In this document: piece by piece, positions 1-48,271 of the stretch | Numbering within the stretch: position 1 is the stretch's first letter | Layout: each line of letters starts with the position of its first letter | Assembly (NCBI GenBank): GCA_005799525.1 | Contig: SYGN01000062.1 | Location: 1-48,271, forward strand | Source of the DNA: Opitutaceae bacterium | GTDB taxonomy: Bacteria; Verrucomicrobiota; Verrucomicrobiia; Opitutales; Opitutaceae | Direction: 5' to 3' | Length of the DNA stretch: 48,271 bases | Program-made: the position numbers and the translations under genes | Notes under the pieces: generated by a model | Database searches by the model: none | What the model saw: only the letters and a program-made list of their open reading frames with translations | Told to the model about the DNA's origin: nothing

Positions 1-1
1 G

Positions 2-133
2 GGTCTGAACAATAAAATCCGCGTGGTCACCAGACGCTCCTATGGCTTTCGCACCTACCGGGCGATGGAGGTCGCCCTGTATCACAATCTTGGGCACCTA
101 CCCGAACCCGAGTTCACCCACAGATTCAGCTGA
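2..133 (+). pseudogene. C-terminal end of an ISL3-type transposase, cut by the left edge
   Basis: Reading from base 2 gives 43 codons to a TGA at 131-133. They begin GLNNKIRVVTRRSYGFR and end with LPEPEFTHRFS. ISL3-family DDE transposases carry an N-K-I-(K/R)-x-(R)-(R/K)-x-Y-G-(F/Y) block near the C-terminus and often end in a THRFC-like tail, so the match is good although only the tail is visible. Whether the rest of the gene is intact to the left cannot be seen. The last coding bases (115-131) are repeated in inverted orientation at 48141-48157, where they sit inside a probable IS terminus. Here the outer GGCTCTGT of that terminus is missing, so this end looks degenerate. Confidence 0.7.
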
Positions 134-655
134 CCAGACGTTTTTTCGAACTGCGGAACTTGGGCCAACACATAATCGCGCCACGCAAGGCATCGAGTGG
201 GGTCGGGCGCGCTGGCCAGGGAACGGCAGGAGCTAAAGTCTTCATAGAGGTCAACGTTGGGGGAATTCCGCTGTTTCGTGTTTAGGGATATCAACCCGGA
301 TATCGGGACGAATGGGGTCGCGCAAAAAATCAATGGGAAATGTGCAGGCGGCAGGCAACTCGCTTTGCCATGCGTTGTGCGGGGTGTAACCGGAATTAAA
401 TTCAGTGATTGAAGTGGCACCGGCGTCCCGCCCATGGGTTCGGCAACGAGTAGGCAAGATGCCCCGCTCGTCCTCGGGCGATGAGCCCGTGCCACGCTGA
501 TAGCGACCCTACTGATTGCACTTCCAGTTACACCCCTTTTTCGTGCGCGAGGATGTTTCGGTGATCGGCCACCAAAACTGCGGAATTGAAACACGGCCGG
601 AAAGCGCGGACGCTCCAGTGCAATCCCCGGTCTTTCCCGGGATCTATTTTATCCC
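134..655. other. 522-base stretch with no recognisable gene
   Basis: No reading frame here gives a protein I recognise. Open frames on the minus strand look like random Arg/Pro-rich translations of GC-rich DNA. One short minus-strand segment (about 251-410) reads more protein-like but has no recognisable start or motif. The only clear structure is the palindromic element at 414-495. The stretch probably contains debris beside the ISL3 fragment plus the upstream region of the amidohydrolase gene. Confidence 0.5.
414..495. repeat. REP-like palindromic element with GTGGCAC/GTGCCAC ends
   Basis: The element starts GTGGCAC (414-420) and ends GTGCCAC (489-495), which are perfect inverted repeats. 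The inside contains GC-rich sub-palindromes, for example CGGGC-GATGA-GCCCG near 476-490. The layout of short terminal inverted repeats around hairpins in intergenic DNA matches REP/BIME-like elements. It differs from the GTAG-ended palindromes later in the window, so it may be a second family. Confidence 0.55.
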
Positions 656-2389
656 ATGAGCCCCAAATTAATCCTCGGTTTGTTTTGTGCCTTCTGCGCT
701 CTGGGCCGCACGCAGGAACCGGCGCCCGACGCGGTTTTTTTCGGTGGTCACGTCCTCACCGTCGACGCCGCGTTCACGGTGCGGGAAGCGTTCGCACTGC
801 GCGGCGGGAAAATTACGGCGGTCGGAAGCTCGCGCGAGATCCGCGCGCTCGCGCGGGAGGGCTTCACGGCGGTGCGCGATCTCGGCGGGCGCACGGTGCT
901 GCCGGGGCTGATCGACTCGCACGTGCACCCGCCAGCGGCGGCGGTGTTCGAGTTCGACCACGAGATTCCACGCATGGAAACGATTCGCGAGGTGTTGGAC
1001 TACATCGCAGCTCGGGTGCGCGTGGTACCGGCAGGTGGGTGGATCTCGCTGCAACAGGTGTTCATCACGCGGTTGCAGGAAGCGCGCTTCCCAACGCGGG
1101 ACGAACTCGACGCGGTGGCTCCCCACCACGCGGTAAATTTCCGCACCGGGCCGGACAATATGCTCAACACGCTGGCGTTGAAAAAGTGCGCGTTCGACCG
1201 CACGTGGACGGTGCAGGACGGCGGACCCGGTTATCTCGAAAAAGACGCCGCGGGCGATCCCACCGGCCTCGTCCGCGGGCTGGCTCGGTATATTAAAATG
1301 TCCGATACGGGGCGCATGCCGACCGCGGCGCAGAGCAGCGAACGGTTGCAGGCGCTGTTCCACGACTACAACCAGACAGGCTTCACTGCGGTGTGTGACC
1401 GCGGGGCGACGCCGGAGTCGATCAAGCGTTACGAGGAATTGCGGGCGGACGGTGCCTTGACGCTCCGCGTGGCGATGTCGCAGACCTTTCCCACGGTGGG
1501 TTCGATGGCCTCCATCCTCGCCGCCATCGACGGCATCGCGACGAGCCCGCTGCGAGCACCCGACGCGTGGCTGCGGCTCATCGGCACCAAGATCTGGCTC
1601 GATGGCGGCATGCTCACGGGCAGCGCCTACCTGCATCAACCGTGGGGTCGGAACGAAAATTACGGTATCCGCGACGACACTTACCGCGGCGTGCTCAACG
1701 TCCCGCCCGACCGGCTGCTTGCGATGGTTCGGCGGGTGGCGCAACACGGCCTGCAATTTACCGCGCATGCCGTCGGTGATGCGGCGGGCGATGTCTTGCT
1801 CGATGCCTACGACACGGTGAACCGGGAGAAACCGATCCGTGAACTGCGCATGGGCATCACCCACTCGAATTTCATGACGCGCGAAAGCATCGCGCGCTCG
1901 GCCCGGCTCGGCGTGGTGCTCGACGTCCAACCGATCTGGTTACATCTCGACACCCGCACGCTCGTGCAACAGTTCGGCTACGACCGGCTGCGCTGGTTTC
2001 AGCCGCTGAAAAGCATTCTGGCAGCGGGCGGCATGACCGGAGGAGGCTCGGACCACATGCTGAAGATCGGCGATCAACGGGCGATCAACCCCTATAATCC
2101 CTTTCTCGCCATGTGGACGACGATCTCGCGGCGGGCGAAGTGGTATGAAGGCCAATTGCACCCCGAAGAAGCACTCACCCGGCGGCAGGCGATCGAGTTC
2201 TACACGCGCAACAACGCCCACCTGTTGTTTTGGGAAAAAGAACTCGGCTCCCTCGAACCGGGCAAACGCGCGGACTTCATCGTGATTGACCGCGACCTGC
2301 TCGCGTGCCCGCTCGACGAATGGAAGGAGACGAGCGTGCTAGAAACGTGGGTCGAAGGTCGCGCGGTGTTTCGGCGAAGCGGGCCGTAA
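656..2389 (+). CDS. Secreted metal-dependent amidohydrolase (YtcJ-like, amidohydrolase 3 family)
   Basis: The 577-residue product has the architecture of YtcJ-type amidohydrolases, which hydrolyse C-N bonds in unknown substrates using a TIM-barrel metal centre. A short hydrophobic leader (about residues 1-19) suggests export. The N-terminal beta-sandwich (DAVFFGGHVLTVD) leads to GLIDSHVHP, with the metal-ligand histidines at 89 and 91. Later come FTAHAVGD and MGITHSNF (further His ligands) and GGGSDHML, with the catalytic Asp. The C-terminal EPGKRADFIVID closes the sandwich. Length is normal for the family (about 530-580). No good Shine-Dalgarno lies before the ATG, but the leader supports this start. 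The gene stands alone, and the substrate cannot be inferred. Confidence 0.85.
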   Translation: MSPKLILGLFCAFCALGRTQEPAPDAVFFGGHVLTVDAAFTVREAFALRGGKITAVGSSREIRALAREGFTAVRDLGGRTVLPGLIDSHVHPPAAAVFEFDHEIPRMETIREVLDYIAARVRVVPAGGWISLQQVFITRLQEARFPTRDELDAVAPHHAVNFRTGPDNMLNTLALKKCAFDRTWTVQDGGPGYLEKDAAGDPTGLVRGLARYIKMSDTGRMPTAAQSSERLQALFHDYNQTGFTAVCDRGATPESIKRYEELRADGALTLRVAMSQTFPTVGSMASILAAIDGIATSPLRAPDAWLRLIGTKIWLDGGMLTGSAYLHQPWGRNENYGIRDDTYRGVLNVPPDRLLAMVRRVAQHGLQFTAHAVGDAAGDVLLDAYDTVNREKPIRELRMGITHSNFMTRESIARSARLGVVLDVQPIWLHLDTRTLVQQFGYDRLRWFQPLKSILAAGGMTGGGSDHMLKIGDQRAINPYNPFLAMWTTISRRAKWYEGQLHPEEALTRRQAIEFYTRNNAHLLFWEKELGSLEPGKRADFIVIDRDLLACPLDEWKETSVLETWVEGRAVFRRSGP

Positions 2390-2511
2390 GCACGGGCGCG
2401 ACGCGCCTTTTTTGGCCGGCCATTAGAGACGCCTTCGTGACATCGTGCCTGTCCCCTTTTTCTTTCCCGTGACAACCTTGCCATGGGGTCACGAACGAAG
2501 AGCCGGCGGGG

Positions 2512-2979
2512 TCACGACGAGACGCGGGTGAATTGACGAATTGCTTCGTAGGTCGCAATCCCGGCGGCGGTGCTCAGGTTCAGCGATCGCAACGCAGGAT
2601 TCGCATGGGGTATAGTGACTCGCTGGTCCGCGCCAAGCTCGTCGTGTAACCATTCGGGGGCACCCGCGCTCTCGTTTCCAAAGACCAATCCGTCTCCATC
2701 CGCGTAGCGCACATCCCAAAAACTTTGCTGCGTTTTTGTCGTGAAAAGCCAGAGCTGCTTCGGCGCCTGGGGACTCGTACGAAATGCCGCCCAATCGGCA
2801 TGCTCATGGACATCGAGCGATTTCCAATAGTCCATCCCGGCGCGACGCAGATTCCGGTCGTTGATCACAAAGCCGAGCGGATGAATCAAGTGGAGCCGCG
2901 AACACGTCAAAGCACACATCCGGCCAATATTACCGGTATTGGGCGCGATCTCGGGCTGAAAGAGCACGACATGAATCAT
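2512..2979 (-). CDS. trmL: tRNA (cytidine(34)-2'-O)-methyltransferase TrmL
   Basis: This 155-residue SPOUT-fold protein is predicted to 2'-O-methylate the wobble nucleotide of tRNA-Leu isoacceptors. All three SPOUT motifs are present: EIAPNTGNIGRMC near the N-terminus, LVFGNESAG in the middle (AdoMet-binding knot), and IPHANPALRSLNLSTAAGI near the C-terminus. Length matches TrmL/YibK (about 155). It lies upstream of and in the same direction as nothing obvious; smpB, also on the minus strand, begins 5' of it with a 60-base gap, so the two may be co-transcribed with smpB first. A change from the usual IPM to IPH in motif 3 is minor. Confidence 0.92.
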   Translation of the reverse strand: MIHVVLFQPEIAPNTGNIGRMCALTCSRLHLIHPLGFVINDRNLRRAGMDYWKSLDVHEHADWAAFRTSPQAPKQLWLFTTKTQQSFWDVRYADGDGLVFGNESAGAPEWLHDELGADQRVTIPHANPALRSLNLSTAAGIATYEAIRQFTRVSS

Positions 2980-3039
2980 CCCCTGATCGTCGCTGGCCTC
3001 CTGCGCGAATCAAGCGCGCTCACGGATCGGCATTCAGTT

Positions 3040-3513
3040 TCAGCGCCGGGCCTTGAGCTCTTTGTTGAGCTCCATCATTTCAGCCCGCGTCTTGAGGTCG
3101 TCACGCTTGTCGAAATTTTTCTTTCCGGTGCACAAGGCTACCTCGACCTTTACGAGCGCCTCCTTGAAATACATCCGCAACGGCACCAGTGCCCGCCCGC
3201 CCGCCTCCAGCGCATGCTGGATCTTGTCGATGTGGCGGCGATGCAGCAACAGTTTCCGGATACGCTTGGAGTCGTGGTTAAAAATATTACCCCACGCATA
3301 TTGCTCGATATGCGCGCCATGCATCCAAATTTCCCCCTTCTCCACTCGGCCAAACGCGTCGCTGATCTGAGCCTTCCCCGCGCGCACCGACTTCACCTCG
3401 GTGCCCCGGAGCTGGATGCCGGCCTCGAACCGCTCGTCCACAAAATAGTCGCGCAAAGCCTTCGAGTTGCGGATCTCGGTATGACGCGGGCCGTCTTTCT
3501 TCTTCGCAGCCAT
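3040..3513 (-). CDS. smpB: SsrA-binding protein SmpB (trans-translation)
   Basis: SmpB binds tmRNA and delivers it to stalled ribosomes. The 157-residue product starts MAAKKKDG and contains the conserved blocks NSKALRDYFVDERFEAGIQL, GTEVKSVRAGKAQISDAF, the YAWGN/HDSKRIRKLLLH segment (normally NhxPxRxRKLLLH), and GRALVPLRMYFKEALVKVEVAL. The basic tail (KRDDLKTRAEM...) that enters the decoding centre is intact. Size is typical. A tmRNA gene is not seen in this window. Confidence 0.95.
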   Translation of the reverse strand: MAAKKKDGPRHTEIRNSKALRDYFVDERFEAGIQLRGTEVKSVRAGKAQISDAFGRVEKGEIWMHGAHIEQYAWGNIFNHDSKRIRKLLLHRRHIDKIQHALEAGGRALVPLRMYFKEALVKVEVALCTGKKNFDKRDDLKTRAEMMELNKELKARR

Positions 3514-3549
3514 GGTTCAGGTTGAATTGGGATCGGAAAATTTCTGCAC

Positions 3550-3584
3550 AAAAAAGGGCGGCCTCGACAATCAGCGAGCCGCCC
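3550..3584 (-). terminator. Intrinsic terminator after rpoZ
   Basis: Read on the minus strand, GGGCGGCTCG (3584-3575) pairs with CGAGGCCGCCC (3566-3556) apart from one bulge, and is followed by six U (3555-3550). It lies 24 bases past the rpoZ stop and upstream of smpB, so it would separate rpoZ from the smpB-trmL pair. Confidence 0.8.
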
Positions 3585-3607
3585 AAAGTAGCAATCGCGC
3601 CGTGAAC

Positions 3608-3802
3608 TCAGGCCAACTCGTAGCTGATTTTACCTTCGATCACTTCGCGGAGCGCCGTGTCCTCGGGGGTGAGCTGCTCGAGCGACTCGACGAGCGGGCG
3701 ATTGCCCCGCTTGAGCTGCTTCACGCGACGGGAAACCACGTTGATCAGGATGTTGGGATCAGGAATGGCCTTGAGGGCGCTTGTGATGTATTCGTCTCTC
3801 AT
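3608..3802 (-). CDS. rpoZ: DNA-directed RNA polymerase omega subunit
   Basis: The 64-residue product MRDEYITSALKAIPDPNIL... carries the omega hallmark INVVSRRVKQLKRGNRPLVE, corresponding to the conserved 'R-V-(K/R)-Q-L' helix, followed by a DTALREVIEGKISYEL tail. Omega promotes assembly and stability of the beta' subunit. An in-frame ATG at 3862 would add 20 residues with no omega character, so the ATG at 3802 is chosen. The gene ends in an intrinsic terminator and is divergent from cutA. Confidence 0.85.
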   Translation of the reverse strand: MRDEYITSALKAIPDPNILINVVSRRVKQLKRGNRPLVESLEQLTPEDTALREVIEGKISYELA

Positions 3803-3925
3803 GATTGGCAGATGGATGATTTGAAAACCGACGAGGACACCGCTCGCTCCACCGCCCGTCAAGGGCGAATTCCCTCCTCAAAATTCCCGCTTGCGCCCGC
3901 CCGTCGCGCGGCGAAAACCTCCGCC

Positions 3926-4267
3926 ATGTTAATCGCTTGGACCACTGTCGCCACCCGGGCCGAGGCCGAACGTCTGGCGACGGATTCCGTTGCCCGCGGT
4001 TTGGCCGCCTGCGTCCAAATTGATGGCCCCATCGTCTCGCACTACGGATGGCAGGGCCGGGCTGAGCGGGCCGAAGAGTTCCGCCTCTGTTTTAAGTGCC
4101 GCCCCACCCAACTCGCTGCCCTCGAAGCGCAGGTCCTCGCCGGCCACCCCTACGATTCGCCCGAGTGGCTGGTCGTGCGGGCCGAACACGTGGGAGAAAA
4201 ATACTTGTCATGGGCAGAGGCGAACTCCACGTTCCCACCCTTTCGCCAGTCTCAACCACTACGTTAA
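3926..4267 (+). CDS. cutA: Divalent-cation tolerance protein CutA
   Basis: The 113-residue product starts MLIAWTTVATRAEAERLATD and belongs to the CutA family of small trimeric ferredoxin-like proteins linked to copper/divalent-metal tolerance. Family marks are GLAACVQIDGPIVSHYGWQG, the FRLCFKC strand with its Cys (usually KT), LAALEAQVLAGHPYDSPEW (the HPYDxPE motif) and YLSWAEANS. The open frame extends far upstream, but only from this ATG does the protein align with CutA. Its stop lies 5 bases before the small basic protein gene, so the two are probably co-transcribed. Confidence 0.88.
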   Translation: MLIAWTTVATRAEAERLATDSVARGLAACVQIDGPIVSHYGWQGRAERAEEFRLCFKCRPTQLAALEAQVLAGHPYDSPEWLVVRAEHVGEKYLSWAEANSTFPPFRQSQPLR

Positions 4268-4272
4268 CCACC

Positions 4273-4428
4273 ATGTCCCAGCACAAAAGTCTCCAAGGCG
4301 CCTCCGGTCTCGTCGTCAAACGCAATGTTTTGAAGCGCTTTGAGCGCGTTGATATTCTGAAAAAACGTGGCCAATGGAAAGCCGGCGACCGCGTGCAGGG
4401 CCTCCGCAAGACCAAGCCGGACGTCTAA
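4273..4428 (+). CDS. Small basic protein of the Verrucomicrobia/PVC type
   Basis: This is a 51-residue, very basic protein (14 Lys/Arg) starting MSQHKSLQGASGLVVKRNVL and continuing RFERVDILKKRGQW, then GDRVQGLRKTKPDV. I recognise it as the short conserved 'small basic protein' found next to housekeeping genes in Verrucomicrobia and relatives. The function is not established; charge and size suggest binding to RNA or the ribosome, which is inference. It follows cutA by 5 bases and is closed by a strong terminator at 4449-4479. Confidence 0.8.
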   Translation: MSQHKSLQGASGLVVKRNVLKRFERVDILKKRGQWKAGDRVQGLRKTKPDV

Positions 4429-4448
4429 TTCGCCCCCTCTTCTTTTTT

Positions 4449-4479
4449 GGCAGGCAGTTTTCCGCTGCCTGCCTTTTTT
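4449..4479 (+). terminator. Strong intrinsic terminator
   Basis: GGCAGGCAG (4449-4457) and CTGCCTGCC (4465-4473) form a perfect 9-bp stem with a 7-base loop, followed by six T. A T-run also precedes the stem on the other strand side (TCTTTTTT before it), but only the plus-strand use has a gene to end. It terminates the cutA-small basic protein unit. Confidence 0.93.
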
Positions 4480-4512
4480 GTACCCTAATCCCGCGCCGCT
4501 CCGTCCCGCCCC

Positions 4513-5172
4513 ATGATCGACTTCACGAAGACACTCATCGATTTCATTGTGCATATCGATGTTCACCTGGTGGAGATCACGCGCAACTACGGCAGTTGGA
4601 CCTACGCCGTCCTTTTCCTGATCATCTTTGCGGAAACCGGGCTCGTTGTGACGCCTTTCTTACCCGGGGATTCGCTCCTTTTTGCCACCGGCACCCTCTG
4701 TGCCCGCGCCGATTCCGGACTCAATGTCCATCTGATGGCGCTGCTCCTGTTCGTCGCCGCTGTGATCGGTGATACGCTCAATTACTGGGTCGGCGGAAAA
4801 CTCGGTCCGGCAGTCTTCAAACGCGAAGATTCGTTTTTCTTCCGCAAAAAAAACTTGGAGCGTGCCCACGTTTTTTTTGAAAAATATGGTGGCCGGGCAA
4901 TTATTCTCGCGCGGTTCGCCCCCATCGTGCGCACCTTTGTGCCGTTCGTGGCAGGCGTCGGGCAGATGAATTACCGCCAGTTTCTCGCCTATAACGTCAT
5001 CGGCGGATTCCTCTGGATCTATTCTCTTACTTATGCGGGTTATGCCTTCGGCAACCACCCGCTGGTCCAGAAAAACTTCAAACTCGTCATCCTCGGAATC
5101 ATCGTCCTGTCCGTGCTCCCCATGGTCATCGAGGGCTGGCGCGCTTGGCGGGAAAATAAAAAATCTGCCTGA
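4513..5172 (+). CDS. DedA-family inner-membrane protein
   Basis: The 219-residue product is a DedA/SNARE-associated membrane protein. DedA proteins are proposed proton-coupled lipid flippases needed for envelope homeostasis. Family motifs are FAETGLVVTPFLPGDSLLF (the E-x..PGD/E loop), AAVIGDTLNYWVGGKLG, and the signature RFAPIVRTFVPFVAGVGQM with its two arginines. Four to five hydrophobic segments and a basic tail (WRENKKSA) fit the known topology. The gene has its own upstream terminator, so it should start its own transcript. A tRNA gene follows 94 bases later. Confidence 0.9.
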   Translation: MIDFTKTLIDFIVHIDVHLVEITRNYGSWTYAVLFLIIFAETGLVVTPFLPGDSLLFATGTLCARADSGLNVHLMALLLFVAAVIGDTLNYWVGGKLGPAVFKREDSFFFRKKNLERAHVFFEKYGGRAIILARFAPIVRTFVPFVAGVGQMNYRQFLAYNVIGGFLWIYSLTYAGYAFGNHPLVQKNFKLVILGIIVLSVLPMVIEGWRAWRENKKSA

Positions 5173-5266
5173 GGCACACCGTAGCTTTGTGCCACCCGGA
5201 CAGTCTTTCGGAAAGTCTTTACGCTCGACAGACCGCGGCGGCAGCGCGAATTTTTTAAGAGTAAAC

Positions 5267-5341
5267 GCGAGTGTAGCACAATGGATAGTGTAGTAGCCTC
5301 CGAAGCTATTGATCCCGGTTCGACTCCGGGCACTCGCACCA
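5267..5341 (+). tRNA. tRNA-Arg (anticodon CCG)
   Basis: The 75 bases fold into a full cloverleaf: acceptor GCGAGTG/CACTCGC, D-arm GCAC-AATGGATA-GTGT, anticodon arm GTAGC-CTCCGAA-GCTAT, T-arm CCCGG-TTCGACT-CCGGG, then A and an encoded CCA at 5339-5341. The anticodon CCG reads CGG codons (Arg). Confidence 0.95.
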
Positions 5342-5511
5342 GCTCTTCTCAAAGGTAAAATTCGGGGAAAACGGCCGGACGGCAAATCGGAGAACGCTGC
5401 CGAATATAACAAACTTTCGTTACATGGCGACTAGCCCTCGGCTACAGGATGACTCCCGCGCGGATCGGCCGCGATCGCAAGATCGCCGTTCGGTTACCTC
5501 AGTGACGAGCG

Positions 5512-6528
5512 TTACTTCAGTCCAAACAACTGCTGCAGCACCGTTTCGAGATCCTTGCCGACGATTAAGGCCCCCCGTCGATTCACCGCCAGCGACCGAC
5601 TGCGCTGCCGTTTCTCCAATTCGGCGTTCACTTCCGTCAACCGCGGTTGCTCATACGGCAGAGCGACTACCTCCGTCGCATTGAGCGGCGTCCACGCAAA
5701 CGGAACTCCTGTCCAGTTGAACTGAATCTCCCACCCGGCCACCGGCACCATCGGCAATGCCTTGGTCACGAGCGAGGGATAGCGCAGGACAAAATCCGGC
5801 GTACGTCTCGTCGCGATCCGCACTCGCACGGCGGTCTCCATGTTGGAAAAATAATCCTGCACGCTATTGATCTTCCGCGTGCGCCATTGATTAAAAAATT
5901 CAAGGGGATCGATGCCCATGAGGTTCATCCCATTCCAGACGCCGTGGTCATTGTGGCTGCCGAACTTCTTTCGCTGATACCACGTCTGAAAATCGTTCGT
6001 TACCATGACGCCGATTTCAAAATGGACATGCGACCGACTGACCGGGATCGGCGTCGCCCCGGAACTGTGCCCCATCGTGCCGAGCGGCTGACTGCGATTA
6101 ATCCGGCCCCCGACGCTCAAACCCGGAGCAATCCGCGCGAGGTGCGCGTAGAGCGTGTAGATCGCCGGCGACACATCCGGGTGCTCCAAGATGACGTAGC
6201 GGCCATAGTTGCTCCCACCAGGATTCGCACTGATATGGCGGACGACGCCCGCCATCACGGCCATGACCTGGTCAACTGGTTCACCGCGGCGGTCCCGGAC
6301 TAAGGCGCTGATGTCGAGCCCCTCGTGAAATTGCACTCCACCGTTGCGCACCCCCCCAAACGTCCCCGACACCGGATCGCCCGAACCTGCATGCTGCACA
6401 AAGTCCCCGATGGCTTTCCCTTCCGCCCACGCCGGGTTGGGTGTCGGCCACGTGAGGTCAAGGCGCTCGGCCGCGGACGCCACCGCGCCGATCGCAACCA
6501 CGGCAGCCATCATAAATTCCGTCTTCAT
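5512..6528 (-). CDS. Exported M23-family peptidase (LytM-type endopeptidase)
   Basis: The 338-residue product has a signal peptide (residues 1-19, ending VASAAE) and an M23 metallopeptidase domain of the kind that cuts peptidoglycan cross-bridges. Zinc-site motifs are visible: HEGLDISA (HxxxD) near residue 68 and SRSHVHFEIG (HxH) near residue 165, with the beta-strand YGRYVILEHPD and TLYAHLARI between them. About 170 further residues after the catalytic domain match nothing I know and end in GALIVGKDLETVLQQLFGLK. Its ATG overlaps the stop of the upstream lipoprotein gene (TAATG), so translation is probably coupled; it is the last gene of the hemW operon. Confidence 0.85.
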   Translation of the reverse strand: MKTEFMMAAVVAIGAVASAAERLDLTWPTPNPAWAEGKAIGDFVQHAGSGDPVSGTFGGVRNGGVQFHEGLDISALVRDRRGEPVDQVMAVMAGVVRHISANPGGSNYGRYVILEHPDVSPAIYTLYAHLARIAPGLSVGGRINRSQPLGTMGHSSGATPIPVSRSHVHFEIGVMVTNDFQTWYQRKKFGSHNDHGVWNGMNLMGIDPLEFFNQWRTRKINSVQDYFSNMETAVRVRIATRRTPDFVLRYPSLVTKALPMVPVAGWEIQFNWTGVPFAWTPLNATEVVALPYEQPRLTEVNAELEKRQRSRSLAVNRRGALIVGKDLETVLQQLFGLK

Positions 6529-7010
6529 TATTTGCGCGCCGCCGCTCGCTGCAGCGCGACGGAGGTTTTCTTGATATTTTCCACGAGGTCGGGCAGGGCC
6601 GCGTCCGCCATTTCAACGAAAACGAACACCCTGCCTTCGGCCAGCGGCCCTTCCATCCGCCGCGCGCCCACGGCGACATCGTTGACGAACAGCACCAGAC
6701 GCCGACCTTGGTTCGAGCCGCTGATTCGGTAGAGATCCCGTGCCGCCGCCGGGGTGAGCTGAAACATCAGGCATTTACCCAGCTCCACCTGCATCAACTC
6801 GACGTTCACAATGTCACCCTCGGTGAGCACGGGCTTGGGTCCGATCATCACGCGCACTCCACTCTGCGGTAGGGTGGCGCTGACGGTGCGCGCCGCAGCT
6901 TCCTCGAGGAAAAACCGCGCAACGGTCAGGGTATGGTCCACAGAGGTGGGCGACTGACAACCCGCGAGTGTGAGAAGAAAGCCAAGCAGAATGGTGGTCG
7001 CTTTGATCAT
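6528..7010 (-). CDS. Lipoprotein with a SecD N-terminal-like segment
   Basis: The 160-residue product has a lipobox (LLTLAGC, Cys18). The middle part (GDIVNVELMQVELGKCLMFQLTPAAARDL.., then NQGRRLVLFVNDVAVG...MEGPLAEGRVFVFVE) resembles the first periplasmic domain of SecD, in which 'F-(S/T)-x-x-(G/A)-x...GRRLAIVLDGxVxSAPxI' recurs. That resemblance is my pattern recognition and not proof. It carries no other SecD part and has no membrane segment beyond the signal, so it is not a translocase. Start and stop overlap its neighbours (ATGA upstream, TAATG downstream), so it belongs to a tightly coupled operon. Confidence 0.65.
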   Translation of the reverse strand: MIKATTILLGFLLTLAGCQSPTSVDHTLTVARFFLEEAAARTVSATLPQSGVRVMIGPKPVLTEGDIVNVELMQVELGKCLMFQLTPAAARDLYRISGSNQGRRLVLFVNDVAVGARRMEGPLAEGRVFVFVEMADAALPDLVENIKKTSVALQRAAARK

Positions 7011-7276
7011 GGTTTGAATTGCTCCGTCCAGACAGTCCCCGTCCCACCACTTTCGATCCGCTGTCTTTTCGAAAAATTATCGTCATTCGGAGCCAAGCAG
7101 CCGTCGAGGGGATCGTGTAAATAAAGCAGCGGTGAGCCCAACGCCACATCGGCGGTCCCGATACGAGCGACGTCGCCCCAGTCATGACCAAAATCGGAAT
7201 TGAAAAAATTTGGACTGAGGCCCAGCCCACTGTCCTTCGCCGGATAGCATCGGCCAAGCATCGCATCCGTTTTCAT
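7007..7276 (-). CDS. Conserved-looking small protein of unknown function
   Basis: The 89-residue product starts MKTDAMLGRCYP. I do not recognise a family. It lacks a signal peptide and membrane segments, and has a notable aromatic/acidic run (FFNSDFGHDWGDV) and a second (SPLLYLHDPLDG). The case for a real gene is its position: its ATG overlaps the hemW stop (ATGA at 7273-7276) and its stop overlaps the next ATG (ATGA at 7007-7010), an arrangement unlikely by chance. An in-frame ATG three codons upstream is possible but would lose the tidy overlap. Confidence 0.6.
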   Translation of the reverse strand: MKTDAMLGRCYPAKDSGLGLSPNFFNSDFGHDWGDVARIGTADVALGSPLLYLHDPLDGCLAPNDDNFSKRQRIESGGTGTVWTEQFKP

Positions 7277-8463
7277 GCGACGCACTCCTCGCTCTCAAAC
7301 GCGGCCATCAGCTCCGCCCCAACCGCATCAGCGAGTAATCGGCCGCGATTCGTTAAACGGACGATCGCACCTGTCCTAGTGGCCAACTGTTCATTTACTA
7401 ATCTGCGCAGCAAGTCATCGACCGCCACCCACGGAGCATCCGGGCAGCGCTCCCGCCAGTGGGCGACATCCACTCCGGCGTTCATCCGCAGGCCAAAAAT
7501 CAACGCGTCTTCGGTCAGCAGGGCCGGCGTCAGCGCGACCCGGTCTTCCGTCACCCGATCACCGTGGGCGACGTTCGTCTGCCATTTCTCCAAATCAGCG
7601 ATATTCCCACCCCGCCAACCACCGTGTTGTGACGCGGCGGATGGTCCGAGGCCCACCCACTCGTTCATGTGCCATGTGTTCAGGTTATGGAGGCAGGCCT
7701 GGCCCGGGCGGGCGAAGTTGGAAACCTCATACTGCGCATAACCCGCCGCCCCGAGTTGCGCCCACGTCTGCTCATAGAGCCGGACCTCATGATCCGGGTC
7801 CAATTTCACCCGCCCTTGAGACAGCTTAACCCATAGTTTGGTGTCCTCCTCAAACGTGAGACAATACGTCGAGAGATGATCGGGTGCCCGGGAAACCGCC
7901 TCGCGCACATCCGCCGCCCACTCCTCAGCTGTCTGACCGGGCAAAGTGAACATGAGATCCAAGTTCACACTGGGAAAACCCGCTGCGCGCACGCGGTCAT
8001 AAGCTCGATCGATCTGTTCGACGGAATGCTGCCGTCCGAGGGCATCAAGGAGCGCCGGCTGAAAACTCTGGACGCCCATCGACACGCGGGTAACCCCGAT
8101 TACCCGCAGCACCGTCAGTCGCTCTTCGGTAACCGAACCCGGCGCGAGCTCGACCGTCCACTCCAACGGAGTACCACCGCAACGCGCCCGGACGATCGCA
8201 CCAAGCTTCTCCAAGTCTCGCGCCCCCAGCAGACCCGGCGTGCCGCCGCCCCAGAAAACGGTCGTGACGGGACGCATCCAAGCCACCAGCGAAGCCTCAG
8301 TCGCGACGCAATCCAAGTAACGCTCGATGCTCCCGGCGGTCGGTTGCGTTTGGTAGAATGCACAGAAATCGCACGTCGAGGCACAGAACGGCACGTGCAC
8401 GTAAAAGCCCAGCGGGGCGTGCGCTGAGGAAGCTTTGGCTTGCGCTGGGACGAGGCCGCTCAT
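7273..8463 (-). CDS. hemW: HemW-like radical SAM protein
   Basis: The 396-residue product is a member of the HemW / oxygen-independent coproporphyrinogen oxidase-like radical SAM family. HemW proteins bind haem and the [4Fe-4S]-AdoMet cluster and are thought to be haem chaperones, while true HemN oxidises coproporphyrinogen III. The cluster Cys residues are C27, C31 and C34 (FCASTCDFCAF). FWGGGTPGLL (glycine-rich SAM motif), VSMGVQSF, LDLMFTLPGQT, and a C-terminal HemN_C-like winged region (ALIFGLRMNAGVD) follow. The short Cys motif CxxxCxxC with F fits HemW better than HemN. First gene of a four-gene overlapping operon running to the M23 peptidase. Confidence 0.88.
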   Translation of the reverse strand: MSGLVPAQAKASSAHAPLGFYVHVPFCASTCDFCAFYQTQPTAGSIERYLDCVATEASLVAWMRPVTTVFWGGGTPGLLGARDLEKLGAIVRARCGGTPLEWTVELAPGSVTEERLTVLRVIGVTRVSMGVQSFQPALLDALGRQHSVEQIDRAYDRVRAAGFPSVNLDLMFTLPGQTAEEWAADVREAVSRAPDHLSTYCLTFEEDTKLWVKLSQGRVKLDPDHEVRLYEQTWAQLGAAGYAQYEVSNFARPGQACLHNLNTWHMNEWVGLGPSAASQHGGWRGGNIADLEKWQTNVAHGDRVTEDRVALTPALLTEDALIFGLRMNAGVDVAHWRERCPDAPWVAVDDLLRRLVNEQLATRTGAIVRLTNRGRLLADAVGAELMAAFESEECVA

Positions 8464-8509
8464 TACTAACGCGTTTTAGTTAGCCAATTTTTCTTCACTT
8501 CAGGACACA

Positions 8510-9433
8510 ATGCACACCAACCGAATTTCTCCCGCGAGGAAAATCCTCGCCTGGCTCGCCGCCAACGCCGTTTTCGCGCTCCTTGCGGGCTGCGATACGG
8601 TCACGCTGACGAACCTGACGCCCGGATCGATGCCGGAGAATCCGTCACAAATCTACACGTTCACCCTCCGGGTGACGCCGCGGACAAATACCGTCCCCCT
8701 CACCTCGATCGCGCCTCACGTCATCGTCGACGGCAAGAGTTTCGACATGAAGAGAAGCCCGATTGGCGAAGGCATTTTTGAATTCGAATATCAAGTGCCC
8801 TCGGGCCGTGACACGCTGGCCTATTATTTCCTCGTCAATTACCTCGTCGAGGGGAACAACCTTCAGACCCCCCTCGAGGTCTACACGGACCTCACGCGCA
8901 CGAAGATCGTCCGTCGCTACGTACTCTCGCTGGAGGTTAACCGTGGCCCTGTCGGTTCACGCGTCAGTGTGTTGGGTCGGGGCTTCACCCCCCAAGATAC
9001 GGTCAACTTCAACGGCTCGCCGGCCCGCACAGTTTGCGAATCCCCGAACGCCCTCAGCTTTTTCGTGCCGCCGCTGGAAAGCGGACGTAATTATCAAATC
9101 ACACTCAATAGCGCCGCCGGCAATTCGCCGATCGGTTCCTTCCGCATCGATGCGAGCAGTGTTTCGGTCACTCCGTCTTCGCTCACGCTGCGGACTGGTT
9201 CCAAGCAAACCCTGACCTTTAGCATTCCGAACGCCGCACCACCCGGGGGTACCTTGCTCGATATAGCGACCAACGTACCGGACAGCATCATCATGCCTGA
9301 GGTGATTGTTGCGCAGGGCCAAACCAGCGTCACCGTGACCGTCGAAGGCGGAAAGCCCGGAAATGGCAGTCTGTTTCTCAAGGGCTTTGGTTCGGGCGAG
9401 GTCAACGTGGCGGTGAGCGTCACCGCGCGATAA
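8510..9433 (+). CDS. Lipoprotein with an IPT/TIG-like domain
   Basis: The 307-residue product has a long N-terminal region, then a hydrophobic stretch ending in a lipobox (VFALLAGC, Cys28), so it should be a lipid-anchored envelope protein. The first half (IYTFTLRVTPRTNTVPL... IVDGKSFDM... FEFEYQVPSGRDTLAYYFLVNY) looks like a beta-sandwich. The middle (RGPVGSRVSVLGRGFTPQDTVNFNG) is a classic IPT/TIG fold strand pattern, and the C-terminus is another beta-rich segment (VIVAQGQTSVTVTVEGG). No catalytic motif is visible. It is divergent from hemW and faces an intrinsic terminator. Confidence 0.7.
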   Translation: MHTNRISPARKILAWLAANAVFALLAGCDTVTLTNLTPGSMPENPSQIYTFTLRVTPRTNTVPLTSIAPHVIVDGKSFDMKRSPIGEGIFEFEYQVPSGRDTLAYYFLVNYLVEGNNLQTPLEVYTDLTRTKIVRRYVLSLEVNRGPVGSRVSVLGRGFTPQDTVNFNGSPARTVCESPNALSFFVPPLESGRNYQITLNSAAGNSPIGSFRIDASSVSVTPSSLTLRTGSKQTLTFSIPNAAPPGGTLLDIATNVPDSIIMPEVIVAQGQTSVTVTVEGGKPGNGSLFLKGFGSGEVNVAVSVTAR

Positions 9434-9460
9434 GACCCGCCATCATCGCACTCCTTTCCG

Positions 9461-9494
9461 TAGGGCGGGTCGCAAGGCCTGCCCTATTTTTTTT
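9461..9494 (+). terminator. Intrinsic terminator after the TIG lipoprotein gene
   Basis: TAGGGCGGG (9461-9469) and CCTGCCCTA (9478-9486) form a 9-bp stem with one G-T pair, followed by eight T. It sits between two converging genes, and the T-run reaches into the last codons of the EEP gene. Confidence 0.8.
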
Positions 9495-10404
9495 GCCCAA
9501 ACTGCAAGGTCAGCGTCACCGGCCGATGATCGCTGGCCGCGCGCACACCGTCGCCGTCAAAAATTTTCGCTACGCCGCCTTCGACCGCAGATCGCAGGCC
9601 CGGCGAGACGAGCACATAGTCAACTCTCGTATAGGTATCATCGCGACGAAACGCGTGGGTCCACGTCTCGCCTCGCGAATCCGCTGCCGGCAGCAACTCG
9701 GTGATCACCGTCTTGCCCCGCACATGGAGCCGTTCGAGCGGCTTACTTGACTTGCTGTCATTGCAGTCACCGAGAATGACAAAACGCGCCTTCACCGGCA
9801 CCGGAAAACGCTTGAGCACCCGGTCCCGCACGGCCGTAGCTTCCCCGATGCGCCGGATGGTCGAGAGCGCATCGTCGGGACGATCCGTAAAGCGACTTTT
9901 TAGGTGCACGGCAAAAATCGTCACGTCCTCCTCCACCGTGGCGATCGTCACTTCTAGGAGCCCGCGCTTAACTCGCTCCTTCGCGCCGAAGTAGGTAAAC
10001 TCAAGGTCGGAGTGCGTGGTCACCGCCTTGAGCGGACGTCGCGAGAGCAGCGCCACATGGCGATCCGCGTCGGCCGCCTCCGCAAGCGCCACGTGGGGGT
10101 AGTCGAGCCCCTCGGCCTTTAAGTCTCGCTGCAGTTCGTCCAGATAAGCACGCGGACCCATTTCTTGGAGCACAAGCACGTCGGCATTGAGTGCGCGCAT
10201 CACGGTCCGCAGAGCGCGTTTTTCCGACTCCGGCTTCGGATAATCTTTGCGATATCCCGCCTCCGTCATCCGGTTAGTCGAGACATAATTCTCAATGTTG
10301 TAGGTGGCCATGGTCAGCACCTCAGCTTGTAGCCGGACCCCGACAAAAAACCCGCTAAGCAGCCATCCGACCAAACACAGGCGCATGGTCTCGCTTGGCT
10401 TCAT
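9484..10404 (-). CDS. Secreted endonuclease/exonuclease/phosphatase-family protein
   Basis: The 306-residue product has a signal peptide (about residues 1-28, FFVGVRLQAE) and an EEP domain, the fold of DNase I, exonuclease III and sphingomyelinases. Motifs: MATYNIENYV (first metal-binding Asn), LVLQEMG (Glu), the AVHLKSRF strand with its His, VILGDCNDSKSSKPL (GDxN), and the C-terminal ASDHRPVTLTL (SDHxP). Being exported, it may act on extracellular DNA or phosphate esters. The substrate is not predictable. Its start lies 21 bases after the M48 gene, so the two are likely co-transcribed. Confidence 0.85.
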   Translation of the reverse strand: MKPSETMRLCLVGWLLSGFFVGVRLQAEVLTMATYNIENYVSTNRMTEAGYRKDYPKPESEKRALRTVMRALNADVLVLQEMGPRAYLDELQRDLKAEGLDYPHVALAEAADADRHVALLSRRPLKAVTTHSDLEFTYFGAKERVKRGLLEVTIATVEEDVTIFAVHLKSRFTDRPDDALSTIRRIGEATAVRDRVLKRFPVPVKARFVILGDCNDSKSSKPLERLHVRGKTVITELLPAADSRGETWTHAFRRDDTYTRVDYVLVSPGLRSAVEGGVAKIFDGDGVRAASDHRPVTLTLQFGQKK

Positions 10405-10425
10405 GAACTCCCGCGAAGCGGCGGG

Positions 10426-11679
10426 TCAGAGCTTGGCCAGCGCGCCTTCGCGTTCGACCAGCGTGGGGTGTGAGTAGTGAAACGCGCTGAACCACGGATG
10501 CGGCGTGAGGTTGCTCAAATTTTTCTGAGCCAGTTTGCGCAACGCACCGACCATCGCCGCCGGCCCGCCCACGGCTTGGCTGGCGAACGCATCCGCCTCG
10601 TACTCGTGCTGGCGCGAAAGCGCATTCATGAGTGGCGAAAACCAGAATGTTACGAGGCCGCTCAAGAGCCCAAAGAGTAGAAACGAAGGAGCGAGCTCGC
10701 CCTCCGGAAACCCGAACGAGCGGTTAAACCACGAACTCCGCGCGAGCCAAGCGACGACCCCGAAGCCGCCGAACATCATGGCCGCCGACATCGCGATCAT
10801 CTTCGGAATGTGTCCGCGGCGATAGTGCCCGATCTCATGCGCCAAGACGGCTTCAAGTTCTTCCGCCGTCAGCTGCGCGATGAGCGTGTCGAAGAGAACG
10901 ATCCGCCGAAACCGCCCGAAACCAGTGAAGTAGGCGTTGGAATGGCACGAGCGCTTCGATCCGTCGATGACCTCGATCGTCGACGCCCGAAATCCCGTGC
11001 GATCGCCGAGCGCCAAGAGCCGCTCGCGCAAATCGCCCTCCGGCAGCGGATTGAGCTCGTTAAAAAGCGGTAAGATCAACTTGGGATACAACACGAGCAT
11101 CAGCAGCTGAAAACCAAACATTAAGCCGAAGCCCCAGAGCCACCACGAGGGGCCCGTCCACTTCACCAGCGAGAGCAAGGCCCAGAGCAGCGGAAAACCG
11201 ATCGCGAACATCAGCACCGTGCCCTTGATTTTGTCCATCACCCAAAGTCCCACCGTGCTCTTGTTAAACCCAAATTTTTCCTCGAGACGAAACTGCTCCC
11301 ACCACTCAAACGGCAGCGAGGGCACTGACAGCAGCAGCATGGCCAGCAAGACGAACACGGCGTGGCTCCAGACGGCCTGCGCCCCGCCCCAACCAACCGC
11401 CCAAGCGAACAACCACGGCAACACCCCGCCAAAAAGCACCATCGCCGTCACGACCGCGTCAAAAATCCCGGTGATCACGCCAAAGCGCGATTTCGCCAAG
11501 GTGTAGGCCACAGATTTCTGATAGGTCTCCAAATCCATCATGGCCGCGGCGGCCGCGGGCGGGGCTTCCGCGTGGCGGCGCACTTCCGCGCGATTGAGTG
11601 CCGACAGAGCGAGTTCGCCGGCGAGCCGCAACACCATGAGCACCGCAGTAATCGAAAGGACTAACAGCATGCCGACCAA
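10426..11679 (-). CDS. M48-family zinc protease of the inner membrane (Ste24/CAAX-protease-like)
   Basis: The 417-residue product has several transmembrane segments (residues about 1-20, 70-90, 100-120, 150-200, 290-310, 330-350) and the zinc motif HEIGH (in VLAHEIGHYRRGH, near residue 282), with the third ligand in EYEADAFA near residue 367. Sequence order, with an N-terminal membrane domain (RLEEKFGFNKST) before the protease, is that of Ste24/CAAX prenyl protease 1. In bacteria such proteins act in membrane protein quality control. The first upstream ATG is used; the start is not certain. It is divergent from xseB. Confidence 0.85.
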   Translation of the reverse strand: MVGMLLVLSITAVLMVLRLAGELALSALNRAEVRRHAEAPPAAAAAMMDLETYQKSVAYTLAKSRFGVITGIFDAVVTAMVLFGGVLPWLFAWAVGWGGAQAVWSHAVFVLLAMLLLSVPSLPFEWWEQFRLEEKFGFNKSTVGLWVMDKIKGTVLMFAIGFPLLWALLSLVKWTGPSWWLWGFGLMFGFQLLMLVLYPKLILPLFNELNPLPEGDLRERLLALGDRTGFRASTIEVIDGSKRSCHSNAYFTGFGRFRRIVLFDTLIAQLTAEELEAVLAHEIGHYRRGHIPKMIAMSAAMMFGGFGVVAWLARSSWFNRSFGFPEGELAPSFLLFGLLSGLVTFWFSPLMNALSRQHEYEADAFASQAVGGPAAMVGALRKLAQKNLSNLTPHPWFSAFHYSHPTLVEREGALAKL

Positions 11680-11714
11680 TCCATGCGAAACCGTCGCGGC
11701 TGCCAGCCCAAAGA

Positions 11715-11999
11715 TTGTTTGAAATGCCAGAGCTCCGCCGCATCTTCCACCGCGTGGAAGCCAAAGAAGCTAAACTATCGTTCGAGCACGCCCTCGGAAA
11801 ACTCGAGTCCATCGTTGAATCGATGGAGTCCGGCGACGTGCCGCTGTCCGAGTTGCTCGCCCGATTTGAAGAAGGCAGTAAGCTGCTCAAAGTATGCGAG
11901 GCACGGCTCAAGGACGCCGAGCTTAAAATCGAGCAGCTCAAAAAACAAAAAGACGGCAAGATCGCCTTCGAAAAATTCGAGACCACCCGAGAAGACTAA
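11715..11999 (+). CDS. xseB: Exodeoxyribonuclease VII small subunit
   Basis: The 94-residue product is an XseB homologue: LSFEHALGKLESIVESMESGDVPLSELLARFEEGSKLL matches the helical hairpin, followed by LKDAELKIEQLKK. With XseA (not in this window) it forms ExoVII, which trims single-stranded DNA. The first 18 residues are not typical; an internal ATG at 11724 could be used. It lies 6 bases before dxs, an xseB-dxs order also known from other bacteria (xseB-ispA-dxs), so they are likely one operon. Confidence 0.88.
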   Translation: MFEMPELRRIFHRVEAKEAKLSFEHALGKLESIVESMESGDVPLSELLARFEEGSKLLKVCEARLKDAELKIEQLKKQKDGKIAFEKFETTRED

Positions 12000-12005
12000 G
12001 CAACG

Positions 12006-13943
12006 ATGACCGCACCCGTCCCCCCCCTCCACCCTCGCCTGCTGGACGCCATCCACAGCCCTGAAGACGTCAAAGCCCTTGCCCCTGCCCAGCTCCCGCA
12101 ACTCGCTGAGGAAATCCGCGCCGAGCTCATCGCCGTGACCGCGAAAAATGGCGGTCATATCGGCCCCAACCTCGGCGTCGTCGAACTGACTATCGCCCTC
12201 CACCGCGCGTTCAGCACACCCGAAGACCAGTTCGTGTTCGACGTCGCCCATCAGGGCTATGTCCACAAGCTGCTGACGGGCCGCGGCGGCGACTTCTTCA
12301 GAAAACTGCGCCAAACTGGTGGCGCCAGCGGTTTTCTCTACCGCAGCGAGAGCCCGCATGATTCGTTCGGCGCCGGGCACGCCGGCACCGCACTTTCCGC
12401 CGCACTCGGCATGGCTACGGCCCGCGACCTGCGCGGCTCACATGAGCACGTGGTCGCTGTCTGCGGCGATGCGGCCTTCACCTGCGGCATCACCCTCGAA
12501 GCCCTCAACAATGTCGTCTCCTCCACGAAACGCTTGATCGTGATCCTCAACGACAATGAGTGGTCGATCGCAAAAAATGTCGGCGCCATTTCCAGGTACC
12601 TGAACCGCATCAGCACAAATCCGACCTACAACAAGCTTCATCACGACGTCGAGGCCTTCTTCAAGAGCTTTCCGACCGGCGTAGAAATGAACCGCGTTTA
12701 CACCAAATGGAAGCGCGAGACCAAGGACTTCTTCGTCGAGTCTTCGCTCTTCGAGAAGTTTGGTCTCCGCTACCTAGGCCCCGTAGACGGCCACGATCTC
12801 CACGCGCTCCAAAAGAATCTCGAATTCGCGAAGCATTGCGACGTGCCCGTGATCATCCACGTCCTGACAAAAAAGGGCAAAGGCCTCGAGGCCGCTGTCG
12901 ACCATCCCGAAAAATTTCATGGCGCTTCCCCCTTCGACCCCGTCAGCGGCGAGAGCAGGAAAGCAGTCGTGGGCGCGCCGCCGAATTACCAAGACGTCTT
13001 CGGCGAAGCCCTCGTCAGGTTTGCCCGGGCGAATCCAAATATTCTGGGGATCACCGGCGCGATGCCCAGCGGCACGGGGTTGGTGCATCTCTCCACCGCC
13101 GTGCCGAAACAATTCTTTGATGTCGGGATTGCGGAGGAGCACGCCGTCCTCTTCGCCGCCGGATTGGCGACCAAGGGATTTCGCCCCGTGTGCGCCATCT
13201 ACTCCACCTTTCTCCAACGCGCCTACGACCAAATCATCCACGACGTCGCGCTGCAAAACCTCCCCGTGACCTTTTGTATGGACCGGGCGGGACTGTCCCC
13301 CAATGACGGCCCGACCCACCACGGCCTCTTCGACCTAGCGTATCTGCGTTGCGTGCCCAATGCGACGATCATGCAGCCGAAGGACGAGGACGAACTCGTG
13401 GATATGCTCCATACCAGTCTCCAACTACCCGGCCCCGGCTTCATCCGCTATCCCCGTGGTGCCGGCACCGGCGTAAAAATCAAAGCCCAACCCGTAACAC
13501 TGCCCATCGGTCACGCCGAGGTTTTACGCGAAGGTTCTAACATCATGATCTGGGCCCTCGGCAGCATGGTGCCAGACGCGCTCAAACTCGCCGAGCGCCT
13601 CGCCTTTGAAGAGAATATTTCTGTCGGTGTCGTCAACGCGCGTTTCGTCAAGCCCCTCGACCGCGCGCTTCTCCTCAGTCATGCGGCCTGCATTCCCCTG
13701 CTCGTCACCATGGAAGATCACGTGGTCGCCGGTGGTTTTGGCAGCGCGGTTCTCGAGGCACTGCACGAATCCGATTGTCCTGTGGCCGTCGAGCGCCTCG
13801 GTTGGCCTGACAAATTTGTCGAACACGGCAGCAGCGTGGACATTCTCCGCGCCGCCTACGGACTCTCGCCCGATGCCCTGTGTCGCCGGGTCGTCGCGCG
13901 TTGGCGCAACCTCAGCGCTGAGCGCATCGCCGCCGACGTCTGA
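12006..13943 (+). CDS. dxs: 1-deoxy-D-xylulose-5-phosphate synthase
   Basis: The 645-residue product catalyses the first step of the MEP isoprenoid pathway, joining pyruvate and glyceraldehyde 3-phosphate with ThDP. Landmarks: GGHIGPNLGVVELTIALH (substrate His), HQGYVHKLLTGR, DSFGAGHAGTALSAALG, the ThDP motif CGDAAFTCG...ILNDNEWSI (residues 154-184), YLGPVDGHDLHAL, TGAMPSGTGL, DVGIAEEHAVLFAAGLA, DRAGLSPNDGPTHHGLFDLAY, and MEDHVVAGGFGSAVLEAL. The ThDP-binding GDG is GDA here (residues 154-156), a mild deviation. Size is normal (about 630). It sits directly after xseB. Confidence 0.97.
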   Translation: MTAPVPPLHPRLLDAIHSPEDVKALAPAQLPQLAEEIRAELIAVTAKNGGHIGPNLGVVELTIALHRAFSTPEDQFVFDVAHQGYVHKLLTGRGGDFFRKLRQTGGASGFLYRSESPHDSFGAGHAGTALSAALGMATARDLRGSHEHVVAVCGDAAFTCGITLEALNNVVSSTKRLIVILNDNEWSIAKNVGAISRYLNRISTNPTYNKLHHDVEAFFKSFPTGVEMNRVYTKWKRETKDFFVESSLFEKFGLRYLGPVDGHDLHALQKNLEFAKHCDVPVIIHVLTKKGKGLEAAVDHPEKFHGASPFDPVSGESRKAVVGAPPNYQDVFGEALVRFARANPNILGITGAMPSGTGLVHLSTAVPKQFFDVGIAEEHAVLFAAGLATKGFRPVCAIYSTFLQRAYDQIIHDVALQNLPVTFCMDRAGLSPNDGPTHHGLFDLAYLRCVPNATIMQPKDEDELVDMLHTSLQLPGPGFIRYPRGAGTGVKIKAQPVTLPIGHAEVLREGSNIMIWALGSMVPDALKLAERLAFEENISVGVVNARFVKPLDRALLLSHAACIPLLVTMEDHVVAGGFGSAVLEALHESDCPVAVERLGWPDKFVEHGSSVDILRAAYGLSPDALCRRVVARWRNLSAERIAADV

Positions 13944-13962
13944 GCCAAGACCGATCGCGGGA

Positions 13963-16011
13963 CTACGGCACGACGTAGACCTCCACCAACGCCTCTCCGG
14001 TCGTGTTGCCGAATCCGGAAACTTGGATGGTGTAGGCCCCGCTGGAGAGGGTCAGGAGTGCGGCGCAATCCGCACTCCCTTCTACCAGCGGAAAGGCTCC
14101 GACTGACGCCGCGGCCGCCGCGATATCCGCTTTTTGGACACCCGCCGACCACCCGGAATTAGTCAGCCTCTGCGCCTGTCCGGAAAAAACTGTCATGCTC
14201 GGCCGAGCCAGTGCCCCCGTCACACCGAAGCCTGCCAAGCCCGGCCCGACCACCCGCACGAGCACGCGGACCGGATCACTGCCGCCGATGACGAGTCCCG
14301 GAATGAGCATCTTGTCGCCGGTCCCGACCTGCGCACGCGCCGACAGATTGACGAGTCGCGCGCCCTGCACACTCACGGTTGCCTCGTAGACCTCGAGCAA
14401 CGCGATCCCCGAGTCACTGGCAGACCCGCCGAGGGAGGCGGTGTAGACGCCGCCCGGCAGCGCACCGAGCACCACGGCATCTTTGCTTCCCGCCGGTAGG
14501 ACAAAAGCCCCGACAGCGGCCGCCGTCGTCATGATTTGCGCCACGTTATTTCCGCTCCCCCAATCATCGTTGGCCAACAACACATCCGCCGAACCCAACG
14601 GTTGCACCACGAGCGTTGGATCGCGCAACGGATTGGACACCCCGAGCGGTTCCAAGGTCGGCCCGATCGCGCGAACCAAGTAATGCTTGGTGCCCTCGCC
14701 TTTCGTCACGAAACCCGCAATCAGGGGCACCCCATTTCCTGCCTGCGCCCGCGTCGCGAGATTGATCAACCGTCCACCGTCGGCTGGCGCGGGCACTTGA
14801 CCCGAACGCACCGCATCGCGTCGGAACATCGGCCACCGCGACTGAGCCGATGCCGGCGCCCCGGAGCCGTTGAACGAATAGAGTTTCCCATCGATCGACC
14901 CCACATACACCGCACCGTCGGGCCCCACGGCCGGGGACGACTCAATCAGATCACCCGTGTCGTAGGCCCACTTGATCAGTCCGGTTTCCGGGAAGACGGC
15001 ACGCACCCGACCATCGTCCGCGCCAAAAATAATCGTGCCATCGCTCCGCACTGCGGCGCTGGAAAAAATCGCTCCGCCCACGCTCACACTCCACTTCATC
15101 GTGCCATCCGGATTCACGGCATAAAAATTCTTATCGAAGCTCCCGAAATATATCATGCGGTCGGGACCGATGGCCGGCGACGCTTGGACTTGGCCCCCGG
15201 TTCTAAATTTCCATTTGATAGCACCGTCCTCCGGAGCGAGTGCGTACAGGAAACCATCATACGAACCGACGTAGATCGTGCCGTCGACGTCGATCGCGGG
15301 GGAAGATGCCACGGTCGACAGCGTCTCGACCTGCCACTTCTTGGAACCGTCGGGATTGATCGCATAAATCGAGCGGTCGTTTGACCCAAAATAAATAGTG
15401 CCGTCAGCGGCCACCGCCGGTGATGATTCAATGGAGTTCCGGGCCAGAAATTTCCACCGCTCAACGCCGTCCTTGCTGACGGCATGCAACCCGTAGTCAT
15501 CCGAGCCGATGTAGATGGTCCCATCCGGACCGACCGCCGGCGAACTGATCACAATCGCCCCCACGGACAGTTTCCATTTTTCCAGTCCAGTCGCTCCGTT
15601 CACGGCATAGAGATTTCCATTCCAACATCCGAAGTAGACCGTTCCGTCCGCTCCGATCGCCGGTGCCGAGTCCACCCATTGGCGAGTCCGGAACGTCCAC
15701 TTGATCGAACCATCCTTCCCGTTGACCGCCTGGAGCATTCCATCCTGCGGCATGCTATCAATCTCCACGCCGACAAAGATGGTGCCATCAGCTCCGACCG
15801 CTGGAGACGAATACACATATCCGCGGGTGCTCGCCATCTTCGAAGCCCAACGCAAGGAGCCATCAGCCTGCGCGAACACCCTTTCGGCGATTGCTCCGCA
15901 CAGCAGCAAGGACAACCACATCGGCCAACCCAACGACCGACGAACCGGCGGACCCGCGCATTTCCCCGGCCGGTCAGCTCTGGTAATAACGTGAGCGAGC
16001 CCCGTTCGCAT
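13963..16011 (-). CDS. Secreted PQQ-like beta-propeller protein with two C-terminal Verrucomicrobia-type repeats
   Basis: The 682-residue product starts with a signal peptide (SLLLCGAIAERVFAQ, ending near residue 48; an internal Met at 31 may be the real start). About residues 55-400 form seven to eight propeller blades of the form SSPAVGPDGTIYIGSDDYGLHAV...G..KWKF. After a linker (RWPMFRRDAVRSGQVP) come two copies of a ~130-residue repeat, each starting RL(I/V)NL(A/S)(T/A)RAQ(A/V)G(T/N)G and containing RAIGPTLEPLGV or RVVGPGLAGFGV. The second ends EALVEVYVVP. Such repeats end many surface proteins in Opitutaceae. It follows the histidine kinase gene by 4 bases, so they are one operon. No haem c or dehydrogenase residues are seen. 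Confidence 0.85.
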   Translation of the reverse strand: MRTGLAHVITRADRPGKCAGPPVRRSLGWPMWLSLLLCGAIAERVFAQADGSLRWASKMASTRGYVYSSPAVGADGTIFVGVEIDSMPQDGMLQAVNGKDGSIKWTFRTRQWVDSAPAIGADGTVYFGCWNGNLYAVNGATGLEKWKLSVGAIVISSPAVGPDGTIYIGSDDYGLHAVSKDGVERWKFLARNSIESSPAVAADGTIYFGSNDRSIYAINPDGSKKWQVETLSTVASSPAIDVDGTIYVGSYDGFLYALAPEDGAIKWKFRTGGQVQASPAIGPDRMIYFGSFDKNFYAVNPDGTMKWSVSVGGAIFSSAAVRSDGTIIFGADDGRVRAVFPETGLIKWAYDTGDLIESSPAVGPDGAVYVGSIDGKLYSFNGSGAPASAQSRWPMFRRDAVRSGQVPAPADGGRLINLATRAQAGNGVPLIAGFVTKGEGTKHYLVRAIGPTLEPLGVSNPLRDPTLVVQPLGSADVLLANDDWGSGNNVAQIMTTAAAVGAFVLPAGSKDAVVLGALPGGVYTASLGGSASDSGIALLEVYEATVSVQGARLVNLSARAQVGTGDKMLIPGLVIGGSDPVRVLVRVVGPGLAGFGVTGALARPSMTVFSGQAQRLTNSGWSAGVQKADIAAAAASVGAFPLVEGSADCAALLTLSSGAYTIQVSGFGNTTGEALVEVYVVP

Positions 16012-16015
16012 GCGA

Positions 16016-17413
16016 TCACACGTCGGGCTCCAGCACCAAACGAAAGCACGTGCCCTCGGCGTCGCTTTTCACCAACTCGATACGTCCGGCCGCCTGTTGG
16101 GCGAGTTGCTGGCTCAGGGCAAGTCCCAGACCACTGCCGCCGGGCTTCGTGCTCGCGCAGGGTTGAAACAACCGTGCACGCACCGATTCAGCCAACCCCG
16201 AACCCCTGTCTTCCACTAAAAATTCCCATCGGCCGTCCTGCGTGATGCGACCGGTGAGTCGGACGATTCCCGCCGGCGGCGAAGCTTCGACCGCGTTCTG
16301 TATCAGGTTGCGCAACACGAGGCCCGTGAGATTTGCCCGACGTCCCGGCAACGACGCTTCCGCGACAATATCCGCCACGAGCCGCACGCCGGCCAAATTG
16401 GCTTCGGGCCGCACTCGCTCGAACGTCACTTGGGCGAGCTCCGTGCAGGTGAGGTCGAAATGAGCGCCATGCTGTTCATCGCGCAGGACACCGACGACGT
16501 CATTGATCATGGTTCGCAAACGCCGGGTGAGCTCCGTGGCTGCGGCAAGTTCCCGCCCGCTTTCCTCCCGTCCGCCCGGTTCAGCCTGTGACGCCATGAA
16601 GACTTCGAGTCCGGCGAGAGGGTTTTTTATTTCATGAATGAGATGCGCCGTCACAGTGCCGAGGGCAGACGTTTTCGCCGTCAGCACAAGCTCACGATTG
16701 GCTCGCTGTAAATCCTCGGTCCGCGCTTCCAGAATGTGATTCGCCGCCGCCAGCCGCCGAAACGCCCAACCCAGCACGAGCACGATGACAACCGCGCCCG
16801 CGAGCCACGCGATCCCAGCTTGGAGGGCGAGGCGACGATCAAGGGAGGTGAACTCGGCGGCAAGTTCATCGCCGACAATCCAGAATTGGGCGACACCCGC
16901 GAGCGGGGCCCCTTCGCTTCGCCGTAGCGGGACCCAAGCTTCAATCAGCGGTTCGTCGGTCGCGAGGGCGTCGGCGGGAGCTGGCGCGCCGGACAGCGTC
17001 TGCAATTTTTCTCGCGCGCGCATGCGGGCAAACGGTCGCGTCGTCCACTCCTCGGCCGAGGGCGGCTCATCCGAGAGCTCCAACGGCAAGGCCCCACTGA
17101 ATCGCCGGCCGGCGTCGAAAACGCGAATCGCCAAGACGCCGCGATACTTCGAGGCCTTGAGGACTGCGGCCAGCAACTCGCCCGGCGCCTCCGTCAACCC
17201 GACTTCGGCCAGAGCCTCCGCCCCGTTCGCCAACTGCATCGAGGCTACGGCAGCCAACGTCTCAGCCTTGCCTGATAAAATCTGCTCCCGAAGGCCGCCC
17301 CGCAGTTGCAGCGTGACAAACGCTAACACCGCGGCAAAGACGGCCACGGTCAAACCTACCACGGTTAATTGCGTGGCGCGGCCGGGCGGCGACGGGCTGG
17401 CAGGTACGGTCAT
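16016..17413 (-). CDS. Membrane sensor histidine kinase (NtrB/ZraS-like)
   Basis: The 465-residue kinase has a transmembrane segment near residues 17-38, a periplasmic sensor region (about 40-200) with no recognised fold, and a second membrane segment near 203-225 (LAGAVVIVLVLGWAFRRLAA). A short coiled coil (EARTEDLQRANREL) leads to the dimerisation/phosphorylation site TAHLIHEIKNPLAGLEVF (His about 259). ATPase boxes: LVLRNLIQNAVEAS (N), VEDRGSGL (G1) and GGSGLGLALSQQLAQQAAG (G2). The layout matches kinases partnering NtrC-type regulators, and such a regulator is encoded at 19293-20690 on the same strand. It is tightly followed by the propeller gene at 13963. Confidence 0.9.
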   Translation of the reverse strand: MTVPASPSPPGRATQLTVVGLTVAVFAAVLAFVTLQLRGGLREQILSGKAETLAAVASMQLANGAEALAEVGLTEAPGELLAAVLKASKYRGVLAIRVFDAGRRFSGALPLELSDEPPSAEEWTTRPFARMRAREKLQTLSGAPAPADALATDEPLIEAWVPLRRSEGAPLAGVAQFWIVGDELAAEFTSLDRRLALQAGIAWLAGAVVIVLVLGWAFRRLAAANHILEARTEDLQRANRELVLTAKTSALGTVTAHLIHEIKNPLAGLEVFMASQAEPGGREESGRELAAATELTRRLRTMINDVVGVLRDEQHGAHFDLTCTELAQVTFERVRPEANLAGVRLVADIVAEASLPGRRANLTGLVLRNLIQNAVEASPPAGIVRLTGRITQDGRWEFLVEDRGSGLAESVRARLFQPCASTKPGGSGLGLALSQQLAQQAAGRIELVKSDAEGTCFRLVLEPDV

Positions 17414-17428
17414 GAAGAAGAGCAGGCC

Positions 17429-18601
17429 TCATTTTTCCCAATTCCAGCGGATACCTAGCAAGCCTTCGTTCAGATAATATGAAGCGATCACGTCGTTGGA
17501 GCGGTTGCGTTCCCACGTATACTCCGCGTAGACCGTCCAGCGCGCACTGAGTTTACGCTCGATTTGGAGGTCCGTAGAAATATCATCCCTGATTTGGGAT
17601 GTCGGCGAGATCCCGACCCCTACCGTTTGCAGCGCGAACTCGACTCGGCGGGCCGAGCCTTTGAGCGCCACGAGCCAAGCGTCCGTTGTCCACTCAACCT
17701 CGTGAGTAATTTTACGCTGGTGGAAGTTCAGGTAGCCCACGCCATTGTCGCGGAAACGCAATGCGCTGGCCCGCGTGCTGGTCTTCCAGCGCCCCGCCGC
17801 GTCCAGCGTGGCATCAATCCGGAACTCACCTTCACGCTCGGCAATCTTGAGCTGCGTGCCCGCGAGCGGACGTCCGCTGACTGAATTCTGCACGCGCACA
17901 TCATAGTTCCGACGGCCCTCGGTGCCCGCCACGCTGACTTCGAAGCGAGTGCCCGGTCGCCAGCCCAACCGCAGCGACGCTTCACGGACGCTTCGGTTAT
18001 TCGCGCCATCGGGATACGTTAATCGCTTCGCCTCAGCGCCAGTCTGCATCCACCAAGACGGCCGCAAGGTCCATCGAACCTTCGGACCTATGTTCGCACC
18101 CAGCGTCTTCACCTCTGTTACGACCTGTTGCAGATCGGTATCTGAAGAGTCATAAATCTGGTCAAACGCGTAGCCCCGCGCATCGAGCGAAAACTTAAAG
18201 ACGTCCCCGATCCGGTAGCGCCATTCCGAGAGCAGAATGGCCACAGACTCATGGTTGACCGTACGCGCAGAAAAATAGTGCGTGCCTTCAGCCTTGAGCG
18301 AAGCGAGAAAATCCGCATGCCCTTGCGGTGCCCGCCAAACCGTCGCGTCGATCCCGCTGCGGACAAATCCGCTACGCTCCTCGCTCGACTGGCTGAGGAG
18401 CACGTTGTCACGGAATCCAAAACCCGTTTGCACACTACCCCACCCGATCCAACTCGGCGGTGCCACGACTGGAGGCGGAGCCTCCGTCGCAGTTTTCGTC
18501 GCGCCCCCGGGAACCCCCGCCACTGCCTGACCGCGCACTTGTTCCAGAGTGAGGAGGGTCAAAACCGCAACGGTTGCGAGGGAGAAGAAATGTTTTGTCA
18601 C
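17429..18601 (-). CDS. Predicted outer-membrane beta-barrel protein
   Basis: The 390-residue product has a signal peptide (residues 1-25, LTLLTLEQVRGQ) and then alternating beta-strand pattern to the last residue (GLLGIRWNWEK, aromatic C-terminus as in outer-membrane barrels). Blocks such as GWGSVQTGFGFRDNVLLSQ, GHADFLASLKAEGTHYF and WRYRIGDVFKFSLDARGYAF alternate polar and hydrophobic residues. I do not recognise a named family; it resembles the 'outer membrane beta-barrel' proteins of unknown role. It lies 15 bases upstream of the histidine kinase, so the two are likely co-transcribed. Confidence 0.65.
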   Translation of the reverse strand: MTKHFFSLATVAVLTLLTLEQVRGQAVAGVPGGATKTATEAPPPVVAPPSWIGWGSVQTGFGFRDNVLLSQSSEERSGFVRSGIDATVWRAPQGHADFLASLKAEGTHYFSARTVNHESVAILLSEWRYRIGDVFKFSLDARGYAFDQIYDSSDTDLQQVVTEVKTLGANIGPKVRWTLRPSWWMQTGAEAKRLTYPDGANNRSVREASLRLGWRPGTRFEVSVAGTEGRRNYDVRVQNSVSGRPLAGTQLKIAEREGEFRIDATLDAAGRWKTSTRASALRFRDNGVGYLNFHQRKITHEVEWTTDAWLVALKGSARRVEFALQTVGVGISPTSQIRDDISTDLQIERKLSARWTVYAEYTWERNRSNDVIASYYLNEGLLGIRWNWEK

Positions 18602-18684
18602 AAACAGTGAATGAATGACGGGACAACTATGCGGTGACTGACCGCCTCACTCAAGCCATGTTCGCATCCTGACGGCAGGAAACG

Positions 18685-18711
18685 AAAAAGCAGCCGCCGG
18701 TGAGCGACTGC
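18685..18711 (-). terminator. Intrinsic terminator after the small coiled-coil gene
   Basis: On the minus strand GCAGTCGC (18711-18704) pairs with GCGGCTGC (18697-18690), 8 bp with one G-U, six-base loop, then five U. It would end the 18760-19110 transcript before the barrel gene. Confidence 0.65.
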
Positions 18712-18759
18712 CTCAAGATCCGTCGTTGCGGGACAAGAAACAAACACGCCGAACGAAGT

Positions 18760-19110
18760 TTATCGTTGGCGCTGTTTGCGGAGATCGTCGCGGAGCTGTT
18801 TACTCAGCTCGCGCTGCGTTTCGCTGAGTTCCTTCATTTTCTCCAAAATCGCTTTGCGGTGCTCGTTACTCGCGGTCTTCAATTGGTTGAAGAGGGCCTG
18901 ACGCTCAGCGAGCAGCGCGTCGCGCTGCGCACCAAATTTCTCAACGTCCTTTTTTACATCACCCGCTGCGGGTGGCTGCGCTTTGGCCATAGGTTTGTCC
19001 GCTGGCTTACGAGGATCCGTCGGACTGGCCGGAGCGTCCGCCGCATACAAGTTGCCGACGACGGCGATAGCAGCCGCGACGATCAGCTTGTTACGGAGAG
19101 TGGCTTTCAT
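18760..19110 (-). CDS. Small exported coiled-coil protein of unknown function
   Basis: The 116-residue product has a signal peptide (MKATLRNKLIVAAAIAVVGNLYAA), a proline/alanine/lysine-rich linker to about residue 50, and then a long charged helix (DVKKDVEKFGAQRDALLAER.. KAILEKMKELSETQRELSKQL) that should form a coiled coil. It resembles small periplasmic chaperone-like helical proteins, but I see no specific family match. It sits between the response regulator and the barrel gene on the same strand. Confidence 0.7.
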   Translation of the reverse strand: MKATLRNKLIVAAAIAVVGNLYAADAPASPTDPRKPADKPMAKAQPPAAGDVKKDVEKFGAQRDALLAERQALFNQLKTASNEHRKAILEKMKELSETQRELSKQLRDDLRKQRQR

Positions 19111-19292
19111 CAGGATAGTGTTCGGTCAGGACAGGCTTTACTTGAAATGTTCGACGATGATTGCAGCCGTTGTGCCAAACTTATGAATCAACCTTTTGAG
19201 TCTACAGATCAACGATTAGAGATTTTAGATGCGTATCCAAGCGGCGGCGAAACCTCGGGGAATCTCCCCCGTTCAGAGCGCTGTCCCGAGGA

Positions 19293-20690
19293 TTATTCCC
19301 CAACCTTTCCGGCGTTACCGCCCCCTTTGATCCGGTAGCGAACCACATCCCGCGATACCCCGAGTAAACGCGCGGCTGCCGACACGTTACCTGCGGCTTG
19401 CTGCACGGCCTGCGCGACAATTCTGTCAATCGCAGCTTCCAGAGAAAATCCGCTCTCGGGAAAAACAAAGCCCGGCCGCATCCACGCCGTATTCTCCCCT
19501 GCGCCTGTCGACGGCGTTCCTCCGAGGTGGCCGAAGCTCAGCCCCCGCTCGCCACCAAACACCACCGCCCGCTCCAATTCGTGCGCGAGTTCACGGACAT
19601 TCCCCGGCCAAGCATGAGCGAGGAGCCGCGACTGACCCTCCGGCGGTATCACAGGCGGTTTCTGGCCGTAGCGTTTACAGACCCGCGCCAGCAAGGCGTC
19701 AGCGAGTACGAGGATGTCGTTCCCACGTTCGCGCAGCGGGGGCAGGCGCACCCGAAACAAATCGATACGATGCAAGAGATCCTCGCGAAATTTCCCCGCC
19801 GTCACCAGCACTCCGAGGTCAGCATTGGTCGCTGCGATGATCCGCGAGTCGACCGCGATCGGCCTTGTGGCGCCCACCCGCCGGAGTGAGTGATCCTCCA
19901 AGACCGTCAGTAATTTTGCCTGAAGGGATTGAGCAAGACTCGGAAGTTCATCGAGAAACAAGGTGCCCCCATCTGCGGCTTCCATGAGTCCAATCCGTGC
20001 CGCCTTCGCATCGGTAAAGGCACCGCGCTCGTGGCCAAATAACTCCGCCTCGGCCAAGGCTTCGGGCATGGCCGAGCAATTAAGTTCCACCATCGGTCCC
20101 TCGGCGCGCGGGCCGTTGCGATGAATCCAACGGGCGATCGCCGTCTTGCCCGTACCGGTCTCGCCCTCGATTAGCACGGGCGGCAAGTGGCTGCCCAACC
20201 GGCGATCCGCCGTCGTTATTTTCTGCAATTGCTCCCGCACACCCACGAGACTCGCGCCGAACACTAAATCCGCCTCCTGCCCGCGACGAAATTCATCCGC
20301 TCGCTTTGCCTGCAGGCTCTTCCGCGCATGGGCCAGTCTCACCGGCAATTCTTCCAGGTCGAAGGGCTTGACGAGGTAATCCGACGCGCCAGCCCGAACC
20401 GCCTCAACCGCACCCGCGACACCGCCTTCAGCAGTCATCACAAGGACATTGGTCGTGGCTGAAAAGACCTTGTCTCGCAGTAAAGCAGTGCCCCGCCCGT
20501 CAGGCAGATTCACGTCCAACAACGCGACGTCGAATGGCAGTGACTCGGCCGCTTGCCTCGCCGCCGCCACTGTGTCGACTGCCGTCACCGACGCCCCCTC
20601 ATTTTCCAGAAACCCAGCCAAGCGTTTGCGCAGCAGCAACTCGTCCTCGAGCACCAGCACATTCAGACCGGACAACGGAGATTTTGACAT
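19293..20690 (-). CDS. NtrC-family response regulator (receiver, AAA+, Fis-type HTH)
   Basis: The 465-residue regulator has an N-terminal receiver (VLVLEDELLLRKRLAGFLEN, phospho-Asp in VALLDVNLPDG, TAEGG and VKPFD). A sigma-54-type AAA+ domain follows: Walker A GETGTGKTAIARWIH, GADA-like loop HERGAFTDAK, Walker B GGTLFLDEL, and the R-finger region. The C-terminal Fis helix-turn-helix is QAAGNVSAAARLLGVSRDVVRYRIK. The family's GAFTGA loop, which contacts sigma-54, reads GAFTDA here. The ATG at 20690 is preferred to an upstream in-frame one because the receiver begins just after it. It is the likely partner of the histidine kinase at 16016. Confidence 0.92.
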   Translation of the reverse strand: MSKSPLSGLNVLVLEDELLLRKRLAGFLENEGASVTAVDTVAAARQAAESLPFDVALLDVNLPDGRGTALLRDKVFSATTNVLVMTAEGGVAGAVEAVRAGASDYLVKPFDLEELPVRLAHARKSLQAKRADEFRRGQEADLVFGASLVGVREQLQKITTADRRLGSHLPPVLIEGETGTGKTAIARWIHRNGPRAEGPMVELNCSAMPEALAEAELFGHERGAFTDAKAARIGLMEAADGGTLFLDELPSLAQSLQAKLLTVLEDHSLRRVGATRPIAVDSRIIAATNADLGVLVTAGKFREDLLHRIDLFRVRLPPLRERGNDILVLADALLARVCKRYGQKPPVIPPEGQSRLLAHAWPGNVRELAHELERAVVFGGERGLSFGHLGGTPSTGAGENTAWMRPGFVFPESGFSLEAAIDRIVAQAVQQAAGNVSAAARLLGVSRDVVRYRIKGGGNAGKVGE

Positions 20691-20930
20691 GAAAGATTCT
20701 GGACCACGGTCGCAGGCCACACGTTTCGATTGAAACAGCGCGGACATAGCCGGGAAGAGGCCGAAGACTCCACGAAAGAATGCGGCAAACGCAATTCATC
20801 TCCTCGAAACTCAATCGCAATTCGCAACCGGGGCTTCCCCGTTTGGCACTGCGCAGCGGGCGACGCGGGCGGGCCCCGTCCGTGAGCCCGCGTCAATGGT
20901 CAAACCGCCCCTGACGGCCCGCACACTACA

Positions 20931-22496
20931 TTAGCGCAATTTCAGCCCGGTCACTAAAAAATACCGGTCGTGTGGACTGTGGTAAGTGTGCAGCGTGCAT
21001 ACGGGCACGCGCGCAAACGTTCCCGGATAATCTGCCACGAGCACGGCCTCGAACCGCGCGGCGAATAGGGTTAAGTTATAGGCATTCCACTCGTCGTTAA
21101 AGTCCGTGATCCGCAGCAGCACCGGAGCCAGGGTCGCCTTAAAGTGCTCAGACAACTCGGCGAGCGGTCCATCGTTCAGCAAGCTGACTTCCTTCCAAGC
21201 TGCTCCCGGATGCTTCGCTTTCAGGTCTGCTTCAAACGCCATGTGAAGGTTGGATCCTTCACCTGAAAACTCCGTCCGCAATAAAGGCAGAGTTAGGAGC
21301 AGCGATGGCCCCAAAAGCAGAACCGCGCTAAGCGTCGCCACGGCAATAAATCGCCGGCGCAGCCAGCCCCCGACCACCCCCGCCCCGACCACCGCGCCCA
21401 TCGCTGCGAGGATCAGGAAGAGAGGCAGCACATGGCTCAGGTTTCGTTCGAAGAAAACGCCCCGGGTCGCGAAATATCCTGCAAACAACATTACCGGACC
21501 CGCCAATACAACCAACTCCCCCCAACGCCGACGCCACGCCAGCACACCCACACCGAGCCCAGCGCAGGCGAGCACCGGCCACCCCAAAGTGACGACGTAG
21601 TAAGCCGCCAACATGTCCGCCACCGTCCGTCCATCCAGATGACTGTGCGGGGGGTGCTGTCCGCCGTATTGGTTCATCAAAAATTCCACGCCGTTCACGA
21701 ACGCCGCCGGATTTGCGATCGCCCCGGGAGCGCCGACAAAAAATCCACCAATCAGGCCCAACGGCACCAGTGCCAGCGCGACCGCGCGCGCGCGCACCGT
21801 CGCGTGCCTGCGACCGGCGAGCCACGGCACCAGTGGCACCCACACCAGTACGAGCATCGAGACCTTGCACGCCACTAACAACCCGACTCCAAACGCCCCG
21901 CACGCCACACCGAGTAAACTCAGTTTTTCCCGCGGCCAACACCACCCGACGACCGCCAGCGTCACCATCGTTACGAACGCCTCGGGCCGCGAATAGTGCG
22001 CGTCTTGCACCAATTGTACCGACACCGCGACGAGCAACCCCGCTCCCACGGCCGTGCCCCGGCCGCCGACCCGCTCCGCCAGCCTCAGCGCTTGCCAGAC
22101 CGTCAGCGTCGCGAGCACGACCGAGAAAAATCGATACACCCAAAATCCCGCATCTTCCGACCGCCACGCCAGCGTCCCGGGCACCACCTTAACGAATCGG
22201 TAGAACCCATATGTCGCCAAGAAGTGGGAGGAGAAATTATATTGGTCGTAGCGCAGATTTACGCTGAGATTCGTCGCCTTAGCCCAATTCGTGTCCCAGT
22301 CCCCCGACTTGCGCAGGTGCCCCACCACCTCAGTGGTGATCGTCTCGTCCGGGTGCCCATAGCCGCCGTGATAGTAGGCGGCGCGCAGCCCGAACCCGAG
22401 CACCACCACGGACACCATGGCGATCCACCAACGCCACTGCTCGCGTTGCGGGGCGACCCAAGCAGTGGCTACCTCTTTCACGCTAGCATCATTCAT
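20931..22496 (-). CDS. Polytopic GT39/ArnT-like glycosyltransferase
   Basis: The 521-residue protein has about ten predicted transmembrane segments. The first periplasmic loop has GYGHPDETITTE, with acidic residues at the position used by the GT-C fold (Dol-P-mannosyltransferase/ArnT type) to act on polyprenyl-phosphate sugars. The glycosyl acceptor is not predictable. The start at MNDASVKEV is chosen because the first membrane segment begins about 20 residues later; an upstream ATG would add a charged Pro/Arg-rich extension. The 3' end (YFLVTGLKLR) is intact. The gene is not in an evident operon. Confidence 0.75.
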   Translation of the reverse strand: MNDASVKEVATAWVAPQREQWRWWIAMVSVVVLGFGLRAAYYHGGYGHPDETITTEVVGHLRKSGDWDTNWAKATNLSVNLRYDQYNFSSHFLATYGFYRFVKVVPGTLAWRSEDAGFWVYRFFSVVLATLTVWQALRLAERVGGRGTAVGAGLLVAVSVQLVQDAHYSRPEAFVTMVTLAVVGWCWPREKLSLLGVACGAFGVGLLVACKVSMLVLVWVPLVPWLAGRRHATVRARAVALALVPLGLIGGFFVGAPGAIANPAAFVNGVEFLMNQYGGQHPPHSHLDGRTVADMLAAYYVVTLGWPVLACAGLGVGVLAWRRRWGELVVLAGPVMLFAGYFATRGVFFERNLSHVLPLFLILAAMGAVVGAGVVGGWLRRRFIAVATLSAVLLLGPSLLLTLPLLRTEFSGEGSNLHMAFEADLKAKHPGAAWKEVSLLNDGPLAELSEHFKATLAPVLLRITDFNDEWNAYNLTLFAARFEAVLVADYPGTFARVPVCTLHTYHSPHDRYFLVTGLKLR

Positions 22497-22646
22497 GGCT
22501 TGTGCCGCCGGCGGGCTCTCCGAGCGCGGTCCTCTCGGGCAGAGCCGCGGCGTTCGCAAAATCACTTCGACCCGTTCGCCCACCCACCGCATCACGTCGA
22601 ACGACCACGACCAAACGATGCGAAGGACGCACGCGCAGGGGCCCGC

Positions 22647-24083
22647 TCATTTGTGATCCCACGGCAAATGAACCGTCAGCTTCTCGTGTTTCCAAACGTG
22701 AAACACATCGAACATTTTCCCGGGATTCAGAATCCCTAACGGATCGAGCGCCGCTTTGACCGCCTGCATCGCCCTGATTTGCGCCGGTGAATGCTGAATC
22801 CGCAAGAACGGTGTCTTCGCCAACCCGATCCCATGCTCGCCGGAAATGGAGCCGCCGAGCGACACAACCGTTGCCATCAGCAACTGCACCGCCTGCTCCG
22901 CTGCGCGCGTCTCTTTTTTGTCCGCGCGGTGATACATAATGTTTACGTGCAGATTGCCGTCCGCGAGATGACCAAACGTCGGCACGTGCAGCCCCGATTC
23001 GCGCTTCAATCGCTTCAGAAATTTCGCAAACTTCACGTAACTCCGCATCGGAATCACAATGTCCTCATTCAGCTTCGCATCACCGAGTTCAAACATCGCG
23101 CCCGAGCACTTCCGTCGCACCGCCCAGAGTTGCTCCGCCTCCTCGCGATCCTTCGCCACGCGATGCGCCGTCGCGTGTTCGCCTGCCCACGCCAGCACCG
23201 CCACACTCTGCTCCGCCACGTCCGCCTTCGAACCGGCCAATTCCAACAAAATCACCGGCCGTCCCGCCTGTCCGGCAAACACGTCCTGCTTCGTTGCGCG
23301 CTCCGCACATAATACGCTCTCGCGGTCCAAAAACTCGCAAATCGCCGGTTGCACGCGCGATCGAAAGAGCGCCAAAGCCGCCTGCAACGCGCTCGTCTCG
23401 TCGGGAAACGACGTCAATAACGTCCACCGTTCCGCCGGTTTCGGAATGAGTTTCAGCACCGCACCCGACACGACGCCCAGCATCCCTTCGCTGCCAATCC
23501 ACAGGTCGCGCATGTTGAACCCCGCCGAAAACTTCTTCGTCGCAGTGCCCCATTCCACGTATTCACCCGTCGGTAAAAAACCCCGCAGCGCCACGATGAA
23601 ATCCCGCGTCACACCATATTTACCTCCGTGCATCCCACCGGCATTGCAAGCGATATTGCCCCCGATCGTGCAGTAATCCTTGGACGAGGGATCGGGCGGA
23701 TAAAACCAGCCCTTCGCCTCCGCCGCGCTTTGGATATCCCCCACCTTCGCACCACACTGCACGCGCGCCATCCCCGCCTCATCGTCGATTTCGATTTGGT
23801 TCAGCGCCAGCATGTCGAGCACCCATCCTCCGCGCACCGGTGCCGCCGCGCCCGTGAGCGTCGTGCCACGACCCCGCGTCGTCACCGGCACACCGTGCCT
23901 GTTCGCGAGCGTGAGCAACACCCCGATCTCGGCTTCATGGCTCGGAAAAATCACTGCCTCCGGCAGAAACGGAATCTTACTGCTGTCGAACGAGGCCGCC
24001 CGCCGCGTTTCGTCATCGGTGCGCACGACGCGGGCGCCGAGCTTGCGTTTGAGCAACGCCGTAGTGGTGGTGAACAACATCAT
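22647..24083 (-). CDS. GlcD-like FAD-linked 2-hydroxyacid dehydrogenase
   Basis: The product of about 478 residues has an N-terminal FAD_binding_4 domain and a C-terminal FAD-oxidase domain, like glycolate oxidase subunit GlcD or D-lactate dehydrogenases. Visible motifs: PVTTRGRGTTLTGAA and PPDPSSKDYCTIGGNIACNAGG (FAD pyrophosphate loop) in the first, and FGHLADGNLHVNI, GSISGEHGIGLAKT and ALDPLGILNPGKMF in the second. These fit oxidation of glycolate, D-lactate or a similar acid with electron transfer to quinone or GlcE/F. No GlcE or GlcF partner is present. Two adjacent ATGs (24083 and 24080) are possible. It is divergent from the next two oxidoreductases. Confidence 0.88.
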   Translation of the reverse strand: MMLFTTTTALLKRKLGARVVRTDDETRRAASFDSSKIPFLPEAVIFPSHEAEIGVLLTLANRHGVPVTTRGRGTTLTGAAAPVRGGWVLDMLALNQIEIDDEAGMARVQCGAKVGDIQSAAEAKGWFYPPDPSSKDYCTIGGNIACNAGGMHGGKYGVTRDFIVALRGFLPTGEYVEWGTATKKFSAGFNMRDLWIGSEGMLGVVSGAVLKLIPKPAERWTLLTSFPDETSALQAALALFRSRVQPAICEFLDRESVLCAERATKQDVFAGQAGRPVILLELAGSKADVAEQSVAVLAWAGEHATAHRVAKDREEAEQLWAVRRKCSGAMFELGDAKLNEDIVIPMRSYVKFAKFLKRLKRESGLHVPTFGHLADGNLHVNIMYHRADKKETRAAEQAVQLLMATVVSLGGSISGEHGIGLAKTPFLRIQHSPAQIRAMQAVKAALDPLGILNPGKMFDVFHVWKHEKLTVHLPWDHK

Positions 24084-24204
24084 CGAACCTGACGCAATGC
24101 ACACACCGCTCGCTCCGTGCAAGCCGCCTCACGACATGACGAACCTTTTGCTTCACTTCCCGCAGACTCGTGTGCGACCCTCTTCGTTTCTTCCTCCTGT
24201 TCTC

Positions 24205-25185
24205 ATGACCAAAATCCTCCTCACGACGACCTCGTTCCAAGACACGCCGGGCGAGCACCATCAGCTCCTCGCCGACACCGGCTGGGAGATCATCCGCGCC
24301 CGCGGCCCCCTCAACGAGGCCGACACCCTCGCCCTCGTCGGTGATATCGACGGCTACATCTGCGGCGACGATCTCATCACCCGCAAGGTCTTCGAGGAGG
24401 CGCTCCCGAAACTGAAGGTCCTTTCCAAATACGGCATCGGCGTCGACAAGATCGACGTGAAGACATGCACCGAGTTCGGCATCCCCCTCCTTTTCACCCC
24501 CGGCGTAAATCACACCACCGTCGCCGAACATACCTTCCTCCTCCTGCTCGCGCTCGAGAAGAATTTCCTCTTCCACACCGACTCCACCCGAGCGAACACG
24601 TGGAAGCGCAAGACCGGTCACGAGCTCCTCGAAAAAACTATCGGCATCATCGGCCTCGGCCGCATCGGCAAAGAAGTCGCCATCCGCGCTCGCGCTTTCG
24701 GTATGAACGTCATCGCGCACGACATTTACTGGGACGAAAAATTCGCCGCCGCGAACAACGTCAAAAGGGCCGCCAACCTCGACGAAATCTACGCCGCCTC
24801 CGATTACATCTCGCTCCACACGAATCTCACGCCCGAGACGCGCGACCTGATGAGCGCGAAAAGTTTCCCGAAGATGAAAAACGGCGTCCTCATCCTCAAC
24901 TGTGCCCGCGGCGAAATTGTCCACACGGCCGACATGGTCGCCGCCCTCGAGTCCGGCCAAGTCGGCGGCTACGGCACCGACGTCCTCGACGAAGAGCCGC
25001 CGACTCCCGATCACCCACTCCTCAAGTTGCCCAACGTCGTCTGCACACCGCATATCGGCTCCCGCACCTACGAGAGCGTCGTCCGCCAGGCCACCGCCGC
25101 GGTGAAGAACCTCATCCTCGCGATGCACGGCGAAAAACCCCTCGCCCAAATCAACCCCGAAGTCCCCGTCAAACGCGTGGTCTGA
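24205..25185 (+). CDS. D-2-hydroxyacid dehydrogenase (SerA/phosphoglycerate-dehydrogenase-like)
   Basis: The 326-residue product is a short NAD-dependent D-isomer 2-hydroxyacid dehydrogenase. The Rossmann motif is GIIGLGRIGKEVA ... IAHD (Asp selects NAD over NADP). Catalytic residues appear in NCARGEIV (Arg), DVLDEEPP (Glu) and TPHIGSRT (His). The product starts MTKILLTTTSFQDTPGE. Without the ACT or ASB domains of serine-pathway SerA, it is more likely a catabolic hydroxyacid dehydrogenase. The open frame extends upstream, but the chosen ATG at 24205 gives the usual N-terminus. It is separated by a 112-base gap from the Ldh2 gene. Confidence 0.85.
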   Translation: MTKILLTTTSFQDTPGEHHQLLADTGWEIIRARGPLNEADTLALVGDIDGYICGDDLITRKVFEEALPKLKVLSKYGIGVDKIDVKTCTEFGIPLLFTPGVNHTTVAEHTFLLLLALEKNFLFHTDSTRANTWKRKTGHELLEKTIGIIGLGRIGKEVAIRARAFGMNVIAHDIYWDEKFAAANNVKRAANLDEIYAASDYISLHTNLTPETRDLMSAKSFPKMKNGVLILNCARGEIVHTADMVAALESGQVGGYGTDVLDEEPPTPDHPLLKLPNVVCTPHIGSRTYESVVRQATAAVKNLILAMHGEKPLAQINPEVPVKRVV

Positions 25186-25190
25186 CCCTC

Positions 25191-25240
25191 GTGGAGGAGC
25201 CCGCTTCCGGGCAATTCCTCGCGCGCACGCGAGCTACTAC
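25191..25240. repeat. REP-like palindrome after the hydroxyacid dehydrogenase gene
   Basis: The element begins GTGGAGGAGCCCGC and contains GCCCGCTTCCGGGC and CTCGCGCGCACGCGAG hairpins, ending GCTACTAC. It starts 6 bases after the stop codon and resembles the GTAGGAGCCCGC element at 43135. It is followed by four copies of TCTCAAC within 25243-25284, a short tandem-like tract. Confidence 0.6.
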
Positions 25241-25297
25241 CCCTCTCAACTCCCTCTCTCAACTCTCAACGCTCCACTCTCAACGATTCCGATTCCC

Positions 25298-26389
25298 ATG
25301 GAAACCTTCTACGTCGTCCCCGAAGAACAACACAACGCCCTCGTCGCCGCCGCCTACAGGAAACGCGGTTATTCAAAGGCCGAAGCCGAAGCCGGCGCGC
25401 GCTTTTGCGCCGACGCCTCGCGCCACGGCATCCGCACCCACAACGCCCTCAAGGCCCTCCATCTCGATCACGTGTTCGGCTCTGGCTCCCAAGGCTGCGT
25501 ACCGAAAGCCAAGATCGAGAAAGTAAAAACCCGTTTCCGCGGCGCGGCCGTCTGGAACGCCAATCGCAAGCTCGGCCAAGCTACCGGCTACGCCGCCATG
25601 GAGGAAGCCATCAAGCTCGCCGATAAATACGGCGTCGGCATGGTCTCCGTCGACAATGCCTTCCACTACCTCTGGGGTGGCGGCTACGTGATGGACGCCG
25701 CCAAGCGCGGCTACATCGCCTACACTAATTGTACCGCCGCCCTGGCGGAAGTCGTCCCTTTCGGCGGCACGTTTCCCACCCTCGGCACCAATCCCCACTC
25801 TTGGGGCTTTCCGACCACCGATGCGATCGGCTATCCCATCGTGATCGATTGGGCCACCTCCGTCGTCGCCATGGGCCGCGTCCAACAGCTCCTCCGCGAA
25901 GGCAAACAGCTCCCGCCGAACGCCGCCGTCGACGTCAACGGCCAGCCCACCACCGACCCGGCGCAGGCGAAATACCTGATTCCGTTCGGCGCGCACAAGG
26001 GCTACGGCCTCGCGCTCATGAACGAGATCATCGGCGCCTTCATCGGCGGCTCGCTCCCTACTCTGCGCAACCGTTGGGATCAGGTCGGCGACGACAAGGG
26101 CACCTGCGCCTTCTTCTTTCAAGTTTGGCACCCCGACGCGATGAACGCCGGCGCCTTCGCCAAAGGCCGCAACCAGCAGCAAAACATCAAAGCCGTCATC
26201 GCCGACATCCTCGGCCACGGCAACGACGCCTGCATGTTGCCCGGCCAGGTCGAAGCCGCCGCCGCCGCCTGCACAGCCAAGAACGCCGGTCTTCTCTTCA
26301 GCGAAGCCGAGATCACCGCCTTCAACGAAATCGCCCACGAGACCCGCAAGCCCCGCTGGAAACTCGCCGACCTCAAAGTCGCCGAGTAA
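25298..26389 (+). CDS. Ldh2-family oxidoreductase (malate/L-lactate/sulfolactate dehydrogenase type)
   Basis: The 363-residue product belongs to the Ldh2/malate dehydrogenase-2 family, NAD(P)-dependent enzymes with a fold unrelated to classical MDH that oxidise malate, L-lactate, ureidoglycolate, 2,3-diketogulonate or (R)-sulfolactate. Family marks: SRHGIRTHNALKALHLDHV (usually S-HG), AAVWNANRKLGQATGYAAME, VDNAFHYLWGGGYV (here Y instead of the common G..HF), TNPHSWGFPT, VIDWATSVVAMGRV, IPFGAHKGYGLALMNEI. The 5' position beside the SerA-like gene and the GlcD-like gene suggests a shared 2-hydroxyacid pathway. Substrate cannot be read. A terminator follows at 26442. Confidence 0.85.
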   Translation: METFYVVPEEQHNALVAAAYRKRGYSKAEAEAGARFCADASRHGIRTHNALKALHLDHVFGSGSQGCVPKAKIEKVKTRFRGAAVWNANRKLGQATGYAAMEEAIKLADKYGVGMVSVDNAFHYLWGGGYVMDAAKRGYIAYTNCTAALAEVVPFGGTFPTLGTNPHSWGFPTTDAIGYPIVIDWATSVVAMGRVQQLLREGKQLPPNAAVDVNGQPTTDPAQAKYLIPFGAHKGYGLALMNEIIGAFIGGSLPTLRNRWDQVGDDKGTCAFFFQVWHPDAMNAGAFAKGRNQQQNIKAVIADILGHGNDACMLPGQVEAAAAACTAKNAGLLFSEAEITAFNEIAHETRKPRWKLADLKVAE

Positions 26390-26441
26390 ACCGTTGCGCT
26401 TCATCCGAAACGATCGGCTGCTTCCAATCGCCGAACTCAGC

Positions 26442-26473
26442 AAGGGCCGCCCCTCAAGGGCTGCCCTTTTTTT
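26442..26473 (+). terminator. Intrinsic terminator after the Ldh2 gene
   Basis: AAGGGC (26442-26447) pairs with GCCCTT (26463-26468), and after one mismatch an inner GCCC/GGGC continues the stem. A run of T (26467-26473) follows. It lies 53 bases past the stop. Confidence 0.8.
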
Positions 26474-26496
26474 GTGCCTACTCCCTGCCGCCTCCC

Positions 26497-26521
26497 GTAG
26501 CCTGCCTCGTGAGAGGCGGGA
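26497..26521 (+). repeat. REP-like half-element with GTAG end
   Basis: GTAGCCTGCCTCGTGAGA followed by GGCGGGA is nearly identical (about 22 of 25 bases) to the start of the REP doublet at 31105. The GCCTCGTGAGAGGC core is a small palindrome. It sits between the Ldh2 terminator and a damaged PIN gene, so it may mark a rearrangement that removed an antitoxin gene. Confidence 0.6.
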
Positions 26522-26567
26522 TACTCTCGTCGACTAATCGCCCCTCCTCCACCCCTCGGCCCCAACG

Positions 26568-27000
26568 ATGTCTCGCTGAGCAGCTGCTCGACACCGGCCC
26601 GCAAGTTGCCGCCCTCGATCGCCGCGATCCGCACCACTCCCGTTGCGACTCAATTCTCGCATCATTTTCAGGTTCATCACTCAACACCGAAGCGGTCGTC
26701 ACCGAGGCGATGCCCTTCCTCGGCGGCTTACCTGACGGTGCCGAAACCTTCGCGGGATTTCTCGAAGACGCCCAAGTCGATATCCGCGATTGCTTCGCCC
26801 CGCTTCAGCTCCACGCCGCCACGCGGTTGATGAAGAAATACGCCGACACCCCGATGGATTTCGCCGATGCCACCCTCGTTTTGCTCGCCGATGAAACCGG
26901 CCTGGACCACATCGTGACCCTCGACGAACGCAGCTTCTGCACCGACCGCTTCCGCCGCACTCGCCGCTTCCGGCTCGTGCTCGCACGCAACCAAAAATGA
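26568..27000 (+). pseudogene. VapC-like PIN-domain protein, frameshifted after the start
   Basis: The frame ending at 27000 gives an about 140-residue PIN ribonuclease: LLDTGPQVAALDRRDPHHSR with the first Asp, NTEAVVTEAMPFLGG with the Glu, TPMDFADATLVLLADE with the third acid, and IVTLDERSF with the fourth. All catalytic acids of the tRNA-cleaving toxin fold are present. An ATG at 26568 runs into a stop after three codons (TGA at 26577); dropping one T would join it to the frame (MSREQLLDTG). A GTG at 26509, inside the REP-like sequence, could initiate instead. No antitoxin gene is adjacent, so it looks like a relic or an orphan. Confidence 0.65.
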
Positions 27001-27042
27001 GCACCCGCGCCCGCCACCCGCAGGGGCGCGGCGTTGCGCAGC

Positions 27043-28476
27043 CTATCGGCCAAATGCCCAGAGTTTCGTCGTCGTGCGCAGGTAAAGCCGCTCGCCCACG
27101 AGCGCCGGCGTCGCGAGGATGCGTTCACCGAAATCCGCCTGATGCAAAATCTCCGGCTTGTCGCCGCCCGCCTTCACAACCGTGAGTTTACCGAGGAGCG
27201 ATGCTAGGTAGATGCGGCCATCCGCTGCCACCGGCGAGGCGTAATAGCCTCCCAGCGCACCGGTCAGGCGTTCCTGCGTGTAATGCGGCTCGCCGGTCTG
27301 CGGGTCGAGCGACGAAATGAGCCCGCCGTCCCTCACGAAATAAATGCGCCCATCGTAGAAAAGCGGCGACGGCACGTAGGGTAATCCCTGCCGATATTTC
27401 CACGCCACTTGGGAGTCGGAGATATCGCCGGTGCCGCCTGGCGTCACGGCAATAAGCAGGTTCGCGGCGCGGGCGTTGCGGGCTTTCCGGATTTCCCAGT
27501 CCTCTTTCATATATTTACCGTCGCGATTCGCATCCACGCCGCGCCAGTAGTCGCGCCGTTCAATCGGGATTTCATCCGGCGTGACCTCGTCGTCGCCGTT
27601 CTTGTTGTAAGTCTTCAGAAATTGGTCCCACGGCGGTACAGCCGAGTCGGCAACGGCGTTCGACCAGCCGCCAAAAATCAGCCGATCGCCAGCAATCACG
27701 GGAGTCGTGCAAACCAGCCCGGTGATTCCTTCAACCACCCAACGCTCCACGCCCGTCCGCAGATCGTAGCCCTTCAGTCGCGCGGAGGCCCCGAGCACGA
27801 TTTCATCCACGCCGTTGTTTCGCCAATACGCGGGCGAACCGAAACTGCCGCCCGCCTCCGGCCGCGGAGTTTCCCACAGCAGGGCGCCGCTCGCGAGATC
27901 CAGCGCGAGCAGCGAGGAGTAGCGGTATTGATCGCGATTCAAAACAACCGTACGCCCCACGATAATCGGCGACGCGCCCGAGCCATACTGGCCGTAGGAT
28001 TCGGCCGCCGGCAGCGGACGCCTCCACAGTTCCTTGCCCTCGAAATCGTGGACCACGACCCCGAACGATCCGAAGTAGCTCACGACGCGCTGCCCGTCCG
28101 TCGCGGGCGTGGAGGCGGCCGGGCTGCCGTCAGAGCGATGAAACTCTTCCACGTGCTCCGGTGTGAACACCCGCGTCCAGCGCAACGTTCCCGTCGCACG
28201 CTCGTAGCAGCGCACCTCGAGGTTCGGCTCCGCGAAAGTCGTGACAAAAATCCGCTCGCCCCACACGCACGGCGACGAGGGTGACCACGGCATTTCTACG
28301 CTCCACACCACGCCTTCGGCGGGGCCAATCTTCGTCGGCGGCTTGGCGCCGGCCGCAAGGCCGGAACCATTGGCCCCGCGAAACTGCGGCCAGTGGGCTG
28401 ACGCGGCGTCCTGCGCGGAGAGCGAGGCGCAGCCAACTGCCAGCAACGAGGCGAACCTGAAGCGGCGGGTTTTCAT
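27043..28476 (-). CDS. Secreted PQQ-like propeller protein B, with paired EF-hand-like loops
   Basis: The 477-residue product has a signal peptide (residues 1-27, ending QDAASA) and the family signature HWPQFRGANGSG. Eight-bladed propeller repeats follow (RATGTLRWTRVF, LDLASGALLWETPR, SLDPQTGEPHYTQE). Near residues 287-325 there is an insert with two EF-hand-type loops, NKNGDDEVTPDE and DANRDGKYMKED, so calcium binding is likely. It ends RLYLRTTTKLWAFGR. It is the last gene of the leftward four-gene E-D-C-B propeller operon, 11 bases from C. Function unknown; probably binding or scaffolding, not a quinoprotein enzyme. Confidence 0.82.
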   Translation of the reverse strand: MKTRRFRFASLLAVGCASLSAQDAASAHWPQFRGANGSGLAAGAKPPTKIGPAEGVVWSVEMPWSPSSPCVWGERIFVTTFAEPNLEVRCYERATGTLRWTRVFTPEHVEEFHRSDGSPAASTPATDGQRVVSYFGSFGVVVHDFEGKELWRRPLPAAESYGQYGSGASPIIVGRTVVLNRDQYRYSSLLALDLASGALLWETPRPEAGGSFGSPAYWRNNGVDEIVLGASARLKGYDLRTGVERWVVEGITGLVCTTPVIAGDRLIFGGWSNAVADSAVPPWDQFLKTYNKNGDDEVTPDEIPIERRDYWRGVDANRDGKYMKEDWEIRKARNARAANLLIAVTPGGTGDISDSQVAWKYRQGLPYVPSPLFYDGRIYFVRDGGLISSLDPQTGEPHYTQERLTGALGGYYASPVAADGRIYLASLLGKLTVVKAGGDKPEILHQADFGERILATPALVGERLYLRTTTKLWAFGR

Positions 28477-28487
28477 CTGGGGGAAAT

Positions 28488-29729
28488 TTATCTGCGTCCG
28501 ATCCGGTAGAGATGCCCCGCCGTCCGGATGAAGAGCGCCCCATCCGCGACGGCATACGAGGCGAGTGCGCGCTCCTCCAGTTTGTTCGTCGCGATCTTCT
28601 CGAACGTCCGCGCCGCCTTCACGACCGTGCCGACGCCATCCTCGCTCAGGAAGAATATCTTGCCTTCGGCCACGATGGGCGACGCCGAGTAGTTGCCCTC
28701 GATCCGCTCTTGCCAGTGGACGGTTCCGGTCTTCGCGTCCCAGCAGGTCGCGATACCGCTGTCAGCGACGCCGTAGAGTTCGTCCCCCGCCACGACGACC
28801 GAGGGCGTGAGCGGCGCGCCCTTGGTCGTGCGCCACGCGACATGCGTGTCGGTCACGTCGCCCTCGCCGTCGGGCCGAATCGCGAGCAAATCGGCGCGGT
28901 TGAAACCGGTCGCGATAAACAACAACCCGTGCGCAAACACCGGCCGCGGCACCACCGAGTAGCCCTCGCCGTAGCGCACCCGCCAAATTTCGCGGCCATC
29001 GTTCGGGTCGAGCGCCCACACCGCACCGCTCCCCGGAGTGATGATCTGGATACGTCCATTCACGCTAATCACGAGCGGCGTGCAGAACGAAAAATACGAC
29101 TTCACCGTGATCCCGCGCGGCACTTTCCACGCGACCTCGCCGGTGGCTTTTTCGAGCGCGACAACAAAGGGATCCTTCGTGCCATCGGAGCTGAACACGA
29201 GCCGATCGCCCGCGAGCGCCGGCGAGCCGCCATTGCCGTGCAACGGATCGTAGCGGAGGGAGTGGTTCCGCCAGAGTATTTTCCCTGCCCGGTCCAGACA
29301 TGCGGTGCCGTGGTGGCCGAAATGCAGATAAATCCGATCACCCTCGACGATCGCGGTCGGGCTGGCGGGACTGTTTTTCGTGTGCACGGGCTTCACGCTC
29401 GCTTCGGTCGCCGAAAAAACTTCCGTTTCCCACAACGCCCGCCCGCTCGCCACGTCGAGCGCCAGCGCGCGCAGGGAAACTCCACCCGACGCATTCGTGA
29501 CTCCCGTCGTGAGAAAAACCTGTCCGCCACTAATCGCCGGCGACGACCAACCCGCGCCGGGCACGGGGACTTTCCATGCGACGTTTTTGGTCGCTGACCA
29601 CTCGGTCGGCAGTCCGATCGCGGTTGACGTCCCCTGTCCCGTGGGTCCGCGAAACTCGGGCCAGTCTTGACCCCTGAGCAGCGGACAGGCAGCCAATAAC
29701 AATGCGGCAAACAGTGAGCGTGGTCTCAT
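28488..29729 (-). CDS. Secreted PQQ-like propeller protein C
   Basis: The 413-residue product starts MRPRSLFAALLLAACPLLRG, a signal peptide with a possible lipobox-like Cys15. The signature DWPEFRGPTGQGTSTAIGLP follows, then blades such as LDVASGRALWETEVF, LEKATGEVAWKV, ALDPNDGREIWRVRYGEG and CWDAKTGTVHWQERIEGNY. It ends ALFIRTAGHLYRIGRR. The upstream ATG (30026) would add about 99 residues of non-propeller sequence, so the later start at 29729 is used. It is 32 bases from gene D and 11 from B, in one operon. No haem or PQQ-dehydrogenase motif is seen. Confidence 0.82.
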   Translation of the reverse strand: MRPRSLFAALLLAACPLLRGQDWPEFRGPTGQGTSTAIGLPTEWSATKNVAWKVPVPGAGWSSPAISGGQVFLTTGVTNASGGVSLRALALDVASGRALWETEVFSATEASVKPVHTKNSPASPTAIVEGDRIYLHFGHHGTACLDRAGKILWRNHSLRYDPLHGNGGSPALAGDRLVFSSDGTKDPFVVALEKATGEVAWKVPRGITVKSYFSFCTPLVISVNGRIQIITPGSGAVWALDPNDGREIWRVRYGEGYSVVPRPVFAHGLLFIATGFNRADLLAIRPDGEGDVTDTHVAWRTTKGAPLTPSVVVAGDELYGVADSGIATCWDAKTGTVHWQERIEGNYSASPIVAEGKIFFLSEDGVGTVVKAARTFEKIATNKLEERALASYAVADGALFIRTAGHLYRIGRR

Positions 29730-29761
29730 GAATGGATACAGCAGCAGATGATGCCGGGCCG

Positions 29762-31207
29762 TCACTTTCCCGCGACCAACGCGAAAAGTTGTTTTTGGCC
29801 AGTGATGTAAAGGATGCCGTTGGCGGCGACGGCGGTGCCGTGCTGGAGATCGGGGAGCTGGGTATTGGTCACGAGGAGTTTTTTCTCCCGGCCGACGGCG
29901 AACACAAATACAGCACCTTCGGAACTTTGAATGTAGACCTTGCCATCGGCGACGAGCGGCGAGCCCCAGATGTTGGATTTTACGTCGTGCGACCACAGTT
30001 TCTTCCCGCTGACCGCATCGAGGCACGAAAGATAGCCGGGCGTGTCCGCGGCGTAAACGAGGCCGTTATGCACGGCGGGCATCGAAATACTGTCGCTGAA
30101 ATCGAGTCCATCGAGCCGCCAAATCTCGGCGGTTTTTGTGACGTCGCCACGCTGCTTGGCGTCGAGGCAGCGGAGGGCACCCGCGCCGGATCCCGCCTCG
30201 GGTTCACCGATGGCGGCGTAGACTCGGTCACCGACGAAGACGGGCGCGGCAAGAAATTGAAACAGCGTCTCCGGTTCGCCCGAAGGGAGCGTTTTTTCGT
30301 GCGCCTTGCCGTTGAATTTCCACAGGAGTTTTCCGGTGGCTGGCGCGAAACTGTAGAGCCACCCGTCGCCGCCCGGGAAGGCAACTTGCGCCACGCCCTC
30401 GACGACGCCGTATCCAGGCGAGCCCCATTGGCCGGTCATGATCCGGGCTCCGGGTGAGTTGTCCTGCCACAGGATTTTCCCCGTCAGAGCATCGACCGCG
30501 AGGAAGCTCGGGGCGGCGGGGTTCTTGACCTTGCCGGTCTTATAGTCGGCGGAGGTGCCGGTGACGCTAAACACGCGTCCGTCCACCACGAGGGGCGACG
30601 ACGACGACGCTTGGTTCGGCATTACGCCGAGGGTGGCGCGCATATCAATCGACCAAATTTGTTTGCCGTCCCTCGCCGCGAGGCAGACGAGTTCTGCGCG
30701 GTTGCTCACATAATAGACATTCTCGCCGGATACACACGGGGTGGACGTGACGCCAATCGTGCCGTCGTCTTCGCTGGGGTTGCGGAGCTTTTCGTGGGTG
30801 ACCGCCCAAAGGAGTTTGCCGTCGCTCTCCGCAAAACACTTCATCACCCCGCGCTGTTCGGTATGATCCTTGGAGTCGTTGTCGGTGCCGATAAAGACGC
30901 GACCGCCACTAATTACGGGCGCGCAAAAAGTGACCTTACCGAGCGGAGCGACCCACTTGATATTCTTGGCCGGAGTTTTTCCTCCGAAACTCCACTCGGC
31001 GGGTAAACCGACTTCACGCGAGACCATATTGCGGTCCGGCCGACCGCCAAGCATGGGCCAATCATCGGCGCGGAGCGAGGACAACGTGAGCAGCGCAATC
31101 AGGGGTAGCCCGCCTCGTGAGAGGCGGGACGGAACGCTCTTGGTCAGCGAACAAATCCTTGCTCTCACGAGCAGGGCTACGAGTGCCAATTGCTCGATCG
31201 GTTTCAT
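29762..31207 (-). CDS. Secreted PQQ-like propeller protein D, signal peptide split by an in-frame repeat
   Basis: The 481-residue product reads MKPIEQLALVAL, then about 21 Arg/Ser-rich residues (LVRARICSLTKSVPSRLS...), then LPLIALLTLSSLRADDWP. The outer parts together make an ordinary signal peptide; the middle is coded by the palindromic element at 31105-31180. The propeller signature is DWPMLGGRPDRN, and blades include LAARDGKQIWSID, VDALTGKILWQDN, FAPATGKLLWKFNGK and LDAVSGKKLWSHD. The ATG overlaps the stop of gene E (ATGA). The insertion may weaken or abolish export; an internal start downstream of it is possible but lacks the positive N-region. Confidence 0.8.
   Translation of the reverse strand: MKPIEQLALVALLVRARICSLTKSVPSRLSRGGLPLIALLTLSSLRADDWPMLGGRPDRNMVSREVGLPAEWSFGGKTPAKNIKWVAPLGKVTFCAPVISGGRVFIGTDNDSKDHTEQRGVMKCFAESDGKLLWAVTHEKLRNPSEDDGTIGVTSTPCVSGENVYYVSNRAELVCLAARDGKQIWSIDMRATLGVMPNQASSSSPLVVDGRVFSVTGTSADYKTGKVKNPAAPSFLAVDALTGKILWQDNSPGARIMTGQWGSPGYGVVEGVAQVAFPGGDGWLYSFAPATGKLLWKFNGKAHEKTLPSGEPETLFQFLAAPVFVGDRVYAAIGEPEAGSGAGALRCLDAKQRGDVTKTAEIWRLDGLDFSDSISMPAVHNGLVYAADTPGYLSCLDAVSGKKLWSHDVKSNIWGSPLVADGKVYIQSSEGAVFVFAVGREKKLLVTNTQLPDLQHGTAVAANGILYITGQKQLFALVAGK
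31105..31180. repeat. REP doublet inserted in the signal-peptide codons of gene D
   Basis: GTAGCCCGCCTCGTGAGA (31105-31122) faces TCTCACGAGCAGGGCTAC (31163-31180); 16 of 18 positions pair as an inverted repeat. The GTAG/CTAC ends and GC-rich hairpin pair match BIME-like elements moved by RAYT transposases. It lies wholly inside codons of gene D and keeps its frame. The left half has a near copy at 26497-26521. Confidence 0.82.
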
Positions 31208-32466
31208 TTGCCGGCGATGCATACAAGGTGGGTAAACGTCTTCACGTAGATCCGTCCACCGTCGACACACGGGGTGCTGTGCGTGCCTTCGCCGAGGGAA
31301 CTGCGCCCGAGTTCTTTCAAGCTATCGCCGGTCGCCAGAACGATCATCTCGCCCTTGGTGCTCGCGCAGTAAATCTTTCCATCGATCAACACCGGCGAGC
31401 TAAAGAACTCGGCACGCGGCAGGCGCTCCGACCAGATTTCCTTGCCCGTCGCCGCCTCAATCGCGCTGGCGAACCCCGCGTCGCTGACCAGATACAGGCG
31501 TCCCTCGTGAAACAGCGGCGTCGGCACATAGGGCGTCGCCCGGCGGAGCGTGTAGGCGACGTGGGTCGCCCCGACATTGCCCTTACCGCCGAGCTTGATC
31601 GCCGAAAGGTAGTTGCCCGTGCCAGCGCTGGAGCCACAGCTGCCAATCGCGAGATCGCCGGCTACGATCGCAGAAGCCACCATCCGTTTGTCGAAAACCG
31701 GTGAATCCCAATTGAACGCGCCGGTGCGTGCATCGATACTGGAGACACCGTGCGACTGGCTCGTGAGCAGCAATTCGACCGTTCCGTCTGCGCGCTGATG
31801 CGTGATGGGCGTGCAGTAAGCAGCCGCAATGTTGGGGTTGAGACCGGACGCGCGCGGAGACTTCCACACCACCGCGCCCGTGCGCGCGTCGAGCGAGACG
31901 ACCGAACTCGCGCCGTCCTGATCGTTCGTCACGATCACGTTTCCTTCGTAAATCATCGGCGAGGCCCCGTGGCCGTGTTGCGCGACGAACGTCCCCAGAT
32001 CGCGACTCCAGAGCTCTTTGCCGGCGTGATCGTAGGCGCGCACCCAAAAATGATCGTTCGAAACAAAACAGGCGACGACACGCTCGGCGTCGACGACGGG
32101 CGAGGTATTGGCGTAGCCGGTGTTTTTATTGCCCAAGCGCGCCATCGGCAGCGGATAACTCTTTTGCCACAATTCCATCCCATCCGATTTGCGCACGCAA
32201 ATGATCGCGCGCTCGTTTCCGTTATCGAGGGCGGTCAACAAGAACAACCGGTCACCCCAAACGACCGGCTGCGAGTGGCTCGCGCCGGCGATCGGCACGC
32301 GCCAAGCAAAACCGTTTTCCGCCCAGCTAACCGGAAGGCCCTTGGCTGTGCTGATACCAGTGCCGTTCGGGCCGCGAAAGCGGGTCCACTCTTGGGCATC
32401 CGCTTGGACGACGAAGCCCGTGGTCGAGACCAAAATCAGAAGGGCGGCGTGGGGAGATAATTTCAT
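31204..32466 (-). CDS. Secreted PQQ-like propeller protein E
   Basis: The 420-residue product has a signal peptide (residues 1-24, VVQADAQ) and the signature EWTRFRGPNGTGISTAKGLP. Blades: VRKSDGMELWQKS, YDHAGKELWSRDLG, LDARTGAVVWKSPR, IDARTGAFNWDSP, IEAATGKEIWSERLPRAEFFSSPV. It ends RIYVKTFTHLVCIAGK. As the first gene of the leftward operon its upstream region (32467-32622) should hold a promoter shared divergently with gene F. Its stop overlaps the ATG of D by four bases. Confidence 0.85.
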   Translation of the reverse strand: MKLSPHAALLILVSTTGFVVQADAQEWTRFRGPNGTGISTAKGLPVSWAENGFAWRVPIAGASHSQPVVWGDRLFLLTALDNGNERAIICVRKSDGMELWQKSYPLPMARLGNKNTGYANTSPVVDAERVVACFVSNDHFWVRAYDHAGKELWSRDLGTFVAQHGHGASPMIYEGNVIVTNDQDGASSVVSLDARTGAVVWKSPRASGLNPNIAAAYCTPITHQRADGTVELLLTSQSHGVSSIDARTGAFNWDSPVFDKRMVASAIVAGDLAIGSCGSSAGTGNYLSAIKLGGKGNVGATHVAYTLRRATPYVPTPLFHEGRLYLVSDAGFASAIEAATGKEIWSERLPRAEFFSSPVLIDGKIYCASTKGEMIVLATGDSLKELGRSSLGEGTHSTPCVDGGRIYVKTFTHLVCIAGK

Positions 32467-32622
32467 GGGGTAATGGGGGAGGGCATTGTGATGGGTGAGG
32501 GCACCTGACGAAGCACACGAGACGGAGGATTCGCGGTCAAAGAGAATTCAGTCGCCAGCACCACGTTGCGAGCGCTTGCCGTAGCCATCCAAATCAACCA
32601 ACGCTTCTCTCACCCACTCCCG
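32467..32622. promoter_or_regulatory. Divergent intergenic region between propeller operons E-D-C-B and F-G
   Basis: This 156-base gap separates the two divergent starts. Any promoters for the propeller operons should lie here. I see no confident -35/-10 pair, no long palindrome and no sigma-54 GG-N10-GC box, so the site itself is inferred from gene layout only. Confidence 0.35.
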
Positions 32623-33864
32623 ATGAAAATTTATCCCGCGTTCATTGCGCTCTCGTTTATGCTCGGCTCATTGGTCGCTTCAGCCGCGACTACCGCCGAC
32701 TGGCCCGGCTGGCGCGGACCGACGGCCGACGGCCACGCAGCCGCCGGCCAAAACGTGCCGACGACCTGGAGCGAAACGGAAAATATCATCTGGCGCGCGC
32801 CGATTCGCGGGCGGGGGCACAGCTCGCCGACCGTCGTCGGCAGTCGCGTTTATGTCGCGACGGCCGACCCCGTCACGCAAGAGCAGCTCGTACTCTGCCT
32901 CGACCGTACCACGGGCAAGTCCGTCTGGGAAACCGTCGTCCATCGCGGCCCGCTCGAATCCGGCAACCACAAGGTCTCCTCCGCCGCCTCGTCGACCGTC
33001 GCTTGGGACGGCGAGCGGCTCCACATCATGTTTCTTCACGCCAAGGCGATTTACGCGACGGCGCTCGACGTTTCGGGAAAAATACTCTGGCAGACGCGCG
33101 TCGATGACTACGCGGTACACCAGGGCTTTGGGGCCTCGCCCGTCATCCACGAGTCGGTCGTGCTCATCGCCTCCGATCACCGCGGTGGCGGCAAGGTTGC
33201 CGGCCTCGACCGGCGCACGGGAAAAATTCTCTGGGAGCACGCCCGCCCCAAGGTCGCGAACTACGCGACGCCCGCAGTGCTGAAGGTCGCCGGCCGCACG
33301 CACCTCGTGCTCGGCGGCTGCAAGCTCCTCGTGAGCCTCGATCCGCTAACAGGTAAAAAACACTGGGAGCTCGCGGGCTCAACCGAGGAGACCGTGGTGA
33401 CCGCGACGACTGATGGCACCCGCGTCTTTGTAAGCGGCGGCTACCCGAGGCTGCACACGATGGCCGTCGAGGCCGACGGCTCCGGCAAGATCGCCTGGGA
33501 AAACAACACCAAGGTTTATGTGCCCTCGATGCTCGTGCGCGCCGGCCACGTCTTCGCCGTCCTCGACGCCGGCCACGCCGTTTGCTGGAACGCCGCGACC
33601 GGCGAGGAACTCTGGCGCGAGAAAGTGGACAAGGATTTCTTCAGCTCGCCCGTGATGCTCGGCTCGCGCATCTACGTAACGAGCCTGCGCGGTGCGACGG
33701 CGGTGTTCGAGGCGACGCCGCAGGCGTTCAAACGCCTCGCGGAAAACCAGCTCGGCGACGAGTCGTTTGCGTCCCCCGCGATCTGCGGTGACCGGATCTA
33801 CCTGCGCGGGGTCAAAAAGGCGGAAGTGCGGCAAGAGTATCTCTGGTGCATCGGCGAACAATGA
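32623..33864 (+). CDS. Secreted PQQ-like propeller protein F
   Basis: The 413-residue product starts MKIYPAFIALSFMLGSLVASA, a signal peptide, then DWPGWRGPTADGHAAAGQNV. Blades: LDRTTGKSVWETVVHRG, LDVSGKILWQTRVDD, LDRRTGKILWEHARPK, LDPLTGKKHWELAGS, WNAATGEELWREKVDKDFFSSPV. It ends EVRQEYLWCIGEQ. A start 19 codons upstream is open but would precede the signal peptide. Its stop codon overlaps the ATG of gene G (ATGA at 33861), a coupled pair. Confidence 0.85.
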   Translation: MKIYPAFIALSFMLGSLVASAATTADWPGWRGPTADGHAAAGQNVPTTWSETENIIWRAPIRGRGHSSPTVVGSRVYVATADPVTQEQLVLCLDRTTGKSVWETVVHRGPLESGNHKVSSAASSTVAWDGERLHIMFLHAKAIYATALDVSGKILWQTRVDDYAVHQGFGASPVIHESVVLIASDHRGGGKVAGLDRRTGKILWEHARPKVANYATPAVLKVAGRTHLVLGGCKLLVSLDPLTGKKHWELAGSTEETVVTATTDGTRVFVSGGYPRLHTMAVEADGSGKIAWENNTKVYVPSMLVRAGHVFAVLDAGHAVCWNAATGEELWREKVDKDFFSSPVMLGSRIYVTSLRGATAVFEATPQAFKRLAENQLGDESFASPAICGDRIYLRGVKKAEVRQEYLWCIGEQ

Positions 33865-35168
33865 ACGCGCGGTGGCGCCTGTTTATTTTTTGGGCGTGCT
33901 TCGCGGGCGATGTTTCCTTGTTCGCGTCGTCGGCAGCGCTCATCGCCTCACCCGAGGCAGGTTGGCCCCAATTTCGCGGCCCGCGGCGCGATGGGATCAG
34001 TGACGAGCGCGGGCTGCTTGCGACCTGGCCCGCAGGCGGGCCGAAGTTGCTGTGGTCGGCCAAGGGTGCCGGGCGCGGTTTTTCTTCGACGATTATCGGC
34101 GGGGGTCGCCTCTACGTGACGGGGGATTTCGACGCCGAGCTGCGGGTGCTCGCCTTCGATCTCAGCGGGAAGCTCTTGTGGTCGGTGCGCCACGGCGACG
34201 CGTGGCTCAATCAATATCAAGGTGCCCGTACGTCCGTCACCTACCGCCACGGGCTCCTCTACCTCCAAAACGCCCACGGTCGCATCACCTGCCTCCAAGC
34301 CGCGAACGGCCAAGAAGTGTGGTCCATGGATTTACTGAAGAGCTTTGGCTCGGAAAATATCACTTGGGGATTCAGCGAATGCTTACTCGTGGACGAACGC
34401 GCCATGTATGCGACGGCCGGTGGACGCGACGCCATGATCGTCGCGCTCGAACCCCGCACGGGAGCGGTCGTCTGGAAAATTCCCCAGCTCGATCCGGCGG
34501 CGGACAAACTCGAAAGCGCCTCGTATGCGGCGCCGATTCTGGTGCGATTCGCCAACCGACGACTTCTGATCGGTTGCACCCAACGCCAACTTTATTGCGC
34601 TGACGCCGACAGCGGCGTCCTGCAATGGACCCGGCCGCGCCCCACGACGTATTCGGTACTGGCGAGTTCGCCGGTCCTGGTCGGCGAATCAGTGTTCATG
34701 GCCGCGCCGCACGGCTCTCCCGGCCAACTCTATCGATTGCTCGCGCCGACTGGGGCGGGTCAGCCGGTCGGGGCAGCCGACGCGTGGACAACCGCGCTCG
34801 ACACCTGCCAAGGCGGCGTGGTTCACGTCGATGGGCGGCTTTATGGCTCGACCTATCCGCGGCGCGGCAGCTGGCAGGCCATCGATGCGCGCAACGGTGA
34901 ACTCCTCTACGAGACCACCGAATTCCTCAAGGGCTGCGTCCTGTATGCCGATGGCCGGCTCTACACCCTCGCCGAGGACGGCTGGATGCTGCTGCTGGAG
35001 CCGACGGACAACGCATTCGCGGTGCGCGGCCGCTTCCGTTTGGCCGAGGCCCGCGACCGCAACGCGTGGGCCCATCCCGTGATCTCCGACGGACGCCTCT
35101 ACCTGCGCTACCTCGATACGATTTCGTGTTACGATATCCGCACCGCTCACTCCCCGCGGAAATCATAG
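33861..35168 (+). CDS. Secreted PQQ-like propeller protein G
   Basis: The 435-residue product starts MNARWRLFIFWACFAGDVSLFASSAAL (signal peptide), then GWPQFRGPRRDGISDERGLL. Blades: FDLSGKLLWSVRHGDAW, LQAANGQEVWSMDLL, LEPRTGAVVWKIPQ, YCADADSGVLQWTRPR, IDARNGELLYETTEFLKG. It is less regular than its neighbours but ends with the typical RLYLRYLDTISCYDI strand. The 3' end overlaps the 3' end of gene H by 22 bases, tail to tail. The N-terminal extension upstream of the ATG at 33861 is not needed. Confidence 0.83.
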   Translation: MNARWRLFIFWACFAGDVSLFASSAALIASPEAGWPQFRGPRRDGISDERGLLATWPAGGPKLLWSAKGAGRGFSSTIIGGGRLYVTGDFDAELRVLAFDLSGKLLWSVRHGDAWLNQYQGARTSVTYRHGLLYLQNAHGRITCLQAANGQEVWSMDLLKSFGSENITWGFSECLLVDERAMYATAGGRDAMIVALEPRTGAVVWKIPQLDPAADKLESASYAAPILVRFANRRLLIGCTQRQLYCADADSGVLQWTRPRPTTYSVLASSPVLVGESVFMAAPHGSPGQLYRLLAPTGAGQPVGAADAWTTALDTCQGGVVHVDGRLYGSTYPRRGSWQAIDARNGELLYETTEFLKGCVLYADGRLYTLAEDGWMLLLEPTDNAFAVRGRFRLAEARDRNAWAHPVISDGRLYLRYLDTISCYDIRTAHSPRKS

Positions 35169-36562
35169 CAGATCAACCGCGCTGGGGACCCGCTGAGCGC
35201 GTCGCGCTGATTATGCACGACATAGAGGAGCCCGCGGTGCAGGGCGGGCAGCGTCCACGTCGACGCAGCCTGAAACAGGCGCACGCGCTGTTTCGTAATG
35301 GTGCCTTTCGGTGTCAGAGCGAACTCGGCTAACAGGCCGTCCTCACCGAGACAAAAGATGCGTTCACCCGCTTGGAGTAGGCTCGCGCGAAAAAAGCTCT
35401 GCGTGCGACCGGACTCTTGGAAACGCGTGTCATCGCTCCACACAATTTTTCCCGTGGCCACCTCGAGGCACTTGAACTCGGTGTCAGGCGGATTGCGGCC
35501 CGCAAAGCCGTAGAGGTGGCCGCCGATTTGCAGCGGCATCATCCAGTGCAGGCCGAAGCCGCGCTGCGTCCAGAGCTGCTTCGATTTCAGGTTCTCGTCG
35601 AACTCCAGCAACGTGCCACCCTTCTCATAGGTTTCGGAAATATAGACGCGCGTCGAATCGACAACGAGCGGCGTGCCCGCGATCACGGATTCGAAGACTT
35701 TCGCGCGCCACGGAAAGCGGTCGTAAACTTTGCCCGTTTGCGGATCGATCGTGAGCAAACCGCCGGCGCTCGGACGGCTATCGCCAGCGGCGATCACGAG
35801 CGCGACCTCTCGTCCCCGAATCGTGGCGACGATGGGCGAAGCGTAACTCGCGCCCCAGGTGTCTTCGACTTCCCAGAGCGTTTTCCCCGTGAGCTTGTCG
35901 AACGCCGCGACGCAGGTGCCCGAGGTTTCGTCGCGCGCTTTGCCGCCGACATTCACGATCACCCGATCTTTCCACACGAAGGGCGTCGGGCCGTAGCCGA
36001 AAAAATACTGGGGGATTCGGTAGTCCGCTGTCAGATCGCGGCGCCAGAGGAGTTTTCCCGTTTTGAGATCGAGACAATGCAGCAGCGCGGTCACGCCCGC
36101 GACGTAGATGCGATCACCGTCAATCACCGCGCTGGAGCGCGGCCCAGGGCTGAAGCCGTAGCGATCCTGATACGCGACCGGAGTGTCGAAACGCCAGAAA
36201 CGCCGACCCGTTTCCGGATCGAGGCAGTCGACGGTTTCCTTGCCTTCGACGCGGTGAAAGTAAACGAGTCGACCGACGGAAAAGACTGGACAGGCGTAGC
36301 CCTCGCCCGTGGTCAGCTCCCAGATTTTCTTCGGTCCGCCCGCCGGCCAAATGCCGAGCAGCTTGGTCTCGGAGCTCGTGGCGTCGTGTTTCGGGCCGAG
36401 GAAGTGCGGCCAATCGGCGGTAATCGCGCCCGCGGGCAACGCCTTCGGGGCGGCGTGAAACGTCAGACCAGCGAAGGGCTTCGCCTCTTGGGCGACGCCG
36501 CTGTTGCAAACTGAAACGAGTCCGAGGGCGGCAAAGCGGGTGAGAATTTTTAACGCGTACAT
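35147..36562 (-). CDS. Secreted PQQ-like propeller protein H
   Basis: The 471-residue product starts MYALKILTRFAALGLVSVCN (signal peptide), then a linker of about 35 residues before DWPHFLGPKHDATSSETKLLG. Blades: LDPETGRRFWRFDTPVAY, LDLKTGKLLWRRDLTADY, FDKLTGKTLWEVEDTWG, IDPQTGKVYDRFPWR, LEVATGKIVWSDDTRFQ. It ends DALSGSPARLICYDFRGE. It resembles G most closely in its signature context (WPAGGPKxxW), suggesting they arose from one duplication followed by inversion. Start at 36562 rather than upstream ATGs, because the signal peptide begins there. Divergent from the MFS pseudogene. Confidence 0.83.
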   Translation of the reverse strand: MYALKILTRFAALGLVSVCNSGVAQEAKPFAGLTFHAAPKALPAGAITADWPHFLGPKHDATSSETKLLGIWPAGGPKKIWELTTGEGYACPVFSVGRLVYFHRVEGKETVDCLDPETGRRFWRFDTPVAYQDRYGFSPGPRSSAVIDGDRIYVAGVTALLHCLDLKTGKLLWRRDLTADYRIPQYFFGYGPTPFVWKDRVIVNVGGKARDETSGTCVAAFDKLTGKTLWEVEDTWGASYASPIVATIRGREVALVIAAGDSRPSAGGLLTIDPQTGKVYDRFPWRAKVFESVIAGTPLVVDSTRVYISETYEKGGTLLEFDENLKSKQLWTQRGFGLHWMMPLQIGGHLYGFAGRNPPDTEFKCLEVATGKIVWSDDTRFQESGRTQSFFRASLLQAGERIFCLGEDGLLAEFALTPKGTITKQRVRLFQAASTWTLPALHRGLLYVVHNQRDALSGSPARLICYDFRGE

Positions 36563-36672
36563 AGGGCGACCGGCGAAAGCGTGCGGGGTGTCGGTCTTGC
36601 CGCAACTGAAAGGTTTGCAGCGAGCAACTCCGCGCACTTTCCTGCGCGCCCCAACGTCCCACCCTCCCACTC

Positions 36673-38113
36673 ATGACTCAAGCTGCCGCCCTCTTCTCCC
36701 GCTTGCCCGCTCTGCTGTCGCGCACGCGGTTCTACTATGGTTGGGTCGTGGTCGGCCTCGCGGCGCTCGCGATGGTGGGGACGCTGCCGGGTCGGACGCA
36801 AGGGTTGGGCCTGATCGCGGAGTCGTTGTTAAAAAGATCTGCAGCTCGACCGCGTGACGTTCGCCGAAGTAAAGATCCCCGGAGCAAGCTCCGGGGCATT
36901 TGATCCAGCCACCCATCATGTCCACCCTACCCTTGCCAATCCTGGTAGCCACGAGCGTGAGCGAGTGGAGGCGAGACGCGCTCGACTCGCTCACGCTCGT
37001 CGCTACACCAACCAAGCCGAAGCGAGCTTCGGGGTATCGGACCCATTGCGAATGAATCTGTGGGCGACGCTGCTCGGGTCGTTATGCTGCATCGGCGTCG
37101 GTCGCCTAGAGGATCAGATCGGCACTCGGATCGTGCTGACCGCGATTGCGGCGATGTTGGGGCTGGTCGTGTTGGCGATGCGTGTGACGACCGGGGTGGC
37201 GGCTATGTTTGGCCTACTTGTGTTATCGCGCGGCCTCGGTCAAAGCACGCTTTCAGTGGTGAGTGTCACGATGGTCGGCCAGTGGTTTCGCGGCCGGTTG
37301 AATCTGGCGATGGGGATTTTTTCCGTGGCCTTGAGTCTGGGCTTCATGACGGCGTTTCCGATCATCGGCGCGATCGTCGTCAGCGAAGGCTGGCGGACAG
37401 CGTGGGCTCTGATCGGCTGGTGTCTGCTGCCGGGGCTGGCGCTGATCGCGTGGTGGCTGGCCCGACGCGGACCGGAAGAATGTGGCTTGGCGTGGGAGCA
37501 CAACGCCAAGCCGGCCGCGGCCGAACCGGCGGTGAGCATGACGTGGGCCGAGGCCCTGTGGCACGCCGGCGTTCTGGGTGTTCACCCACGCAAGTTCTAC
37601 CTACAACCTCGTGGCTCCAGGCGTGGGCTTGTTCAATGAGTCAATCCTGACCGAGCGCGGTTTCGCGGCGGGGACCTATCACCGCAGTCTCGTGATCGTA
37701 GCCCTCCTATCACTCGTCGGAAATTTCCTCGGCGGCTGGCTCGCTGTGCGCTGGAGCATGAATCGCCTCATGGCGCTCACGATGGCGCTACTCGGCATGG
37801 CGCTGTGCGCACTGCCTTCGCTCAAGACTCTCGCGCAAGTTCACGCGTTCTCGGTCGTGATGGGCCTAACGGGCGGATTCGCGGTCGTGATTTTCTTCAG
37901 TGTCTGGGCGCAGGTTTTTGGTCGCGCCCATTTGGGCCGCATCGTCGGAACGCCACAGATAATGACTGTGCTGGCCTCGACGGTAAGCCGTTGCTCCTCG
38001 CGCAGTGTCACGCCGCCACCGGATCGTATAAGGCCGTATTCTACTCTTTGGCCGCTGTTGTTGCACTCCTCGCACTCGCGGCCTTGTGGGTACTGCTACC
38101 GGCGGCTAGGTAG
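36673..38113 (+). pseudogene. MFS transporter gene, broken by frameshifts and a palindromic insertion
   Basis: Reading frames joined in order give an MFS transporter of about 420 residues: RTRFYYGWVVVGLAALAMVG, then LQLDRVTFAEV ... NLWATLLGSLCCIGVGRLEDQIG (here split by the insertion at 36870-37045), RGLGQSTLSVVSVTMVGQWF, FWVFTHASSTYNLVAPGVGLFN, and GSYKAVFYSLAAVVALLALA. Lesions: one extra A in AAAAA at about 36833, one extra base near 37575, and a frame change near 37985. An ATG and a stop remain, but no single frame covers the protein. Each frameshift alone could be a sequencing error; three of them with an insertion point to a real pseudogene. Confidence 0.85.
36870..37045. repeat. Composite REP-like element inside the MFS pseudogene
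   Basis: Three hairpins lie in a row: CCCCGGAGC-AA-GCTCCGGGG (36877-36896), a long GTAGC...GCTAC inverted repeat (36945-37006, arms of 22 bases with one mismatch, CACGAGCGTGAGCGAGT and partner), and CCGAAGC-GA-GCTTCGG (37017-37032). The flanks read MFS codons (..DRVTFAEV before, NLWATLLG after), and the frame runs through the insert without a stop. Exact ends are uncertain by a few bases, and a target duplication is not evident. Confidence 0.8.
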
Positions 38114-38160
38114 GCCGGGAGGTCGCTCGCTTTTTTCATGGGCGGACGAAGCGAGCCTAC
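38110..38160. repeat. REP-like palindrome with GTAGG/CCTAC ends
   Basis: GTAGGCCGGGAGGTCGCTCGC at the left (38110-38130) faces GCGAGCCTAC at the right (38151-38160), with an interrupted inverted repeat. It sits exactly between the MFS pseudogene stop and the stop of the halogenase-like gene, so both converging genes end at it. Confidence 0.7.
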
Positions 38161-39498
38161 TCAAGTCGCAGGCACTGCTCCAAGGGCAACCAACCCAAGA
38201 TTCCCTTCGAGACCGCGTTGGGCTTGTTTCACTACGCTGGCGGCGACCAACGGCTCACCGTAAGGCAAATCGTCGGGCAATGGAACGAGCTCCCGGAATT
38301 GGCTCCAGAGGCGCGAGAAATCTTTGTTCACGTCGCCCGAAAGACAGTCGGTGATGTCGGCGGCGGCTTCGGGATGGCGTTCGACGACTTGCTTGAACGA
38401 GAAGCCCGGTTGATAAAACGCGTAAACGAGCTTGCGCATGTTTTCGACGCCGGTGCGGATCGTGACGCCATAGGTCGCGAAACGCTCCGGGGACAGATCT
38501 CCGGCGACCAAGCCGGCGTGCACGGTCTCGCCAACCAGCACGCCACTCTTCAACGCCAGCATGACGCCGCTGCTGAAAACGGGATCGAGAAACGCGAGTG
38601 CATCACCGACGAGCGCGAGACCGGGCGACGCGCAATAGCGCGAGTGCCGCGAATACTCGCTTGTGACCCAGTACTCGCCCGTGCACCGGCCGACAGAGAG
38701 ACGGTCCTTGATCCACAGGTTTTCGCCAATCTCACGTTGGAAAATTGCCTCCGGATCTTTGACGCCGTCGCGCGTGAGATATTTGCCCTCGGCCACGACA
38801 CCGACGCTGACCATGCCACCGTGCTGCGGGATGTGCCAGAACCAGCCCTTGTGCGGGATGAAGGCGACGGTGGTTTCGCCCTCATCGATACCCTCGGCTC
38901 TCTTCGAATCCTGATAGTAGGTCCAAACCGCAATCTTGTTGAGAAAAGGATCGCGCTCCCTCCAGCCGTTTGCCTGGGAGGCGAAGGCTTCTTTGCCAGT
39001 GCAGTCGAGCGTGATGGGGGCGTGAAACACGTGGGCGCATCCAGCCGCATCGGTTGCCGCCACTCCGACGACGCGGTCGCCCTCCCACAGAAGGCGCGTG
39101 ACTTTGATTTCCTCGCGGACGTCGGCGCCCTTGTGGCGGGCGTTGTCGAGCATCATTTGGTCGAACTCTGAACGCAGCACCTGCCACGATTGCGCGATGG
39201 TGTCCTTGTCATAACGAGTGGAAAAATAGAAGGGCTGCGAGCGCCCGCCTTCCTGCTGCACGAAGCGCACGCTGTATTTTTTCACGAAGTGCGATTGGCG
39301 CATCTGCGGGATCATACCAAGCCGCTCGAGCGGTTGAAACGTGAACGGAATCAGCGACTCACCAATATGGTAGCGGGGAAATTTTTCCCGCTCGAGGATC
39401 AGCACGCGATGGCCGTATTCGCCGAGGATGGCACCGGTCGAAGCACCCGCGGGACCGCCGCCGATAATAATAGCATCGTAGTTTGGGGAGACGTGCAT
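38161..39498 (-). CDS. FAD-dependent halogenase-like flavoprotein
   Basis: The 445-residue product starts MHVSPNYDAIIIGGGPAGAS, with the GxGxxG FAD motif. It then has the segment HIGESLIPFTFQPLERLG (usual in halogenases), a Lys at 74 (FVKKYSVRF) in the position of the catalytic Lys of tryptophan halogenases, and GWFWHIP (about residue 217), which matches the family's WxWxIP motif. The FAD domain closes with LVGDALAFLDPVFSSGVMLALK. Flavin-dependent halogenases add Cl or Br to aromatic substrates. Related enzymes in this superfamily instead reduce or hydroxylate, so halogenase activity is not certain. It lies 55 bases downstream of a small membrane protein gene. Confidence 0.8.
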   Translation of the reverse strand: MHVSPNYDAIIIGGGPAGASTGAILGEYGHRVLILEREKFPRYHIGESLIPFTFQPLERLGMIPQMRQSHFVKKYSVRFVQQEGGRSQPFYFSTRYDKDTIAQSWQVLRSEFDQMMLDNARHKGADVREEIKVTRLLWEGDRVVGVAATDAAGCAHVFHAPITLDCTGKEAFASQANGWRERDPFLNKIAVWTYYQDSKRAEGIDEGETTVAFIPHKGWFWHIPQHGGMVSVGVVAEGKYLTRDGVKDPEAIFQREIGENLWIKDRLSVGRCTGEYWVTSEYSRHSRYCASPGLALVGDALAFLDPVFSSGVMLALKSGVLVGETVHAGLVAGDLSPERFATYGVTIRTGVENMRKLVYAFYQPGFSFKQVVERHPEAAADITDCLSGDVNKDFSRLWSQFRELVPLPDDLPYGEPLVAASVVKQAQRGLEGNLGLVALGAVPAT

Positions 39499-39553
39499 AG
39501 AGAAAAAAGGGATGTGAGGAGTGCGAAGAGAGAAAAAGAATGCTAGAACAAAT

Positions 39554-40180
39554 TTAAATACGTGCCGACAAGGCGGACGGACGCGCGCCGATTGCGCGGG
39601 CACCGGGGTGCGACTGACAGCGCTGTAGCACGTAACCGAGCCCCGCGCCGAAACCGAGGCCGTGGGCCGCGCCCCAAAGCAGGCGACCAGGGATGCCGCG
39701 GACGGCGGCATGAAGTTGCTCGCCTGCGTAGTAGCCCAAGCTGTGGAGCACGAGAAGCGCGCCAAAGAGCGGGAAAAAACCGGTCGTGCGACCAAAAGCA
39801 CGTTGCAGCAAGCACGTCATCGCCGCGAGTCCCGCCGCCGCTCCCAAGAGATCGGCCTGAAACTTTCCCCGCAGTCCGAACCAACACACACACCAGCCCA
39901 CTGCGTAGGCCAGAAACACCGTCGCGAAGCACAACGTGAAACGCCAAGCCGCGCCCGGCGCCGCGACCAACCGGCTGAGCGCGAGCCCCCCAAAACCGAG
40001 GTAGACCGAGGCCGTTGTTGTATACAAGAACACCGTGCCTGGCACCAAACGAAACGCCCAAATCGAATACGCCAGCGTGCTCACCGCCCCGAAACTCAGG
40101 CATCCGTAGACCATCGCAAACTGCAGCGAAGCTGGCGAACGTGGCTCGGCAGGGTCGGGAGCGAGGCGGAACAGTTTCAT
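39554..40180 (-). CDS. Polytopic membrane protein of unknown function
   Basis: The 208-residue product starts MKLFRLAPDPAEPRSPASLQ and has about five to six hydrophobic segments (FAMVYGCLSFGAVSTLAYSI, FLYTTTASVYLGFGGLALS, WRFTLCFATVFLAYAVGWCV, FFPLFGALLVLHSLGYYAG, LWGAAHGLGFGAGLGYVL). I do not recognise a family. The GAAHGLGFGAG glycine-rich segment could be a membrane helix packing motif. It precedes the halogenase-like gene, probably in one transcript. Confidence 0.6.
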   Translation of the reverse strand: MKLFRLAPDPAEPRSPASLQFAMVYGCLSFGAVSTLAYSIWAFRLVPGTVFLYTTTASVYLGFGGLALSRLVAAPGAAWRFTLCFATVFLAYAVGWCVCWFGLRGKFQADLLGAAAGLAAMTCLLQRAFGRTTGFFPLFGALLVLHSLGYYAGEQLHAAVRGIPGRLLWGAAHGLGFGAGLGYVLQRCQSHPGARAIGARPSALSARI

Positions 40181-40293
40181 CGAGAATCACGGGAACATAC
40201 CCACAAGACGCCGAGCTCAAGGAAAAAGGTGCGCGGCGCAAAGCTTGCGTCGCATTTTTCCGTCACCCACAACGCACGACCCACCGCGCCACC

Positions 40294-41613
40294 ATGACCC
40301 TATCGCTCACTCTGTTCCGACCCTTCGTTTTCGCCGCGCTCTTGGTGGGCGGCACGCCTCCGCTCTCGGCCGTCGATTGGCCGCAGTGGCGCGGGCCGCA
40401 GCGCGATGGCGTCTGGCGTGAGACCGGCATCGTCGAGAAATTTTCCAGCCCCCAGCTGCAACCGGTCTGGACCGCCACGGTCGGCCCCGGCTACAGCGGT
40501 CCGACGGTCGCCGGTGATCGCGTTTACCTCACGGATCGCGTCAACGAACCCGCGCCCCAAGAGCGTGTACGCTGCTTCGATCGCTCCACCGGTAAACCGC
40601 TCTGGACGCACACCTACCCCTGCGTGTATCGCGACATCGACTACGCACTCGGTCCCCGGGCGGCGGTCACGGTCGTCGACGGCCGGGCCTTCGCATACGG
40701 TGCGATGGGGCACGCGCACGCTCTCGACGCGGCTTCCGGCCAGGTCCTTTGGGCACGCGATCTCGCGACCGAATACGGAGTGAAGCTCAATGTCTGGGCC
40801 GTCTCCGGCGCGCCACTCGTCGTGGGCGATCTCGTGATTTTCCAAGTCGGCGGGCCGCCCGATGCGTGCGTCGTCGCCCTCGACGTGAAGACCGGCCGCG
40901 AACGCTGGCGCGCGCTCGACGGCCAGTCGTCCTACTCGGCACCGCGACTGGTTCGGCTCGGCGAGCGCGAGGTCGTGCTAGTCTGGACTGGGTTTTGGAT
41001 CGCCGCCCTCGACCCCGCGACCGGCAAGGTGTGGTGGCAGGAGCCTTACAAACCGGTCAACATGATCCTCAACGTCGGCGATCCCGTGCTCGACGAGTCG
41101 GGGACGAAGCTGTTTTTCTCCGCTTTTTACGACGGTGCGCGGCTCTACGAACTGCCGCGTGACACCTCACCCCCGACCCTGCTCTGGCAGCGCAAGGGCG
41201 TGAACGAGCGTAAGACGGACGCGCTGCACAGCATCATAATGACACCCTTCGTGCGGGGTGGCTACGTCTACGGCATCGATAGCTACGGCGAGATGCGCTG
41301 CCTCAAGCTCACAAACGGCGACCGCGTGTGGGCAGACACGACGCTGCTCGACAACGGCCGCTGGGCCACCGCGCATTTCGTGCAACACGGCGACCGCACC
41401 TGGATCACCACCGAAAAAGGCGAGATCGTGATCGCGAAGCTCACGCCGGCCGGCTTCGAGCGGATCAGCAGCGCGCACTTCATCACGCCCGAGACGCCGT
41501 TGCGCAACCGCGCGCACCCGATCGCTTGGTCGCATCCAGCCTACGCGCATCGGAGCCTGTTTGCGCGCAACGATACCCAGCTCGTGTGCGTCTCACTCGC
41601 CGCGTCCCCGTAA
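40294..41613 (+). CDS. Secreted PQQ-like propeller protein I
   Basis: The 439-residue product starts MTLSLTLFRPFVFAALLVG (signal peptide), then DWPQWRGPQRDGVWRETGIV. Blades: FDRSTGKPLWTHTYP, LDAASGQVLWARDLAT, LDVKTGRERWRALDGQS, LDPATGKVWWQEPYKP, LKLTNGDRVWADTTLLD. It ends ARNDTQLVCVSLAASP. The open frame reaches further upstream, but the signal peptide starts at 40294. It is divergent from the small membrane protein and halogenase genes, and convergent to the antiporter. Confidence 0.83.
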   Translation: MTLSLTLFRPFVFAALLVGGTPPLSAVDWPQWRGPQRDGVWRETGIVEKFSSPQLQPVWTATVGPGYSGPTVAGDRVYLTDRVNEPAPQERVRCFDRSTGKPLWTHTYPCVYRDIDYALGPRAAVTVVDGRAFAYGAMGHAHALDAASGQVLWARDLATEYGVKLNVWAVSGAPLVVGDLVIFQVGGPPDACVVALDVKTGRERWRALDGQSSYSAPRLVRLGEREVVLVWTGFWIAALDPATGKVWWQEPYKPVNMILNVGDPVLDESGTKLFFSAFYDGARLYELPRDTSPPTLLWQRKGVNERKTDALHSIIMTPFVRGGYVYGIDSYGEMRCLKLTNGDRVWADTTLLDNGRWATAHFVQHGDRTWITTEKGEIVIAKLTPAGFERISSAHFITPETPLRNRAHPIAWSHPAYAHRSLFARNDTQLVCVSLAASP

Positions 41614-41812
41614 TCTCCGAAACCAGACCCTTGTCGGCTGGCTCCCGCGAGGCCGGGCGCGCTCAAGGATGAGTTCGAAGATCTCATCTGAATCAAAGCA
41701 CCATGTATAACGACGCTACTCTTTCTTGTAGTATCATCTCAGGCGATCCTCCGACCGTTCCTGAGCTTGCCCCCGTCGCGGCGCGCGTCAAAGCGGGCGG
41801 CGGATGCCAATT

Positions 41813-43057
41813 CTACGCCTCCGTCGCCGGCCGATGCCGGCCGACGAGCAACTCAAACAGCGGTGACGCCATCAACGTCGTCACGACCGCCATGATCACG
41901 AGCGTGGCAAACAGCGCGGGCGTGATGATTCCGCGCTGCAGGCCGATATTAATAATGATAAGTTCCATCAGCCCGCGCGCATTCATCAACGTGCCGATGC
42001 CGAGCGACTCACGATTCGACAATCCCGTCGCGCGCGCCGCGAGCCAGCAAGCCACGCCCTTGCCCCCGATCGCCGCGACCAAAATGAGGCCCGTCATGCC
42101 CCAGAGGTAGGCGGAATCGAGGAGGCCGATCTGGGTGTTGAGGCCCGAGTAGGTGAAGAACAGCGGCAGCAGCAGCGCGACCGTGAGCGGTTGGATGCGC
42201 GCGATCAGCTCCTTCGTCACGAGGCCGCGCGGCATCGCAATCCCCATGATAAATGCGCCAAATACTGCATGCAGCCCGATCCAGTCGGTGAAACCAGCAG
42301 CCAGAGCCATCAACGCGAGGCACGCGACGAATTCGCCGTCCGACAATTGCCCGCGTGCCTCGATCCCGCGCGCCCACCGCGCCAGCAGCGGCCGAACCAC
42401 GAGCAGCGCGACCGCGACGAAGCCGACGCCGCCGCCGATGTTCCAGGCCGCGCCCGCAAAATTCCCATCGAAACTCGCGAGTACGATGGCGAGCAAACCC
42501 CACGCCGCCGCGTCGTTGATCGCGCCTGCGCCGATGGCCACAGTACCCATGGTCGTTCCGGTGAGGCGCTTGAAATGGATAATGCGCGCGAGCATGGGAA
42601 ACGCCGTGATGCACATCGAAGCCCCGAGAAAAAGCATCGCCTCGACGAGCGAGGTCTTGGCGGGAAAGAGCGACGTGTGCCCGTGAAAATACCAACCCAG
42701 CGCCGCGCCAAGCACGAACGGCGCCGCCATCCCCGCGATCGACACCGCCACGGCGCTCCGCAGTTGGCGCCGCACGATGTCCATCCGAAACTCCAGCCCC
42801 ACGACAAACATGTAGGCCGCGAGCCCGAGCTGCGAAACGGGAAACAGCACCCGCAACGTCTCCGGAGGAAACAGTTTCGCCGAGACCGCCGGGAGAAACA
42901 GGCCCAGGAGCGACGGCCCGAGCAGCACGCCAGCGAGCATCTCTGAGACCACCTGCGGTTGGCCCGCCCGCCGCCCGACGAGGCCGACGATTTGGCACAC
43001 GATCAAGATCGCCCCGATCTGGAAAAAGAAGTGAACGGCGAGCTGGAGATTGGTCAT
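41813..43057 (-). CDS. CPA2-type cation/proton antiporter, membrane domain only
   Basis: The 414-residue product has about 12 transmembrane segments of the monovalent cation:proton antiporter-2 family (KefB/NapA type). Motifs: SEMLAGVLLGPSLLG near the N-terminus, VVGLEFRM, LGASMCITAFPMLARII, AINDAAAWGLLAIVLASFDG (ND motif in the ion site), HAVFGAFIMGIAMPRGLV, and GTLMNARGLMELIIINIGL. There is no RCK/TrkA-N domain, so it works without the nucleotide-gated part that KefB has. Likely exchange is Na+ or K+ for H+. It does not belong to the propeller family but is sited among them. Confidence 0.88.
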   Translation of the reverse strand: MTNLQLAVHFFFQIGAILIVCQIVGLVGRRAGQPQVVSEMLAGVLLGPSLLGLFLPAVSAKLFPPETLRVLFPVSQLGLAAYMFVVGLEFRMDIVRRQLRSAVAVSIAGMAAPFVLGAALGWYFHGHTSLFPAKTSLVEAMLFLGASMCITAFPMLARIIHFKRLTGTTMGTVAIGAGAINDAAAWGLLAIVLASFDGNFAGAAWNIGGGVGFVAVALLVVRPLLARWARGIEARGQLSDGEFVACLALMALAAGFTDWIGLHAVFGAFIMGIAMPRGLVTKELIARIQPLTVALLLPLFFTYSGLNTQIGLLDSAYLWGMTGLILVAAIGGKGVACWLAARATGLSNRESLGIGTLMNARGLMELIIINIGLQRGIITPALFATLVIMAVVTTLMASPLFELLVGRHRPATEA

Positions 43058-43134
43058 GGGCTGTGAGCGTAGTTCGCGGGAGACGCACCGAAGGTCAAGA
43101 CGTTGCCCGGCGTGTTTCCCACCGGCCGCCCGAG

Positions 43135-43215
43135 GTAGGAGCCCGCTTGCGGGCGATTGTGAGCGCGACCGCCCCCGGTCGCAAGTTACAGGCCGACCCC
43201 GGGGCGGTCGCGCTC
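43135..43215. repeat. REP-like doublet with 15-bp perfect inverted repeat
   Basis: GTAGGAGCCCGCTTGCGGGC (43135-43154) has a small hairpin (GCCCGC-TT-GCGGGC). Then GAGCGCGACCGCCCC (43161-43175) faces GGGGCGGTCGCGCTC (43201-43215), a perfect 15-bp stem with a 25-base loop. It lies in the gap between the antiporter and gene J. Confidence 0.8.
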
Positions 43216-43277
43216 CCGCAAACCATTGCCGGCTAGCAGACTCCTCCTTCCGGCGTTTCCGCCGGTTCAGACTGCCG

Positions 43278-44681
43278 CTACTTCGTCACGCAATAAAGGT
43301 GCGTGCCCGTGCGGATGAACAGCTCGCCGTCCACTGCGGCCGGCGTGCAGAGCGTGTAGCTGCCGTCGAGTGAGTTTTTCCCGAGGAGCTTGTAGGCCGG
43401 GCCGGCTTGCACGACGGCGATCTCCCCCGACTCGCTCGTGATGTAGATTTTTCCGTCAGCCAGAATCGGCGAGGCACTGATGGTGCCGAGGCCGGTGGCC
43501 TCCGGGCCGTAGATGCGCTCGCCCGTCTTGGCGTTGACGCACGTGATCGAGCCGCGGTCGTCGGCCATGTAGAGCCGCTCGCCGTCGCTCGCGGGCGTCG
43601 GCACATCGGGCGAGCCCCGCTCAGTCCACTTCCACGCCAAGTGACTCGTCGTAATGTCGCCGGTGCCGCCCGCCTTGAAGGCGATGAAGGGCTTCACCCG
43701 CGTCGGCGCGAAGATCATGCCGTCACGGACGAGCGGCGACGCAATCACGCGGAACGTTTTGCTCTTCTCCGGATTCAGCCCGCCGCCACGCCACAGCTCC
43801 TTGCCCGTCTCGAAGTCGTGGCCCGTCACATAATCGCTACCGCCGACGACGATTTGTTTCTTGCCGTTCACCACGAGCAGCGCGGGCGTCGAGTAGGCAT
43901 CGGGGGACTCATGCTCCGCATCGGTCGGGCGCTCGGCGTACCAGAGTTTTTTTCCGTCAGCGGCGTTCAGCGCGAAGAGGTAGCAGGGGTCGTCCGTGTA
44001 GAGTCCGTGCAGCATCTGAAACACGAGCTTGCCATCGACCAGCAACGGCGACGAACCGTAGCCAAACTGAATGCCGATCTTCCCAAAGTTCTTCGGTATA
44101 TCGAAGATCCACTTCTGGTTTCCCGCGAAGTCGAAGCACGCGACCATGCCGTTCCCCGACACCACCCAGACGTGCTTGCCGTCAGTCACCGGCGAAGGCG
44201 ACGACATGTTGTGCTTCTGTTTGATTTCGTTGCCGCGGTCATGCTGGCGGCGCCACAGCTCCTTGCCCGTCGCGCGGTCGAGGCAGAGCAGGAGCAACTC
44301 CTGCCCGCCGGGCCCCTTGACCCCGCCGGGAGCGGGCCGCTTTTTTTTGCCCGGCGGCAACGGCTCGGCGACGGCCACCGGTGCTGCAACGACTTCCTCC
44401 GAAGGCGAATTGAGAAAAATCCGGTCGCCCCAAATCGTCGGCGAGGAGCCGCTCCACGCGGGCGTCGCAATCTTCCATTTGATATTTTGCGTCGCGCTCC
44501 ACGTCTCGGGGAGATTCTTCGCCGTCGTGGTCGTGCCATCGCCATTGGGCCCGCGCCAGCCGGGCCAGTTGGCGGCGGCGGTGAGATTGGCGGTGGCGGC
44601 ACCGGCCAAGATCAGCGCGACACCGACGGCCTTGCGGGAAAGACGATTATTTAGGTTTGAAGCGGAGGGGGCGAGGTTCAT
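43278..44681 (-). CDS. Secreted PQQ-like propeller protein J
   Basis: The 467-residue product starts MNLAPSASNLNNRLSRKAVGVALILAGAATA (signal peptide), then NWPGWRGPNGDGTTTTAKNLP. A charged loop (GKKKRPAPGGVKGPGG, about residue 120) is inserted in an early blade. Blades: LDRATGKELWRRQHD, LNAADGKKLWYAERPTDAE, HDFETGKELWRGGGL, VNAKTGERIYGPEATG. It ends IRTGTHLYCVTK. The open frame extends upstream by 24 codons, but those belong to the tail of the decayed paralogue at 44740-45300. That close paralogue makes J the likely product of a tandem duplication. Confidence 0.85.
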   Translation of the reverse strand: MNLAPSASNLNNRLSRKAVGVALILAGAATANLTAAANWPGWRGPNGDGTTTTAKNLPETWSATQNIKWKIATPAWSGSSPTIWGDRIFLNSPSEEVVAAPVAVAEPLPPGKKKRPAPGGVKGPGGQELLLLCLDRATGKELWRRQHDRGNEIKQKHNMSSPSPVTDGKHVWVVSGNGMVACFDFAGNQKWIFDIPKNFGKIGIQFGYGSSPLLVDGKLVFQMLHGLYTDDPCYLFALNAADGKKLWYAERPTDAEHESPDAYSTPALLVVNGKKQIVVGGSDYVTGHDFETGKELWRGGGLNPEKSKTFRVIASPLVRDGMIFAPTRVKPFIAFKAGGTGDITTSHLAWKWTERGSPDVPTPASDGERLYMADDRGSITCVNAKTGERIYGPEATGLGTISASPILADGKIYITSESGEIAVVQAGPAYKLLGKNSLDGSYTLCTPAAVDGELFIRTGTHLYCVTK

Positions 44682-44739
44682 GGGGCGAGGCGTTGCGAAA
44701 CGTTTTACTGCAGCGAATTTTGAAGAGAAAAGACGGCGA

Positions 44740-45300
44740 CGAGTCGAGAGCACATCGGCGATGCAGAGCAGTTTCGCGTAGGCGACGTAGATTTTCCCGT
44801 CGGCGAGAACCGGCGATGTCTAGGTGCGGCCAATCCCCGTTTCCATCGGACCATAAGTTACCACGCCGGTCTTGGCATCGAGGCAGGTGATCGCACCTTG
44901 GTCGCTCACCATGTAGAAACGTGGCCCGTCGCTCATCGGCGTCGGCACGTCGGGCGCGTTGCTCCGCTCGGTCCAGATCCACCGAGCTGGCTCGTCGAAG
45001 TGTCGCCGCTGCAGCCAGCACGGAACTCCAGCAGCGGCACCTGCCGCGTCGGCGCAAAAATCATTCCGTCGCGCACCGTTGGCGAAGCGACGCCCCGGAA
45101 ATCCCCGGCGTTGCGCGGATTGAGCCGGCCCGCGCGCCACATTTCCGCGCCCGTCGCCGCGTCGTAGCCGGTTAGGTCGTTGCCGCCGAGGACGACGAGT
45201 TGTTTTTCCCCGGCGATCATCGCCACAGCGGGCGTCGTGCAGGAGTCGGGCGATTCGCGAAGGGCGTCGGTCGCTCGACGCGCCAAGCTACGGCATCATG
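44740..45300 (-). pseudogene. Decayed tandem copy of propeller gene J
   Basis: Minus-strand frames can be joined to give the C-terminal half of a J paralogue. TDALRESPDSCTTPAVAMIAG corresponds to TDAEHESPDAYSTPALLVVNG in J, then NDLTGYDAATGAEMWRAGRL, FRGVASPTVRDGMIFAPTRQV, DVPTPMSDGPRFYMVSDQGA, TCLDAKTGVVTYGPMETGIG, and SPVLADGKIYVAYAKLL. Frame changes are needed near 45280, 45010 and 44990, and a stop (TAG) lies at about 44820. The N-terminal half is not found in the 200 bases upstream. It is therefore a 5'-truncated, frameshifted relic. Confidence 0.82.
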
Positions 45301-45523
45301 GTGTCGGCTCTGAAGGGGGTTCGAACGCGTGCAAACTCCGCGCGAAGACGTGGGGAATCGAGCGGCGAGGCGAGGAGACGTCGAGCATCGCGGCTGCGCG
45401 AACCAGCGTAACCCCAAAATCGCCGGCACCGACCAATCTTCAGTCATCCCGAGCCCGATCGAAAGGGTCGACGCCTTCGAACAGGCGACAGCGACGCAGC
45501 ACACAGTCCAGAGCCGTTAAAAC

Positions 45524-45553
45524 AAAAAAGGCGCGCCGCCGATGCAACGCGCC
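45524..45553 (-). terminator. Intrinsic terminator after ndk
   Basis: On the minus strand GGCGCG (45553-45548) pairs with CGCGCC (45535-45530) around a 12-base loop, followed by six U (45529-45524). It lies about 40 bases beyond the ndk stop. Confidence 0.65.
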
Positions 45554-45593
45554 CCTCAAGATCCCAGCACTCGGTCGTTCGAGTTCGGCTGAC

Positions 45594-46013
45594 TTAGCCT
45601 ACGTAAAGTTCGTCGGCCTTGAAAAAGCGCAGGAGTTCGGCCTTCGCGTTGTCGACGCTGTCAGACGCATGCACGACGTTCGTCATCATATCGGTGCCGA
45701 AATCGCCGCGGATAGTGCCTTTGGCGGCCTTGCGGGAATCGGTCGGCCCGAGCAGATCACGCACGCGTTGGACGACATTGTCGCCCTGCAGCGCCACCAT
45801 AATCACAGGGCGGGACTTCATGAAGTTCTCGATCTCGGGATAGAACGGTTTGTCGGCGACATGCGCGTAGTGCTCGCGGAGCACCGCGGCGGAAAGACGG
45901 GTCATTTTGCACCCGATGACGTCGAAGCCCGCGGACTCAAAGCGCGCGAGCGCCGATCCCACGAAACGCTTTTCCATGCAGTCAGGCTTAAAGATAACGA
46001 AGGTTTTCTCCAT
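45594..46013 (-). CDS. ndk: Nucleoside diphosphate kinase
   Basis: The 139-residue product starts MEKTFVIFKPDCMEKRFVGSAL and is a full-length Ndk, which transfers the gamma phosphate from ATP to NDPs. The active-site segment is NVVHASDSVDNAKAEL with the phosphorylated His at 115. KPFYPEIENFMKSRPVIMVALQG and LGPTDSRKAAKGTIRGDFG are the other conserved blocks. It is a single-gene unit with its own terminator. The gene is not disturbed by the mobile elements that follow on the other side. Confidence 0.96.
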   Translation of the reverse strand: MEKTFVIFKPDCMEKRFVGSALARFESAGFDVIGCKMTRLSAAVLREHYAHVADKPFYPEIENFMKSRPVIMVALQGDNVVQRVRDLLGPTDSRKAAKGTIRGDFGTDMMTNVVHASDSVDNAKAELLRFFKADELYVG

Positions 46014-46189
46014 AAAAAGAAATCAACGTAGGTCTCCGGCAGCTTTTGAAAAGCCTAGAGTTTAAGGGCGTCATGATTGCAAATTTCTGTGATCGCAAAA
46101 CTATAAAAGACGAACGCTCCCCCGAAATCCGAAGGTGTGCGCGTTTCGTGGTTCCCTACCCCATCCCGCTGTTCACTCCCCTGCTACCT

Positions 46190-46839
46190 TTGAAAACTTT
46201 CGGCCCGCCCTCGCTGCGGCTCTCGCGCCATGGCTCCATTGCCGCCGCCGCACTTGCCTTCGCCACGCCATTCGTCGGGGCTCAAAGCGCCCCACCCACG
46301 AAAACCACCACGGTCTCCGCCGCCTCGGATAAATCCGAGGAGACCATTTTCCTCTCCCCTTCACCGTCATCGAGGACGATAAGGGCTGTCAGGCCTTCAA
46401 CACGCTTCCCGGCACGCGCATCAACTCGAAGCTCGAAGACCTCGGTGCCTCCGTCACGGTCGTCACGAAGCAGCAGCTGGAAGATACCGCCGTTCTCGAT
46501 ATCAACGACCTCTTCCGCTACGAGGCCAGCACCGAGGGCACGGATGATTTCACGCAGTTCACCCCCAACCGCACCGGTGGCGTCGGTGACAATATCCAGG
46601 ACGACCCCGCCCGCGCCAACCGTATCCGCGGCCTCGGCTCCGCCGGCACGAGCGGCAGCGGCGTCAACAACGCGTGGGGTCATTTCCCCAGTAACAGCCG
46701 GATACCCTTTGATCTCTACAACGTCGGTGCCATCGAAATTCCCGCGGGTCCAACTCCAATCTCTTTGGCCTCGGCTCTAGCGCCGGCACCGTGAATCTCG
46801 TCCCCAACGGTAACTGCTCACGCCGAGATGTGCACGGGC
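46190..46839 (+). pseudogene. TonB-dependent receptor, N-terminal and plug remnant
   Basis: A TTG at 46190 could start LKTFGPPSLRLSRHGS and a signal peptide (AAAALAFATPFVGAQS). Joined frames then read KSEETIFLSPFTVIEDDKG, AFNTLPGTRINSKLEDLGA, VTVVTKQQLEDTAVLDINDL, ANRIRGLGSAGTSGS, IPFDLYNVGAIEIP and SNLFGLGSSAGTVNLVPNG, which are the N-terminal box and plug domain of TonB-dependent receptors as found in Opitutaceae. Frameshifts lie near 46360 (one C short in CTCTCCCC) and 46745. The barrel is missing: the IS630 element cuts the gene at 46840 and nothing recognisable continues beyond 47958. Confidence 0.85.
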
Positions 46840-46841
46840 TA

Positions 46842-47956
46842 GTGCTTAGTTGCAAAGATTAACGATAGTATTTTGCAATTGCGCCCCTTTGACTTCACGC
46901 TGCCGCCACTTGAACGGCTTAGCCGTTAGATTGTAGACTGCGAGGAACGCGTCGATGGCCTGGCCCAACTCGGTAACGTTCTTGAAGCTGGCTCCACGCA
47001 GCGCCTTTCTGGACATGATGCCGAACCAGATTTCGACTTGATTGAGCCAACTGGCGGAGGTCGGAGTGAAATGAAAATGCACGTTGGGATGCAGCGCGAG
47101 CCAAGCATCACATTTCTTCTGCGTGCCATAGTTGTCCAGAATCACGTGCAGTTCGCGATCCGGTGGAGCGTCCGCCACGATTTGATCCATGAACTGCAGG
47201 AACTCCTCGCGTCGTTTGAGCGTGGTCTTGCTGGTCTTGATTTCGCCGGTGGCCACCTGCAAGGCGGCGAATAGATTCAGGGTGCCATGACGTTTGTAGG
47301 TGCTCTTGAAGCCCCGCACGATCTTGCCGTTGTTGGTTTCCACATAGCCGGTGGCCCGTTCCAACGCCTGAATGCTGGGCTTTTCATCCACGCTAATGAC
47401 CAGCGCCTTTTCCGGAGGATTCAAATATAGCGCGATAATATCGGCTGCTTTTGCCGCGAACTCTTTGTCCGTGCTCACGCAACAAAAGCGGTGGCGTTGC
47501 AAGCCGATGCCCTCCTTGCGCAGCACCCGCCAGACCGCATGCACCGATCCATTGACCGCCGCCGCCACAGCCGGGCCGTCCCAGCAAGCCTGACTCGCCG
47601 GCGGTGGCGTTTCCAAAGTCGCCAGCACCCGGTTGCGAAAGCTCTCGTCGTAGATCCGTTTGGCACCCGGTCGGGGTGCATCCACCAGCCCCTTCAGCCC
47701 ATGTTGGGAAAATCGCACGCGCCATTTGATCACGGTATTCGGCCGGGTATGCCAGCGGCGGGCAATTTCCTTCACGCGTTGCCCCGCGACACAGCCCAGA
47801 ATAATCCGGGCTCGTTCCACAGCTTGCATCGGCTCAGTTCGGCCGGCGGCCAGCCGCTCCAGCGTTTCCTTGTCGTCCTCACTGCAGGTGATGAGAGATG
47901 CTGTTCGGGCCATGAATCTCATCTGCTATATATCGCTTATCATTGCAAGTAAGCAC
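46842..47956 (-). mobile_element. IS630-family insertion sequence, complete, with TA duplication
   Basis: The element is 1115 bases long, flanked by TA at 46840-46841 and 47957-47958, the target duplication typical for IS630. Terminal inverted repeats are GTGCTTAGTTGCAAAGAT at the left and GTGCTTACTTGCAATGAT (reading in from the right), matching at 16 of 18 positions. One intact transposase gene fills it. Confidence 0.92.
46846..47922 (-). CDS. IS630-family transposase
   Basis: The 358-residue product has a helix-turn-helix N-terminal half (VKEIARRWHTRPNTVIKWRVR, followed by GLKGLVDAPRPGAKRIYDE) and a DDE domain: VISVDEKPSIQALERA (first Asp), HVILDNYGTQKKCDAWLA (second Asp), and FTPTSASWLNQVEIWFG (Glu). 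The frame is intact with no frameshift, so it may be active. The start is either Met1 or Met4. Its 3' end is 4 bases from the terminal inverted repeat. Confidence 0.93.
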   Translation of the reverse strand: MRFMARTASLITCSEDDKETLERLAAGRTEPMQAVERARIILGCVAGQRVKEIARRWHTRPNTVIKWRVRFSQHGLKGLVDAPRPGAKRIYDESFRNRVLATLETPPPASQACWDGPAVAAAVNGSVHAVWRVLRKEGIGLQRHRFCCVSTDKEFAAKAADIIALYLNPPEKALVISVDEKPSIQALERATGYVETNNGKIVRGFKSTYKRHGTLNLFAALQVATGEIKTSKTTLKRREEFLQFMDQIVADAPPDRELHVILDNYGTQKKCDAWLALHPNVHFHFTPTSASWLNQVEIWFGIMSRKALRGASFKNVTELGQAIDAFLAVYNLTAKPFKWRQREVKGAQLQNTIVNLCN

Positions 47957-47958
47957 TA

Positions 47959-48132
47959 GTTGGACGACCTCGCGGATAACGAAAAATTGCCACCTTTCCT
48001 GCCAAGGTGCGATGGAAACAAGGTCGTTCCTTGTTTCTATCGATTAGTATTGATGGAAATAAGCTGCCTGTTTGTTTCGACGCATGAAAACAAGCCCCGC
48101 GCCCTCACCGGCGGGACGCTGGATCAAAGCTC
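47959..48132. other. Gene-free spacer between two insertion sequences, with a hairpin
   Basis: No gene is visible. The rest of the TonB receptor does not continue here. A palindrome GAAACAAGG-TCGTT-CCTTGTTTC at 48015-48037 forms a 9-bp perfect stem, extendable by about three pairs. A second GATGGAAA motif at 48052 and TTGTTTC at 48073-48079 repeat parts of it. It could be a transposon end or a short imperfect repeat. Confidence 0.5.
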
Positions 48133-48271
48133 GGCTCTGTAGCTGAATCTGTGGGTGGATTGGGCGGGTAAATCGTGATGTAGGGAGCAGCGCGAGGCGG
48201 ACGCCGAGAACGACTAGGCACGGACTGGTCTTCGCCTCCGGCTCCGAACCACAATCCGCTTTGAAGGAAGA
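48133..48271. mobile_element. Probable ISL3-type IS terminus, continuing beyond the right edge
   Basis: GGCTCTGTAGCTGAATCTGT starts at 48133; GGCTCTGT-like ends are typical of ISL3 terminal inverted repeats. The 17 bases AGCTGAATCTGTGGGTG (48141-48157) are the exact inverted copy of 115-131, where they code the end of an ISL3-type transposase. The remaining 110 bases have no clear start of a transposase gene. If this is an IS end, the rest of the element lies outside the window. Confidence 0.5.

Follow-up and report, generated by a model that had tools for sequence, protein, structure and literature searches.

The presence of nine genes coding for PQQ-like propellers within 17.6 kb of the genome of an Opitutaceae bacterium raised a question about why so many copies stand at a single locus. 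This genome codes for many PQQ-like propellers without the look of PQQ enzymes, and such proteins also occur across the Verrucomicrobiota and Planctomycetota loci that were seen; to our knowledge, few of their relatives have a tested function. As described below, the question shifts from why there are so many copies to why unlike copies are brought together, and the conserved nine-lineage island offers a compact set for testing function, ligands and co-expression together.

Within the window (the whole stretch of DNA analyzed, 48,271 nucleotides), the nine frames B to J proposed by a sequence-only reading translate without internal stops, and all of their products scored above the curated 27.6-bit cut-off of the PQQ_2 family (PF13360), with values from 69.6 to 119.6 bits. 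On the minus strand, E (31204..32466, 420 aa, 88.7 bits), D (29762..31207, 481 aa, 118.5 bits), C (28488..29729, 413 aa, 102.6 bits) and B (27043..28476, 477 aa, 69.6 bits, with an EF-hand-like insert) run leftward, with a 4-base overlap between D and E and gaps of 32 and 11 bases, as calculated from the coordinates. Divergently oriented from E, the F (32623..33864, 413 aa, 113.5 bits) and G (33861..35168, 435 aa, 82.6 bits) genes run rightward on the plus strand, also with a 4-base overlap, and G is convergent with H (35147..36562, minus strand, 471 aa, 109.5 bits), with which it shares 22 bases. The set is completed by I (40294..41613, plus strand, 439 aa, 115.1 bits) and J (43278..44681, minus strand, 467 aa, 119.6 bits). 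A decayed J-like copy (44784..45286) was confirmed as two minus-strand frames that align with J (62% identity over 66 aa and 54% over 101 aa), and a J-like remnant (45% over 53 aa) lies beside J in the relative G008 (locus L010). The ATGA overlaps, first described as several, exist but amount to two cases, D/E and F/G. The WPxWRGPxxDG-like signature said to follow the signal peptide is present but variable (WPMLGGRPDRN in D, WTRFRGPNGTG in E), and in H it is found about 50 residues from the start. The signal peptides were assessed by eye, and the propellers are apparently exported.

The remaining PF13360 matches of this 4.71-Mb genome are spread over 14 other contigs, apart from one gene at 13963-16011, and therefore nine genes in 17.6 kb do not reflect random placement. 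The density, which had been called unusual, is thus beyond chance but not unique, and smaller clusters were observed among four control genomes: five genes with PF13360 matches stand within 12.1 kb in G030, and at least four such genes within about 11 kb in G133; the 24 matches of G204 are mostly scattered, with two or three genes maybe together on contig C20, and the six of G002 lie on three contigs. No published description of such a cluster was found among the titles and abstract starts listed in searches of an open-licence library.

To what extent the nine genes are related was analyzed with a FastTree phylogeny from which near-duplicate loci and fragments were left out, and with a more careful tree of 71 rows from which the G007 and G008 rows were also omitted and to which control-genome rows were added. 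The nine proteins share 22-33% pairwise identity, and the 71-row tree contains no sister pair among them; it requires nine label changes for the nine genes, all nine forced by starred branches, and none of 200 bootstrap trees unites the nine. In the same tree, the closest non-orthologue of C is a gene on another contig (C309) of the same genome, and I is the sister of a gene on contig C172. The low identity and the lack of sister pairs therefore indicate a gathering of old lineages, and the term paralogues holds in a deep sense but not for a local family. Although the tandem B copies of the relative G005 and the decayed J-like copy reveal that local duplication does occur, a burst of local duplication with no meaning as a system was rejected as hardly credible, since the nine are separate lineages in the tree, with no two sisters and only 22-33% identity, and synteny is seen across the genus.

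A second possibility, that the propellers are PQQ-dependent dehydrogenases running on imported PQQ, was considered on account of their family resemblance. Such enzymes often present a vicinal cysteine pair above the cofactor, some PQQ enzymes lacking it. In agreement with the absence of haem c sites and dehydrogenase residues noted earlier, neither CxxCH nor a CC pair was found in any of the nine proteins, and none reached the 480.05-bit cut-off of the PQQ-dependent dehydrogenase profile TIGR03075 (best, 48.4 bits); the Acido-empty-quinoprotein group A profile TIGR04528 was likewise not matched over its 650-bit cut-off (best, 62.4 bits). PqqC was not detected in any of the seven island genomes, five of which are at least 90% complete, although the built-in control of this search was silent; among 145 genomes of the phylum, this profile scores above its cut-off in 4. 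No PqqE scored over its cut-off in the own genome. A study with a PQQ probe enriched BamB from cells, as stated in an excerpt of PMC13088180, which speaks for this reading. Nevertheless, the profile scores, the missing motifs and the missing PqqC and PqqE led us to reject PQQ enzymes, and a role dependent on imported PQQ is very improbable.

Two of the nine proteins were modeled with AF2 (B, pLDDT 81.3 and pTM 0.79; E, pLDDT 80.9 and pTM 0.84, with eight blades by our count), and the best fold matches of both models were tetrathionate hydrolase (PDB 6l8a, 7cqy) and BamB. The match to BamB would fit a set of outer-membrane assembly helpers, i.e. several specialized BamB-like proteins, and an excerpt of PMC11302035 reports that a bamB mutant of E. 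coli is complemented by Gluconobacter GOX1969, a protein for which a PQQ dehydrogenase function had once been predicted. However, none of the nine reached the 285.2-bit cut-off of the BamB equivalog TIGR03300 (best, 72.4 bits), whereas the 682-aa propeller encoded at 13963-16011 scores 180 bits, above all of them. A simple lipobox pattern was found in one of the nine, C, and is absent in its G006 counterpart, and two genomes of the same genus, G002 and G004, have no E orthologue among the matches listed. BamB proper was rejected on the low TIGR03300 scores and the lack of a kept lipobox, and specialized BamB-like helpers are improbable.

The sequence-only reading had considered that homologues might be scattered singles in related genomes. 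Within the genus this is not the case, and the island is syntenic in six of the eight other genomes searched; outside the genus, each of the eight related loci holds a single propeller on the stretch that was fetched. E orthologues with 78-97% identity were found in six genomes, and none in 10 more distant relatives, in both cases among the matches listed. An orthologue of D is present in all six other island genomes, and J orthologues were found in G006, G007 and G008. The B gene has one orthologue in G003, one in G008 and two in G005, and it is broken in G001; across the phylum, B relatives were detected at 1e-28 in 12 of 194 genomes, counting its own. H is 95-98% identical in G001, G003 and G008, with a counterpart at 46-47% in G006 and G007, I has a remnant in G008, and the F allele of this lineage is unlike that of other species. 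Because members such as I and B are lost or duplicated between species, the island is not an obligate nine-part machine. The E-clade relatives belong to records titled Planctomycetota, Verrucomicrobiales, Verrucomicrobiaceae and 'uncultured bacterium', and a search for E in phages gave no match.

The selection acting on the genes was analyzed with orthologues of at least 60% identity, and I, which has none, was left outside these counts. The dN/dS values were 0.06-0.30 in 42 of 44 comparisons with a window gene, and the remaining two, short fragments, gave 0.38 and 0.50; purifying selection acts on each of the eight genes for which orthologues exist. Conservation in the central funnel was counted in alignments over 330 aa at positions defined on the E model (by eye for blade 2) and transferred to the other proteins by alignment. 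Invariant residues were in excess in the funnels of B (47/55 versus 210/388 other positions, p 3.6e-6), C (51/56 versus 187/329, p 1.5e-7) and E (52/56 versus 242/333, p 4e-4), and the excess persisted after dropping the last two, structural, residues; structural constraints, too, keep the inner strands of propellers conserved. The D funnel was marginal (p 0.047, and 0.19 when trimmed, in eight tests with no correction), and clear funnel conservation was not found in F (p 0.47), J (0.2), G (0.075) or H (0.11, with orthologues that are too alike). The differently diverged propellers proposed earlier thus find support in B, C and E, whose funnels are kept within each lineage and differ between them, whereas the pattern is not clear for F, G, H and J.

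The B protein carries, in addition, an insert of two helix-loop-helix units with Dx[DN]xDG-like loops (residues 283-336; 27469..27630, minus strand), which is present in the four full B rows (G003, G008 and both G005 copies) and partly in the G001 fragment. The model places helices at residues 283-290, 305-312 and 324-336, with an insert pLDDT of 52-81 per block. Pfam EF-hand_1 matched a G005 copy of B with 21.6 bits, below the 25.4-bit cut-off (E 1.4e-4), and no EF-hand match was found in the window B protein at E 0.01. Calcium would probably steady or switch the B protein by way of this EF-hand-like insert.

Other genes are interspersed with the propellers. An MFS transporter gene (36673..38109, plus strand) is broken here, with no single open frame spanning it and a 183-base repeat at 36868-37050, and is open in G001, G006, G007 and G008 (MFS_1, 99.3 bits in G008). 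A FAD-dependent, Trp_halogenase-like oxidoreductase gene (38161..39498, start approximate, minus strand; PF04820, 90.4 bits) recurs as a neighbor in the same four relatives, and a sodium/hydrogen exchanger gene (41813..43057, minus strand; PF00999, 190.2 bits) recurs beside J in G006, G007 and G008. No single pathway emerges from these recurring neighbors. A TonB-dependent receptor gene is located between propeller genes of an extended run in G006, and this arrangement suggests a possible link of the island to TonB-dependent uptake. It could be envisaged that, in this genus and in a second family of the phylum, unlike lineages were recruited repeatedly to the same place since their products cooperate: they would form a set of exported receptors that differ in their funnels, include one gated by calcium and feed TonB-linked uptake. 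We regard such a dedicated multi-propeller system as doubtful. The scattered relatives of the own genome appeared by eye to be associated with sulfatase and Gfo/Idh/MocA genes, but this candidate was dropped as within chance: 3 of 15 lie near sulfatases (p 0.44), 3 of 15 near Gfo/Idh/MocA genes (p 0.23), and 6 of 15 near either, versus about 4 expected (p 0.18), in a test that used 122 of 128 sulfatase matches, omitting the second pieces of broken genes, and took no account of upper contig ends.

The arrangement might also be neutral, an insertion-tolerant region having collected unrelated, separately working propellers, which concerns the arrangement only and is compatible with other readings of function. 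That members come and go singly between species among neighbors of mixed function would agree with this explanation, as would the seven E-clade relatives outside the genus, which stand alone beside genes that by eye are unrelated. Nevertheless, the gene order and the divergent E/F layout are kept while the E and F proteins drop to 69-88% identity, and smaller mixed propeller clusters were also seen in another family of the phylum; neutral gathering is unlikely.

The main rival to a binding or scaffold role is that some or all of the propellers are cofactor-free enzymes of the tetrathionate hydrolase type, with an active site in the central funnel. Besides being a best fold match of both models, tetrathionate hydrolase is among the best PDB profile matches, the Acidithiobacillus ferrooxidans enzyme works without PQQ (PMC10859504, in the excerpt available), and H164, R261 and Y313 of E are kept in 7 of 7 rows (two from the genus and five from elsewhere). 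These matches are, however, at the level of the fold, and no substrate-linked neighbor recurs; an enzymatic role is possible, if on the unlikely side.

Taken together, these results lead us to favor, tentatively, a genus-level island of cofactor-free propellers, apparently exported, that would bind ligands or serve as scaffolds and differ in their pockets. Each protein would be soluble and would do this work in the periplasm or extracellularly, by means of its central funnel; at least in B, C and E, the funnel residues are kept within a lineage and differ from one lineage to another. The genes are lost, duplicated and replaced singly between species, and this one-by-one turnover argues for a toolkit of alternative pockets rather than for one nine-part complex.

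In comparison with known systems, the nine proteins resemble the PQQ_2/BamB-like propellers in passing the Pfam cut-off and in carrying W-docking-like motifs, but they are far under the TIGR03300 cut-off, have no kept lipobox and are nine at one locus. They share with E. coli BamB (YfgL) the fold (TM-score up to 0.80 by target length), whereas BamB is a lipoprotein bound to BamA (PMC11302035, in part) and the island propellers have no kept lipoprotein anchor. The PQQ-dependent methanol and ethanol dehydrogenases (TIGR03075) align weakly with parts of the blades, but the nine proteins do not reach the cut-off and have no cysteine pair, and no PqqC was detected in the island genomes. Tetrathionate hydrolase, which has dimer loops and a catalytic Asp325, is an eight-bladed PQQ-like propeller and a top fold match, with 13-17% identity to the B and E models. 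Finally, in the calcium blades of integrin, PilY1 and rhamnogalacturonan lyase, an excerpt of PMC3123361 places the calcium motif at the blade tip; B resembles them in having Dx[DN]xDG-like motifs attached to a propeller, whereas its two motifs form a helix-loop-helix insert between strands.

Genes B to J very probably form an island, kept in the genus, of old and mutually unlike propellers that use no cofactor and appear to be exported. The nine reading frames, taken as intact in the sequence-only reading, all translate cleanly (9/9) and all score above the PF13360 cut-off (9/9). E (31204-32466), D (29762-31207), C (28488-29729) and B (27043-28476) make up a leftward run, which a 156-base gap separates from the rightward run of F (32623-33864) and G (33861-35168), on which H (35147-36562) converges. 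Beyond H come a broken MFS gene, an FAD-dependent oxidoreductase gene, I (40294-41613), a sodium/hydrogen exchanger gene and J (43278-44681), and a decayed copy at 44784-45286 was matched to J. The N-termini of the nine, judged by eye, resemble Sec signal peptides, and a simple pattern search found no twin-arginine motif in them. Only C carries a lipobox pattern, and its counterpart in G006, a genome of the same genus, lacks it. Within the broken MFS gene lies a 183-base insert (36868-37050) with an internal palindrome, absent from that place in G001, G003 and G008; contig C43 carries a full copy at 99%, and partial matches are numerous, so that it is probably a small mobile repeat. A transposase-like gene with DDE_3 and helix-turn-helix domains (46846-47922) stands at the edge of the region, and a further propeller of 682 aa, apart from the nine and with 180 bits against the BamB profile TIGR03300, is encoded at 13963-16011, adjoining a histidine kinase gene.

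The own assembly comprises 4.71 Mb in 343 contigs (the window being C340) and is 83.75% complete; the same island occurs in metagenome assemblies titled Opitutus sp. GAS368, Opitutae bacterium or uncultured Opitutae bacterium, whose sample codes we read as those of lakes. When E was used as query against 19 genomes (the own one, 8 other genus members and 10 relatives outside the genus), orthologues of 78-97% identity were found in six of the eight other members (G001, G003, G005, G006, G007 and G008), and this search gave no match in G002 and one weak match (3.6e-5) in G004. Outside the genus, eight of the ten relatives had no match to E, G011 had two weak ones and G013 had 19 (best identity 33%); among the G013 matches listed, no two lie within 5 kb of each other on one contig. 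Among the contigs retrieved, D, E and F are present in 6/6 island genomes, F of G005 being cut by the contig end; G is present in 5/6, the G005 contig ending before it and the G008 copy being split by a stop; and C is present in 6/6, the G006 and G007 copies (70-72%) at another place in the island. G003 and G008 have a whole B, G005 has two copies, G001 has a broken one, and in G006 and G007 there is a remnant. H matches at 95-98% identity in G001, G003 and G008, and its counterpart in G006 and G007 is 46-47% identical; J was found in G006, G007 and G008. For I, G008 has a remnant, the islands of G006 and G007 lack the gene, and in G001, G003 and G005 the contigs stop short of its place. MFS and FAD genes accompany the propellers in G001, G006, G007 and G008, as does the exchanger in the last three. 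The dN/dS against the window gene was 0.06-0.30 in 42 of 44 non-independent comparisons, which covered B to H and J, and 0.38 and 0.50 in the other two, both short fragments.

The F copies of the own genome and G003 share just 67-70% identity with those of G001, G006, G007 and G008, a group whose members are 85-96% alike; D and G, unlike F, follow the species pattern, and E deviates in part. Local allele replacement thus appears, from these sequences, to have taken place at F, and in part at E.

AlphaFold2 models were obtained for B (pLDDT 81.3, pTM 0.79) and E (pLDDT 80.9, pTM 0.84), the latter with eight blades by our own count of strands and a ring closed by the N-terminal strand. For each model the top Foldseek hits were tetrathionate hydrolase and BamB, and an E-family profile with three paralogues matched the same two proteins plus a designed propeller. 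The funnel was defined as the seven residues preceding the innermost strand of each blade, with strands from the E model (blade 2 by eye) transferred to the other propellers by alignment. In B, C and E, orthologues showed an excess of invariant residues at funnel positions, in D the excess was marginal, and in F, G, H and J it was not clear; in seven E-family rows, two of them from the genus, the residues without change include H164, R261 and Y313. The favoured, though tentative, reading is that the propellers are binding or scaffold proteins whose funnels differ; that they are enzymes seems less likely. PQQ enzymes were rejected: CxxCH and CC are absent from the nine, TIGR03075 and TIGR04528 scores are far under cut-off, PqqE is under cut-off in the own genome, and PqqC was found in 0/7 island genomes, two of them less than 90% complete, in a search whose built-in control was silent. 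The PqqC profile passes its cut-off in 4/145 genomes of the phylum, and imported PQQ is compatible with the absence of synthesis.

A local duplication burst, the origin that the sequence-only reading had offered for the case of homologues scattered singly among relatives, is highly improbable: the nine share 22-33% identity between pairs, and a careful tree (LG+C20, 71 rows, long branches flagged by the program in several outside rows) needs nine label changes for them, the starred branches forcing nine, with one change in 0/200 bootstrap trees. Shuffled labels were equally scattered (mean 8.6 changes). In this tree C lies with a gene of contig C309, I with one of C172 and J with one of C143, all in the own genome; D groups with a C109 gene and G133 genes, G with a C99 gene and G030 and G133 genes, F with a G116 gene and E with seven outside relatives. 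B has only its G005 counterparts beside it, and a FastTree run set it beside longer external propellers, which the careful tree did not. The outside rows were drawn from the searches with B and with E and from four control genomes, so the other members may have nearer outside relatives that this sample lacks.

Each of the eight loci obtained outside the genus by searching with E (stretches of 3 to 20 kb) holds a single propeller. Seven of these loci (L018-L024) fall in the E clade and L025 outside it, and the genes around seven of the eight look unrelated. The four control genomes were searched with PF13360: G204 gave 24 matches, most of them scattered, though two or three genes may be grouped on contig C20; G002 gave six over three contigs; in G030 the matches of five genes span 12.1 kb; and G133 has at least four propeller genes within about 11 kb. 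The G030 and G133 clusters are also mixed in lineage in the careful tree, some lineages being shared with C, D and G. Clusters of unlike propellers are therefore a recurrent feature, the largest among the genomes compared being the islands of this genus. In G133 the stretch between propellers holds, by eye, genes for a membrane protein and a ferredoxin-like protein (locus L059, 4984-6776); some propellers may belong to redox modules.

In G006 the run extends, contiguous with the island, into further propellers with a TonB-dependent receptor among them (locus L005, 17145-19244). The own genome has a like receptor-propeller module apart from the window, on contig C109 (receptor at locus L060, 7124-9226), and another, similar by eye, lies on C735 of G007. 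Searched for sulfatases, the 4.7 Mb of the own genome gave 128 matches with E of 1e-10 or lower (122 places counted), none of them on the window contig; this genome is perhaps that of a sulfated-polysaccharide specialist. By eye, its scattered propeller relatives lie in carbohydrate-type loci, and their count there is not above chance because sulfatases are so many; a carbohydrate role for the propellers is therefore not claimed.

Residues 283-336 of B form a pair of helix-loop-helix units whose loops follow a calcium-binding pattern. This insert is kept in 4/4 full B rows compared, and its first loop is canonical in both G005 copies, against which the best Pfam EF-hand model reached E 1.4e-4, under cut-off. 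The two G005 copies are a tandem pair (locus L013, 4530-7652), 67-68% identical to window B. Calcium motifs at propeller blade tips are described in PMC3123361; the two-motif insert of B is another arrangement.
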